Both the position numbers and the translations under genes were made by a program. From Ceratodon purpureus (taxonomy: Eukaryota > Streptophyta > Bryopsida > Pseudoditrichales > Ditrichaceae), in the NCBI GenBank assembly GCA_014871385.1, contig CM026432.1, positions 8,796,825 through 8,860,824 on the forward strand: a DNA stretch of 64,000 nucleotides, in the 5' to 3' direction. Below are positions 1-64,000 of this stretch, piece after piece. Below the pieces are notes generated by a model that was not told the DNA's origin, ran no database searches, and worked only from the letters and a program-made list of their open reading frames with translations. Numbering within the stretch: the first letter of the stretch is position 1; every line of letters starts with the position of its first letter.

Positions 1-2018
1 AGTGAAGTGAAACCTGTGTTCGAGTTTGAGTTGGATTGTAACGATCGAGTAAAGGATGACCGACTTCTATAACAAGCCCACCAGATTTGCGAAAGTACGC
101 CGTCTATGCACACCAAACACAGACACACTCGTCATCACTTCGTACTTCTGTTCCCGATTATCTCCAACGCTCTCTTCAATACTCATCTCGTTCTCTCACA
201 TCATGACTTTGTATCTGCAAGAAAAACAAACCGAAGGGAGCCCATTCCTGTCGGGCTAAACACTTTGCAGAATTAAGACCGATCAATACATATAACTCAC
301 CTCTGCAGGGTACACGGAGAGAATCGCGTCGCAAGAATCGATAACCGCTCCAGTTCTCGATGTATTCCATAGCCACTCATTAGGAGGTATGTAATAGACG
401 ACCCTGCACCCTGCATGAATAATGTACCAAGCGTTCATTGATGCAATAAACCTCCGCTAGACATGCTCACAAGGACTAAACGGAATGGCATGGCACAGTG
501 GCCTAAATTGCAGAACGAAACACCACAAGCTACTAGCGACTTAAAGATCGAACACTGTACACGAACAACCGGGAGCTGAAAGTGCCTGCTACCATCGCTA
601 TACCGAGACAATTGATGAGTTTCTCTCACCGAAGTGTTTCTTAGCATACTTTCCGAAAGGTATGTTGATCCCTGGATAGTCGATCAACACCTGCAGCCCA
701 AAGTTCAAAACATCAAGAAGAGATTTGAATTATCAGTTGTTCTCGTTTAGATTGAAGTACAGTTCACGCTGAACCACACCAGGGGTCAGATAGATTTACC
801 ACTAGGTCGGGAGGACGACTTTTCAAGAACTTGCGTGTGCGGATCTGAATTTGAATAGAAGGAATCACAAGCGGCAGTGCTTCGAGTGACCCAATGGAGC
901 TTAATCCTGTATTATCCCCTGCAGCAGAGAAGTCTCACGACCTTTTACTTCAGGCCGGATGCCATTCTAGTGCAGGACGAAAGCTCCATGCATCACATTG
1001 TGGAAGTCGAAAACCAAGTCATCTTCTGCAATTCTATACCGCCCGTGCCACGTAGAAACAAGAACTGACCTCCTCCCAGTCCAACACTTTCATACAGGAA
1101 ATAAGTAACGACTCTGCAAGCTACCTGTCACTGAAAATCGCTTGTTACTTGTACACAAGAAAAGAAGGAAGCGAATTCACGCACCACCCACCACTCAGAG
1201 CAGCCCCTTCATCCTTCATCCGCTTCCCACCCATAGCATAAACCTCAATCTCGACCTTCTCCTCTCCAGCGGCGTCAATCAAAGCACGGACGAGAGCAGC
1301 TCCGTGCATATCCCCCATCACATCTCCTGTACTAATCTGCACCATCCACAGCCAGTGAGCCTTTATTTTGATATGAGCGACCCCATTTGCCAATCAATAG
1401 GGCTTCTAGAATTAGATTTCCTAACGTATTCCCTCCAAAAACACTTCGGATTCGTTTCCAACAACCTTAACATGCTCCGCTTGCTGGACTTTGAATTCCT
1501 GACACAAAATCAAGTCTAAAAACTTGATTCGAGTCTTCAACCCTAAACCCTAAAACCTAGACATGCGTTTCGTCCCAAAACACGGCTAAAACAAAACCAC
1601 AAACCAAAACAAGTCGACAAACCTCCGTTGAACATCTCAGAACGATTCAAGGAAGCACCACATTGACAGAACTCCGAAACCTCAAACGTCCCCAGTTCTC
1701 TCCAACTCGATCAAACATGTTCAATCAAAAGCACAATCGCAGTACCCGAATGCGAAACGGTCTGGTCCGCATCTCAGAAACCGCAACAGAGCGTCCACCA
1801 GCCACAGATGCTGCAACCACTGGCCGCCATCGCCATTGAATCTCCTTGCTCCAAAGCACACGATCGCATCGCAGAATCGGAAACCCGCCAACCTGACGAC
1901 TCCTGGCAGTGTGCAAACCTCCGAGATCGCGAAGCACTTGTGGGGTGCTTGCAGCGACAGGGGCACATTGAGTGCAACCAAGCGCGGGTGCTCTGGCCAA
2001 GGCCACCATCATCACCAT
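1..2018 (-). CDS. Lipid-A-disaccharide synthase-like protein (LpxB/GT19 family), partial at the left edge
   Basis: I assembled this minus-strand gene from six exons: 2018-1746 (tentative), 1336-1192, 918-800, 690-630, 410-301 and 103 to the edge. All have GT..AG borders and the phases agree at each junction. The product reads ISTGDVMGDMHGAALVRAL, then DNTGLSSIGSLEALP, VLIDYPGINIPFGKY, VVYYIPPNEWLWN, then GHPLLDRY. This matches LpxB in order and resembles cyanobacterial LpxB-like proteins more than the mitochondrial plant enzyme. LpxB joins UDP-2,3-diacylglucosamine to lipid X; the plant substrate is not known to me. Exon 1 would add about 91 residues rich in Ala, Arg and Ser with few acidic residues, as in a plastid transit peptide. 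That exon rests only on a compatible ATG (2018), frame and donor. The C-terminal half is outside the window. Confidence 0.8.
1540..1556. promoter_or_regulatory. Telo-box-like repeat (ACCCTAAACCCTAAAA)
   Basis: Two tandem copies of the plant telomere unit CCCTAAA. Such telo-boxes are common near the 5' ends of plant housekeeping genes. Here it lies in the presumed first intron of the LpxB-like gene. Function is inferred from the motif only. Confidence 0.4.
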
Positions 2019-2224
2019 GGCTGCGAATCTCTCCCCGCAGTGATCTAAAACCACAGCCAATTCATAAGAACATAGTTCGGAGATGAAGCTTGTAGCGTGG
2101 AATCCGGGCTCATGAAGTCACTGGATTGTAAATCTTGCTATACTTGACTCGGATTGTCATGGACTTTGGTGATAGTTGGTTGCAGGCCATCCTCTGATGA
2201 AGTTGGCAACACTGTCTTGAGTGG

Positions 2225-2556
2225 AAACTACGATAGGGGGAATTAACTACTAGGAACCTGAAGCAATAAACAATTGTTCATTCCGCAAATGATATCGTTT
2301 GAAGACAATTTTATCAATAGTTTTATATTACCGATAGTTTTATTTTATTATTTTGAAATTATCGATTTTGACTAATTTTGAAACTATTAAATAATTTTGA
2401 AATTATCAATAGTTTTAAATAATTAATTTTAAAACTATTTTGAAGACAATTTTATCAATACTTTTAATTAACTAATTTTGAAATTATTTTATTCAAATTA
2501 AAATATTGAAATTAATTTATTCAAATTATGTTGGACGTTAGATACATACTCATTTT
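2225..2556. repeat. Direct repeat copy 1 with AT-rich internal array
   Basis: Starts AAACTACGATAGGGGGAAT and continues through GCAATAAACAATTG and CATTCCGCAAATGATATCG into an AT-rich tract built from variants of TTTTGAAATTATCAATAG. The same series recurs at 3357-3730. The two copies flank the inverted transposase fragment at 2557-3360. Confidence 0.8.
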
Positions 2557-3360
2557 TAATTAATACTCATTTTTAATCCACATACTCATTGTAATTTATA
2601 GTATTAGCAAACAAAAGATTTATGTATATTTCATATATACAAACATTAATATACGATTAATGATAATGGTAATTTATATATATTACTTATAGACTTAATT
2701 TATTTCCCAAAATGTTTTCCAATAAATTGTAAATTGAAGCATTTTGAAGTAAACTTAGACGTACCTCTCCAATAGTTATGTTGTGCTCTATTTCATAGGT
2801 AGCAATAGCTGTGATTAGATGGTCACTGATTTCTGGTTGTGTTTTCAACAAAATTTGAATTTTTTTTGGGTATCATAGCCTTTGAATAAGATCTTCTTTC
2901 CTGTACAACTATAGGAATTGAACTTGGAATTTCATTTTGTAGCCACAACCTGTGTACATTAAAATCCACCTGTGCCAGCACATTCTTGCCTTCTTTGATG
3001 GCATGCACAATGATAATTTAAATAAATTATTGTCTCCTTTTCCTCCTACAATTTAAAATGCAAAGCCTCCATTATCTTCAACATATTCAAGACTTTGTAA
3101 ACTATATACATGAAATAAAAGTACACATGAAATAATCCTATCTCATAAATTTAGATTAAATTTTTAACTGAATTGAAACTCTCACCTTTTTAAGTGCGGT
3201 GTCTTTGTTATGTGCTTGATTCTCCAAAGCTTCAATATCTTTTTCGGCCGCCCTTAATGCGTCTAATCTGCGGTGGTATTTTACTATTTGTTCATCTGCA
3301 TTTCTTTGGTTACTAGATCTATACGCCTTTTTCATTAATGCAATGTGCATTTGTTCAAAC
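2557..3360 (-). repeat. Inverted 804-bp copy of part of the transposase gene
   Basis: This stretch is the reverse complement of 6199-7002. Coordinates sum to 9559 throughout, so there are no indels. I saw one coding difference (Asn/Ser in the residues after ENQAH). It contains transposase exon parts in minus orientation, including the same run of eight A/T and the same frameshifted frame. It therefore arose after that lesion. It is not an independent gene. Confidence 0.92.
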
Positions 3361-3730
3361 TACGATAGGGGGAATCAACTTCTAGGAACTTGAAGCAATA
3401 AACAATTGCTCACGTGGTGTCGGACTGTCAAGTAACAAACAATTGCTCATTCCGCAAATGATATCGTTTGAAGACAATTTTATCAATAGTTTTATATTAC
3501 CAATAATTTTAATTTATTATTTTGAAATTATCGATAGTTTTAATTATTTAATTTTGAAAATATTAACTAATTTTGAAATCATCAAAAGTTTTATTTAATT
3601 AAGTTTGAAACTATTAAATAATTTTGAAGTTATCAATATTTTTAAATAATTAATTTTAAAACTATTTTGAAGGCAATTTTATCAATACTTTTAATTAATT
3701 AATTTTGAAATTATTTTATTCAAATTAAAC
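3357..3730. repeat. Direct repeat copy 2
   Basis: Second copy of the 2225-2556 sequence. It has an extra segment of about 33 bp (near 3408-3440) that repeats the AACAAACAATTGCTCA sequence, and a longer AT-rich array. The first four bases (AAAC) overlap the end of the inverted fragment, giving a microhomology junction at 3357-3360. Confidence 0.8.
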
Positions 3731-5682
3731 TAGTTTAAAAAGTCTTCAAAACTATAATAGTTTTTATAGTTTATTTCAAAAATGGCACTGTAATGAAATG
3801 TTTTAAATGTTATATAAAGAATGATTGTTACATTTTTGCCATCTCATGTTTTATTAATTTAATTTGGTTAATTCAACACAACACACCTTTGAATACAAGT
3901 AATGCAATATGAAGGAATGACCTAGCTGTATGAACAATTATCGTAATGTCCTCAAAATTGCTCCTCTAATATTTTACAGCGATCTAAGCGTTTTATCTGG
4001 AAACATGGGTGTTAGTGGTTATCCTTTAGTTTTGACGTTAGGAAACATTTCAAGCGAAAAAAGACAAGAACCATAAGGCCGTATTTTATTAGCGGTGTTA
4101 CCAATCCTTCCAAGCGAAACAGGTTTATAACCCATACATTTCTAATAATGAGTCTTGCAAATGAATATTTCACTTTAGTTATTTTTTTTTTAAATCAATG
4201 CAATCATGATGCATATATCCAATAATAAGAGTGTTATTGATAATGTTTTTATGCTTCAAATATGTAATTATACCTTATTTTATCAATAGGAATAATAGAT
4301 CATATTTTAATTATATATTATTAGTAATAAGTTGTGCTTTTTGTTTATTATGTGATTATGTGTAGAGAGCATTGTCAAAATACGCTATCTTCATGCATGC
4401 TTGAAAATAATATTAAAACCATTAAAAGATGCAAGCTACAGGTATGATACATAATTTTATTGTGAGCTCATGAGTATATTGATTAGATTAGTACAATAAT
4501 TTGTTTTTGTAAAATTATTGGACATTGGAATTACTTTGTGAAAAAAGTTTATATTAATTTTAAATTGTATGTACTCGAAAAATGTCATAGCGGCTTGACG
4601 TTGGTGAATCCTCTTGGAGTTGCAAGATTTGTCTTCCCATTATTATTTGCATATGTTTGCGACCACCCTGAAGGATGTAAGGTGAGACTTTAGTTTTTCA
4701 TGATTGCCATCTACAAAGTGTATTTGTAACAAGTATTGTTTTAACCAAAGGATCTATATTTGTTTTACTACTATATAATATTATATGTGAATAGGAAATA
4801 TATGGTAATAGTACATTTGTTTTTCATACGTTATAAGTAAATTAAATATTTTGGTCAATAAATTGTTATATTTGGGCTATTATTTCAGATCACATGTACA
4901 TATGATTCAAACAAGAGCCAATACCCTTGTAGCATGTGCTGGTGCAAATCTCAAAATTTGGGCATGGTTGATGAGGTAAATGAAGCTCGAACTGTAGAAA
5001 GAATGAAACGCATTGCCCAACAAATGCAGGCAGCACACAATGAAAGATTTCAAAAAATTATTTCAAAGCAATGGTCTGTGCATCATGTAGAGGTAAGTGA
5101 CATTATTTTTATATTTGTGTATTTTTTTAATTTTTTTTTTTCCAAAGAAGTCAACATTTGGCATGATACTATATAATTTGTATTTTTAAGTTTTTGTTTT
5201 AAAGTACGTTAAAATAAGGATTGTAATCATGGAGAGTTTGTTGTTTTTGTTTTTAGAATGCACTATGGGGATTCAATGGAGAAAACAATGCCATAGGTAA
5301 TCCTTATCTTGCTTTGCATGTAGATATACTCCATCAAAGGGACCTGGGTATTTTTAAAATGTTGGTTAACATTACAAGGGGCATGTCATCAAAAGCTACC
5401 CTGGAAGAAATGAATAGACGTCTTTTTATTATAAAAGAGAAATCTAGGTTCTCTTCTTTTCGTATCCCTGATTCTCTAAGAGTCAGATATTTTTCTGACC
5501 AAGTGAACTTTGCTGGATTTGAGCATCGGTCAGTTATGCAGGTACATTGAATATCTTAAATATTTTAAAACAAAGTATGGTCATATTGATAGTATTTTTT
5601 ATTTTTTTAATTTTTTAAATGGATTATTTTAATGTTTTTAAAAATCCAATATGTTTGAGATATCAATTGTTGCCTGCATTTT

Positions 5683-5732
5683 TAACATGTATACATATAT
5701 ATACATATATGAATATATATGTATACATGTTA
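5683..5732. repeat. Perfect 20-bp-arm palindrome
   Basis: Arms TAACATGTATACATATATAT (5683-5702) and its exact reverse complement (5713-5732) flank a 10-nt loop. It lies inside a transposase intron and would form an AT-rich cruciform or hairpin. Confidence 0.85.
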
Positions 5733-6198
5733 AATCATTTCGATATAAAATGAAACAAAAATTGTACCATTGTAACATGCTATTGCAGGTGTTTGTGTTT
5801 TGTATGATTGGACTGATTCCAAGTAACGTCATCAAATGCTTCACAACATTTTTGGAGTGGTATATGTGTGCTACCAGAAATGCTTCTCACACAAACAGAA
5901 GCTTGGATACAATGGACACACTAATGAAAAGGTAAATTTCTGTGATTATTAAAATTTTGGTCTTAGTAGAATAAATTTTATTATCATGACAGTGAACAAA
6001 AATTGTAGGAATTTTAATTTTAATTTATATGTACTAATCAATGGTGATGGAAAATGTGAACCGGACTTTGGTGGAATTCAATGATCATTTACTACAGTGG
6101 CAAAAATCTGATTTCAATACTGCAAAGATTCATGCCATGGTTCATTTTAGTTCATCTATTAAAAGGGCAGGTGTACCTTGGGAGTATAGTTCAAATAT

Positions 6199-7002
6199 GT
6201 TTGAACAAATGCACATTGCATTAATGAAAAAGGCGTATAGATCTAGTAACCAAAGAAATGCAGATGAACAAATAGTAAAATACCACCGCAGATTAGACGC
6301 ATTAAGGGCGGCCGAAAAAGATATTGAAGCTTTGGAGAATCAAGCACATAGCAAAGACACCGCACTTAAAAAGGTGAGAGTTTCAATTCAGTTAAAAATT
6401 TAATCTAAATTTATGAGATAGGATTATTTCATGTGTACTTTTATTTCATGTATATAGTTTACAAAGTCTTGAATATGTTGAAGATAATGGAGGCTTTGCA
6501 TTTTAAATTGTAGGAGGAAAAGGAGACAATAATTTATTTAAATTATCATTGTGCATGCCATCAAAGAAGGCAAGAATGTGCTGGCACAGGTGGATTTTAA
6601 TGTACACAGGTTGTGGCTACAAAATGAAATTCCAAGTTCAATTCCTATAGTTGTACAGGAAAGAAGATCTTATTCAAAGGCTATGATACCCAAAAAAAAT
6701 TCAAATTTTGTTGAAAACACAACCAGAAATCAGTGACCATCTAATCACAGCTATTGCTACCTATGAAATAGAGCACAACATAACTATTGGAGAGGTACGT
6801 CTAAGTTTACTTCAAAATGCTTCAATTTACAATTTATTGGAAAACATTTTGGGAAATAAATTAAGTCTATAAGTAATATATATAAATTACCATTATCATT
6901 AATCGTATATTAATGTTTGTATATATGAAATATACATAAATCTTTTGTTTGCTAATACTATAAATTACAATGAGTATGTGGATTAAAAATGAGTATTAAT
7001 TA
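6199..7002 (+). repeat. Source copy of the 804-bp inverted repeat
   Basis: In-place partner of 2557-3360, separated from it by 2,838 bp. Identity stops exactly at 6199 and 7002; neither base is an exon border, so the break points ignore gene structure. Confidence 0.92.
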
Positions 7003-7559
7003 TGAAATTTTAATTCAGGTTATGGGAGTATGTACAACAATTGCTATTCCAGGTGGCCCAAGTGATGAGCACGGTGAATGGCCAATGTATGCTCGTGCAA
7101 CGCACAAGTTTTTTGATTCGCCTTGGTATAGCAGTGTAGAATTGGATACCACGGAGGTGGTACAATTTTCCAATGTCAAATATGGTGAGATCAGATTATT
7201 ACTACATTGCACAGGATGTTTTTACATTGAAGCGAGTGGATGAGATCATACTCTTGACCTTGCATTCATCCGTTCCTATCATGAGCTAGAATCTGATGGC
7301 ACTACTGATATTACTCAGTGCAGAATGCTATCATGGAATAGACCGACAAACGACATGCGTAGTACTCATGCTAGTAGTAGCTCCCAGTTGCATAACATTT
7401 CTAATTATCTATTGGTAGATGTTCATAAAATCTTAAAAGTGATTCATGTAGTCTCATATTTTGGAGATGTTGATGTAAACAAGGTTTTCATAAACAAGTG
7501 GAAATTTTAAAATTCTAAAATTTAAAATTCAACTTAGATTGTTTTAATGTAGAATTTGC

Positions 7560-8060
7560 TTATGAAAATATATAAATATACATATATATATATATACATC
7601 CAACGTCCAATGTACTTGGAAGAATCTACTTGTAGGATCTAGTACCTAACTTGTACATGTATGTGTATGCAAAATTTTAGATTGTAAATCCTCACTATTT
7701 GAGAGATTGTAAGGTTTGAATTTGAGAAAAAATTATTTTTGGTATTGCCTGGTAGGGACAACCACTTCTTGGAGAGTGAAACACACAATTTTTAGAGATC
7801 ATATGGGTGGAGGCTCTTCTGATTTTCATTTAAAAATGAATTGGGAGTATGCTCTCAAAATTTGAGGAGCATACAGTATACAGAAGTATAGAAAACCCAC
7901 ATTTCTGGTGACGAGGGTCATATTAAATGCCCATACACTGGCTCCTTTTGAACACTACAAATGCCAATCTCAATCTTCTAATTTTCAAAATCCCAACGGT
8001 GAGAACGTCAATTGGTACTAACAAAAAATTGTCCTAAACCCTAAATCCACTAAAAAAATA
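7560..8060. repeat. Dispersed repeat shared with the kinase-array spacers
   Basis: Follows the transposase stop codon. It aligns by eye with 34060-34470 and 55790-56200: a shared series GTACCT..TTGTA, AGATTGTAA, GAGGCTCTTC, ACTACAAA..GCCAATCT, then CAACGGTGAGA. A diverged inverted copy lies at about 46190-46620. It is probably the non-coding 3' part of a transposon family. It also carries a telo-box-like CCTAAACCCTAAA at 8034-8046. Confidence 0.6.
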
Positions 8061-8230
8061 AATCCAAAAGAGATATGATTTTCACAACATATTATGAAAC
8101 GACTTTGTTGATTTATTTATTTATACTCAATGTGGCTATGATTTATTTATTTTTATTGCTAAATGGGCCACGCAATGACTTCTTTGTTTTTGCAAGAACA
8201 GCCTCAAAATGGCTTTATTGTTGAACGATT

Positions 8231-8290
8231 TATGTAACATCTATATATATTTTATGTAACATCTATATATATTTTATGTAACATCTATAC
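8231..8290. repeat. 22-bp tandem repeat, TATGTAACATCTATATATAT unit
   Basis: About 2.7 copies. The core TGTAACATCTA recurs singly, with drift, to about 8830 (for example near 8350 and 8800), so a longer decayed array is likely. Confidence 0.75.
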
Positions 8291-9726
8291 AATTCTTCCA
8301 TATTAATTTATGTAACACGCCCATGATTCTTCCAAGTGAAAGCGTATGTAACATCTATGTAAACCTTCTACAAATTTTATTTAAAACTTATTTTGGATTA
8401 TGCTGCGATAACATGTCACTTTTTTATGCATGATATGTACATGTGCATTTATTACATTTTAATACAATCAACATAAAGATCATGTTTCAACAAGATTATG
8501 CAAACCAATCAAAATTGTTATATGATATTCTCATTTGAACGATTTATGTAAATGTCATATAAAGTATACAAGCAAAAGTTTGCATTAAGAACATGTGCAA
8601 AGGCCATTTATAATTTCCACACAAAACAATTATACTTTTTATGTAAGAGTTACATATTTTTTCCAATCATGAAATATTTGTAACATTTACATGATTTGGG
8701 TATAGATTGCACATTTCTAAATAGTATATGCAAATTACAATGGAGATTTTATGTAGATGTTACATGGTCTGTATATTGTTTTGCTGTAAATGTCACAACT
8801 TGTAACATCTACATGATTTCCATGGTGCAAGTTACACTTCAACATTTTTGAGATGGTGGTGGTGTTGCCAAGCTGATGTTGTGGAAAGGTTTTTGCATGT
8901 GATTCATTCTGCTGTTTTCGAGGCAGGTGTGGTGGCGATCAGTGGAGTTGCTTCGGACTGCAAGATTTACCTCTTCAACACCAGTGATTCAAAGTGTCAT
9001 TAAGCTATTCATCAACATCTTTTCAGACACTTGGCAGATCTGACCTATCATGTGAACTGCGAATACTAGTGGAATGATTACACAAAATCTTGCCAATTCA
9101 ATATCTTTTGGGGAACCACCTTTGCTAGAATTTGACAGATACGGAGCTCATGTTAAGATCTACCGAATGTTAGAATCGAACAAAGCTTGTCAGTTGGGCT
9201 TGATCTCTTTCAGCTATGATGGTCTAACTCAGTGAAGAAAACTAGAGTACTTATTAACATTAGGATTGATCAGAACGCTACGTTTAACATCACTAACCTG
9301 GAGACAGTTGTTTTTAGGGCATATGTTGCTTCACTACTGTGAATGCTCAGTAGAAGATTGCATTTTTCAATCTGCTGATCATAGATTGAACCATATAAAA
9401 GCTTCCCGGAATATCAAAACAGTTCAATATGTTCCGACGTTCTCGTAATAACCAGGGCATGATGATGATGATACAGAGTAGTATCTAAACCATGTCCACA
9501 AATCTTATGCAGAGTCTTCAATCTTCTATATTTCTGCAGAGCAAAATCTGAAGACTCGTTGCAGAACCCATTGCAACAACAAGCAACTACAAACACACCC
9601 TTGCAAGCCATGGTAATGTACTTCAATTGGCGCTACAACACTAACCAAGGAGCCCGGAAGTCAGACACGACAATGTACTTCCAATTTTGCATCACTTCAC
9701 AGAAATCACTATTCGAAAACACAGTC
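8291..9726. other. Intergenic, no gene recognised
   Basis: AT-rich to about 8850, then more balanced. A short open stretch around 8930-8995 reads AGVVAISGVASDCKIYLF before a stop, which looks protein-like but matches nothing I know. The rest shows stops in all frames at short range. Confidence 0.5.
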
Positions 9727-10884
9727 CTAAAACCAACCAAACCTTCTGGTCACCTTCCATTTCTCTTCGAAATCTTGTGTACTATGTAATAAACCTATTA
9801 TCTCGTTGAAAGTAGGTCGTTTCGAAGGCTCCGGGTGCCAGCATTTTTGCACCACCTCTTGTATCCAGGTAGGGATATAATCAGGCAAGGGAGGCCTTCC
9901 ACCCTCCAAAACAATGCCAAAATCAGCTGACTTCAAGCCCTTGATGTGATCAAACGGCATGCGACCTGTTAGAATTTCGTAACATGTGATTCCATAGCTA
10001 TAAGCATCAACTTTCTCTGTCCATATGTTTTCAAGTGATGCAGAACCATTCTTTTGTATAGTGCGTAACACTTCCGGTGCTCTCCAAAAACCTGTCCCCT
10101 GCACATTCTCCGAGCTTTCAAAATCCGCTATCAGATATAACTCGTCCCTAATTTCTCGCTCATCGCTACAGACATCGTAATCCTTGTCTAATCGGTCATT
10201 TGTCCATGCATTCAAGCTCAAGAGCACGTTTGAGGCTTTCAGATCACGGTGCAGGATGCCGTGAGCATGCAGCGCAGCCATCCCATGAGCTATGTTTGAC
10301 ATGATCTTCCTTGCCTCCTGAAACTCAAAAGGAGGACCGTGTTTGCGCTTGCGCATCCTAAGGTCGAGCACTCTGCGCAAGTCTCCCCAACACCTTGACA
10401 TCACAAATGCAAGCCTCCCATCCAGCAACGTAGCGCCCAAGATGCCGCAAACAAAGTCCGATGCAAAATCGCTGTGGAACATGCCTTTCGGCCAGAGGCG
10501 TTGCAGGTCAGCGAGTTTGTATCCTTGTTTGAACATCTTGACCACCACTTCCGTTGCTCGTTCGTTCCTTGTCCAAGTCCCTTCGAAGATTTCAGCCTGG
10601 CCTCCCTCCCCAATCTTCCGCCCTACCTTCAAACTCTCCCCGTAGTCCTTGAAGAAACGCTTCCTCGTGTTCTCCTTGAGGCCCTGGAAGAATTTGCCAT
10701 TCTCCGCCTGTAAATCTTCCTCTGAATCAGTCCACGCGCCGGCAGTGTCCACCTGCGTCCAGTGAGATTTTGACCTCTCGATCACAGCCTCCACATCGTC
10801 GCCGAACTCACTGAGAGAATCTTCTACAGCCGGTGTGAAGTACGCCTCAGAACTCTCAATACCGTCCGTGATGGGCGCCTCCAT
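9727..10884 (-). CDS. Protein kinase K0 with DFE in place of DFG
   Basis: A single open frame of 385 aa starting at the ATG at 10884; the GTG just before it is not used. Residues count from that ATG: glycine-rich loop KIGEGGQAEIF about 90-100, ATP-binding lysine in VVVKMF about 116, catalytic loop HRDLKASN about 212-219, DFE about 254-256, GTGFWRAPEVL about 263-273, and the C-lobe arginine of KRPTF. The catalytic Asp, Asn and Lys are present; only the Gly of DFG is replaced by Glu. The N-terminal 80 residues are acidic with a SHWTQVD motif like the SKVHWSTVD of K1-K5, and RLWPKGMF parallels KLWPEGAF. It is therefore a diverged relative of the array at 24-63 kb. It should phosphorylate Ser/Thr if active; substrate and location are unknown. 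No intron is needed. Confidence 0.88.
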   Translation of the reverse strand: MEAPITDGIESSEAYFTPAVEDSLSEFGDDVEAVIERSKSHWTQVDTAGAWTDSEEDLQAENGKFFQGLKENTRKRFFKDYGESLKVGRKIGEGGQAEIFEGTWTRNERATEVVVKMFKQGYKLADLQRLWPKGMFHSDFASDFVCGILGATLLDGRLAFVMSRCWGDLRRVLDLRMRKRKHGPPFEFQEARKIMSNIAHGMAALHAHGILHRDLKASNVLLSLNAWTNDRLDKDYDVCSDEREIRDELYLIADFESSENVQGTGFWRAPEVLRTIQKNGSASLENIWTEKVDAYSYGITCYEILTGRMPFDHIKGLKSADFGIVLEGGRPPLPDYIPTWIQEVVQKCWHPEPSKRPTFNEIIGLLHSTQDFEEKWKVTRRFGWF

Positions 10885-13800
10885 CACGAACTCAATTACA
10901 AGGCTACTTCTCCGTCACTAGCACTATTTAACCCACTAAATTTGTGCAAACTCCAGGTCAAGGTTCATGGCCTGGCCCTCCTAAGAAGATTGGATGCAAT
11001 CCTTTGCGAAAGAATCACTATCTACTAATCTAACAGAGATCAACACTGCAAAAGCGGAAAGGACTAACCTGAACTAACTTCCACTTACTCCCCTTTACAT
11101 GAGAGAAGAAGGATGCCCTCCCTTGTTTCTGATTGAGCCCAAAGTTGATCTTGTGGAAGGGCTGTGCCATCCATCCTGAGCCGGAGCTGCATCGAGGGCG
11201 AGGAAATCTAGAGAAACATGGGGACATGGAAATGCGTGTTGAGCATCCCGAGCTTCAAAGCTTGCTCTATTTTCTCTTCTGTCTAGGTCTAGAGCACTAG
11301 AATCGTATCACATACTGTATTCGCTGTTCATTTCTCTTTACATCATCCACTGTTTCTTCTGGGATCTCTTCGCTTCCTTGTACGGCACCCCATCTTGTAG
11401 ACTTCGTCACCAGCACATGCTGTAATCGCAGATTGTACCGCCTGAATTTCCCATATTGTTATGACCATGAAAATTGTTCACCCTCAAGGATGTTTTATCA
11501 GATTGTTATGTTCCGGTATATCATACTTTGAGCATCTTTAGTAGTTCTAGGAAGTTCCCCACCTCTTCCTCGTAGGATTGCTTCTACAAAGTGCCTCTTC
11601 AACAGTGTACTCCATTTGCAAAGTGACTAGCAAGGTGAATGCAATACAATTTACAAATGCATTCGCAAGTTTGATGGCACGTCAAATTATCTTCCAAAAT
11701 AACACAGCTTGTTTCCCTGCTATATGCTATACATGGATAGAGAATGCCACAGAACGCCAAGCATGCACTGATTTGAACCCGTTGGAACACGGAACAAACA
11801 ATTTGTACTATTCAATCCTTCAACAGGCATTCGATGCCTTGAGGGCGTCATTGTAAGCACTGCAACAGAATCTAGAAGACCAAGGACGCCAGGCCAATAG
11901 CGTTCCCATTCACTCATGCCATGCTCTTTCCTAGTACTCAAGATTGAAGCGCTGAGGTTCGTGCTTGTCATTCCAGTACATATGTAACGCAACCGACGCT
12001 TTCCCTCGTTTTAAGAAACGGTATCACCGGGTCTATATAAATATCTGCAAAGGAGATGGCATTCCCAGACACGGGAGGATCTGCTGAAACCAGTGAAAGC
12101 GCCAAGAGCCGAGCGTAAGCTTGAAATTTACTGTATTGTTCACAATTGGGTGCCCAGCCTTCCTCTTCAAATTGAGCCAGATAAATGTAACAACTAATAG
12201 CAGACGGCTACTTGAAACAAGCAACAAATCCATGTTCAAGAGTTGAGATAAAGAAAACTAACCTGATTATAATTTGCAATTAGAACAATGGATGCAGGCA
12301 AACAGACGAGCAAACATACGTACCACCATATCGATGCCCCCGAATTCCTTTGTATGCCGAGCAACAAAGGCTATCACCGATTCAGCATCATCAAACATCA
12401 TCAAAGCTCATAAGCAACACCAGAATTTTCGTGGAAAACAAGAAAACCAGACTAACAAAAGTACGGTTTCCTTGCATTCCAAAAAGTCCAGCATAGCGCT
12501 TGATCTCCTCCTCGTGATACATTCAAAGCCACCACAACCTTGTCCATAATATTAAAAGGATTTCCAAATTACACTGAGGTGGGGTTCACTTTCTGAAAGT
12601 CACTTCAATGCCATGGAGAGATTTTCAGAGGTAAACCCCATCCCAATATATTCGGAAGAAAAAAAATTCCCAATCCGGTAGGAAGATGCGGAGAGCTCAA
12701 ACCAAAATAGCAGGACTTCTTCCGTTCCGAAGCTGATGAGCCCCCCACCCAAGTCTAAGAAGAAGAAGAAGCTCCTGTAGAAAAAACCTGTGTGGCCCAC
12801 CTCACTCACAGAATCATGTTCCTGACCCAAACGACAGTTTCCACGTTCCGCAACCCTGGATAACGGAACAGGAAAACGGATTTATGCTCTGCAATCAAGG
12901 ACTCGCCTGGACTCACGCCGCCTCAGATTCCCAGGAAAATAATTTCCCAGGAAAACAAAAGATCAAAAAGCAGCATGCGCTGCAACCTGGTCACGCATGT
13001 GCATAAGCTCCTCCCGCATCAGCTCGCATCATCCCCCACGACCAACTGGACATGCGCAACTCCAAGAGCTGGCCCCAGAACTCACAGTACAGATGCGTGG
13101 TGCGGATCTTCTCCTCCGCTTCTAGACCCACCATCAGCCCACCAACACGCACCTCGCTTGCTCCAAAACTGGCATAGCAAGACCTCACTCCTCCCCTCGG
13201 TAGGCTCCACCAGGTTTACCAAGCTCAACACCGACTCTCCTCGATGAAGCTGCAAACAGAGGAAGAGTACTCAACCCCCACTCCACGGCAAGAACCGCTC
13301 ACCCAAATCCTCGCACAAAGTCAGGGCTCGGCTCCACATTCCAAGACACGCACCAACACTGAACAAATCTCCTTCTTGACGCAACAAACAACCAGAAACC
13401 CATCCTCCTCATCAACCTCACCCCAGATCTATCCATACTGCCATCTTCAACACAAGCTCATCTGCTATGGCTACACCATAGCCACGACATGCTCCTCAGA
13501 GACTTCACTGAGCACACTGTCGCCTGACATCGATGGGCAAGAGTACAACTGACTCGTGCATCACCGCAAAACCCATCCCGGGACTGTTCATCAGACATGA
13601 AACCGTAGCTTTTCCTCTGGTTTTCGCCTTTTCTCTCATCTTTTTTCCATCCCATGATGTCGTCTGAAGTTATTCCATGTTCGGGTTTCCTGTTATAGCA
13701 TAGTGGGGTCATGTGCCTTTTTCGGGGATGACGGCAGGTTTCTCTTGCGTGCAAACTGGTGACATACTCTTATCATAATAAGTGTAGCTCACTGAGATTG

Positions 13801-14008
13801 AATGTCCTTCGGTTAGCAACAGGTGCCAGGCTTTGGCTCTGGGTTAGGGCATCGCAGGTCCTTGATCTGTCCAGAATTGGAGACAATTTCGTGTCTGAGA
13901 TCAGGTTTTGGGGGAGAGAGAGAGAGAGGAGCCGCCTTTGTTGAATGTTGAAGGTTGTGAGTTGAGTTGCGAAGGAGAGAGAGAGTGCTGCTCTGTGATT
14001 TGGGAGCT
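10885..14008. other. Intergenic, with scattered protein-like segments but no confident gene
   Basis: The minus strand at 12392-12324 reads DDAESVIAFVARHTKEFGG then IDMV, ending at a GTACGT donor. This resembles the strand-helix before the NNAG motif of short-chain dehydrogenases. No NNAG exon, Rossmann GxxxGxG exon or YxxxK exon could be joined to it. A minus-strand open stretch at 12190-11970 and a plus-strand pair (about 12580-12630 and 12682-12780, ending in a Lys-rich tail and TAG) are also open but unplaced. GA-rich tracts at 13911-13930 and 13971-13984 lie in the probable 5' UTR of the next gene. Confidence 0.35.
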
Positions 14009-16991
14009 ATGGCGGGGGCTCAGACGCTGCAGCTGGTGGATGGCAAGGGGGTGTTCAATGCGGCGGGGCTGGAGGAGTTTGTGAAGGGCATAAGGCTGTC
14101 GGAATGCGGGCTCTCGTACGCGGTGGTGGCGATCATGGGGCCGCAGAGCAGCGGGAAGAGCACACTGCTGAACCATCTGTTCGGGACGAGGTTCGTGGAG
14201 ATGGACGCGTTCAAGGGGCGGAGCCAGACGACGCAGGGGGTGTGGCTGGCGCGAGGCGCCGGCATCGAGCCGACGACGCTGGTGATGGACTTGGAGGGCA
14301 CAGACGGGCGCGAGCGCGGGGAGGATGACACCGCATTCGAGAAGCAGAGCTCGCTGTTCGCGCTCGCGGTGTCGGACATCGTGTTGATCAACATGTGGTG
14401 TCACGACATTGGGCGCGAGCAGGCGGCCAACAAGCCGCTGCTGAAGACTGTCTTCCAGGTGATGATGCGTCTGTTCACTCCCCGGAAGACGACCTTATTG
14501 TTTGTGATCCGTGACAAGACGCGCACCCCGATCGAGACCCTGGAGCCGATCCTGCGCGAGGATATTCAGAAGATCTGGGACACGGTGCCGAAGCCGGCGA
14601 ATCATCAGCACACGCCGTTGAGTGAGTTTTTCAACTTGCAGGTGACGTCGCTGGCGAATTATGAGGAGAAGGAGGAGCAGTTCATGCAGCAGGTGGGGGA
14701 GCTTCGGGAGCGGTTCCAGAATTCGATCGCCCCAGGTGGGCTGGCCGGCGATCGGCGGGGCGCGGTGCCTGCCACTGGGTTTCCTTTTAGTACCCAGGAG
14801 ATATGGCGAGTGATCAAGGAGAATCGCGATCTGGATCTGCCGGCGCATAAGGTCATGGTTGCCACTGTCAGGTGTGAGGAGATCGCCCATGAGAAGCTCA
14901 AGGGGCTTGTTGCGGATGAGGAGTGGCGGGCGCTGGAGGCGAGGGCTAAGGATGATGTGGTGTTAGGGTTTGGGAAGTCTGTGAACGAGGTTGTGGAGAA
15001 GTATTTGAATGCTTATGATGTGGAGGCCGCCTTCTTCGATGAGGGCGTCCGAACCTCCAAGCGGACCTTTTTGATGTCCAATGTTTTGGATGTGTTGCAA
15101 CCTTCGTATGCTTCCGTGATCGGCCATCACCGAGCCAAGGCCTTGAGCTCATTCAAGGCGAGTTTGGACTCCGGTCTTGACTCGAATTCTGGAGAAGGAT
15201 TTGCCAGCATTGTGCGGCGGTGCTCTGAAGCAGTTTTGGCTGATTTTGAACGTGGCTGTGCTGGTGAGTGTGGATTGCATCTTGGGCTTGTGTATTCGAT
15301 TTCATCTTTTGTTGAGAGTGATGAGTGGGTATTCAGGATTAGTGTTTTTGATATTGGTTTTTGGAGATGTGTGGGGTTTTAGACTGGATTCTGAATTTTG
15401 AAGTCGTCTTCTCTTGGGGTTTAGTCTCTTCCGAGTGGAAAGTATATGCATGGTGTGGTTAACGGTGTTGGCATTGAACCAATTGGCAGAGTGTAAGTTG
15501 GGTTTGGATCTGCTAAGTTTCCAATGTTTGGTTATGGGAAGAGGGGTTAAGCTTTTGAGATTTCTTTCTCCGAATTGAGCTATTTTTATTGCTTTAAAAT
15601 ACGATTATTGGCGTTTGAGAATCGATGCAGATCGATGGTTTGCAGGATGCTGTTTTTGAGTATCATAGCTCGACTATTCGTTATGTCTTCATAGAGCATA
15701 AACCTGCGTTCTGTCACTGATTGAAGTGGCAAATTTGGTGCCTTCAGATGCGGATGTCGCTCACTCAGGATGGGACTCAACGAAGGCAAAAGAGAAGTTG
15801 TCTCGTGATGTAGCTGCACATGCTCAAACTAAGCGAACTGAGAAGCTGAACCAGCTTGTAGCAAAGTTTGAGAATGATTTGGAAGCTTCCATTGGAGAAC
15901 CTACAGCCTCGCTCTTGGACGCCGCAGCTCCTGATACATGGTCAGCTATTAGCCAACTTATGGAGCAGGAAGTCGACGATGCTACATCCAGATTATCAGA
16001 TGCAATTGTTGGCTTCGAGCCGTCTAAAGAAGAGGAGGCAAAGATCCGACAACATTTGTCTAAATATGGGCGAGGTGTTGTGGAGAAGAAGAGCAAGGAA
16101 GAAGCTTCTCAGGCTATTATTCGAATGAAAGAAAGGTTCACCAGCGTGTTTGGGCATGAAGCGGATAGCATGCCTAGGATATGGGGAGAGGACCACGATG
16201 TACGTGCTATTACACGGGATGCAAGGGCTTCCTCCTTGAAGCTTCTGTCAGTTTTGGCTGCCGTAAGATTGGATGAAGGCACTCAGAAAAATAACGCAAT
16301 TGAATCCTCTCTCAAACCGTTGATAGGAGACGGACCAGAGACTGGGCTTCAAAGGACATTATCTAGAGCTGTGTCTACTGGTAACAACACTACGCTTGCT
16401 AAAACCCAGTCATCGGCACTTCATGCACTCTCTCTGAGTACGTGGCCAGGTGTCGCTGCAAACGATACTTTGATCTCTCCCGTGCAATGCAAGTCCATCT
16501 GGAGGCAATTTACAGCTGAAACAGAGTATACAATCAGTCAAGCTATGGCTGCTCAAGAAGCTGCGAAACGAAACAAATCATGGTTACCTCCTCCATGGGC
16601 CATGATGGCAATGGTAGTACTTGGCTTCAACGAATTCATGGCCCTGCTCCGAAATCCTTTGTATCTTGTACTTATCTTTATTCTTTACCTGGTGGGGAAG
16701 GCCCTCTTTGTGCAGCTGGACATCTCTCGAGAGTTTGAGCATGGAGTCGTTCCCGGTTTGATATCTGTCTCCACAAAGCTGCTTCCCACTGTGATGAACC
16801 TCCTTAAGAAGCTTGCTGAGGAAGGCCAAGGAGTTGGCTCAGGAACTCAAAACAACACCAATCGCACGAATGGGACGGACAGAGACAGGCATAGAGAAAT
16901 GGACGACATGGCTACCGGACAGAGCTCTGTGTCTAACGAACCTCAGGCGAATGGTAACTTGAGACAGAGGCAGCCTGCTTTGGCGTCTTAA
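14009..16991 (+). CDS. RHD3: RHD3/SEY1-type atlastin GTPase
   Basis: Exons 14009-15263 and 15748-16991 (GT..AG intron of 484 bp) give 832 aa, the usual RHD3 length. RHD3 proteins are dynamin-like GTPases that fuse endoplasmic reticulum tubules and keep the ER network branched. Seen here: P-loop GPQSSGKST (44-52), SQTT switch region (72-75), [14 protein letters not shown] from residue 94, and RDK (168-170) as the G4 motif. A long helical middle domain follows, then WLPPPW and two close membrane segments (about 702-719 and 722-740) forming a hairpin. The cytosolic tail includes [18 protein letters not shown], the likely amphipathic helix. The ATG at 14009 matches the family start ([10 protein letters not shown]). 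There is only one intron, where the Arabidopsis gene has many, and exon 1 looks markedly more GC-rich than exon 2. Confidence 0.97.
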
Positions 16992-18285
16992 CTAAAACGG
17001 ATCCATCACCTTCTCAATTTCGGCAGTATTTTTTGGGCGTTCGCCGCCTATCAAAGTTGGAGAAGTAGGACATCTGGGGTTCCCTCTTGTGCACCATTGT
17101 GCCAAATCTGAGAGAGTTTGCTGAATGACAAGCTCTGATCATTGTTTTATATTGGGGCTGAGATTCTCAGTAGCTAGACAATTTTCTTTAGTTGAGTGTA
17201 TCTAGAGGAGTAACTCAAGAGTCGTGTAGTATGAAAAACGACACAACACAACCTCCGGTAAGTGACTACAATCTTCTTCGTGTCAAAAAAAAATTAGAAA
17301 AAAGAAACTGCGGTACTACCCGGTTTTCTTACTCTCTTTTTCTCAGACTTCGATTGCTTGCATCATGGTATTTATTATTGGGAGAGATTTAAACCAATTA
17401 TTCAGGCCTGTTCAGGCCACTTTTGTCGTAGGTTGTCTTTAAGTAATCGATTCTATGCAATCTTGTTACTATTAAGACAAGAAATATTTTGATCTACTAC
17501 TCATGTGTGATATCTTCTCTTGTGAATGACATGTCCGTGTGAACTTTTGTACCCACCCAGTCAGTGTAGAAGCTTCTATATCTGCTTTATGGAGGTTGTA
17601 ACGATTTCTTTTCCTATTACATCGTATCCTTGTCTGAACTAAACTATCTTTAATCATTTCTCAATTGACCTACTGGAAATTGGTTTACGCAGCTGTAAAT
17701 TTGGAACTTTTTGGGTGGCGTCTTCACTGCTTACACTTAAATGTGTCTTGTGTGTTACCAAGACTGGAGTTGCACGAAAACGTTCTGTTGTTTTACATTA
17801 CACCGGTTATTATGGTTGGCTGCTGTAGATCATCACCGTTGCTCTTCTTTGGCCCCTTCCTGCATGTGTGCACTCTTGGCATTTGGAAGGATCGTATTTG
17901 AACATCACTCAACTGGCTTGTGTGGTTATAAGCATGTATTAGTCCTATCTTGAATTGGTTCTGAATCTGTAAGAAGTAGCAAGTATATAAAGACATAGGC
18001 TGGGGGCCCTGGTGGTGGCATTAGCTTCTTCAAAGAAATGTCATCGGGCATTGATTTAAGTTCGAAGTTCAACAGCATCGTGAAGAGGCCTCAAGAAACA
18101 TCAACTCTGCTGTTCAATATCAGGTGACAGGCTAAACCACTTTTTACTGGTTCCATTTATATCAAGGCACTCTAAGTATATATGATTTTCTTAGGTATGT
18201 GCTGAAGCTTTGCTTGTAGTCTCTGAATCTGGACATAAGCTGACACTTTCCATATTTGTCTCCAGGCAATTGAGTCTCCACCAAG
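16992..18285. promoter_or_regulatory. RHD3 3' end and pectinesterase promoter/leader
   Basis: No gene seen. A TATA box TATATAAAG lies at 17984-17992. The leader probably contains an intron from 18124 (after AATATCAG) to 18265 (TTTGTCTCCAG), placing the ATG 20 bases into the next exon. The TATA box is seen; the leader intron is inferred from splice-site quality. Confidence 0.45.
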
Positions 18286-20466
18286 ATGAAAGGAGCTCAG
18301 AGAACTCAATTAAGCTTGTCAAGGAGGACTTGCAATGCCCACATTGACAGCATCGGAGGTTCGTCTATCATGACAATTCTTGCCTTGACAACGTGTTTGA
18401 GTGCTGTCCCTGCCCTCTCAAAACAGGCTAAGATCGGAGCCACAACAGTACCAACCAAAGCTGAACGGACAGCTTGCTGCAGTACTCCTTACACCGAGGA
18501 ATGTGTGTCCTCACTTACAGCTCACAGGACCAGTACAAACATCAATAATGACCAAGAGGCTAGCTTTCTGATCGCTGCACTGAGAAGCTCCGTAGCTGCC
18601 GTCCAAGATTTCAGAGGCCACTGTAAATCCGACTTCAGCGAAATTAGCAATTCCAAGACTTGTATGCACAGCACCTTGGGCATGTGTGTACAATCACTTG
18701 AAAGCACAGAGAATTACTTGAACTCCTCAATCTCCCACCTCGAGCTTCTGCCCGAATCAAACTCTGCTCCCTATATGATGGAAGACGTTTTAACATGGTT
18801 GAGTGCTTCTGCAACATATCATACAACCTGCATGGATGAGATGAGCCATTGCTCAGTTCTAGAAGATTTGAACATGAGTCTAATTCATGGAAACCAAAGC
18901 ATGGTAAGAGTTGCCAACTCTATCTCCCTCGCTCGGACAATGTATCAAAATTATGCATCTCCGAAGTCCGGTGAGATCCCAAATCGACGCCTCTTGGCTG
19001 CACCTGAGATAGCCATGTATGACATGGATGGGGATTATCCGCAGTGGATGAGGGTCGGTGTTCGCCGTCTCTTGCAGTCTAGTGTGAATGATACGCCATA
19101 TGACACAGTTGTAGCTAAAGATGGATCTGGAAATTACTCCTCGGTTCAGGCAGCTGTGAACGGCGCTCCTTCCAAGAGCAATGCATCATACGTCATCAGA
19201 ATCAAGCAGGGAGTTTATGATGAGCTTGTCAATATCCCCTCCAATGCTTACAACGTTATGTTTATTGGGGATGGGATCAACAAAACAATTATTACAGGGA
19301 ACGTGAGTGTGGTACAGAACGGTGTCACTACATTCAGAACAGGCACAGTTGGTAATCAATCTCCGTGATCCTCATCAATAGTAGTTGCTTGAATTGTGTG
19401 ATGGCTTGATTCTAACTCCTCACTGTTAGTAGGACAGAATTATTTCACTCTCTTGTTTTTGGAAAGTAATAATTGATTTCATTACCTTGGTAGTTTCTCA
19501 TTTTCTTGGGTAGACTACTCAAATGATTGATTAAAAAGCTAAATCTTTAGAGAAGATTCAGGATTTGTGGTACATGCACCAGATGTTTTCGAGCAGCCTG
19601 AACACATCCAATGTAATGAATATCACCACAGCAGCAGTTTATTATTGCAACATCTAGCATATATGTTACACACCTACGCACATCACAAAAATGAATAGGC
19701 GTTGCTACAATATTATGTACTTGCTGTAGAGCTAATGTATGATTGCTTTGGTCATGTGATACCAGCAATTGATGGGGATGGTTTTCTGGCCAAAGACGTG
19801 ACATTCCAAAACACTGCTGGAGCAGAAAATCATCAGGCAGTTGCTACCAGGGTTGACAGTGATAAATCAGCCTTCTACAGATGCTCATTCGAGGGATACC
19901 AAGATACCTTATACATACACAGCCTTCGGCAATTCTACCAATCCTGCACTGTATACGGAACTGTGGACTTCATTTTTGGAAACTCCGCAGCTATGTTCCA
20001 AAACTGTAACCTCGTTTGCCGAAAACCCCTGGAGTCCCAAGCAAACACTGTGACAGCACAGAGCAGAACATCTCTCGATCAGAACACGGGCTTCAGCTTC
20101 CAGGATTGCTCGGTTTCAGCCGCCCCAGAGTTGGCCAGCGTTGTTACAAGCATTTACAACCAATCTATTAAAAGCTTTCTGGGCCGCCCTTGGCAAGAGT
20201 ATTCTCGGACTGTGTTTATAGAAACCTACATGACGAATGTAATAAATGCTGCAGGCTGGGTTGATTGGAATGGAACCAACTTTGCCCTGGCTACCTTGTA
20301 CTTTGCTGAGTACCAAAACTTCGGCCCTGGAGGAAATTTCACGAACCGAGTGAGTTGGGCTACCAATATCACGGATCCTGAAGTTGCAGCTCAATATAGC
20401 ATCTCTTTCATTTCAGGTGCACAGTGGCTGCCTCAGACGGGTATACCCTTTTCCTCGAATATTTAG
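18286..20466 (+). CDS. Type I pectin methylesterase (pectinesterase with PMEI-like pro-region)
   Basis: Exons 18286-19351 and 19766-20466 (414-bp intron) give 588 aa. The enzyme removes methyl groups from cell-wall homogalacturonan. A hydrophobic stretch at about 28-44 (TILALTTCLSAVPAL) should target it to the secretory path. Residues about 62-222 form the four-helix pectinesterase-inhibitor-like pro-region with its spaced cysteines. RRLL at 234-237 and again at 260-263 are the processing sites cut by subtilases in the Golgi; having two is usual. The catalytic part starts at VVAKDGSGNYSSVQAAV. Active-site residues are in place: HQAVA (Gln379), GYQDTLY (Gln401, Asp402), YGTVDFIFGN (Asp423) and FLGRPW (Arg496). 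The family's single conserved intron position (after RTGTV) is kept. It looks functional. Confidence 0.96.
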
Positions 20467-21074
20467 AGCAAACTATGCTGGGAACTATAAAACTCATGAA
20501 AGTAATCGATGTCTTTCTAGAAGTATAGAATAATGATGTCAGGCAAGCATGCGATCATGTTGTTAACGCTGCAGCATTGCACATGATCATTCTATTCCAT
20601 TTGCACTGCACACATAGACAAACTCTACGTATGGAGCTTCCAAAAGAGGCCACTGTAAAATAAAGTTGGTTCTTTCACATGTACACTTCGTGGTCGAGTT
20701 CTCACCATTCCCGCTTTCTATGTTGACCAATATTACCATCGATGACCATGATTATGCTCTAGGCTAATTACTAGGATTCTAGATCATCAACTTTCCAGTT
20801 GACAATAATACAAAGCAAATTCAAAATCAGAAACAATGCACAAAACAGGTTCAGTTCCCGAAATTTGGATTGCATTATACGGGTGTGAGGAATAACACGA
20901 TGAAGAGAAGAAATAACATGAAACTAATGGAGTACCAAGCTCTCAGGGAGCAAGCACAACCTTGAATGTTTATTCATTCAATCTTTACACCTGAGGAGAA
21001 AACGGACTCCGCTCCAGATTTTTTTTATATCCTTCTAATTCATGGTACCATAGAGTGGAGAACAGTAAACTTAG
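20467..21074. other. Convergent 3' regions of pectinesterase and PP1 inhibitor-2
   Basis: About 600 bp between two genes that face each other. I see no open frame or structure beyond AT-rich 3' UTR-like sequence. Confidence 0.5.
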
Positions 21075-22610
21075 CTACTTTGCAACCGCAACCGCCATTG
21101 AACTACATTCCGCTTCCCCATTGGCAGCAGCATCCTCGTCTTCAACTGCAAGCGCAGGATCCGTGGCTAGCAATATTTTAGCTTTTTTGTATTCGTTATC
21201 GTAATGCTTTCGTCTGTGCTCCTCAAAGCTCCCTGAATGGTTCCCATCTGAACCTGAACCTGTATTCAAAATTCATAACTGATCATTGACCCATAAACTC
21301 AGAGAAATAACCAGATAAAGAAACGGAAGCATGAGGAGCCGTCATGTGTAGGTTTTGGATACCCCCACGTTATTGGATGTTCCTATTTTCTTTAATATTC
21401 AAGGATGCCCTGGTACCTCCATCCGTCTCCATACCATCCAACTCGTCTTCACTGTAATGCCAACTACTGCCACTGCCACTACCACTGCCGCTTGCTCGGC
21501 TACTGCTAGCTCGGTCATCTGTCGCAACTTCAGAAAGTGCATGTCTTACGGCCTCAGCATGCGAAGCTGAATCCATTTGCAACCTCTCGTCGTCAGGAGT
21601 AGGAGAATGCCCTCCTGAACAACCCACTCCAACCTCAACAACCAAGCTCACTCCAAGAATTCCACCATCAACAAACTCACACTCCATTGACTAAATTAAC
21701 AGCAAAGCCAAACACCAACACATCATAAAGCCTCCAAACATATACATATTCCTAAGCTCAATAGTTTCTCAATATCAGCTCGTCGAAATAATTTACAACA
21801 TAGGTTAAAACACGCAGGATACAAACGCCCATCTAATACACAGTCCTCTTCACATATACCATAATTTTTTCATGCATAAAATATCTTCTTCAAAACTCAC
21901 ACATGAGAGACATCAACAGAGAAATCAGAGACACCGACAGAGACATGAGAGACATAAACCCATACCATCATCCAGGGCATAGTAAGGCGTTTTCGGCTCC
22001 GTTATCTTCTGCTTTGGCGACTTCGTCGTCTCCAATTGATGCAGATTCTCCTCATCCCAAACCACCCGCACTCTACAAAGAGAACCAAGAAGGCGATCCC
22101 ATGCGTTGTCACATGCCTGCATAACTGTCCACCTCGGCTGAAGCACACACAAACTACACCTTCCAGAGACTTCCAATCACCCTAAAACCCACCCAAGGAA
22201 AAAAAAACTAAACCCTAACACAAAACCCAGAATTTTTTTTAAATCACTAAAACCCAACGAACGATCCAATTCCGAAACACCAAAGCGAAATCAATATTCG
22301 TGAATCCATTCCAACAAACCCACTCCACCAAACCTGCCTTAGATCTACTGATCACAAATATGTCGATCTTCCACCTCAGGGACCCATCAAATGAGGTCTG
22401 TGAGCTACGTGAGAGGTCGATGTGAAGCGCGTTTTTTACCTGGATGGCGGACGCTGCCCGTTGCCGCGCTTCATGGTGGCGATGGCGAGAGAGAGAGGCT
22501 GCGATGGCGGTGGTGGTGGCGATGGCGATGGCGAGGTGATCGACTCGAGGCTTCGACATCGACGCTGTTTTCTTCGTCTGTGTATGGGTCCGCGGGGATA
22601 GGAGCGCCAT
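21075..22610 (-). CDS. Protein phosphatase-1 inhibitor-2 (IPP-2)
   Basis: Exons 22610-22440, 22116-21966, 21614-21417 and 21259-21075 join in phase to 234 aa. Diagnostic motifs: VVWDEENLHQLE, then KQKITEPKTPYY (the family's most conserved block), a Ser/Gly/acid-rich middle (SSWHYSEDELDGMETD), and FEEHRRKHYDNEYKKAK near the C terminus, which contacts the PP1 active site. IPP-2 is an intrinsically disordered regulator of PP1 in cytosol and nucleus. The order matches plant inhibitor-2. Exon 1 (57 aa, Arg/His/Ala-rich) has no counterpart in the homologues I know, and its ATG at 22610 is the weakest part of the model; transcription could begin nearer exon 2. A telo-box-like AAACCCTAA lies in the first intron near 22210. 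Confidence 0.9.
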
Positions 22611-24709
22611 CTTGGTGAGAACGGGCGCCCGTGACCGTGGGAGGGTGGGGGGCCTGTGGGCGTGGCCTTGTGGTTGTATTGGTCTTGGTCGTTTAGGAAT
22701 TAATAATGGTTCATTTGTATTGATCTTTGTATGTTGTGTTACCTTAGACATTGTGATATTCTTGAAGGATGAAAGTATTATTCATGTGTGTTTAGTTAAT
22801 ATGTGAAGGTTTATTGATTTTATTTCTATTTAACGGAGAAATGACTTAAGTAATGAAGAAAACATGATGTGTTTAAATTATTTTGTGAGGAGAATTCATT
22901 AGTATTTAGGTGGAATATAGCCATGTATAAGGGTGGAAAATGGTCCTGTGAAGGATGTTATGTAATAGCATTGATTTCTTTTTAAATTCTCCTTGTGGAT
23001 AGGATTTTTCAAGTATAATTGTAATGTAAAAGTGATTTTGAAGTAACTCTTTGATGATTATATATTGATATATTGATCATGTTGGTGCAGACATTGATTT
23101 TTTTAAGTTTTAGGCTCTTTTTCTCCTTATTTACAAAAGTTTTTTATAAAAATTAGCTATAAAATTTTAAATGGATAAGATTTGTTATAAATATCTTAAA
23201 ATCATTGCATTGAAAAATTCAAATATTACGATATTTAGTGTACTAAATCTTTATAATCTTTATATACATCCATCTAAGATTTCTACCATTGAATTGTAGT
23301 AGAAATTGTACAATAATTTGTTGAATAAAAACTACAACAAATTTTCTCTATAGTACTATATTATATATCTTAATATTATATGTCAACAAGAAACTATATA
23401 AGATGACATAAGTTCATAGATAACTTGATTACCAATTTAGGATCCTATTTCCATTATCATTAATGACATAATATGACATTTAAAGAATTTCATAAAAATA
23501 TGTATTGAACATATATTAGAATATTACATTCATTAGTATAATCTCTATGTATTATTTGTTTATTTGAGAACATATAACTACAAGTTTACATTCAAATGTC
23601 TAATAGTACAGAATAATCCGTGCCACCTTCCGATATAATTAAATATTTCTAAATTTATATTTTATGTTCTACTAAAATAAATCTTGGATGAAGCATGAAA
23701 ATCCATTGTGCTTACTAAGTTATTTTTGAACCAAATTTGTTCTTCTAAGTTTTCTCATATAAAAGTATTTTTAAACTACAATTCAAAAATTAAGTAAATT
23801 GGATATTTTAGGAATGAAGATGAAATTTACTATTTTGACTAGAGATCGAAAACCAACTATATCATAAAATTACATCATTATAGTTGATGAATTTAGTTTA
23901 AAGAGACGGATGAATATGAAGGTTGAAGTAGCTCACCTTCTCATTTACAATGTATTCCATGATAGATTGAACAAAGTGTGGCCAAAGTTTTGTGATATTC
24001 CTTCAAATGATGATGTATTTTGTTTGGCAAGATTGATGCCAATCCTTATCATGCCCATGGAACTCACGTTATAACAAACTTTCTTAAACTGGGTGTTTTG
24101 GTATATAAAGAAAAATAATTTGTTCTCATTTGAAACCTTAATTTTGTGAATAATCTTCACACCTTTATGCTTTTCTCTTATCATGTGAAAGTCAAACCAC
24201 TTTTGACCTACTACATAGAGTAACTTCTCCTTTCCACAACCAAAAAATCAAGAACTATTGATTTGAATTAAACTTTCAAACAATACCACGTTCAAAAGCC
24301 ATGGCATGTATCATGAATGAAGACAAAGTAGAGCACACATAATAATATAACTTCTGTATGCATACCACAAGTCAATTCTATTACAAAGTTTTTTATTGCA
24401 AATAGAAAATCATAAAATACAAAATTTTCTTTTAGGTTTCTGACAAAAATTGATTGCTGGCAAAATTTCTTCACTAATTGCAAGAACTTCTAAAACATCC
24501 TATGTCTATGAAAATGAGTTTAAGAATTTGAAACAATAAACATCTAATCACAACCATGACTACTAATTTCATTCATTATATAAAGAAAAATCAATGTATT
24601 TAATCTGAAACTCTCCTATGAAACTCTCCTATACAGAAATCAATCAAATGAATTTATACAAGATTGACAGCATTTTCGTTTTTACCTACTTTTAATACAT
24701 ATTTGATTA
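22611..24709. other. AT-rich spacer, no gene seen
   Basis: GC-rich 5' flank of inhibitor-2 to about 22680, then very AT-rich sequence. Open frames are short and unlike proteins. The segment 24180-24700 resembles the 3' flanks of the other kinase copies (GAAGAACTTCTAAAA..CAT, AATCATAAA, TTCATT), so the kinase array probably starts here. Confidence 0.55.
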
Positions 24710-26242
24710 TCAATATTCCTTTGCCAACTTCTTGGTTTCATCATAAATCTCATCGAATGTAGGCCTTTTGTCCTCATCTTGATGCCAACATCTTGTAATC
24801 AAATCCTTCATACTCCCATCTACATCGTCACGAAATGAAGGCCTCTTTCCGTTGATGACAAGATCTTGCTCTGTTCTAGTTCCTGAAAACCCTTCCAACT
24901 CAAAAGGAAGAAAGCCCGTTACAATTTCATAGCACAACATGCCATAACTATATACGTCTGACTTCTTTGTAAACAATGTTGGAGAACATCTCTTCTTTGG
25001 ATCCATCATGCCCAACAACACTTCCGGTGCTCTCCAAAACCCTGTTCCCATCACACCAAGTGCACATTCATAGTCTGATATTCTTTCCAACCAAGACCAG
25101 CCGGTCCTCTCCAAATTACTTGGAAAGTCCTCACCATGCCCATACAACAAGACATTGGATGCCTTGAGATCTCTATGCACCACATCATCCTCGTGTAACC
25201 ACTTCATCTCATATGCAATCCACCTCATCTTATCAAATACATCCTCAGTATTGAATGGCGGGCCTCTATTGCCATTGGCTTGCTTCTTCATGTCAATGAG
25301 CCTTCGCAAATCACCCCATGCTCTTTCCATCACCATTGCAATCCTCCCATCATTTGGCAACAACATCACATGCTCTATCTTTGTACCCCTTATGAAAGGA
25401 CTACTGAATGCACCCTCTGGCCATAGCTTCACAAGGTCTCGCAAATGATACCCTCGCGGAAACACCTTGAACACAACATGCCTTCCCGCCTCACCTTCTA
25501 ATAAATCTGTGCGAATTCCTGCATAGATCTTGGCTTCCCCTCCCTCAGCAATCTTCTCACGTCTTTCAAACAAAGTATCTCTGTCCTCCTGGAAACACCG
25601 ACCCCATGCATGATGCTGCCTCTGTTCCTTAATGGCCTCCCGGTTGGCTTTCAAAATGTCCTCATCCAGCTCTCTCTCATCAATAACTTCCTCACCTTCA
25701 CTCTCGTCTTCCGAAGAACCCCCACCTTCTTGAGCGGCACTTCTCCTCTCCGATGTCCTTCCTGCAGGCCGATCCACAGTGCTCCAGTGCACCTTGGAGC
25801 TTGCGATCTCATATTCTACATCGTCTGAGCATTTGGCCCGATTCTCTATCATTGACTGGATGCGTGCCGAGTAGTACTGTGTGGCACAGGCGGAGGCAGA
25901 TGGAGAACTTGCATCCGTGGAAGGAATCGCAGGTGCTTGACCAGGGGATAGACAGCCTTGAAAAGCCTTGAAGAGGAAATTGGAGAACACCAAGACGACG
26001 GAGTGCCAAGCTGTGGTACACGTTGATGTAGAATTTGCATCACGCGGACCAGAAGTAGAAACAAGCGCTTCATTCTTACCAGCACGTCCTCTTTGTCTTC
26101 TAGAATTTGCAGTCTTGCGATGCAGCTGAGGGTTTTCTCCATCCGAAGTCGAAACTTGAACTGCGGTCGGGAAATTGGAGCATAGCTCTGACACTGTATT
26201 GTCTGCGTCCTGACGGGTGTCGTCAGCAGAGACGGTCGCCAT
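24710..26242 (-). CDS. Protein kinase K1 of the tandem array (DYE in place of DFG)
   Basis: Single open frame, 510 aa from the ATG at 26242 (MATVSADDTRQD); upstream in-frame TTG codons are not starts. The N-terminal about 215 residues are low-complexity (Ser, Arg, acidic GGGSSEDESEGEE) plus conserved YYSARIQSMIENRAKCS and SKVHWSTVDRPAGR. Kinase domain: KIAEGGEAKIYAG loop about 230-242, lysine in VVFKVF at about 259, HRDLKASN about 356-363, DYE about 390-392, GTGFWRAPEVLLG, SDVYSYGMLCYEI, and RCWHQDEDKRPTF. The Mg-binding Asp is kept but Phe-Gly becomes Tyr-Glu, and the activation loop before APE is very short. Substrate unknown; the general fold is TKL-like. N-terminal residues 1 to about 370 are the same as K3. 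Confidence 0.88.
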   Translation of the reverse strand: MATVSADDTRQDADNTVSELCSNFPTAVQVSTSDGENPQLHRKTANSRRQRGRAGKNEALVSTSGPRDANSTSTCTTAWHSVVLVFSNFLFKAFQGCLSPGQAPAIPSTDASSPSASACATQYYSARIQSMIENRAKCSDDVEYEIASSKVHWSTVDRPAGRTSERRSAAQEGGGSSEDESEGEEVIDERELDEDILKANREAIKEQRQHHAWGRCFQEDRDTLFERREKIAEGGEAKIYAGIRTDLLEGEAGRHVVFKVFPRGYHLRDLVKLWPEGAFSSPFIRGTKIEHVMLLPNDGRIAMVMERAWGDLRRLIDMKKQANGNRGPPFNTEDVFDKMRWIAYEMKWLHEDDVVHRDLKASNVLLYGHGEDFPSNLERTGWSWLERISDYECALGVMGTGFWRAPEVLLGMMDPKKRCSPTLFTKKSDVYSYGMLCYEIVTGFLPFELEGFSGTRTEQDLVINGKRPSFRDDVDGSMKDLITRCWHQDEDKRPTFDEIYDETKKLAKEY

Positions 26243-26679
26243 GCCACTCAACGTGCGTTCCAACAATCAATCGCCGTAGAAGTCCGGAGTTGCTAACCTC
26301 TGTGCAGAACCGAAAGAGTTCTGAAATCCTTCCACACAAACAACGTTCTCGAATCTACACACAACCTTTTTAATTGGCTGACCAGATGCAGTTGGACAAC
26401 ACTGCTGAATACGCAACCAACAAGTGCAAGATAGTAGGTTCGAACACATTGCCAGGCCCGCTCTGCATATCAAACCCTAAGTCACAAGCACACTACTAAT
26501 GTACACAAAGGAACAGAAGCCCTCTTCTAACACACTCTCTTCGAATGGCAGAAATCGAACTAGATTCAAGCAAGGAGACATTCAGACTCGACCATCCTTG
26601 CCAGCTAGCGAGCGTGAATCCTCATACCCTTACCCTTCCAATCTCGGAAACCTGATCCATTCGAGAAAGCACATGCTTA
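25131..26679. repeat. K1/K3 near-identical block, copy 1
   Basis: Matches 39666-41214 with a constant offset of 14,535 and no indels. All translated frames I compared on both strands agree. It starts in the kinase domain just after HRDLKASNVLLYGHG and ends 437 bp upstream of the ATG. Outside it the two loci differ clearly. Confidence 0.88.
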
Positions 26680-26770
26680 ATACACCACAGAGCTGACCTC
26701 AAACATCGATACATGGACACTGGTAGCGGAGGCATCTAGATCAAAAGCCAGAAGTTGATCGACACTCACC
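26303..26770 (-). other. Probable 5' UTR intron of K1
   Basis: A GGTGAGT donor (26770-26764) lies 527 bases before the ATG. A plausible acceptor (TTCTGCACAG) is near 26303. The donor is present at the same place in all five array members (K2 31917-31911, K3 41324-41318, K4 53633-53627, K5 63029-63023), which supports a real leader intron. Confidence 0.5.
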
Positions 26771-27186
26771 AAACCAGACCCACGATTTTCCGAAAGTGCC
26801 TCGCGGCTAGCCTCTGCGCTCCTCCTACGAAAGAGAACAGAAAGCTCCAAGACACAGTATGTACTGGGAGACGACCAGGTCGTTTGATTTGCGTAACGAG
26901 GAGAAACTGAAACCCTGGGAGGAAGCACAAAAGTCGGCAGAAGGCGCAACTCAACTGGAAAGAGACGAGTGAAAGAACCCCAACACACTCTTTCTCCACG
27001 GCAGATTGTAAAGCCCTCCTGGAAACCCAAGAGAAACTGAAACCCTGGGAGCTGGGCTGCAGTTCCAAGCTAGGCATTCATCGACGGAACAGTGTGTAAA
27101 GGAATCTATATCTTAATGAAGCCACAGTAAACAAGTTGCCCCTGTGACAGCGAGCATTGCTCGAAGGAGCGATAAAGAGAGATTGC

Positions 27187-27850
27187 TCTCGTCAACATGT
27201 GACATCACTTCATGTCCATTGACTCCCTCGTCGGTGCATCTGAAGCATCGACTGGAGCAATGTTGCCATCGTGGAAAAGCAAGGATTTTATGCAACAGGT
27301 CTCTCAATCTTGAACGGGACAGGAATGAATTCTCGAAGCTGTCTCCGGCAACACAAAAGACAGACACAGGGTTCAACGTTGAGCACCAAGGCTCAGAACT
27401 AGAAGTGAGAAATGGAGCCAAATAGATGAGTATGAGAGCTGAATATCAAATTCAAACCTCTGACTTGTCATGGAACTAGACCAGTTTATAGAGAGTAATT
27501 TCACTGTGAAAGTGAAGGATCAATGTAGGTCAACAATGGGCACACATATTGCAATAATCTTGATCGGATAATAATTTAAGATGATATTGGCTCTTAAGAA
27601 TCTTACTTACCTATATTCTCACATTTGGATATTTTTGCCTCTCAAATGTTTTTCCCGTGAAGCTTTTCACTAACAAAGATTTTAGGAGATAGTTCATGAA
27701 GTTGTTGTCTTATTAAAAGGTTGAATTTGATTTTGCTTGAAAATATGTATTCTGTTAAAATTGCAAACATTAAATGATGTGAGTTAAAACTTGAATTGAG
27801 TTTAGTTAAGAAATGGTCTTTTAAATTGAAGTCATAGTGATAAATAACCA
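27187..27850. repeat. Array 5' block P, copy 1
   Basis: Shared almost base for base with 32672-33330 and 54392-55065, and in part with 43680-44030. It holds a plus-strand frame of 33 codons at 27212-27313 starting MSIDSLVGASEAST and ending before TGA. It continues into AT-rich sequence after CTTGTCATGGAACTAG. Confidence 0.8.
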
Positions 27851-29765
27851 AAAAATATCAAAAAATTAGCTAACTTAGTCCTGTTTGTCATGCATCAAAA
27901 CCCTCAAAATTCATAATGCAAGAACTGAAGGAAAATAAAGTTACATTGTATCGACCTAATCAAAAATCGTGACAAAAAATTTGTTTTATAAATTTCAGTC
28001 CCCGTAATCTTCTAATCTCTATGGTTAATTCTGATAATATTTATTGAGCTATCTACTACAACAATCTAATTTAAGATCTTTCAATTTTCAAAATAAAATT
28101 AGATTTTTTTTTTTTGTCATGGCATGCTTTTTACAATGTAAACGGCAATTTTGGAGCGTTTTTTGGTGAAACATAGTCAAGCCACTTTAGGGATTAAATA
28201 TATATTACAACCATAACTTTGATGAGAGATATATTCAACATCATATGAATGTCGATTGACTTTAACGCAACAAAATACATAAAGCCAATCAATAGACTTT
28301 CTCATTGACAATCAAATATCATATGATTCATTTCTGATTTGACTTTCTAAAGTCAATTTTTTTACAATGAAGGAATCAATCAATAACTGTCAAGCATTAA
28401 GAATTGTTGAATAAATAATATTAATAAATTTTAGATTTTTTCATAAGCGAGAAATCAATATCACATGTATTCGGACATGAAGATGTCTATTGATCAAAAT
28501 AGGTCACCCAAAACCTTTTCACTTTAAGAGTTGTACAAATTTCACAATTGGAAAACAACTCATGTAAAAATCCGCCTTCCTCATGAAAACTAACCTCCAA
28601 TGTCTAGAAATTTATTACTCTTTAAATGGCTTGTTAAAAAATAGTGTAAATAGCTTAAATTACCAAAAGAGGTATTACACCCAGAATCTTAAACCTTCAG
28701 TATTTTCGCTTCTCAAAATCCTTTCACCATGAAGCATTTCACTACCAAAGATTTTGTAAGGAATATGTCGTAGAGTTATTTTTTATGGAATATGTCAAGT
28801 AGTTTAATTTGGTATTACTAGAATATATTTTTATTTAGAATTATAAACATTGATGTATGACAAACTTTCACCAATCTAATTTTGCTTTGACTTTATTTAA
28901 AATATGGTCTTGAAAAAATATTGTTATACAAATAAATTTGATACAATTATCATGTCAAGAAAATCTTGTGTAAAGTCCATTCCAACAAATAAATTTAGTG
29001 GAATGTTGATATTTTGTTTTTGATGCAACTTTGGAAGGACTCTCTTATTTATAAGTTTTAGATACCATTATAAATTAATGGTGACAATATTGTTGAATCT
29101 AATTATATCGATAGTATCAAAACTTCAAAGTAATCTACTTTCCTTCGTACATCATTTCTAAAATACTCCTTGTAGTCATGCTTTGTAGTGGATTTTAAAA
29201 CATCATATGCTTTAGAGAAATCTCTTGAAGTTTAAGCATTAAAATATTGTCTAAATAAACAATGAAATAGTATCTTTAGAAACTAGAGATGTTGAGATAA
29301 ATTGAGAGCTAAACTTAATGCAAAAAACACAAAATTGAAGCATACCATAAACCAAGTCTATTGCAAAGTATTTTTTATTGCAAATGGAAAAGCATGGAAT
29401 AAAATGTTTATTTATGGTTTATGAAAAAAAGTCATTGTTGGCAAGACTTGTTGCCCAATTAGAAGAACTTCAAAAGCATTCAAGATAGATCAAATACGCA
29501 GATTAACTCTATAAAATGTAAAAATTCACAAGCACGATAACAAAATTTATTCAAACAACATATCACCAAAGTATGGATTTGAAAGTTCGATTATATACCA
29601 ATATTATATACCAATATTTCATTGTGACACTCATCATATGAATTCATGATAGATTTAAAATGTTTTGGTTTATATCTATAAATGATAAAGACTCATTTTC
29701 TTGAACTTCAACTATTCAAAGTTCGTTTATATCTATAAACAACAAAGATTGCCCATTCACTCGAT
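27851..29765. repeat. AT-rich spacer between K1 and K2
   Basis: Resembles 37490-39200 and 59190-60960 throughout (GCAATTTTGGAGCGTTTTTTGG, CACATGT..GAAGATGTCTATTGA, GGTCACCCAAAACC, ACATTGATGTATGAC). It is the general 3' flank of the kinase unit. It lacks the 4.1-kb upstream part found in the two longer spacers. No gene. Confidence 0.75.
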
Positions 29766-31404
29766 CTACTCATTCTCAAGCCTCTCAAATTCATCAACAA
29801 TCTCTTCGAATGTGGGCCTTTTGTCCTCATCTTGATGCCGACATCTGCTAATCAAATCCTTCACCTTTCCATCTACATCGTCAGGAAACAAAGGCCTCTT
29901 TCCACAAATTCATCAAAAATCTCTTCGAATGTGGGCCTTTTGTCCTCATCTTGATGCCAACATCTGCTAATCAAATCCTTCACCTTTCCATCTACATCGT
30001 TAGGAAACGAAGGCCTCTTTCCGCTGATGACAAGATCTTGCTCTGCTCTAGTTCTTGAAAACCCTTCCCGCTCAAAAGGAAGAAAGCCCGTTGCAATCTC
30101 ATAGCACAACATGCCATAACTATATACGTCTAACTTCTTTGTGAACAATGTTGGAGAACATCTCTTCTTTGGATCCCTCATGCCCAACAACACTTCCGGT
30201 GCTCTCCAAAACCCTGTTCCCATCACACCAAGTGCACATTCATAATCTGATACCACATGAAGTCCACTGCTCACCAAACTGATGCCTCCAGTAGAAAACT
30301 GCCAACATCAACATAAATCAAGACATTGGATGCCTTGAGATCTCTATGCACCACATCATCCTCGTGTAACCACTTCATCTCATATGCAATCCACCTCATC
30401 TTATCAAATACATCCTCAGTATTGAATGGCGGGCCTCTATTGCCATTGGCTTGCTTCTTCATGTCAATGAGCCTTCGCAAATCACCCCATGCTCTTTCCA
30501 TCACCATTGCCATCCTCCCATAATTGGGCAACAACATCACATGCTCTACCTTTGCGAAAATACTATCAAATGCACCCTCTGGCCATAGCTTCACAAGGTC
30601 TCGCAAATGATACCCTCGCGGAAACACCTTGAACACAACATCCCTACCCTCCTTACCTTCTAATTTATCTGTGCGAATACCTGCATAGATCTTTGCTTCC
30701 CCTCCCTCAGCAATCTTCTCACCTCTCTCATACAACCTATCTCTGTCCTCCCAGAAACACCGACCCCATGCTCGATGCTGCCTCTGTTCCTTAATGGCCT
30801 CCCGGTTGGCCTTCAAAATGTCCTCATCCAGCTCTCTCTCATCGACAACTTCCTCACCTTCACTCTCGTCTTCCGAAGAACCCCCACCTTCTTGAGCGGC
30901 ATTTCTCCTCTTGGATGTCCTTCCTGCAGGGCGTTCCACAGTGCTCCAGTGCACCTTGGAGCTTGCGATCTCATATTCTACATCGTCGGAGCATTTGGCC
31001 CGATGCTCTATCATCGACTGAATGCGTGCCGAGTAGTACTGTGTGGCACAGGCGGAGGCAGATGGAGAGCTTGCATCCGTGGGAGGAACTGCAGGTGCTT
31101 GGTTTGGAGGAGGGTTTTGAAGGGCAGTGGGGAAAACGGAGCTCTTCGACAAGAGCGAGTGGTTCCCTGTGGTAGAGGTTGATTTAGAGTTTGCATCACG
31201 CGGTCCAGGAGTAGAAACAAGCGCTTCATTCTTACCAGCACGTCTTCTTCGTCTTCTTCGACTTCTAGAGTTTGCACTCTTGGTATAAAGCCCAGGTTTT
31301 TCTTCGGAAGAAGAGACTTGCACTGCGGTCGGGAATTTGGAGCACAGCTCCGACACAGTAGTGTCTGCGTCCTGACGGGTGTTGTCAGCAGAGGCGGTCG
31401 CCAT
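29766..31404 (-). pseudogene. Kinase K2, disrupted copy
   Basis: Starts MATASADNTRQD at 31404 and is open through HRDLKASNVLIY, then loses frame near 30294-30304. Compared with K5, seven bases replace eight between GATG and TTTTCTACT, so a stop (TGA) follows in LLEASVW. The frame resumes as SDYECALGVMGTGFWRAPEV. Near the 3' end, 119 bp encoding the VDGKVKDLISRCWHQDED part are tandemly repeated (29788-30025). As 119 is not a multiple of 3, the reading ends early at a new stop (29873). The original end, FERLENE then TAG, is visible at 29766. K2 also lacks the RGTKIEH residues of its paralogues (FAKVEH instead). No full-length kinase can be made without splicing around the lesions. Confidence 0.88.
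29788..30025. repeat. 119-bp tandem duplication in the 3' end of K2
   Basis: The stretch from AAATTCATCA..ATCTCTTCGAATGTGGGCC to GGCCTCTTTCC occurs twice, 119 bases apart, with few differences between copies (for example CCGACATC versus CCAACATC). None of the other kinase copies has it. Confidence 0.9.
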
Positions 31405-32033
31405 GCCGCTCAACGTGCGATCCAACAACTAATTGCCGTAGAAATATGGAATTGCTGGACTCTCTGCAAAGCCATAAGTATTCTCAAATCCTACTGTATC
31501 CACACCGTTTCCATATCTAGCCAGATGCAGTTGGACCACTGCTAAAAAGTAATCAACCAGTGCAAAGTAGCAGATTCAAACACACTGCACCCGTTCATAT
31601 CAAACCCTAGGTCAAAAGCACACTACGAGTGTACACGAAGGAACACAAGCGCTTTCGAGCACATTCACTCTGAATGGCACATTTTGAACTAGATTCAAGC
31701 AAGGAGACATTCAGACCACAGCTCTGCAACTCGACCATCCTTGCTCGCATGAATCCCCAAATTACCCTTACCCTTCCAATCTCGAAAACATGATCCAGTA
31801 GTGAAAGCTACACCACAGACAGATCACTTCGTCCAGGAGCTGACCTCAAACATCGATCCATGGACATTTGAAGCAGCGGCATCTGGATCAAACGCCAGAA
31901 GTTGATAGACACTCACCAATCCAGACTCACGATGCTCCGAAAGTGCCTCGCGGCCAGCCTCGCTGATGTCTGCGGTCCTCGTGAACGGCGCTACTGAATA
32001 GAACGAAAAGCTCCAAGGCACAGTATGCACTGG

Positions 32034-32400
32034 GAGACGACCAGGTCGATTGTCGATTTGCGTAACGTGGAGACACTGAAACCCTGGAAGGAAGCACTAA
32101 AGTCGGCAGAAGGCGCAACTCAACTGGAAAGAGACGAATGAAAGAACCCCAACACAGTCTTTCTCCACGGCAGATTGTAAAGCCCTCCTGGAAACCCAAG
32201 AGAAACTGAATCCCTGGAAGACGACCAGGTCGATTGTCTGCAAACAAAAAGACTTGGTCTTTGCGTAACGTACAGACACTGAAACCCTTGTGAGATGCAC
32301 CGAAGTCTATGGCACGCGCAAGTGGATTGGAAAGAGACGAGTGAAGGAACCCACCACACACTTTCTCCACGGCAAATTAGAGTGCAACCGTGGAAACTGA
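32034..32400. repeat. Tandem ~184-bp repeat upstream of K2
   Basis: Two units start at GACGACCAGGTCGATTGTC (32036 and 32220). Each runs through TTTGCGTAACGT, GACACTGAAACCCT, GGAAAGAGACGA and CTTTCTCCACGGCA. K4 has the same pair (53752 and 53933). K3 and K5 have one unit. It lies upstream of the leader donor, in the likely promoter or first exon. Confidence 0.8.
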
Positions 32401-32671
32401 GAGGAACTTTGCAACACGTCAAATGCTCATCATTAAGTTAGTTCCAACTTCCGGTTCCAATTACCTGTTCCATTCAGGCTGAAGAACGGGTACCGACGAT
32501 GGTCACCGGGGTCTAGATGTCGCGTGCATTGGCTACAGTCCCAGGCTAGGTGTTCATCGACGGAGCAGTGAGTGAAGGAATATATCTCAATGAAGCCACA
32601 GTAAACAAGTCGCCTTTGTAACATTCAGCATTGCTCGTAGTGAGCGACGTCAAATCTCTTCACAGAGATTG

Positions 32672-33330
32672 TTATTGTCAACATGTGACATCACTTCATG
32701 TCCATTGACTCCCTCCTCGGTGCATCTGAAGCATCGACTGGAGCAATGTTGCCATCGTGGAAAAGCAAGGATTTTATGCAACAGGTCTCTCAATCTTGAA
32801 CGGGACAGGAATGAATTCTCGAAGCTGTCTCCGGCAACACAAAAGACAGACACAGGGTTCAACGTTGAGCACCAAGGCTCAGAACTAGAAGTGAGAAATG
32901 GAGCCAAATAGATGAGTATGAGAGCTGAATATCAAATTCAAACCTCTGACTTGTCATGGAACTAGACCAGTTTATAGAGAGTAATTTCACTGTGAAAGTG
33001 AAGGATCAATGTAGGTCAACAATGGGCACACATATTGCAATAATCTTGATCGGATGATAATTCAAGACGATATTGGCTCTTAAGAATCTTACTTACCTAT
33101 ATTCTCACATTGGATATTTTTGCCTCTCAAATGTTTTTCCCATGAAGCTTTTAACTAACAAAGATTTTAGGAGATAGTTCATGAAGTTGTTGTCCTATTA
33201 AAAGGTTGAATTTGATTTTTTTTGAATATATATTCTACTAAAATTGCAAACATTAAATGATGTGAGTTAAAACTTGAATTGAGTTTAGTTAAGAAATGGT
33301 CTTTTAAAATGAAGTCATAGTGATAAATAA
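32672..33330. repeat. Array 5' block P, copy 2
   Basis: Nearly the same as 27187-27850. The plus-strand frame is 32698-32799 (MSIDSLLGASEAST to TGA). The block continues in common with 54392-55065. Confidence 0.8.
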
Positions 33331-34481
33331 CCAAAAAACATCAAAATATCATCATGTGAATGATGTTTCTATATTAAATCCATTTTAACAAATGAAATTC
33401 AATATTTTTTTTAACATTTTTTCATTTGGTTTCTTAATTATGAGTTTCCTTTAGAAACAGTAATAAATTATAAAAGTAGCATACTAGAATCAAGTTGTAT
33501 GGGTGGGATCCAAAATCAAGGCACAACTTTCATTTGTACATGTGAACCTTCTAAGATTTTAAAGACATCTTAAAGTGTTTAACAACCTTGGGCAATTAGA
33601 GGCTAAAATATTGTCTACTATTAGAAGTATTGCATTTGATTATACTTTGAACTTGATGCAAAACAAAATATAAATGTCCCATAAATTAATTCTATTGCAA
33701 GGGTTTTGCTCTCATTTCAAAACCATGATATATCAGGTTTACTTTAGATTTCAAAACATGTTTCAATGTTTACGAAACCACTTTATTCCAAATAGATATA
33801 CAATACGTTGTTTGATTATTTCCATCATGCTCACATAATTTGTTCACAAGAAACAAAAACAATGTTTCTACTTACAAATATTTTCCGCTTTCTACTTACT
33901 GTAGAAAAAAGGTATTTTAGCAACAAAAAAATTTCAGAATATTATTGTGTTAAGAATTTCTCAATTTAACCCTTAATGTCGAATGCGTTCAAAATCGCAA
34001 AAAACACTCAAAACTGCCATCTTTAAATGCAAGGTGCATATTTTTTTATCTTTGGTGTAATTTTGAGTATGCAACCGTAAGATCTTGTACCTGATTTGTA
34101 TGTGCATATGTATGTCAAATCTTAAATTCAAAATCCTTACCAATTGTGAGATCATAATGTTTAAAGATGGAAAAAAAGTTTTTTTTTGCTTGTTGGAAAA
34201 AGGGTAACTGGTTTTTTGAGGGCCAAAATAACCATTTTTGGTAGAAAATTTGATATGAGGCTCTTCAAATTCTTGTTTTTAGGTGAGTTAGGAACATGCC
34301 TTTGTAATTTTTACCCTCATACGACCTATAAAACGTAAAGAAATGCTTGATTATTCACATAGAAGTATGCTGAAATTCAACTACAAAGGCCAATCTTTAA
34401 CAATAAAAAATGCATGTGAAGAATAATAGGATTGTAAATCCAAACGGTGAGATCATGCCTTAAAACGTTATTTACTTGGGG

Positions 34482-34526
<45 letters not shown>
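34482..34526. repeat. Poly-A run, 45 bases
   Basis: Uninterrupted A run. Its counterpart at 56206-56267 is interrupted and ends in 39 As (56229-56267). The sequence on both sides is the same in the two copies, so it is an expanded homopolymer rather than the tail of a retrocopy. Confidence 0.9.
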
Positions 34527-34528
<2 letters not shown>

Positions 34529-35702
34529 TGAAAAAAAGTATAATCTCAATTTTTGGTGAATTTTTGAAGTTTCTGCAATTTAATTGATTTTGGGCAGTTT
34601 TTGAGCATATACCGCAGTATGGTCAGTTTTGGGCAAATTTCAAATAGTGTTATCAAACTTTGACTGCGGATATCTCCCAAAGTATGAGGAATTTTGAAGC
34701 GTGAGATGACTCTTCGGAAAGCTATGAAAAAACTCTACAATATTCCAAAATTATAAACTTCATTTTATCTAAATATAGTAACTGCGAGCTTGATCGGACC
34801 GAAATCGACCCTAATCGGGTTGATTTGGACATTAGGGGTTAAATTTTAAACCTATTTTAACATGTAATTCTTTGAAAACATTAATATTTTGTTTCTTAAC
34901 CAATTTTAGAAAGTTGTTTTCACTACAAGTTTTTAATTCTACATTAGTTGATAGTAATAAAGTAATGGTTATAGAATTCAAAGTTCTCTACTTTTAGTTG
35001 TAATGTCATCACCTTTAATAATTATACTCCTTGAAGTAATTGTACTTTGATATGGTTTTGGAAAATCTTCTTTTTTGTAGATATCTTTTACAGTTTAGAC
35101 TTTATAGTGTCATTTGAAACTATAGATGTTGCAACTGATTGGATCAAAATTTAATGTAAGATCCATAATATGTAAGATAACACAAATCAATTCTATTGCA
35201 AAGGTTTTGATTCCAACAAAATACCATGGATAATCATGTTTATCTTTGGAATTACAATGAAACTTCTTGTCTAATTGGAAGAAATTCCAAAAATATCAAA
35301 TATGCAAGTGAATTCCAAATCATATAAAAACCCACAACCATGAAAACAAAATTCATTCAAACAACCCAAAACAAATGGATTAATTTTAAGAAAGTCTTGT
35401 TGTATACCAATTTCTCATTGTCCAATCATCACAACAATATACAATGGATTCTAAACACAGTTTTGGCAATGAGAATTTGAATAAGTGCTTTCAATTAAGA
35501 AAAAATAACAAACTTGTCTATCAAGGAATCAATTCAGTTTCTACATCTTCTTCTAATAATCTCTCATGCCCAATCAAGGTCAACAATGGTACAATTAGAA
35601 TACCTATATTCACCTAATTATGGACTTTTGAAATTCCATAATTAAACCTTGTTGCATTTATAGAAAAGTTAGTTGCAGTCAACAATTAAGAGGTATTGAA
35701 TA

Positions 35703-36607
35703 CCGTAGGTGGAGCTGGTTCGACACTTCTTTGTCGAATAATTAATAAAAGTGAAAAACTTGCATTCGACACCTAAAACTGATTTATTGGTCATTTTGGC
35801 AATTTTCTCCTTAAAATTTTAAATTCCGTCATGTTGTCATGATCAAGACTTTACATCAAATTGGTATGTGAGACTTTGGGTGTGGAGAGTTAGGACTGCT
35901 CTGTACTTTATACAAGTGGAGTGGAGTTGTATCCAACAATCCATGTGGGATATGTGAACTTTGAGGTGAAGCACCTAGTTAGTCTTTAATTTTATAACAT
36001 GCATAGCTTTTGCATAAAGTCTTCAAATGACATAAAATTTGTTGGAGGTGAAAGAGTACTTGATTCCTAAGATTTTCTTTGACCAAAACAATTCCAAAAA
36101 AGTTGATCCTCTAAGCACAAATGAGCTTTGAAAAACTGTTAGAAACGCAGTTTGACACATAGATCTTTACAATGTTTTTTGTCTATATCTTTTGCATAAA
36201 AACTTATTTTAACACAAAATTTGTTGGAAGTGGAAGAAGGCTTGATTCCTCAACTTTTCTTAGTCTAAAAAAATTCCATTAAACTTCATCTTCTATGCTT
36301 AATTGGACTCCAAAATTTGTATACAACACATTTCAAAAACCTCACCTAGAGTCTTGCTACGTCTTAACCCATACTCTTTGTGGACTAATGTAAGTGGATT
36401 TGATTACAAAAGGAGCACCTTCTCCCCATTGAATCTCACGCACCTTCCATTTAGGGTTGATCCTGATGAAAAATTCCAAATTTTTTACTTTTCGGCAAAT
36501 CTGAATTGTAATTTATGTAATATTCGGCAAAAAATACCAATAATTTTCCAAAGTTTTGGCACCTGATTTTTGAATTATTTAGTGTCAAACCGGCCCTCCA
36601 CCTACAG
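35703..36607. mobile_element. Non-autonomous TIR element with TA flanks, copy 1
   Basis: The left end begins CCGTAGGTGGAG, followed by GGTTCGACACT. The right end is its reverse complement (AGTGTCAAACCGG .. CTCCACCTACAG, one base changed). The flanking TA on both sides would fit a Tc1/mariner-type target duplication. It is 905 bp with no transposase. Superfamily placement is inferred from the TA flanks only. Confidence 0.65.
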
Positions 36608-37180
36608 TATGTATAGAAGTAATGATAAATTTTGTATAATATTGACTTTAAAATAAAATATAATACTTTTAATGCTCATTGTGTTCCATCTATCATATTT
36701 ACATCTTGAAAACGATCAAAATAATGCTTTTAAAGCAAAATAATTGGTCCAAACAACAACTTTTGACAAAAAAATTCAAGAAAAAAATCTTTATTTATTT
36801 TCCTTTCAAACCGCTTTATAGGCCTTCAATGAAAGACTATAAAGTTCAATATTGAGTGTTTTGTCTATAATTAGTTAATCTTTAAAAATAATTTGCCCCA
36901 TTTGGGCTTTTTTTGAATTAAGGCATGTACTTGGACTTTGAGGGAATCTCATTTTTTTTCAATTAGACAATTAAAAAAATAGTTATGGCATGTAAAGTGA
37001 AATTTTGTGTTCAGTGGACAATTTGGACAGCCATGCCAAATACGTGTATTACCTCTGAATTCTTTTCTATGAATACTTAATGTTGTCATCTCTGAGATTT
37101 CCTAAAAAAAGACTTCTTTCACTACAAAATGTTCACTCTACAAAATATCAAAGTTTTCTCACTGTTTTGGGAACTACACC

Positions 37181-37320
37181 AAAAACATTTCTTCTTTCCT
37201 TCATAAGTTAGAAAGTTTGATTTTTTAGTTTTTCTCTTTTTTCCACTTGCAAAAACATTTCTTCTTTCCTTCATAAGTTAGAAAGTTTGATTTTTTAGTT
37301 TTTTTCTTTTTTTCACTTGA
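37181..37320. repeat. 70-bp tandem duplication
   Basis: AAAAACATTTCTTCTTTCCT through TTTTTTCCACTTG is present twice in this spacer (37181 and 37251) but once in the partner spacer (near 58945). It arose after the large duplication or was lost from the other copy. Confidence 0.85.
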
Positions 37321-39205
37321 TAGATGGACATCAATCTTTACTTTGACCATTGGAATTGGGACTTTTTAACATAATCATGGAATTTCTAGGAAAGAAATAT
37401 GAATTAGCATTCTTGTGTATTTACCTTAATAATAATATTGTTTTCAACACGCTACTCTTGTCTTTTGTGCGTAATTCTTCTTATACAACTAGTTTACTTA
37501 GTCTTCTTTGTCATGCACCAAAACCCCCAAAATCCATAATGCAAAAACCTAAGGAAAAAAAAAGTAAGAGTGTGTCACCTAATCAAAAATCGTGTCAAAA
37601 AAGTATGTTTTCAAATTTCAATCCCTATAATCTTCTAATCTCTACGGTTGATTATGATGAAATTTATTGACCTATCTACTACAATAACCTTATTTAAAAT
37701 CTTACGGTTAGAATTAGAAAGTAATGATATTTTAGTCATGGCATACTTTTTACATTGGAATTGGCAATTTTGGAGCGTTTTTTGGTAAAACATAGTCAAG
37801 GAACTTTAAGCGTTAAATATATGTTACAACCATGACTTTGATAAGAGAGATATTCAAGATGACATTAATGTGGATTTTCTTTAAAGCGACCAAATACATA
37901 AAGCTAATCAATAGACTTCCTGATTGACAATCAAAGATCATATGATTCATTTCTGATTTGACTTTCTAAAGTCAATTAATTCACAATGAAGCAATCAATC
38001 AATAGCTCTCAAGCATAAAGAATTGAAAAAATAATAGTAATCAATTTTAGATTTTGTCATAAGCGGGAAATTAATGTCACATGTGTTTTGATATGAAGAT
38101 GTCTATTGATAAAAATAGGTCACCCAAAACCTTTTCACTTCAAGAGTTGTACAAATTTCACAATTGGAAAACAACTCATGTAAAAATCCGCCTTCCTCAT
38201 GAAAACTAACCTCCAATGTCTAGAAAATTATTACTCTTTAAATGGCTTGTTAAAAAGTAGTGTAGATAGCTTAAATTATCAAAAAAAGGTATTACACCTA
38301 GAACCTCAACGCATACCTTGAGTATTTTTGCTTCTCAAAATCCTTACACCATGAAGCATTTCACTACCAAAGATTTTTTAAGGAATATGTCATAGAGTTA
38401 TTGTCATATTCAAGTAGTTTAATTTGGTATTACTAGAATATATTTTTATCTAGAATTACAAACATTGATGTATGACAAACTTTTTCCAATCCAATTTTGC
38501 TTTGACTTTAGTTAATACAAATAAATTTGATACAATTATCATGTCAAGAAAATCTTGTGTAAAATCCATTCCAGCAAATAAATTTAGTGGAATGTTGATA
38601 TTTTGTTTTTCATGCAACTTTGGAAGGACTCTTTTATTATAAGTTTTAGATATCATTATAAATTCATGGTGATAATATTCTTGAATCTATTTGCATGGAT
38701 AGAATCAAAACTTCAAAGTGATATACTTTCCTTTGTACAACATTTCTAAAATACTCCTTGTAGTCATACTTTGTAGTTGATTTTAAAACATCTTATGCTT
38801 TAGAGAAATCTCTTGAAGTTCAAACATTATAATATTGTCTAAACAAACCATGAAGTATTAGAGATGTTGAGATAAATTGAGATCTAAACTTAATTCAAAA
38901 ACACAAAATTTAAGCATACCGTAAACCAAGTCTATAGCAAAGTATTTTTTATTGCAAATGGAAAAGCATGGAAAAAAATGTTTATTTATGGTTTATGAAA
39001 AAAATGTCATTGTTACCAGGACTTATTGACCAATTAGAAGAACTTGAAAAGCATTCAAGATAGATCAAATACGCAGATTAACTCTATATCATGTATAAAG
39101 TCACAAGCACAATAACAAAATTTATTCAAACGACACAATCCCAAAATATTGATTTGAAAGTCCTATTATATACCACTGTTTCATTGTGACAATCATCACA
39201 TGAAT

Positions 39206-40777
39206 TCATGGCAAATTTAAAATGTTTTGGTTTACATCAATAAGTAATAAAGACTCCCACATGTAATAAGTTTCAGAATAAATCTCATCAAATGTGGGCC
39301 TTTTGTCCTCATCTTGATGCCAACATCTTGTAATCAAATCCTTCATCCCACCATCTACATCGTCAGGAAATGAAGGCCTCTTTCCATTGATGACAAGATC
39401 TTGCTCTCCCCTAGTTCCTGAAAACCCTTCCCGCTCAAAAGGAAGAAAGCCCGTTGCAATCTCATAGCACAACATGCCATAACTATATACGTCTGACTTC
39501 TTTGTAAACAATGTTGGAGAACATCTTTTCTTTGGATCCCTCATGCCCAACAACACTTCCGGTGCTCTCCAAAACCCTGTCCCCATTACACCTAGTGCAC
39601 ATTCATAATCTGATACCACATGTGTTCCAGTGCTCACCAAACTACAACGTTGAGTAGAAAAATTGTCACCATGCCCATACAACAAGACATTGGATGCCTT
39701 GAGATCTCTATGCACCACATCATCCTCGTGTAACCACTTCATCTCATATGCAATCCACCTCATCTTATCAAATACATCCTCAGTATTGAATGGCGGGCCT
39801 CTATTGCCATTGGCTTGCTTCTTCATGTCAATGAGCCTTCGCAAATCACCCCATGCTCTTTCCATCACCATTGCAATCCTCCCATCATTTGGCAACAACA
39901 TCACATGCTCTATCTTTGTACCCCTTATGAAAGGACTACTGAATGCACCCTCTGGCCATAGCTTCACAAGGTCTCGCAAATGATACCCTCGCGGAAACAC
40001 CTTGAACACAACATGCCTTCCCGCCTCACCTTCTAATAAATCTGTGCGAATTCCTGCATAGATCTTGGCTTCCCCTCCCTCAGCAATCTTCTCACGTCTT
40101 TCAAACAAAGTATCTCTGTCCTCCTGGAAACACCGACCCCATGCATGATGCTGCCTCTGTTCCTTAATGGCCTCCCGGTTGGCTTTCAAAATGTCCTCAT
40201 CCAGCTCTCTCTCATCAATAACTTCCTCACCTTCACTCTCGTCTTCCGAAGAACCCCCACCTTCTTGAGCGGCACTTCTCCTCTCCGATGTCCTTCCTGC
40301 AGGCCGATCCACAGTGCTCCAGTGCACCTTGGAGCTTGCGATCTCATATTCTACATCGTCTGAGCATTTGGCCCGATTCTCTATCATTGACTGGATGCGT
40401 GCCGAGTAGTACTGTGTGGCACAGGCGGAGGCAGATGGAGAACTTGCATCCGTGGAAGGAATCGCAGGTGCTTGACCAGGGGATAGACAGCCTTGAAAAG
40501 CCTTGAAGAGGAAATTGGAGAACACCAAGACGACGGAGTGCCAAGCTGTGGTACACGTTGATGTAGAATTTGCATCACGCGGACCAGAAGTAGAAACAAG
40601 CGCTTCATTCTTACCAGCACGTCCTCTTTGTCTTCTAGAATTTGCAGTCTTGCGATGCAGCTGAGGGTTTTCTCCATCCGAAGTCGAAACTTGAACTGCG
40701 GTCGGGAAATTGGAGCATAGCTCTGACACTGTATTGTCTGCGTCCTGACGGGTGTCGTCAGCAGAGACGGTCGCCAT
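39206..40777 (-). CDS. Protein kinase K3 of the tandem array (DYE in place of DFG)
   Basis: Single open frame, 523 aa from the ATG at 40777. Identical to K1 from the start through HRDLKASNVLLYGHG, then different: the insert before the DYE motif reads STQRCSLVSTGTHVV as in K5, and the C lobe carries the commoner family residues (ATGFLPFEREGF). The last 20 residues after DEIYSETYYMW are unlike K1 and K5 and look like read-through into flanking sequence. All kinase residues named for K1 are present. K3 is thus a mosaic of a K1-like 5' two-thirds and a K5-like 3' third. Confidence 0.88.
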   Translation of the reverse strand: MATVSADDTRQDADNTVSELCSNFPTAVQVSTSDGENPQLHRKTANSRRQRGRAGKNEALVSTSGPRDANSTSTCTTAWHSVVLVFSNFLFKAFQGCLSPGQAPAIPSTDASSPSASACATQYYSARIQSMIENRAKCSDDVEYEIASSKVHWSTVDRPAGRTSERRSAAQEGGGSSEDESEGEEVIDERELDEDILKANREAIKEQRQHHAWGRCFQEDRDTLFERREKIAEGGEAKIYAGIRTDLLEGEAGRHVVFKVFPRGYHLRDLVKLWPEGAFSSPFIRGTKIEHVMLLPNDGRIAMVMERAWGDLRRLIDMKKQANGNRGPPFNTEDVFDKMRWIAYEMKWLHEDDVVHRDLKASNVLLYGHGDNFSTQRCSLVSTGTHVVSDYECALGVMGTGFWRAPEVLLGMRDPKKRCSPTLFTKKSDVYSYGMLCYEIATGFLPFEREGFSGTRGEQDLVINGKRPSFPDDVDGGMKDLITRCWHQDEDKRPTFDEIYSETYYMWESLLLIDVNQNILNLP

Positions 40778-41214
40778 GCCACTCAACGTGCGTTCCAACA
40801 ATCAATCGCCGTAGAAGTCCGGAGTTGCTAACCTCTGTGCAGAACCGAAAGAGTTCTGAAATCCTTCCACACAAACAACGTTCTCGAATCTACACACAAC
40901 CTTTTTAATTGGCTGACCAGATGCAGTTGGACAACACTGCTGAATACGCAACCAACAAGTGCAAGATAGTAGGTTCGAACACATTGCCAGGCCCGCTCTG
41001 CATATCAAACCCTAAGTCACAAGCACACTACTAATGTACACAAAGGAACAGAAGCCCTCTTCTAACACACTCTCTTCGAATGGCAGAAATCGAACTAGAT
41101 TCAAGCAAGGAGACATTCAGACTCGACCATCCTTGCCAGCTAGCGAGCGTGAATCCTCATACCCTTACCCTTCCAATCTCGGAAACCTGATCCATTCGAG
41201 AAAGCACATGCTTA
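39666..41214. repeat. K1/K3 near-identical block, copy 2
   Basis: Partner of 25131-26679. The first difference on the 5' side is C at 41215 against A at 26680. Further upstream K1 lacks about 20 bases (CAGATCACTTCGTCCAGG region) that K3 keeps. Confidence 0.88.
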
Positions 41215-42060
41215 CTACACCACAGACAGATCACTTCGTCCAGGAGCTGACCTCAAACATCGATACATGGACACTGGAAGCGGTGGCATCTAGATCGAAC
41301 GCCAGGAGTTGATAGACACTCACCAAACCAGACCCACGATTTTCCGAAAGTGCCTCGCGGCCAGCCTCGCGGTCTGCGCTCCTCCTACCTGGAGCCACCA
41401 AAGAAAACAAAAAGTTCCAAGGCACAGTATGCAGTGGGAGACGACCAGGTCGATTGTCTGCAAACAGAACAAATTGGACCTGCGTAACGTAGAGACACGG
41501 AAACCCTCGCAAGTCGCACAAAAGTCGACAGCAGGCGCAAGTCAGTTGGAACGCGACGAGTAAAGGAACCCCAACATAATCTTTCTCCAAGAAGAATCAC
41601 AGAACAAGAATGAAAATTTAGAGGAACTTTGGAACACGTCTCAAATGCTCATCACTCGTTCCGCTTCCAACCTGTTAACCAGTCAGGCTGAAGAATGGGT
41701 ACCGACATTAATGGGGTCTAGATGCCGCGTGCATTGGGGTTGCAACACAGTCTCCCCGACTGTCTCCCGACTACAGTTCCAAGCTAGGCATTCATCAACG
41801 GAACAGTGAGTGAAAGAATCTGTCTTCATGATGCCGCATAAACAAGTTGCCGTTGTGTCATCAGATGCTCATTGCTCGTAGTGAGCGAAATATCTCTTCA
41901 TAGAGATTGTTTTCGTCAACATGTGACATCACTTCATGGCCATTGACTCCCTCCTCGGTGCATCTGAAGCATCGACTGGCAATGTCGCTAGCTCAATAAT
42001 GCAGGGGCTTTACATTAGGTAGCTCAGAATGTGACAGGAATCTCCACCAGCACAATCAAG
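41215..42060. other. 5' flank of K3
   Basis: Contains the conserved leader donor (41324-41318), one ~184-bp unit (from about 41438) and a truncated P block. The plus-strand short frame is 41936-42022, starting MAIDSLLGASEASTGN. It resembles the K5 flank at 63583-63730 more than the K1, K2 or K4 flanks. Confidence 0.6.
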
Positions 42061-42224
42061 CACCCATATTCCAAAATGGATCTCTGCTCCAACTTGGTTT
42101 GCTCACAAACACAGTTGCCTCAATCCGTGCAGAACATCTCAAAACAGCTTTAAGAATCAAGACAATCAAAGAGTACCAGCCAGAAATTGAAACTATTCGA
42201 AGGAAGTGATCCATTGAAGTCGGA

Positions 42225-42380
42225 GCTAACCAAATGTGGATGAAGGAAACAATGCTCTGAGCAATTTGCTGGCAGCTCCGGAGGTTCTTCCAGCGGCAAT
42301 CAAGACATGAAAAGGAACGTCACCCTCGTTCCGGACTCGATTGCTCCAACCTGCATCTCAACGCAATTGGTTCCATACTC
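42225..42380 (-). pseudogene. Adenine phosphoribosyltransferase fragment 1
   Basis: The minus strand reads EYGTNCVEMQVGAIESG, then after a frame change LIAAGRTSGAASKLL. This is the APRT stretch EYGTD..EMHVGAV..GERA..DDLIATGGTL..A, including a damaged PRPP-binding loop (normally DDLIATGGT). APRT salvages adenine to AMP with PRPP. The Asp-Asp pair is lost and the frame is broken, so it is not functional. A minus-strand open stretch at 42783-42535 containing LHLRISFMCKIIPGLKLF may be a decayed N-terminal exon (normally IRVIPDFPKPGIMF); that is weaker. Confidence 0.72.
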
Positions 42381-43679
42381 GCAAATTATGTTTTCGTCAA
42401 ATCACAGGGCCTACAACAAGCGAAATTATATGTGACGTCAGAAAGCGGTAGAGGTAAATTATTTAGTTGAAGTCTTGGTGCTCGCAATAATACTAACTAC
42501 TCACAGAATGCCGACAAGTAAGTACCTTCTGGAATTAAGAATCCCAAATGACTTCTACAGACACAAATCCAGCAAATTGCAATTTACATGTTGAGATTGA
42601 AATTCGGCCAGAGGGAATGCCAACTTTATATCTGTGACTTCGTTTACTATACCCTTCATCTCGCATCCTCCATGAATTGGCATCCTTTACTGACAGATCG
42701 GACTTGACATGATCAGCGAAAAGCTTCAATCCCGGAATAATCTTACACATGAACGATATCCGCAGGTGCAAAACCCGTTGCACTTTCCCGAATATGTCAG
42801 CTATTGGTTAGTAACATCCTACAATTAAGCAATTTATATCACTCACCTGGGATAGTCATTGCCAAGGTTGCCTTACAGCCAAGTGAATCACCGGATATCA
42901 TCCGACATAAGGGTTCACTTCGAAAGTGAAGATTGAATTGGCGTATTCACCACCTTCACATTCACAACTCCAACGAACAAAAACACACACGAACTGAATC
43001 ATAATAAATTCCACCTTTGCAAAAAGATCAGAGACCCAAACCGGTCCTTTAAGAAGTAAGTGAGTCCTTTGACATATCCAGAAACTTAAAGAGTAAATCA
43101 CATTTCAAAACCATAACCATAACTCCGAATACTCATAACCCAGTGACTACAGAGAACATAAGCAACCAGAAAAGAGGTGAACTCTAGACAACCTCTGCCA
43201 AACTCCAACCGTAGCAGTCCAACCAACATCTCTGAAGCAGAAAACCAAAATCACAATGGGCAACAACACGACAGCAGATGAATACAAACCCAGATTATCA
43301 TGAGCAAGTCCCCTGTCCGCAAATAAACACATGTGAACAAAGCCCTTGGGACCAAAACAAGAGTAATTATTCCAGTTCAAAAAAGCAAAATCCAGCATCG
43401 GAAGCTGAAAGGAGCACATATTATCACATGTGGCTCGATGGCAAACAGCTGCACCTGACGTAGTCCATACCATTCAGCTGCTGAGTACGAACATTCACCA
43501 TATGCATGTCCAAAACCTGGCTACTTGCACAAACCGTTAACATCACAATTGCGCGCCTTGATCATTTCTTCGTGAAAATCATTCTGTGGATCAAGAGCTT
43601 GATGTTTCATGAAGCTGATCCTCAAGAGTGTGATGCACCCCCGAAGTCAGTGGTTAGTGTATTGTCTCTTGGAGCAAGT

Positions 43680-44030
43680 TTGCATGATAGCACTTCATGG
43701 CTATTGACTCTATCCTCGGTGCAATTGAAGCATCGACTAGAGCAATTTTGCCATCGTGGGAAAGCAAGGATTTTATGCTACAGGTCTCTCAATCTTGAAA
43801 GGGACCGGAACGAATTCTCGAAGCTGTATCCGGCAAGACAACTTAGACAGGCACATGGTTCAGCGTACAGCGCCATAAAGGCAGTGGCTGGGAACCCAGA
43901 ACTTGAAGTGAGGAATGGTGCCAAATGGATGAGTATGAGAGTTGAATACTAAAGTGAAACCTCTGACTTGTCATGGAAGTAGGCCAGTTAGAGAGTAATT
44001 TCTCAGTGAAAGTGAAGGATCGATGAACAG
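43680..44030. repeat. Array 5' block P, extra copy between the APRT fragments
   Basis: Plus-strand frame 43697-43798 begins MAIDSILGAIEAST and ends at the same TGA as the other copies. Downstream CCTCTGACTTGTCATGGAA is shared with blocks P1, P2 and P4. There is no kinase attached to this copy. Confidence 0.75.
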
Positions 44031-44954
44031 TGGAATCTGATTCCTCTGACCTAGCTGTAGAGGAATAACTTAATAAGGAGGGGCACGCTGTTCAGGTCCA
44101 GAGGCACATAATTTACGCGGAATACCATGCTCCAAAACCATATGTGGTCCTGGATGACTGCCAAAACTATGGTTACTGAGAAAGAGAAAATATTTTATGA
44201 GAACGCATTGAGGATATTTGGTCAAAGAGTGGACCGCAAGCGATGGAATTGGTTAATGTTGCGAAACTAAATAGCAAGAATAACTCTGCACCAAGGTCTG
44301 CATTGCACCTCCTCAGCACACCTACAATCAATCAGAGCCAAAGACAGAAGATGTCATGTTTCTTAAAATCAACTGCCTTTGCTCTTGCCATCATCGTGTA
44401 GCCGTCATCTCTTGCTCGTGCCATCATCGCACTGAATATTCAAGGTCAACTCTTCAAATTTGCTCAAACACATTTCTCACCAATCCAAGTAGTTGAAACT
44501 AGCATGAGCTGATGAATCTCCCGCCTTCGTAGTGCCCATCAACTCGTCGGAAATTACTCCTCACTACCCTGGAAACAAATTCCAAGACCATCCGAAACCA
44601 CACTTCATGCGCACCTTCACAGCCTTCTCTCAACGCGTACAAGTGATCATCACAATTCCATCTCAAGTAGATTTCTCCCACTGCAAGTCGAGCAACCCAC
44701 CCATTAAACTTGCACTGCGATTCTTAACTCGACGTTCACCAGCTTACGTCCCATATTCCAAATTATGGATCTCTGCTCCAACTTGTTTTGCTCACAAACA
44801 CTGTTGCCTCAATCCGTGCAGAACATCCCCAAGCAGGCGCTTCACGATACATAATGCGAAAAGTACATGGACTCACATGTAAGGTGCTTCAGAGATCACT
44901 CAAAGAGAAACAGCCACAAAGTAAAACTACACAAAGGAAATGACCCATCGGAGT

Positions 44955-45123
44955 CACAGCCAACCAAACCTGGATAAACAAAACAATATTCCGAGCAATC
45001 TGATATACAGCAGCCCCGGGGATTCTTCCAGCGTCTTGCACCAAGTCATCAAATTACAGAACGTCACCCTCGCCCCCTCTCGATTGCTCCAACCTGCATC
45101 TCAACGCAGTCGGTCCCATACTC
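44955..45123 (-). pseudogene. Adenine phosphoribosyltransferase fragment 2
   Basis: The minus strand reads EYGTDCVEMQVGAIERG and, in another frame, FDDLVQDAGRIPGAA, equivalent to APRT DDLIATGGTLGAA. It keeps the Asp-Asp pair that fragment 1 lost but also has a frame change and stops. The two fragments and their downstream flanks (42061-42180 and 44750-44850) are about 2.7 kb apart and related, so a longer segment was duplicated before both decayed. Confidence 0.72.
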
Positions 45124-45199
45124 GATCAGAACCATATTCAAGTCCCTCTGCAGAATTCATGCGGAATCACATGATGTAGAATGTAGTTGCTTGGAATCA

Positions 45200-48100
45200 C
45201 GGGGCTCGTAGAGTACACAGAATCATATCCTGCCGTCGTTTGGTCGCATCTGGACATGTTCAATCTTCGGTCCTCTTAAATGACTCTTGAATGCGTCTTT
45301 CGGCCATCTCGGGGTGGCCACATGCATGGTTCAGTTTCTAGAGTGAAGTGTGGGACTGGGAGCGATGTCCAAAATCTAGGACAGGGGGGTTTGCAAATTG
45401 TACTATCTTGGTAGAAACAACTTCCACAAAACAGACATAACGGAGCAACACCCATGAGCTTAAGAGTTTTGAGCATGTTTTTTGTTTCTGGTATATTTAG
45501 ATTTATTGGATCAGATTAGTAAAAGAGAAATAATCCCAATGCACTTTGAAATGCATTATTTGGACAATGTTTGGATTTTTAAAGGGCTTACCATGGATAC
45601 ACTTAATGTCGACTCTAGGGTTTGGTATTCAAATGCAGTACATCTTTACAAACATATCTATTCATTTCTCTCTAGGTTTTTCAAGATTTAGAAGGGACAC
45701 TTATCGGTACAAAGACGCTTATTGATGTTGTTACCTTAAGTTGGAATGAATTAGTACTCATATTTGAATAGATTTTGGCTTAGTGTGTGTGAATGACTTT
45801 GTGGCCAATCTTTTGAACTTGGTCTTTCGTTTCTTAAAATTTAGAAATATGAGTGTTTACGTTGTAGTAGATGTGGCCTTTGTTCTTGGTTGGCTTTTGA
45901 TATTTCCTTGTGGATTTTTCATCTAGGTTGATCATCAAATTATGGATTCAAAATAGATTGAAAGGCTTCTAGATTATTAACCCCTAAAGGACAATCTGCC
46001 TCATTTGAGCTTTTTTGGAATTTGGGCATGTACCTATGAATGCAATTTGTATCAGGATTTTCTGAAATTTTTATTGAAGGTGGGCCGTTTGGAGATCTTT
46101 GAGTGGGTATTTTTATTTTTCAATTCCAACATTGGGATCAAAAGTTATGAAGGTCTAAGTGTCAAACACTGCTCATTGGGCAGCTGCTGAATTTTTCTAA
46201 GCCACCCCAAAACTGCCCAAAACTGCCCAAAACTGCCAAAATTTGCTCAAAGACGAAACTTTGAAATTCCACCAAAAATTGAGATTTTGATATTTTTAAA
46301 AAATAAAAATTTCCATGTATAGAGAAGGCAGTAGAGCATGTTCCCACCGTTTGGATTTTCAATCCAATTTTTTTTCATATGCTATTTTTATTGTCCAAAA
46401 ACGGCCTTTGTTTGTGAATTTCAGTGTGAATTTCAGTATACCCCCTAGCAGAAAATGATTTTCTTGGCAACTTTCTACAACTTTTTTGAATATAATTTTC
46501 TTATTACAATTAGCTAACTTAGTCTTCTTTGACGTGCATCAAAACCCCCAAAATTCATAATGCAAAAAAATGGTTTTTTGGGCCTTCAAAACTCTACTGT
46601 CCCCTTTTTTTGCAGGGAAAAAAACTTGTTTTCTACTTTGAACGTTACGATCTTGCAATTGGTGAAGAATGTGTGTGAGATTTGGCGGAAATGTAGATAT
46701 AGAAGTTAGCTACAAGATCTTACGGTTAGATGTTCTAAAAAAGACCCCAAGTTTGCAAAATCCACCTTGCTTTGAAGAGGGGCTGTTTTGAGGCAGTTTT
46801 GATGAAAAATACCCTCAGAACTTTAGGGGTTAAGATATAGTAGGAGTTTCTTATCTAATGTGAGAAATCTAAAATAATGTTATGGACTCATTTTTTATTT
46901 TTTTGAGAGTGGCTAATTCAAAAAAGTTATTTTTCTTAGATGTTTTAGAATAAAACCAAAGAAAATTGGTCCTCTTAAAATTTCTTTATTACTTAATCAA
47001 CTTCAACAAAAATAAAATGAAAATTGGTGATTTTTATACCTTTGATTGAATTTCAAAGAAAAATTATTGGAAAGTAATTTAGAAACATTGATATTTCTTC
47101 AAGAATCTTTGAAAAGCCTAACACTTTTTCAATCAAAAAGCAAGAGTGCGTGTAAAGTGTCATAAGCCTAATCGATAAAAAACACAAAATTTGAAGCCAT
47201 TTTGATATTTTATTCTATGATATTTTTGGAAGATATATATAATTTAATATTTTTTCATTCTTCTTTGTTGGATCAAATATTCATAAGTATTTCAAATATT
47301 GTATTTAAAGAATTTACTATGAAGATACAATACATTGCTTATAATGTATTAAAATCCAAAATTGATAACATGCTTTTAAAAATGATATGCAAAAACATCA
47401 AGTTTTTGATGTACCAAAATTTGTTTAATTTTCTTTCAACTCCAATTGATTTTTCATTGAACATTGTAAAGGGGTAAATTTTGAACTAGTATCAAACATA
47501 ATAAAATAAAATTACAATTTTGTTCTATAACAAAACTTTATTCATATGTAAATTGTCAATTACAAGCCAAAATCATAATAGAAGTGCTTATATATAAAAT
47601 TCTTCTGTTTAGGACTTTTATTGCTTGCAACATTTTCAACTACTTTGAGGGTTATTTATATCTTGTTTGGTATTATTTTAGATCTTTTCCATTTCTCCTT
47701 TGAAAAAACTCACATTTTATATCTTTAAATGTATAATGTCACATAATGCATGTTATGAATGCTTCATCATTTGTTTATAGAAATTCTGAAATATTGAAAA
47801 ATGTTTGTAAATTATATCTATTTTTACATTCTAAACTATGGAACTAATCAAATATAGTCATTGCAAAACTACATTAGCACATAATGAAAATTTTATATAT
47901 TTATGTATATATTTCTACCAAAAATACATTATTAAATTCAAAAATCGTTTTTTAACTTATTGATACTAGAACTTTCTATGATAAATGGAAAAGCCTAAAT
48001 ATTTGAGATTCTATTATGATATGAATTTTTTTAAAGTTATAGCTACTTGGTCCATGCAAAAATACCGTGGAAATAGTACTAGATGTATATTTTTCTTTCA

Positions 48101-51100
48101 TCAAAACATACATGACTAATAGACTATAAAGTGAGTTTATTTAAGTATTAGTTATTTACAAGTTGATGAATTGAACTGAAAATCTTATTAAAAGAACTAT
48201 CTCACTTTACATGGTTGAAAATCAATGATGGAATTTGATGATTTTTAGAAGTGTATGATGTCGCTCATAATTTTCTTAAAAATAATGCCTTATATTGCAT
48301 ATTCATTTTGATTGAATAATCTAGAGATGTGAAAAGCGCACTTGGTCAAGCACAATATTGATGAATAATGTGTTCGCAATAGAGCTAGTGTATACTTTTT
48401 TCCCATCTAGAATCATAAAGGCTTATAAACATGTTTATGCATTGAAGGCATATTAAGTGGCAACGATTTGCAATTAGCGGTAAGTCAATCTATAATTTAT
48501 TTATCATAGAATTCAATAATGATGACTATAGACAAATTCATAATTTATATGTTTTTCTTTTTCTTTTTTAATCTACGAGATTTAATTCCTATGCAAGCCT
48601 ATGTGCTCTTATAAAATCATAGTCACCTTGCTAGCCAAGTTTGATTTTCTATTTTAACAATGCAAAATAAATTTTAATGAAATCTATACAAATGTTGCAA
48701 TCAAAATAAGAAGATTAAGCCATATGATCTACCATTGATAATTTGAACAAACCTTAGAACTTAAACATAAAATTTTCATTTATACAACACTCTAAATGGA
48801 CCAAGATGATTTTTTATTTTTTGAAATAAAATCTTTGATTTCTATTTGACTCAACTTTTTAATTTTGAAGCATGGACTTACTACAACGTTGGTAAATTAT
48901 AGCTACTTTTGAATATCATTGAGAAGGTTGCATATCAAAGACTGTAGCGGAGTAGAACAAGAATTAAATTTTTATTTTGAAAAGGTTTAACTGTAAGCAA
49001 TATTCTTTTCATGGATTACTTCAAAGATGAGTGAAGTAGTGATATGGACACCAACTTAGAAGCTAGCACTATCCTTTCAAAAGAAGTTCACTTGAGGTCC
49101 AGTTCTGCGGGCAATCTCAAAGACTTAGACATAAGACCTTGCCTTTAAAGGAATTTCATTTTGATTGAAAAAAAGTCTAATACTTTACACTTTGAAATGT
49201 GAAAAAATTTCAATAAACACTAAAAGATAGTGGTAAATGTATTTGATATATGATACCTTATGATTTGAAAATTCAATTCAAACTTCTATGTCTGTAATCT
49301 AGAATCAATATGTTTACCACTGTTATAATACTTTACTTCACTCATAAAATCACTTGTTAAATCTTTAACATAAAGGTATAAAGATTATCAGGTCCATTTG
49401 GAATATGTTTATTTATTTGTATATAGTCTACCTCTATACTTCATAAGCATGTCCAATTGCAATGATTTACATCTTTATATTCTCTTCATATTTCATAATA
49501 TCTACATTTATATTGTAGAAGTCAACGAATAAACTATAATTACATAAAATCAAATAAATAAAAAATAAAAAATACAATAAACTATTCTAGTGGCCGTCGA
49601 TATAAGCTTTAGAAACATATTTTTTGATCCTTGTCTAAAGTCTAGAAGGTGCCTAGACAAAACTCTATCAAAGTAAATAAACACCTCCTCTACAACTAAA
49701 GAGCTAATCTATTCTATATGTAAAAATAAATTTAAAAAAAAAAAACATACAAATAGCCGATTTTCAATCTCTTACAACATTGCAACAAGATTCTCTTCAT
49801 TCTAAACATGTCCTTGGCAATGATAATTTGAATAAGTATTTCTAGTTGAGTCCCAAAAAAAGAAAAAGAACAAAACAAAGTTGACTACCAAGGAATCAAT
49901 TTCATTGCTACATTTTTCAAGGATATTTCCTTACAGCCACTTGAGATCAATGGTGGTTCAAATATGGAACCTATATTCATTTAGTAAGTGACAACTTTTT
50001 CAAGTCTACAATTAGCAGAAGGTGTTTTTGTAAACAACTTGTGTGTAGTCAACAATTAAAATAATATTGAATATATATAGAAAGGTTGATCCGTGCTGGC
50101 ACATAAAAAATCTCAAAATAAACATCTCAAGCTCAAGTAGGCTCGATAGTGAGATGGAATCACACAACCATTGTAACAACCATCAACTTCACCATCGATT
50201 AGGTACGTTCCTTCGGCATGTTCGATCTAAAAACACTTGTGGAATGGAACAATCAATCACAAAAAGCAAGCCAAAATCAAGTACATCCCAACCAAAAAGC
50301 TGCGCAACAATTTCAAAAACAGCCGCACAATGCTAAGAAACACTTGTAGAATTCTAAGAACACTCAAAGCAGGTTTCACTCTGAAACTTAGTATTGGAAA
50401 ACAATCCATAGAAACATTTACATTTCTCATAAAAACCAATATCTAATGCGGAAGATTTTTGCACCGTATTAAACGTTGGTCCACAAAAAGCTCAGATAGC
50501 TAAAATTATCAAAATCACATATCTCAACTATAACTTCTAATACTCCAACTAGCCTATATTGAGTCCTTGAGTACTTTTTATTCTTAAAATTCTTTTACCA
50601 TGAAGCATTTCATTATCAAAGATATTTAGAGAATGTTTTATGAAATTATTTTTATAATCAATGGTTGAATTTCGTATTGCTAGAATACGTTTTTATCTAG
50701 AATTCAAATATTGATGTATGAGGAACTTTTATCAATCCAAATTTGAATTGGCTTTCATTAAAGAATGGTCTTGAAAAAAAACGTCCTATATTTAGGCATC
50801 AAAAAATTCAATAGAATTATCATGTTATGGAAATCTTATTTAATCTCCATTTCAACAAATAAAACGTAGTTTAGTAAAAGGTTGATACTTTGTTGGTGAA
50901 TAAATTTTGGAAGCGTGACTATTTCATTCTTTAATGAAAGCCAATGTATTACGAAGTTTATTTTCATTCTTTAATAAAAGCCGAAATATTACGAAGTTTA
51001 AATATTACGATTGACTAGTTATCATAGCATTTTTAGATCTAATAACAAGTTAGAATCTAAAAAACAATGTCAACAATTTTCATTTATGCAGCGCATCATC

Positions 51101-51571
51101 CCTATAATTTGGCTTGAAGTGATACATAATATGATCTTATGCTATAGAGACATCCTTTGAAAGTTCAAGCATTAAATTACTGTCTAACTAAATGTGATAA
51201 TATAGATTGAGATCCGAATTTAATGCATGAATCACAAAATGAAAGTATTCCAAAAGAGTATTATATTAAAAGTTTTTTTGATGCAAACAAAAAACCATCA
51301 AATATAAAATTTTATTTTGTTTATTTACGGAAAGTTCATTGTTGGTGGCATTTCTTGATTAAAATTATTTTATTATTAAAATAATAAATACATAATTTCT
51401 ACACTTCACATATAATCAGAATCATTAAGACAAATCTTATTCAAATAATGCAAATTCAATGTATTCTTCCAGAACAGTTCTATGATATACAAGTTTATCA
51501 TCTAATAAATCAACACATGAATTCATGCCGGTTTTGCAACATTCTCTAAATTCTCTACTTCTCTTATAACT
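45200..51571. other. AT-rich spacer between the K3 and K4 units
   Basis: No gene recognised. From about 46190 to 46620 it holds a diverged inverted copy of the repeat seen at 34200-34640 (CCACCAAAAATTGAGATTTT, CACCGTTTGGATTT, GGCCTTTGT..GAATTTCAG). From about 46500 there is TTAGCTAACTTAGTCTTC as at 27860. From about 50570 to 51571 it matches the kinase 3' flanks. The middle, 47000-50000, is very AT-rich and seems unique. Confidence 0.6.
46206..46236. repeat. 10-bp tandem repeat (CCAAAACTGC x3)
   Basis: Three exact copies in the inverted repeat segment. The related GGGCAGTTTT at about 34595 and 56333 is single-copy. Confidence 0.85.
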
Positions 51572-53116
51572 TCATTGTCTATAAATATACCACAAAAATT
51601 TAGTCTCATCAACAATCTCTTTGAATGTGGGCCTTTTCTCCTCATCTTGATGCCAACATCTTGTAATCAAATCCTTCACCCTACCATCTACATCGTCAGG
51701 AAACGAAGGCCTCTTTCCATTGATAACAAGATCTTGCTCTGCTCTAGTTCCTGAAAACCCTTCCCGCTCAAAAGGAAGAAAGCCCGTTGCAATTTCATAG
51801 CACAACATGCCATAACTATATACGTCTGACTTCTTTGTAAACAATGTTGGAGAAAATCTCTTCTTTGGATCCCTCATGCCCAACAACACTTCCGGTGCTC
51901 TCCAAAACCTTGTTCCCATCACACCGAGTGCACATTCATAATCTGATATTATTTCTATACAAACACGAGTGTCCATACTCTCCAAATTGCCACATCTAGT
52001 AGAAAAATCGTCACCATTCCCATACAACAAGACATTGGATGCCTTGAGATCTCTATGCACCACATCATCCTCGTGTAACCACCTCATCTCACTTGCAATC
52101 CACTTCATCTTATCAAATACACCCTTAGTATTGAATGGCGGGCCTCTATTGCCATTGGCTTGCTTCTTCATGTCAATGAGCCTTCGCAAATCACCCCATG
52201 CTCGCCTCATCACCATTGCAATCCTCCCATCATTCGGCAACAACATCACATGCTCTATCTTTGTACCCCTGATGTATGGACTGCTGAATGCAGCCTCTGG
52301 CCATAACTTCACAAGGTCTCGCAAATGATACCCTCGCGGAAACACCTTGAACACAACATGCCTATCCGGCTTACCTACTGATTCATCAGTGCGAATACCT
52401 GCATAGATCTTGGCTTCCCCTCCCTCAGCAATCTTCTCACATCTCTCAAACAACCTATCTCTCTCCTCCTGGAAACACCGACCCCATGCTCGATGCTACC
52501 TCTGTTCCTTAATGGCCTCCCGGTTGGCCTTCAAAATGTCCTCATCCAGCTCTCTCTCATCAATAACTTCCTCACCTTCACTCTCGTCTTCCGAAGAACC
52601 CCCACCTTCTTGAGCGGCATTTCTCCTCTTGGATGTCCTTCCTGCAGGCCGATCCACAGTGCTCCAGTGCACCTTGGAGCTTGCGATCTCATATTCTACA
52701 TCGTCTGAGCATTTGGCCCGATTCTCTATCATTGACTGGATGCGTGCCGAGTAGTACTGTGTGGCACAGGCGGAGGCAGATGCAGAGCTTGCATCGAGGG
52801 GAGGAACTGTAGGTGCTTGGTCTGGAGGAGGAGGGTCTTGAAGGGCAGTGTGGAAAACGGAGCTCTCCGACAAGAGCGAGTGGTTCCCTGTGGTAGAGGT
52901 TGATGTAGAGTTTGCATCACGTGGTCCAGGAGTAGAAACAGGCGCTTTATTCTTACCCGCACGTCTTCTTCGTCTTCTAGAGTTTGCACTCTTGGTATAA
53001 AGCCCAGGTTTTTCTTCGGTAGAAGAGACTTGCATTGCAGTTGCGAAATTGGAGCACAGCTTCGACACAGTAGTGTCTGCTTCCTGACGGGTGACTTCAG
53101 GAGAGATGGTCGCCAT
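51572..53116 (-). pseudogene. Kinase K4, one in-frame stop
   Basis: Starts MATISPEVTRQEAD at 53116. It is open except for TAG at 52498-52496 in KEQR(stop)HRAWGRCF; the other copies have CAG (Gln) or AAG there, so this is a single C-to-T change. Without it the product would be 514 aa. Downstream kinase parts are intact: KIAEGGEAKIYAG, VVFKVF, HRDLKASN, ISDYECALG, WRAPEVLLG and EEKRPTF. A longer insert lies before DYE (ESMDTRVCIEII). GTGFWRAPE reads GTRFWRAPE. Re-initiation at a downstream Met could only yield a product lacking the N-terminal 200 residues. Confidence 0.88.
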
Positions 53117-53751
53117 GCCGCTCAACGTGCGATCCAACAACAAATTGCCGTAGAAATATGGAATTGCTGGACTCTCTGCAAAGCCTTAAGAATTCTCAAA
53201 TCCTACTGTATCCACAACGTTTTCATGTCTAGCCAGATGCAATTAAACCACATCGCTGAAGAAGTAATTAACCAGTGCAAAGTAGCAGATTCAAACACAC
53301 TGCACCCGTTCATATCAAACCCTAAGTCAAAAGCACACTACGAATGTACACGAAGGAACACAAGCTCTCTTCGAGCACACCCACTCTGAATGGCAGAAAT
53401 CGAACTAGATTCAAGCAATGAGACATTCAGACCACAGCTCTGCAACTCGACCATCCTTGCTCGCATGAATCCCCAAATTACCCTTACGCTTCCAATCTCG
53501 AAAACATGATCCAGCTGTGAGAGCTACACCACAGACAGATCACTTCGTCCAGGAGCTGACCTCAAACATCGATCCATGGACATTTGAAGCAGCGGCATCT
53601 GGATCAAACGCCAGAAGTTGATAGACACTCACCAAACCAGACTCACGATGCTCCGAAAGTGCCTCGCGGCCAGCCTCGCTGATGTCTGCGGTCCTCGTGA
53701 ACGGCGCTACTGAATAGAACGAAAAGCTCCAAGGCACAGTATGCACTGGGA

Positions 53752-54110
53752 GACGACCAGGTCAATTGATTTGCGTAACGCGGAGACACTGAAACCCTGG
53801 GAGGAAGTACAAAAGTCGGCAGAAGGCGCAACCCAACTGGAAAGAGACGAGTGAAAGAACCCCAACACAGTCTTTCTCCACGGCAGATTGTAAAGCACTC
53901 CTGGAAACCCAAGAGAAACTGAATCCCTGGAAGACGACCAGGTCGATTGTCTGCAAACAGAAAGACTTGGTCTTTGCGTAACGTACAGACACTGAAACCC
54001 TCGCAAGATGCACCAAAATCGACAGCAGGCGCAAGGGGATTGGAAAGAGATGAGTGAAGGAACCCCACCACACACGTTCTTCACGGCAAATTACAGAGCA
54101 GGCTTGGAAA
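53752..54110. repeat. Tandem ~181-bp repeat upstream of K4
   Basis: Counterpart of 32034-32400, again two units. The first unit lacks several bases after GGTCAATTGATTTGCG, so both loci inherited the duplication and then diverged. Confidence 0.8.
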
Positions 54111-54391
54111 CTGAGAGGAACTTTGCAACACGTCAAATGCTCATCATTAGTTCCAACTTCCGCTCCCAATTACCTGTTCCATTCAGGCTGAAGAACGGGT
54201 ACCGACGTCACCGGGGTCTCGATGTCGCGTGCATTGGCCACAGTCCCAAGCTAGGTGTTCATCGACGGAGCAGTGAGTGGAGGAATATATCTCAATGAAG
54301 CCACAGTAAACAAGTCGCCATTGTAACATTCAGCATTGCTCGTAGTGAGCGACGTCAAATCTCTTCACAGAGATCATTATTACCAACAACT

Positions 54392-55065
54392 GACATCACT
54401 TCATGGCCATTGACTCCCTCCTCGGTGCATCTGAAGCATCGACTAGAGCAATGTTGCCATTGTGGGAAAGCAAGGATTTTATGCAACAGGTCTCTCAATC
54501 CTGAAAGGGACAGGAATGAATTCTTGAAGCTGTATCCGGCAACACAAACACAGACACAGGGTTCAAGGTTGAGCACCAAGGCAGTTGTGGGGAACCCAGA
54601 ACTTGAAGTGAGAAATGGTGCCGAATGGATGAGTATGAGAGCTGAATATCAAACTGAAACCTCTGACTTGTCATGGAACTAGACCAGTTTATAGAGAGTA
54701 ATTTCACTGTGAAAGTGAAAGATCAATGTAGGTCAACAATCGGCACACATATTGCAATAATCTTGATCGGATAATAATTCAAGATGAGATTGGCTCTTAA
54801 GAATCTTACCTATACTCTCACATTTGGATACTTTGGCATCTCAAATGTTTTTCCCATGAAGGTTTTTACTAACGAAGATTTTAAGAGATAGTTCATGAAG
54901 TTGTTGTCTTATTAAAAGGTTGAATTTGATTTTGTTTGAATATATGTATTCTACCAAAATTGCAAACATTAAATGATGTGAGACTTATACCAAGCCAAAC
55001 TTGAATTGAGTTTAGTTAAGAAATGGTCTTTTAAAATGAAGTCATAGTGATAAATAACCAAAAAA
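54392..55065. repeat. Array 5' block P, copy 4
   Basis: Plus-strand frame 54403-54504 (MAIDSLLGASEASTRAM to TGA). Collinear with 32672-33330; joins the long spacer repeat without a break. Confidence 0.8.
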
Positions 55066-56227
55066 CATCAAAATATCATCATGTGAATGATGTTTCTATA
55101 TTAAATCCATTTTAACAAATGAAATTCAATATTTTTTTTAACATTTTTTCATTTGGTTTCTTAATTATGAGTTTCCTTTAGAAACAGTAATAAATTATAA
55201 AAGTAGCATACTAGAATCAAGTTGTGTGGGTGGGATCCAAAATCAAGGCACAACTTTCATTTGTACATGTGAACCTTCTAAGATTTTAAAGATATCTTAA
55301 AGTGTTTAACAACCTTGGGCAATTAGAGGCTAAAATATTGTCTACTATTAGAAGTATTGCATTTGATTATACTTTGAACTTGATGCAAAACAAAATATAA
55401 ATGTCCCATAAATTAATTCTATTGCAAGGGTTTTGCTCTCATTTCAAAACCATGATATATCAGGTTTACTTTAGATTTCAAAACATGTTTCAATGTTTAC
55501 AAAACCACTTTATTCCAAATAGATATACAATACGTTGTTTGATTATTTCCATCATGCTCACATAATTTGTTCACAAGAAACAAAAACAATGTTTCTACTT
55601 ACAAATATTTTCCGCTCTCTACTTACTGTAGACAAAAGGTATTTTAGCAACAAAAAAATTTCAGAATATTATCGTGTTAAGAATTTCTCAATTTAACCCC
55701 TAATGTCGAATGCCTTCAAAATCGCAAAAAACACTCAAAACTGCCATCTTTAAATGCAAGGTGCATATTTTTTTATTTTTGATGTAATTTTGAGTATGCA
55801 ATCGTAAGATCTTGTACCTGACTTGTATGTGCATAGGTATGTCAAATCTTAAATTTAAATTCCTTACCAATTGTGAGATCATAATGTTTAAAGATGGAAA
55901 AAAAGTTTTTTTTTGCTTGTTGGAAAAAGGATAACTGGTTTTTTGAGGGTCAAAAAAATCATTTTTGGTAAAAAATTTGATATGAGGCTCTTCAAATTCT
56001 TGTTTTTAGGTGAGTTAGGAACATGCCTTTGTAATTTTTACCCTCATACGACCTATAAAACGTAAAGAAATGCTTGATTATTCACATAGAGGTATGCTGA
56101 AATTCAACTACAAAGGCCAATCTTTAACAATAAAAAATGCATGTGAAGAATAATAGGATTGTAAATCCAAACGGTGAGATCATGCCTTAAAACGTTATTT
56201 ACTTTAAAAAAAAAATAATAATAAAAA

Positions 56228-56269
<42 letters not shown>

Positions 56270-59200
56270 TGAAAAAAAGTATAATCTCAATTTTTGGTGA
56301 ATTTTTGAAGTTTCTGCAATTTAATTGATTTTGGGCAGTTTTTGAGCATATACCGCAGTATGGTCAGTTTTGGGCAAATTTCAAATAGTGTTATCAAACT
56401 TTGACTGCGGATATCTCCCAAAGTATGAGGAATTTTGAAGCGTGAGATGACTCTTCGGAAAGCTATGAAAAAACTCTACAATATTCCAAAATCAGAAACT
56501 TCATTTTATCTAAATATAGTAATTGCGAGCTTGATCGGACCGAAATCGACCCTAATCGGGTTGATTTGGACATTAGGGGTTAAATTTTAAACCTATTTTA
56601 ACATGTAATTCTTTGAAAACATTAATATTTTGTTTGTTATCCAATTTTAGAAAGTTGTTTTCATCACAAGTTTTTAATTCTACATTAGTTACTAGTAATA
56701 AAGTAATGGTTATAGAATTCAAAATTCTCTACTTTTAGTTGTAATGTCATCACCTTTAATAATTATACTCCTTGAAGTAATTGTACTTTGATACGGTTTT
56801 GGAAAATCTTCTTTTTGTAGATATCTTTTACAATTTAGACTTTATAGTGTCATTTGAAACTATAGATGTTGCAACTGATTGGATCAAAATTTAATGTAAG
56901 ATCCACAAAATGTAAGATAACACAAATCAATTCTATTGCAAAGGTTTTGATTCCAACAAAATACCATGGATAATCATGTTTATCTTTGGAATTTCAATGA
57001 AAATTCATTACTAATGAAACTTCTTGTCTAGTTGGAAGAACTTCCAAAAATATCAAATATGCAAGTGAATTCCAAATCATATAAAAAGCCACAACCATGA
57101 AAACAAAATTCATTCAAACAACCCAAAACAAATGGATGAATTTTAAGAAAGTCTTGTTGTATACCAATTTCTCATTGTCCATTCATCACAACAATATACA
57201 ATGGATTCTAAACATAGTTTTGGCAATGAGAATTTGAATAAGTGCTTTCAATTAAGAAAAAATAACAAACTTGTCTATCAAGGAATCAATTCAGTTTCTA
57301 CATCTTCTTCTAATAATCTCTCATGCCCAATCAAGGTCAACAATGGTACAATTAGAATACCTATATTCACCTAATTATGGACTTTTGAAATTCCATAATT
57401 AAACCTTGTTGCATTTATAGAAAAGTTAGTTGCAGTCAACAATTAAGAGGTATTGAATACCGTAGGTGGAGCTGGTTCGACACTTCTTTGTCGAATAATT
57501 AATAAAAGTGAAAAACTTGCATTCGACACCTAAAACTGATTTATTGGTCATTTTGGCAATTTTCTCCTTAAAATTTTAAATTCCGTCATGTTGTCATGAT
57601 CAAGACTTTACATCAAATTGGTATGTGAGACTTTGGGTGTGGAGAGTTAGGACTGCTCTGTACTTTATACAAGTGGAGTGGAGTTGTATCCAACAATCCA
57701 TGTGGGATATGTGAACTTTGAGGTGAAGCACCTAGTTAGTCTTTAATTTTATAACATGCATAGCTTTTGCATAAAGTCTTCAAATGACATAAAATTTGTT
57801 GGAGGTGAAAGAGTACTTGATTCCTAAGATTTTCTTTGACCAAAACAATTCCAAAAAAGTTGATCCTCTAAGCACAAATGAGCTTTGAAAAACTGTTAGA
57901 AACGCAGTTTGACACATAGATCTTTACAATGTTTTTTTGTCTATATCTTTTGCATAAAAACTTATTTTAACACAAAATTTGTTGGAAGTGGAAGAAGGCT
58001 TGATTCCTCAACTTTTCTTAGTTTGAAAAAATTCCATTAAACTTCATCTTCTATGCTTAATTGGACTCCAAAATTTGTATACAACACATTTCAAAAACCT
58101 CACCTAGAGTCTTGCTACGTCTTAACCCATACTCTTTGTGGACTAATGTAAGTGGGTTTGATTACAAAAGGAGCACCTTCTCCCCATTGAATCTCAGACA
58201 TCTTCCATTTGGGGTTGATCGTAATGAAAAATTCCAATTTTTTTCCTTTTTGGCAAATCTGAATTGTAATTTATGTAATATTCGGCAAAAAATACCAATA
58301 ATTTTCCAAAGTTTTCGGCACCTGATTTTTGAATTATTTAGTGTCGAACCGGCCCTCCACCTACGGTATGTATAGAAGTAATGATAAATTATGTATAATA
58401 TTGACTTTAAAATAAAATATAATACTTTTAATGCTCATTGTGTTCCATCTATCATATTTACAACTTGAAAACGATCAAAATAATGCTTTTTAAGCAAAAA
58501 ATTGGTCCAAACAACAACTTTTGACAAAAAAATTCAAGAAAAAAATCTTTATTTATTTTCCTTTCAAACCGCTTTATAGGCCTTCAATGAAAGACTATAA
58601 AGTTCAATATTGAGTGTTTTGTCTATAATTAGTTAATCTTTAAAAACAATTTGCCCCATTTGGGCTTTTTTTGAATTAAGGCATGTACTTGGACTTTGAG
58701 GGAATCTCATTTTTTTTCAATTAGACAATTAAAAAAATAGTTATGGCATGTAAAGTGAAATTTTGTGTTTAGTGGACAATTTCGGCAGCCATGCCAAATA
58801 TGTGTATTACCTCTGAATTCTTTTCTATGAATACTTAATGTTGTCATCTCTGAGATTTCCTAAAAAAAGACTTCTTTCACTACAAAATGTTCGACACTCT
58901 ACAAAATATCAAATTTTTCTCACCGTTTCCGGAACTACACCAAAAACATTTCTTCTTTCCTTCATAAGTTAGAAAGTTTGATTTTTTAGTTTTTCTCTTT
59001 TTTTCACTTGATAGATGGACATCAATCTTTACTTTGACCATTGGAATTGGGACTTTTTAACATAATCATGGAATTTCTAGGAAAGAAATATGAATTAGCA
59101 TTCTTGTGTATTTACCTTAATAAAAATATTGTTTTCAACACGCTACTCTTGTCTTTTGTGCGTAATTCTTCTTATACAACTAGTTTACTTAGTCTTCTTT

Positions 59201-60967
59201 GTCATGCACCAAAACCCCCAAAATCCATAATGCAAAAACCTAAGGAAAAAAAAAAATAAGAGTGTGTCACCTAATCAAAAATCGTGTCAAAAAAGTATGT
59301 TTTCAAATTTCAATCCCTATAATCTTCTAATCTCTACGGTGGATTATGAATCATGATGAAATTTATTGACCTATCTACTACAATAATCTTATTTAAAATC
59401 TTACGGTTAGAATTAGAAAGTAATGATATTTTAGTCAAGGCATACTTTTTACATTGGAATTGGCAATTTTGGAGCGTTTTTTGGTAAAACATAGTCAAGG
59501 AACTTTAGTGGTTAAATATATGTTACAACCATAACTTTGATAAGAGAGATATTCAAGATGATATTAATGTGGATTTTCTTTAAAGCGACCAAATACATAA
59601 AGCTAATCAATAGACTTCCTGATTGACAATCAAAGATCATATGATTCATTTCTGATTTGACTTTCTAAAGTCAATTAATTCACAATGAAGCAATCAATCA
59701 ATAGCTCTCAAGCATGAAGAATTGAAAAAATAATAGTAATCAATTTTAGATTTTGTCATAAGCGGGAAATTAATGTCACATGTGTTTTGATATGAAGATG
59801 TCTATTGATCAAAATAGGTCACCCAAAACCTTTTCACTTCAAGAGTTGTACAAATTTCACAATTGGAAAGCAACTCATGTAAAAATCCGAATTCCTCATG
59901 AAAACTAACCTCCAATGTCTAGAAAATTATTACTCTTTAAATGGCTTGTTAAAAAGTAGTGTAGATAGCTTAAATTATCAAAAAAAGGTATTACACCCAG
60001 AACCTCAACGCATACCTTGAGTATTTTTGCTTCTCAAAATCCTTTCACCATGAAGCATTTCACCACCAAAGAATTTTTAAGGAATATGTCATAGGGTTAT
60101 TGTCATATTCAAATAGTTTAATTTGGTATTACTAGAATATATTTTTATCTAGAATTACAAACATTGATGTATGACGAACTTTTTCCAATCCAATTTTGCT
60201 TTGACTTTAGTTAATACAAATAAATTTGATACAATTATGATGTCAAGAAAATCTTGTGTAAAATCCATTCCAACAAATAAATTTAGTGAAATGTTGATAT
60301 TTTGTTTTTGATGCAACTTTGGAAGGACTCTTTTATTATAAGTATTAGATATCATTATAAATTGATGGTAAAATATTGTTGAATCTAGTTGTATGGATAG
60401 AATCTAAACTTCAAAGTGATCTACTTTCCTTTGCACAACATTTCTAAAATACTCTTTGTAGTCATGCTTTACAGTGGATTTTAAAACATCTTATGCTTTA
60501 GAGAAATCTCTTGAAGTTCAAACATTATAATATTGTCTAAACAAACCATGAAGTATTATCTTTAGAAATTAGAGATGTTGAGATAAATTGAGATCTAAAC
60601 TTAATTCAAAAACACAAAATTTAAGCATACCATAAACCAAGTCTATAGCAAAGTATTTTTTATTGCAAATGGAAAAGCATGGAAAAAAATGTTTATTTAT
60701 GGTTTATGAAAAAAAAGTCATTGTTACCGGGACTTATTGACCAATTAGAAGAACTTCAAAAGCATTCAAAATAGATCAAATACGCACATAAACTCTATAT
60801 CATGTATAAAGTCACAAGCACAATAACAAAATTAATTCAAACGACACAATCCCAAAATATTGATTTGAAAGTTCTATTACATACCACTGTTTCATTGTGA
60901 CAATCATCACATGAATTCATGGCAAATTTAAAATGTTTTGGTTTATATCAACAAGTAATAAAGACTC
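55066..60967. repeat. Long AT-rich spacer, copy 2 of the 5.9-kb direct repeat
   Basis: Partner of 33331-39205, offset about 21.7 kb. Differences are single bases and short indels (for example one extra GTTCGACACTCT stretch near 58890). No gene. Confidence 0.88.
57460..58366. mobile_element. Non-autonomous TIR element with TA flanks, copy 2
   Basis: Same element as 35703-36607 and the better preserved of the two: both ends read CCGTAGGTGGAG (right end reversed, CTCCACCTACGG), followed inward by GGTTCGACACT, and both are bordered by TA. 907 bp. Confidence 0.68.
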
Positions 60968-62473
60968 CTACATGTCATAAAGTTCAACAAAAATCTCTTC
61001 CAAAGTGGGCCTTTTGTCCTCATCTTGATGCCAACATCTTGTAATCAAATCCTTCATCCTACCATCTACATCGTCAGGAAACGAAGGCCTCTTTCCATTG
61101 ATGACAAGATCATGCTCTCCTCTAGTTTCTAAAAACCCTTCCCGCTCAAAAGGAAGAAAGCCCGTTGCAATCTCATAGCACACCATGCCATAACTATATA
61201 CGTCTGACTTCTTTGTAAATAATGTAGGAGAACATCTCTTCTTTGGATCCTTCATGCCCAACAACACTTCCGGTGCTCTCCAAAACCCTGTCCCCATCAC
61301 ACCTAGTGCACATTCATAATCTGATACCACATGTTGTCGAATGCTCACCAAACTACTACGTTGAGTAGAAAAGTCATCACCATCTACATACAACAAGACA
61401 TTGGATGCCTTGAGATCTCTATGCACCACATCATCCATGTGTAACAACATCATCTCCCTTGCAATCCACCTCATCTTCTCAAATACACCCATAGTATTGA
61501 ATGGCGGGCCTCTATTGCCATTGGCTTGCTTCTTCATGTCGATGAGCCTTCGCAAATCACCCCATGCTCTTTCCATCACCATTGCAATCCTCCCATCATT
61601 CGGCAACAACATCACATGCTCTATCTTTGTACCCCTTACGTAATCAGTGTCAAATGCACCCTCTGGCCATAGCTTCACAAGGTCTCGCAAATGATACCCT
61701 CGCGGAAACACCTTGAACACAACATGCCTACCCCCCTCACCTTCTAATTTATCTGTGCAAATCCCTGCATAGATCTTGGCTTCCCCTCCCTCAGCAATCT
61801 TCTCACCTCTCTCATACAACCTATCTCTGTCCTCCTGGAAACACCGACCCCATGCATGATGCTTCCTCTGTTCCAGAATGGCCTCCCGATTGGCCTTCAA
61901 AATGTCCTCATTCAGCTCTCTCTCATCGATAACTTCCTCACCTTCACTCTCCGAAGAACCCCCACCTTGAACGGCACTTCTCCTCTCCGATGTCCTTCCT
62001 GCAGGCCGATCCACAGTGCTCCAGTGCACCTTGGAGCTTGCGATCTCATATTCTACATCGTCGGAGCATTTGGCCCGATGCTCTATCATCGACTGAATGC
62101 GTGCCGAGTAGTACTGTGTGGCACAGGCGGAGTCAGATGCAGAGCTTGCATCCAGAGGAAGAACTGCAGGTGCTTGGTCGGGAGGAGGAGAGCCTTGAAG
62201 TGCAGTGTGGAAAGCGGAGCTCTCCGACAAGAGCGAGTGGTACCCTGTGATAGAGGTTGATGTAGAATTAACATCACGCGGTCCAGGAGTAGAAACAGGC
62301 GCTTTATTCTTACCCGCACGTCTTCTTCGTCTTCTAGAGTTTGCACTCTTGGTATAAAGCCCAGGTTTTTCTTCGGTAGAAGAGACTTGCATTGCAGTTG
62401 CGAAATTGGAGCACAGCTCCGACACAGTAGTGTCTGCTTCCTGACGAGTGACTTCAGCAGAGATGGTCGCCAT
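60968..62473 (-). CDS. Protein kinase K5 of the tandem array (DYE in place of DFG)
   Basis: Single open frame, 501 aa from the ATG at 62473 (MATISAEVTRQEAD). The N-terminal part is closest to K4 (SSTEEKPGLYTKSANSRR), while the 3' part and downstream flank are closest to K3. It has a shorter acidic tract (GGGSSESEGEE) than the others. The kinase residues are complete: KIAEGGEAKIYAG, VVFKVF, HRDLKASN, SDYECALG, GTGFWRAPEVLLG and RCWHQDEDKRPT. The tail ends EEIFVELYDM. With K1 and K3 it is one of three open copies in the array and the best candidate for an intact representative of the K4-type N terminus. Confidence 0.88.
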   Translation of the reverse strand: MATISAEVTRQEADTTVSELCSNFATAMQVSSTEEKPGLYTKSANSRRRRRRAGKNKAPVSTPGPRDVNSTSTSITGYHSLLSESSAFHTALQGSPPPDQAPAVLPLDASSASDSACATQYYSARIQSMIEHRAKCSDDVEYEIASSKVHWSTVDRPAGRTSERRSAVQGGGSSESEGEEVIDERELNEDILKANREAILEQRKHHAWGRCFQEDRDRLYERGEKIAEGGEAKIYAGICTDKLEGEGGRHVVFKVFPRGYHLRDLVKLWPEGAFDTDYVRGTKIEHVMLLPNDGRIAMVMERAWGDLRRLIDMKKQANGNRGPPFNTMGVFEKMRWIAREMMLLHMDDVVHRDLKASNVLLYVDGDDFSTQRSSLVSIRQHVVSDYECALGVMGTGFWRAPEVLLGMKDPKKRCSPTLFTKKSDVYSYGMVCYEIATGFLPFEREGFLETRGEHDLVINGKRPSFPDDVDGRMKDLITRCWHQDEDKRPTLEEIFVELYDM

Positions 62474-64000
62474 GCCGCTTAACGTGCAATCCAATAATCA
62501 ATTGGCGTAGAAGTCCGGAATCACTAACCTCTCTGCAGAACCTTGAAAGAATTCTCAAATCCTACAATATCCACAACGTTTTCATATCAATACACAACCC
62601 TAAATTGCTTTGGCTAACCAGATGCAATTAAACCACATCGCTGAAGAAGCACTCAACAAGTGCAAGATAGCAGATTCGAACACACTGCACCCCGCTCTGT
62701 TAAATACACCCTAAGTCACAAGCACACCACGAATGTACAGGAAGGAACACAAGCCCTCTTCGAACACACTCTTTCTGAATGGCGGAAATCGAACTAGATT
62801 CAAGCAAGGAGGTCTACATTGAGACAACAGATCTGCAACTCGACCATCCTTTTCAGCTAGCAAGCATGAATCTTCAAACCCTTACCCTTCCAAACTCGGA
62901 AACCAGATCCATTCGTGAAATCACATGCACTACAGACAGATCACTTCGTCCAGGAGCTGACATCAAACATCGATACATGGACATATGAAGCAGTGAAGTT
63001 CAAACGGCAGAAGTCGATCGACACTCACCAGACCAGACTTCCGAAACCCTGAAAGCGCCTAACAACCAGCCTCACTGATAACACTGATGTTGCGCTCCTC
63101 GTCAACGGCGCTACCAAAGAGAACAAAAAGCTCCAAGGCACAGCACGCACTGGGAGGTCGATTGTCGGCAAACTGTACGAATCGGACTTGGGCAACGTAG
63201 AGACACTGAAACCCTGGTAAGATGCACAAGAGTCACCACTAGACGCAAACCGACGAGTGGAAGAACCTCAACGTTCTCTTGCTCACGGCAAAATCACAGA
63301 ACACGCGTGAAAACACCAGAGAAACTATGCAACACATCCTGATTGCTCATCAGTGGTTCCGCTTCCGTCCTTTTAAACATTCTGGCTGAAGAATGGCCAC
63401 TGGCATCACCGAGGTCACGATGCCGCGTGAATTGGGTTTGCAACGCGGTTGGCACTGTTCTCCGACGTGGCTACAGTTCAAGGATCAGAGGGCGAAGGAA
63501 TCTGTCTTGATGAAGCCACAGTAAACTTGTCCATGTACATTGAGCATTGGTGTTAGTGAGCGACAATTCTGTTCACAGAGATTGTTCTCGTCAACATATG
63601 ACATTACTTCATGGCCATTGACTCCCTCCTTGGTGCATCTGAAGCATCAACTGGCAATGTTGCCATCTTAGGAATGCAAGAGCTTGGCATTAGGTTAGCT
63701 CAGTCTTGAATGTGACAGGAATGAATAGTAGTGGAAACATGTATCCGGTAGCACAAAGGCAGGCACATGGTTCAGCGTTCAGAACCAGAACATGAACAGT
63801 TGAAAATTAAAATAATACGTTTTGCCTCATAGATGAAAATGAGAGCAGAAATATATCAAACTGACTGAGATCTCCGACTTGTCATGGAAGACCAGCCAGA
63901 GAGTAATCTTTCAGTGACATTGAAGGATCATTATCTGATTCTTTGACCTAGCAATAGAGGTGGAAAGGGCACACTGTTGAAGTCCAGAAGCATATGCTCA
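62474..64000. other. 5' flank of K5 to the window edge
   Basis: Holds the conserved leader acceptor region (CTGCAGAG near 62538), leader donor 63029-63023, one ~184-bp unit (about 63150-63330) and a P-type block with the plus-strand frame 63611-63709 (MAIDSLLGASEASTGN to TGA). The last 250 bases resemble 43850-44110, so an APRT-like segment might follow outside the window. Confidence 0.6.

Follow-up and report, generated by a model that had tools for sequence, protein, structure and literature searches.

The kinase array in the window

The window, the whole 64-kb stretch of Ceratodon purpureus DNA that was analyzed (64,000 nucleotides), contains six homologous kinase genes, K1 to K6, all on the minus strand, one of them divergent (K1) and two broken (K3 and K5), as identified from the open reading frame (ORF) list and by tblastn. 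A preliminary description, made from the letters alone, had reported six related kinase genes on one strand with pseudogenes among them, and both statements hold; the main pieces of the six copies gave tblastn E values from 0 to 1.6e-52, which excludes chance homology. K1 (positions 9727 to 10884) is an intact, divergent gene of 385 amino acids in a single open frame, with about 34% identity to K2 through K6 and a DFE motif at 10117 to 10125. K2 (24710 to 26242; 510 amino acids), K4 (39206 to 40777; 523 amino acids), and K6 (60968 to 62473; 501 amino acids) are intact according to the ORFs, PF07714 matches, and tblastn, and carry DYE at 25067 to 25075, 39602 to 39610, and 61313 to 61321, respectively. 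Four window proteins matched PF07714 with E values between 5e-25 and 1.5e-36, the latter being that of K1. K3 (29787 to 31404), recovered by tblastn, is broken by a frameshift in the β7-β8 loop and has a 119-bp tandem duplication at its 3' end (29786 to 30022). K5 (51572 to 53116) has an in-frame TAG stop at codon 207 (52496 to 52498), with the rest of its kinase part open and DYE at 51935 to 51943. A remnant of a seventh copy, also on the minus strand, lies at 45226 to 45306 (28 amino acids, 61% identity to K6; tblastn E 1e-5).

The window copies retain the catalytic Lys, the HRD Asp, and the Asn and lack the DFG glycine, the motif reading DFE in K1 and DYE in K2 to K6, just as had been described. 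The N-terminal signature SK(V/S)HW(S/T)xVD is likewise present, with K3 having VE in place of VD, and proved to be family-wide (Trp in 51 of 55 rows).

Block duplication, gene conversion, and substitution rates

Self-blastn showed that a block comprising K3, K4, and the DNA between them (29910 to 42041) matches 51606 to 63722, that is, K5, K6, and their intergenic region, at 94.5% and 88% identity with an offset of about 21.7 kb. Gene conversion has occurred between K2 and K4. A K2 tract of 1,549 bp (25131 to 26679, minus strand) is identical to 39666 to 41214 in K4 and ends inside the β7-β8 loop; identity then falls to about 65% in the next 100-column window and returns to 93 to 95% over the rest of the kinase domain, which bears out the mosaicism noticed earlier. 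The K2 loop itself (25076 to 25153, minus strand), between HRDLKASN and DYE, is the most divergent coding stretch between the two genes, with a dN of 0.89 and a dS of 0.79 in the loop versus 0.03 and 0.18 in the C-lobe.

Across six pairs, the β7-β8 loop gave dN values of 0.18 to 0.97 and dS values of 0.24 to 0.99, such that the two rates nearly coincide. The segment between the glycine loop and HRD likewise had a dN/dS of about 1 when K6 was compared with K2, K4, and the genomic copy L031 (0.070/0.074 twice and 0.077/0.073). The C-lobe gave ratios of 0.2 to 0.4, and the whole-gene ratios were 0.53 to 0.66; dS against K1 was saturated. These rates suggest swapping or weak constraint in the loop and in the glycine loop-to-HRD segment and do not prove positive selection, which we set aside for the β7-β8 loop since either process explains dN near dS equally well. 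An intron as the source of loop variability in K2 to K6 was also rejected. The one candidate donor/acceptor pair checked by eye would join out of frame, length differences in the loop among open copies are always a multiple of three, and the hydrophobic β8 residues ahead of DYE are kept.

Genome-wide census

The preliminary description spoke of a local expansion. The tandem array is real, but the term understates the case, as the expansion is genome-wide and the six window genes are part of at least 83 family places in the 362-Mb host genome. This count, from genome BLAST matches with nine split pieces merged into their parents, is a lower bound; a signature scan would allow as many as 120, 37 of them being candidates from the codon pattern. 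The GTGFWRAPE codon pattern had 82 exact matches, versus 0 for the reversed control. With a 50-kb limit, the 83 to 120 places make up 95 groups, of which just 15 contain two or more members; the members each match as one open frame and are dispersed over the genome. Stops occurred inside 10 of 92 matched rows and were absent from the other 82. As far as was tested, this is not the picture of a widespread, single-copy family already assigned to a known kinase group: the family is far from single-copy in its host genome.

A rewired catalytic center

Conservation was counted in a 57-row alignment, consisting of 64 family sequences minus seven with short or broken longest frames (L032, L035, L048, L050, L052, L069, and L084). 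The counts lean toward intact copies, since the seven dropped rows are incomplete. K3 and K5 lie outside the alignment, and the set covers 60 of the 77 places outside the window. The salt bridge from the β3 Lys to the α-C Glu and the Gly of DFG are the textbook signs by which a kinase is called active or dead. In the alignment, the β3 Lys was present in 57 of 57 rows and the HRD Asp, the Asn, and the DFG Asp in 56 each, with all four together in 55. The position of the DFG Gly held Glu in 56 rows and Lys in one; Gly was found in 0 of 57. The α-C Glu column contained Gln in 40 rows, Leu in 11, other residues in 5, and a gap in 1, with no Glu or Asp in the 56 occupied rows. Thirteen of the 57 rows do have a Glu two residues ahead of this column, and in these a different helix register or partner is possible. 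The loss of the α-C Glu is the second half of the rewiring, and the preliminary description did not mention it.

That description had also called the activation loop very short, and this is so throughout the alignment. From DFE to APE there are 18 residues in all 57 rows, versus 27 to 32 in 13 relatives (13 of 17 were counted, with L088, L090, L092, and L097 left out). PNL-type kinases, L089, the second kinase of the fusion member L025 (L025_C), and AtMLKL2/3 have DFG or GFG and 28 to 32 residues up to APE. With respect to the marks of a TKL kinase, the DFE kinases have the kinase-profile match and the Lys, Asp, Asn, and Asp, and lack the DFG Gly and the α-C Glu. An AlphaFold model of K1 had a mean pLDDT of 38.6 and was unusable as support for a Lys-Glu pairing.

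Phylogenetic placement and structural relatives

Two trees were built. Of the 57 DFE rows, 28 entered the first and 18 the second, from which L027_C was dropped. The DFE kinases formed one clade in both (support 100/99 and 100/100), and this clade grouped with Arabidopsis MLKL, moss PNL-type kinases, L089, and L025_C (97/95 and 100/97). In the second tree, the combined group lay apart from receptor-like kinases (RLKs) and from Raf, MLK, and tyrosine kinases, and six moss RLK-type kinases formed a separate clade (100/100), which places the DFE kinases outside the RLK/RLCK class. The narrower grouping of L089 and MLKL with the DFE clade received 78/84 in that tree, versus 100/97 for the larger clade. 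The DFE kinases are a family of the TKL group and share a clade with plant MLKL and the moss kinase-NLR (PNL) kinases.

Searches of the PDB returned 6lba and 6ka4, which we take to be AtMLKL2 and AtMLKL3. The AtMLKL2/3 chains ranked 1 and 25 for K6, 2 and 3 for K1, and 2 and 3 for L037, and were the sole plant chains recognized among the best 60 matches for these three queries. They were also the two best matches (E 2e-38 and 9e-36) for the kinase exon of L085, which has an NB-ARC match 1.2 kb downstream. For L089, Src-Abl, MLK, and B-Raf chains scored above AtMLKL3 (rank 11), which we count against the explanation favored below.

Domain context

No DFE kinase had an NB-ARC match within 10 kb when the 83 places were compared with 119 NB-ARC matches, both lists being lower bounds; at least 121 such matches were found, and two on small contigs were left out. 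The nearest pair was 10.0 kb apart, end to end. Membership in the PNL class, in which a kinase exon is followed by NB-ARC and LRR exons, was rejected because none of these 119 NB-ARC matches adjoins a DFE kinase. A Pfam scan of three N-terminal regions, run to an E value of 5, detected no HeLo/DUF1221 or MLKL domain. The same scan gave one unrelated match under its cutoff (PF22144; E 0.052, 12.8 bits versus 26). Fusions do occur: L025 carries a second kinase that belongs to the MLKL/PNL clade, and L026 is joined to a DUF7025-AAA ATPase. K1 had no pattern match among IMG/VR viral contigs, a search that would catch close relatives only, and a viral origin was rejected on that basis.

Comparison with known kinases

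The moss kinase-NBS-LRR genes are the PNL, or Pkn-NLR, genes (Xue 2012, PMC3352924; Chia 2024, PMC11218826), and 45 PNL-class genes have been counted in P. patens (PMC3352924). The PNL kinase domain shares the TKL subclade with the DFE kinases (100/97), and both have expanded in moss. However, PNL-type kinases keep DFG, the α-C Glu, and a 30-residue activation segment, all three of which are changed in the DFE kinases, and the PNL kinase is joined to NB-ARC whereas none of the 119 NB-ARC matches was found beside a DFE kinase. MLKLs are described as having an N-terminal HeLo/DUF1221 bundle (PMC10951266). Plant MLKL shares the subclade and an atypical DFG region with the DFE kinases, in which no such bundle was detected; in our alignment, AtMLKL2/3 have GFG and an Arg at the β3 Lys, whereas both the Asp and the Lys are retained in the DFE kinases. 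Pm13-like kinase fusion and tandem kinase resistance proteins are likewise kinase based, and some DFE members (L025, L027, and L028) also have a second kinase domain, but the Pm13 kinase is given as LRR_8B type (PMC10951266) and the six moss RLK-type kinases cluster apart from the DFE kinases.

A Glu in place of the DFG Gly has been described in choline-kinase-like families (CAK: ChoK and FadE), where the motif around position G186 adjoins residue 72, the β3 Lys position, and E186 is given as a possible hydrogen-bond partner of that residue (PMC1821047). These enzymes share the replacement of Gly by Glu with the DFE kinases but are not eukaryotic protein kinases. E91 is retained in them and the Lys position is occupied by Arg, whereas the DFE kinases keep the Lys and have lost the α-C Glu. 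The literature searched, mostly without subscription papers and supplements, yielded no description of such a kinase subfamily, in keeping with the preliminary description, whose author had not recognized one.

MNK1 and MNK2 keep their α-C Glu. They are eukaryotic protein kinases in which an acid replaces the DFG Gly, as in the DFE kinases, but they differ in being CaMK relatives with kinase inserts and a DFD-out form that blocks the ATP site. In MNK2, a DFD kinase, the motif is "out" and its Phe blocks that site (PMC3326643 and PMC1821047). By extension, the acid of the DFE kinases might just as well interfere with nucleotide binding, and this, like the E91 kept by choline kinases, counts against the explanation favored below.

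A proposed function and its alternatives

We tentatively favor, at a little under even chances for the whole, an explanation in which these are ATP-binding kinases of the MLKL/PNL clade, with the Glu of DFE replacing the α-C Glu, the usual switches gone, and a fast-evolving repertoire that probably serves immunity. Three linked changes would have been fixed on the family stem, namely, loss of the α-C Glu, replacement of the DFG Gly by Glu, and removal of about a dozen activation-loop residues, with the Lys, HRD Asp, Asn, and DFG Asp presumably unchanged throughout. The Glu of DFE would be the new counterion of the β3 Lys, and ATP/Mg binding, and probably phosphotransfer, would go on without α-C movement or activation-loop phosphorylation. 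Such a protein would be always "on", or else partners and the N-terminal SKxHWSEL segment would govern it. Birth and death through tandem blocks, gene conversion, loop swapping, and pseudogenes presumably enlarged the repertoire, whose most likely role would be in intracellular immunity, as signaling kinases or as decoys watched by receptors.

That the DFE kinases are instead pseudokinases, keeping the kinase fold and perhaps nucleotide binding without phosphotransfer and acting as scaffolds, baits, or effector decoys, is possible, if on the unlikely side. It would account for the loss of both the α-C Glu and the DFG Gly, for a shortened activation loop where a single Ser recurs (48 of 57 rows), and for a glycine loop in which GxGxxG has become AEGGQA, the third Gly being Ala in 54 of 57. 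It has company in the GFG of AtMLKL2/3, in L025, which has lost both the Asn and the DFG Asp, in the degenerate second kinase domains of L027 and L028, and in the blocked ATP site that accompanies the acid of MNK2. However, the joint retention of the four catalytic residues in 55 of 57 rows, over many divergent copies, can hardly be accounted for unless nucleotide or Mg handling is under selection.

We consider it unlikely that these are ordinary abiotic-stress or developmental kinases that expanded in moss with no link to immunity, their arrays and conversion being the usual fate of young duplicates. Whole-gene dN/dS ratios below 1, the lack of any NLR fusion among the members found, and the dispersal of most groups as single members all fit such a role, but the placement beside MLKL and kinase-NLR kinases, a copy number of the same order as that of NB-ARC matches, and a hypervariable loop with conversion speak against it. 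It is highly improbable that a single-exon gene was copied mainly neutrally, as retroposition might do, and that most copies lack a selected function: this fits the dispersed single open frames, the broken copies such as K3 and K5, and dN near dS from the glycine loop to HRD of K6, but not the 82 stop-free rows, the catalytic residues fixed over long branches, the C-lobe dN/dS of about 0.2 to 0.3 among K2, K4, and K6, or an array made by DNA-level block duplication.

On the resemblance to immunity genes that had been noted at the outset, the record is mixed. The array, conversion, pseudogenes, and grouping with MLKL and kinase-NLR kinases sustain that resemblance, while the distance to NB-ARC matches and the whole-gene dN/dS count against it. 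A stronger version of the favored explanation is rather doubtful. In it, this "acid-swap" family would be the first case among eukaryotic protein kinases of the catalytic Lys finding its partner in the DFG motif instead of helix C. The activation loop would have a fixed minimal length, catalysis would be free of both classical switches, and the family would have been amplified in a moss, to numbers like those of NLRs, into a fast-evolving repertoire for intracellular immunity that stems from the MLKL/kinase-NLR lineage.

At least 83 places in one genome with both features changed and the other catalytic residues kept amount to a natural experiment on how a kinase works, or stops working, without them. 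The DFE kinases would also make up a substantial group of moss proteins, near the kinase-NLR and MLKL kinases, in plants whose intracellular immunity is barely known.

Kinase array in the window

The window spans positions 8796825 to 8860824 of contig C12. Six related kinase genes lie in the window, all on the minus strand: K1 (9727-10884), K2 (24710-26242), K3 (29787-31404), K4 (39206-40777), K5 (51572-53116), and K6 (60968-62473). No extra copies were found by tblastn in the flanking 60 kb to the left and 100 kb to the right. K2 to K5 are 78 to 84% identical to K6, and K1 is ∼34% identical to the other copies. K3 carries a frameshift and a 119-bp duplication at its 3' end, and K5 is interrupted by a stop at codon 207. 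The region containing K3, the intergenic sequence, and K4 (29910-42041) matches that containing K5, the intergenic sequence, and K6 (51606-63722) at 94.5% and 88%, with a single offset of ∼21.7 kb, which indicates duplication of a block of two genes. K2 is 100% identical to K4 over 1,549 bp (25131-26679 and 39666-41214). This tract stops within the β7-β8 loop, where identity drops to ∼65% before returning to 93 to 95%, a pattern that marks recent gene conversion.

Between K2 and K4, the β7-β8 loop shows a dN of 0.89 and a dS of 0.79, compared to 0.03 and 0.18 in the C-lobe, and the loop dN/dS is near 1 over six usable pairs. Loop divergence is much lower between K4 and K6, with a dN of 0.18 and a dS of 0.24. 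From the glycine loop to the HRD motif, dN approximates dS when K6 is compared with K2, K4, and L031, a kinase locus elsewhere in the genome. Over the whole gene, dN/dS is 0.53 to 0.66 among K2, K4, K5, and K6.

The window also contains plus-strand exons of an RHD3/Sey1-type GTPase (13967-16991; PF05879, E value of 1.7e-108; PF20428) and a plus-strand, two-exon pectin methylesterase gene with an N-terminal PMEI domain (18286-20466; PF04043, PF01095). An 804-bp inverted repeat (2557-3360 and 6199-7002), with arms 99.9% identical and ∼2.8 kb apart, is possibly a recent mobile element; three short open reading frames between and beside the arms gave no Pfam match.

Genome-wide family size

The kinases belong to a moss family, here called DFE kinases, in which the DFG glycine is replaced by glutamate (DFE or DYE). 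A K6 query against the whole genome (362 Mb, 151 contigs) gave at least 92 matched rows, 10 of the 92 with a stop, representing at least 83 places once split pieces were merged; these are lower bounds, since 86 of 660 candidates were scored. Exact matches to a codon pattern for GTGFWRAPE numbered 82 in the genome and 0 in a reversed control. Forty-five of these fell inside the 83 BLAST places and 37 outside, the latter raising the count to as many as 120 candidate places in 95 groups under a 50-kb rule. Neither the BLAST places nor the pattern matches included any on contigs C1 or C6. C6 is very large (at least 96 Mb; C1 to C5 and C7 to C13 measure 16 to 29 Mb) and would be a sex chromosome if the genome is that of Ceratodon. 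Nine pattern matches, eight with near-identical codons, span ∼220 kb on contig C13 (9101541-9319053), and among them C13:9145540 alone is one of the 83 BLAST places. That region is probably another, larger array.

No description of the family or its motif was found in the literature searched, which was mostly open access, so an existing kinome catalogue may include the genes, identified there by a clade number.

Conserved and altered residues

Of the 83 places, 77 lie outside the window, and sequences were fetched for 60 of these; seven short or broken rows were removed, giving an alignment of 57 DFE kinases that includes K1, K2, K4, and K6. The β3 Lys, HRD His, and APE Glu are kept in all 57, and the HRD Asp, the Asn, and the DFG Asp in 56 each; the Lys, Asp, Asn, and Asp occur together in 55 of 57 rows. 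The DFG Gly position holds Glu in 56 rows, Lys in one (L071), and Gly in none. The column that holds the αC Glu in related kinases contains Gln (40 rows), Leu (11, including K2, K4, and K6), other residues (5), or a gap (1), with no acid in any of the 57 rows. The DFE-to-APE segment is uniformly 18 residues, versus 27 to 32 in 13 relatives read, and the glycine loop is AEGGQA-like. An N-terminal block, SKxHW(S/T)E(L/V), is family-wide, with its Trp in 51 of 55 rows; a Pfam scan of the block in three window proteins gave no match above the cutoff.

The usual partner of the β3 Lys is the αC Glu. DFE kinases are missing that residue, yet have a near-invariant Glu two positions past the metal-binding Asp, and we propose from the alignment that the DFE Glu may stand in for the αC Glu. 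The choline-kinase-like families described by Kannan et al. (2007; PMC1821047) likewise have Glu at the DFG Gly (G186); their G186 motif is near residue 72, to which E186 may hydrogen-bond. However, those families retain E91, whereas DFE kinases lack the αC Glu. Protein kinases can also carry an acid at this position, as in the DFD motif of the MNK kinases, but there the motif adopts an "out" position in which the ATP site is blocked (PMC3326643, PMC1821047). A structure prediction from four window sequences gave a pLDDT of 38.6, too low to count as evidence for the Lys-Glu pairing. A Glu two positions before the αC column, present in 13 of 57 rows, could be an alternative partner. A serious rival is that the DFE kinases are pseudokinases. 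Control by loop phosphorylation is unlikely because the activation segment is so short, and control would more likely come through partner proteins or the block conserved at the N terminus.

Kinship with MLKL and kinase-NLR kinases

Among the best 60 PDB matches listed for K6, K1, and L037, a kinase locus elsewhere in the genome, chains 6lba and 6ka4 were the only plant chains recognized, at ranks 1 and 25, 2 and 3, and 2 and 3, respectively. We take these to be Arabidopsis AtMLKL2 and AtMLKL3; the PDB titles read "protein kinase family protein" and F22L4.1. They are also the top two matches (E values of 2e-38 and 9e-36) of L085 (C7:7769900-7771600), a kinase exon that lies 1.2 kb upstream of an NB-ARC match; this suggests a common kinase lineage for plant MLKLs and the kinases of moss kinase-NLR proteins. 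The architecture at L085, a kinase, an intron, and then an NBS, is the one that Xue et al. (2012; PMC3352924) describe as the PNL class.

In maximum-likelihood trees, the DFE kinases form one clade on a long stem, with support of 100/99 (28 rows) and 100/100 (18 rows). A larger clade (97/95 and 100/97) joins them with AtMLKL2/3, five PNL-type kinases (adjoining NB-ARC checked for L085 alone), L089, and the C-terminal kinase of L025, any of which may be sister to the DFE kinases. Six moss RLK-type kinases, a Raf-like kinase, and the insulin receptor fall outside the larger clade in both trees, as do MLK1, MLT/ZAK, and a Src-Abl ancestor in the second. The outgroups are few, and the exact kinase group is therefore provisional.

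L089 (C1:24270581-24271357) is a DFG-type kinase in an 844-amino-acid frame, and it has LIDMKRR...PPF and WRAPE features that otherwise characterize DFE kinases. In its PDB matches, Src-Abl, MLK, and B-Raf chains score above AtMLKL3. It is a possible intermediate towards DFE kinases, in a weakly supported tree position.

Several DFE kinases are fused to other domains. L025 (C13:11176700-11180700) is a 1,077-amino-acid open frame with a degenerate DFE kinase (GFE; Asn and DFG Asp lost), a linker, and a DFG-type kinase, the member of the MLKL/PNL clade, and looks like a tandem kinase protein. In L026 (C5:10151000-10156000), an open frame of 1,225 amino acids, a DFE kinase is fused with DUF7025 and an AAA ATPase domain, and L027 and L028 each have a second, degenerate kinase domain.

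Possible role

None of the DFE kinase places (at least 83) lies less than 10 kb from any of 119 listed NB-ARC matches; in the nearest pair, the distance is 10.0 kb between ends and 10.96 kb between centers. Chia et al. (2024; PMC11218826) report that Ceratodon purpureus has >315 NLR-related loci and that Nicotiana responds modestly and variably to the kinase domain of a P. patens Pkn-NLR. The best single guess from sequence is that the DFE kinases may have an immune role, given how many copies there are, that some are broken, that the array shows block duplication, gene conversion, and a hypervariable loop, and that the family is related to MLKL and kinase-NLR kinases.
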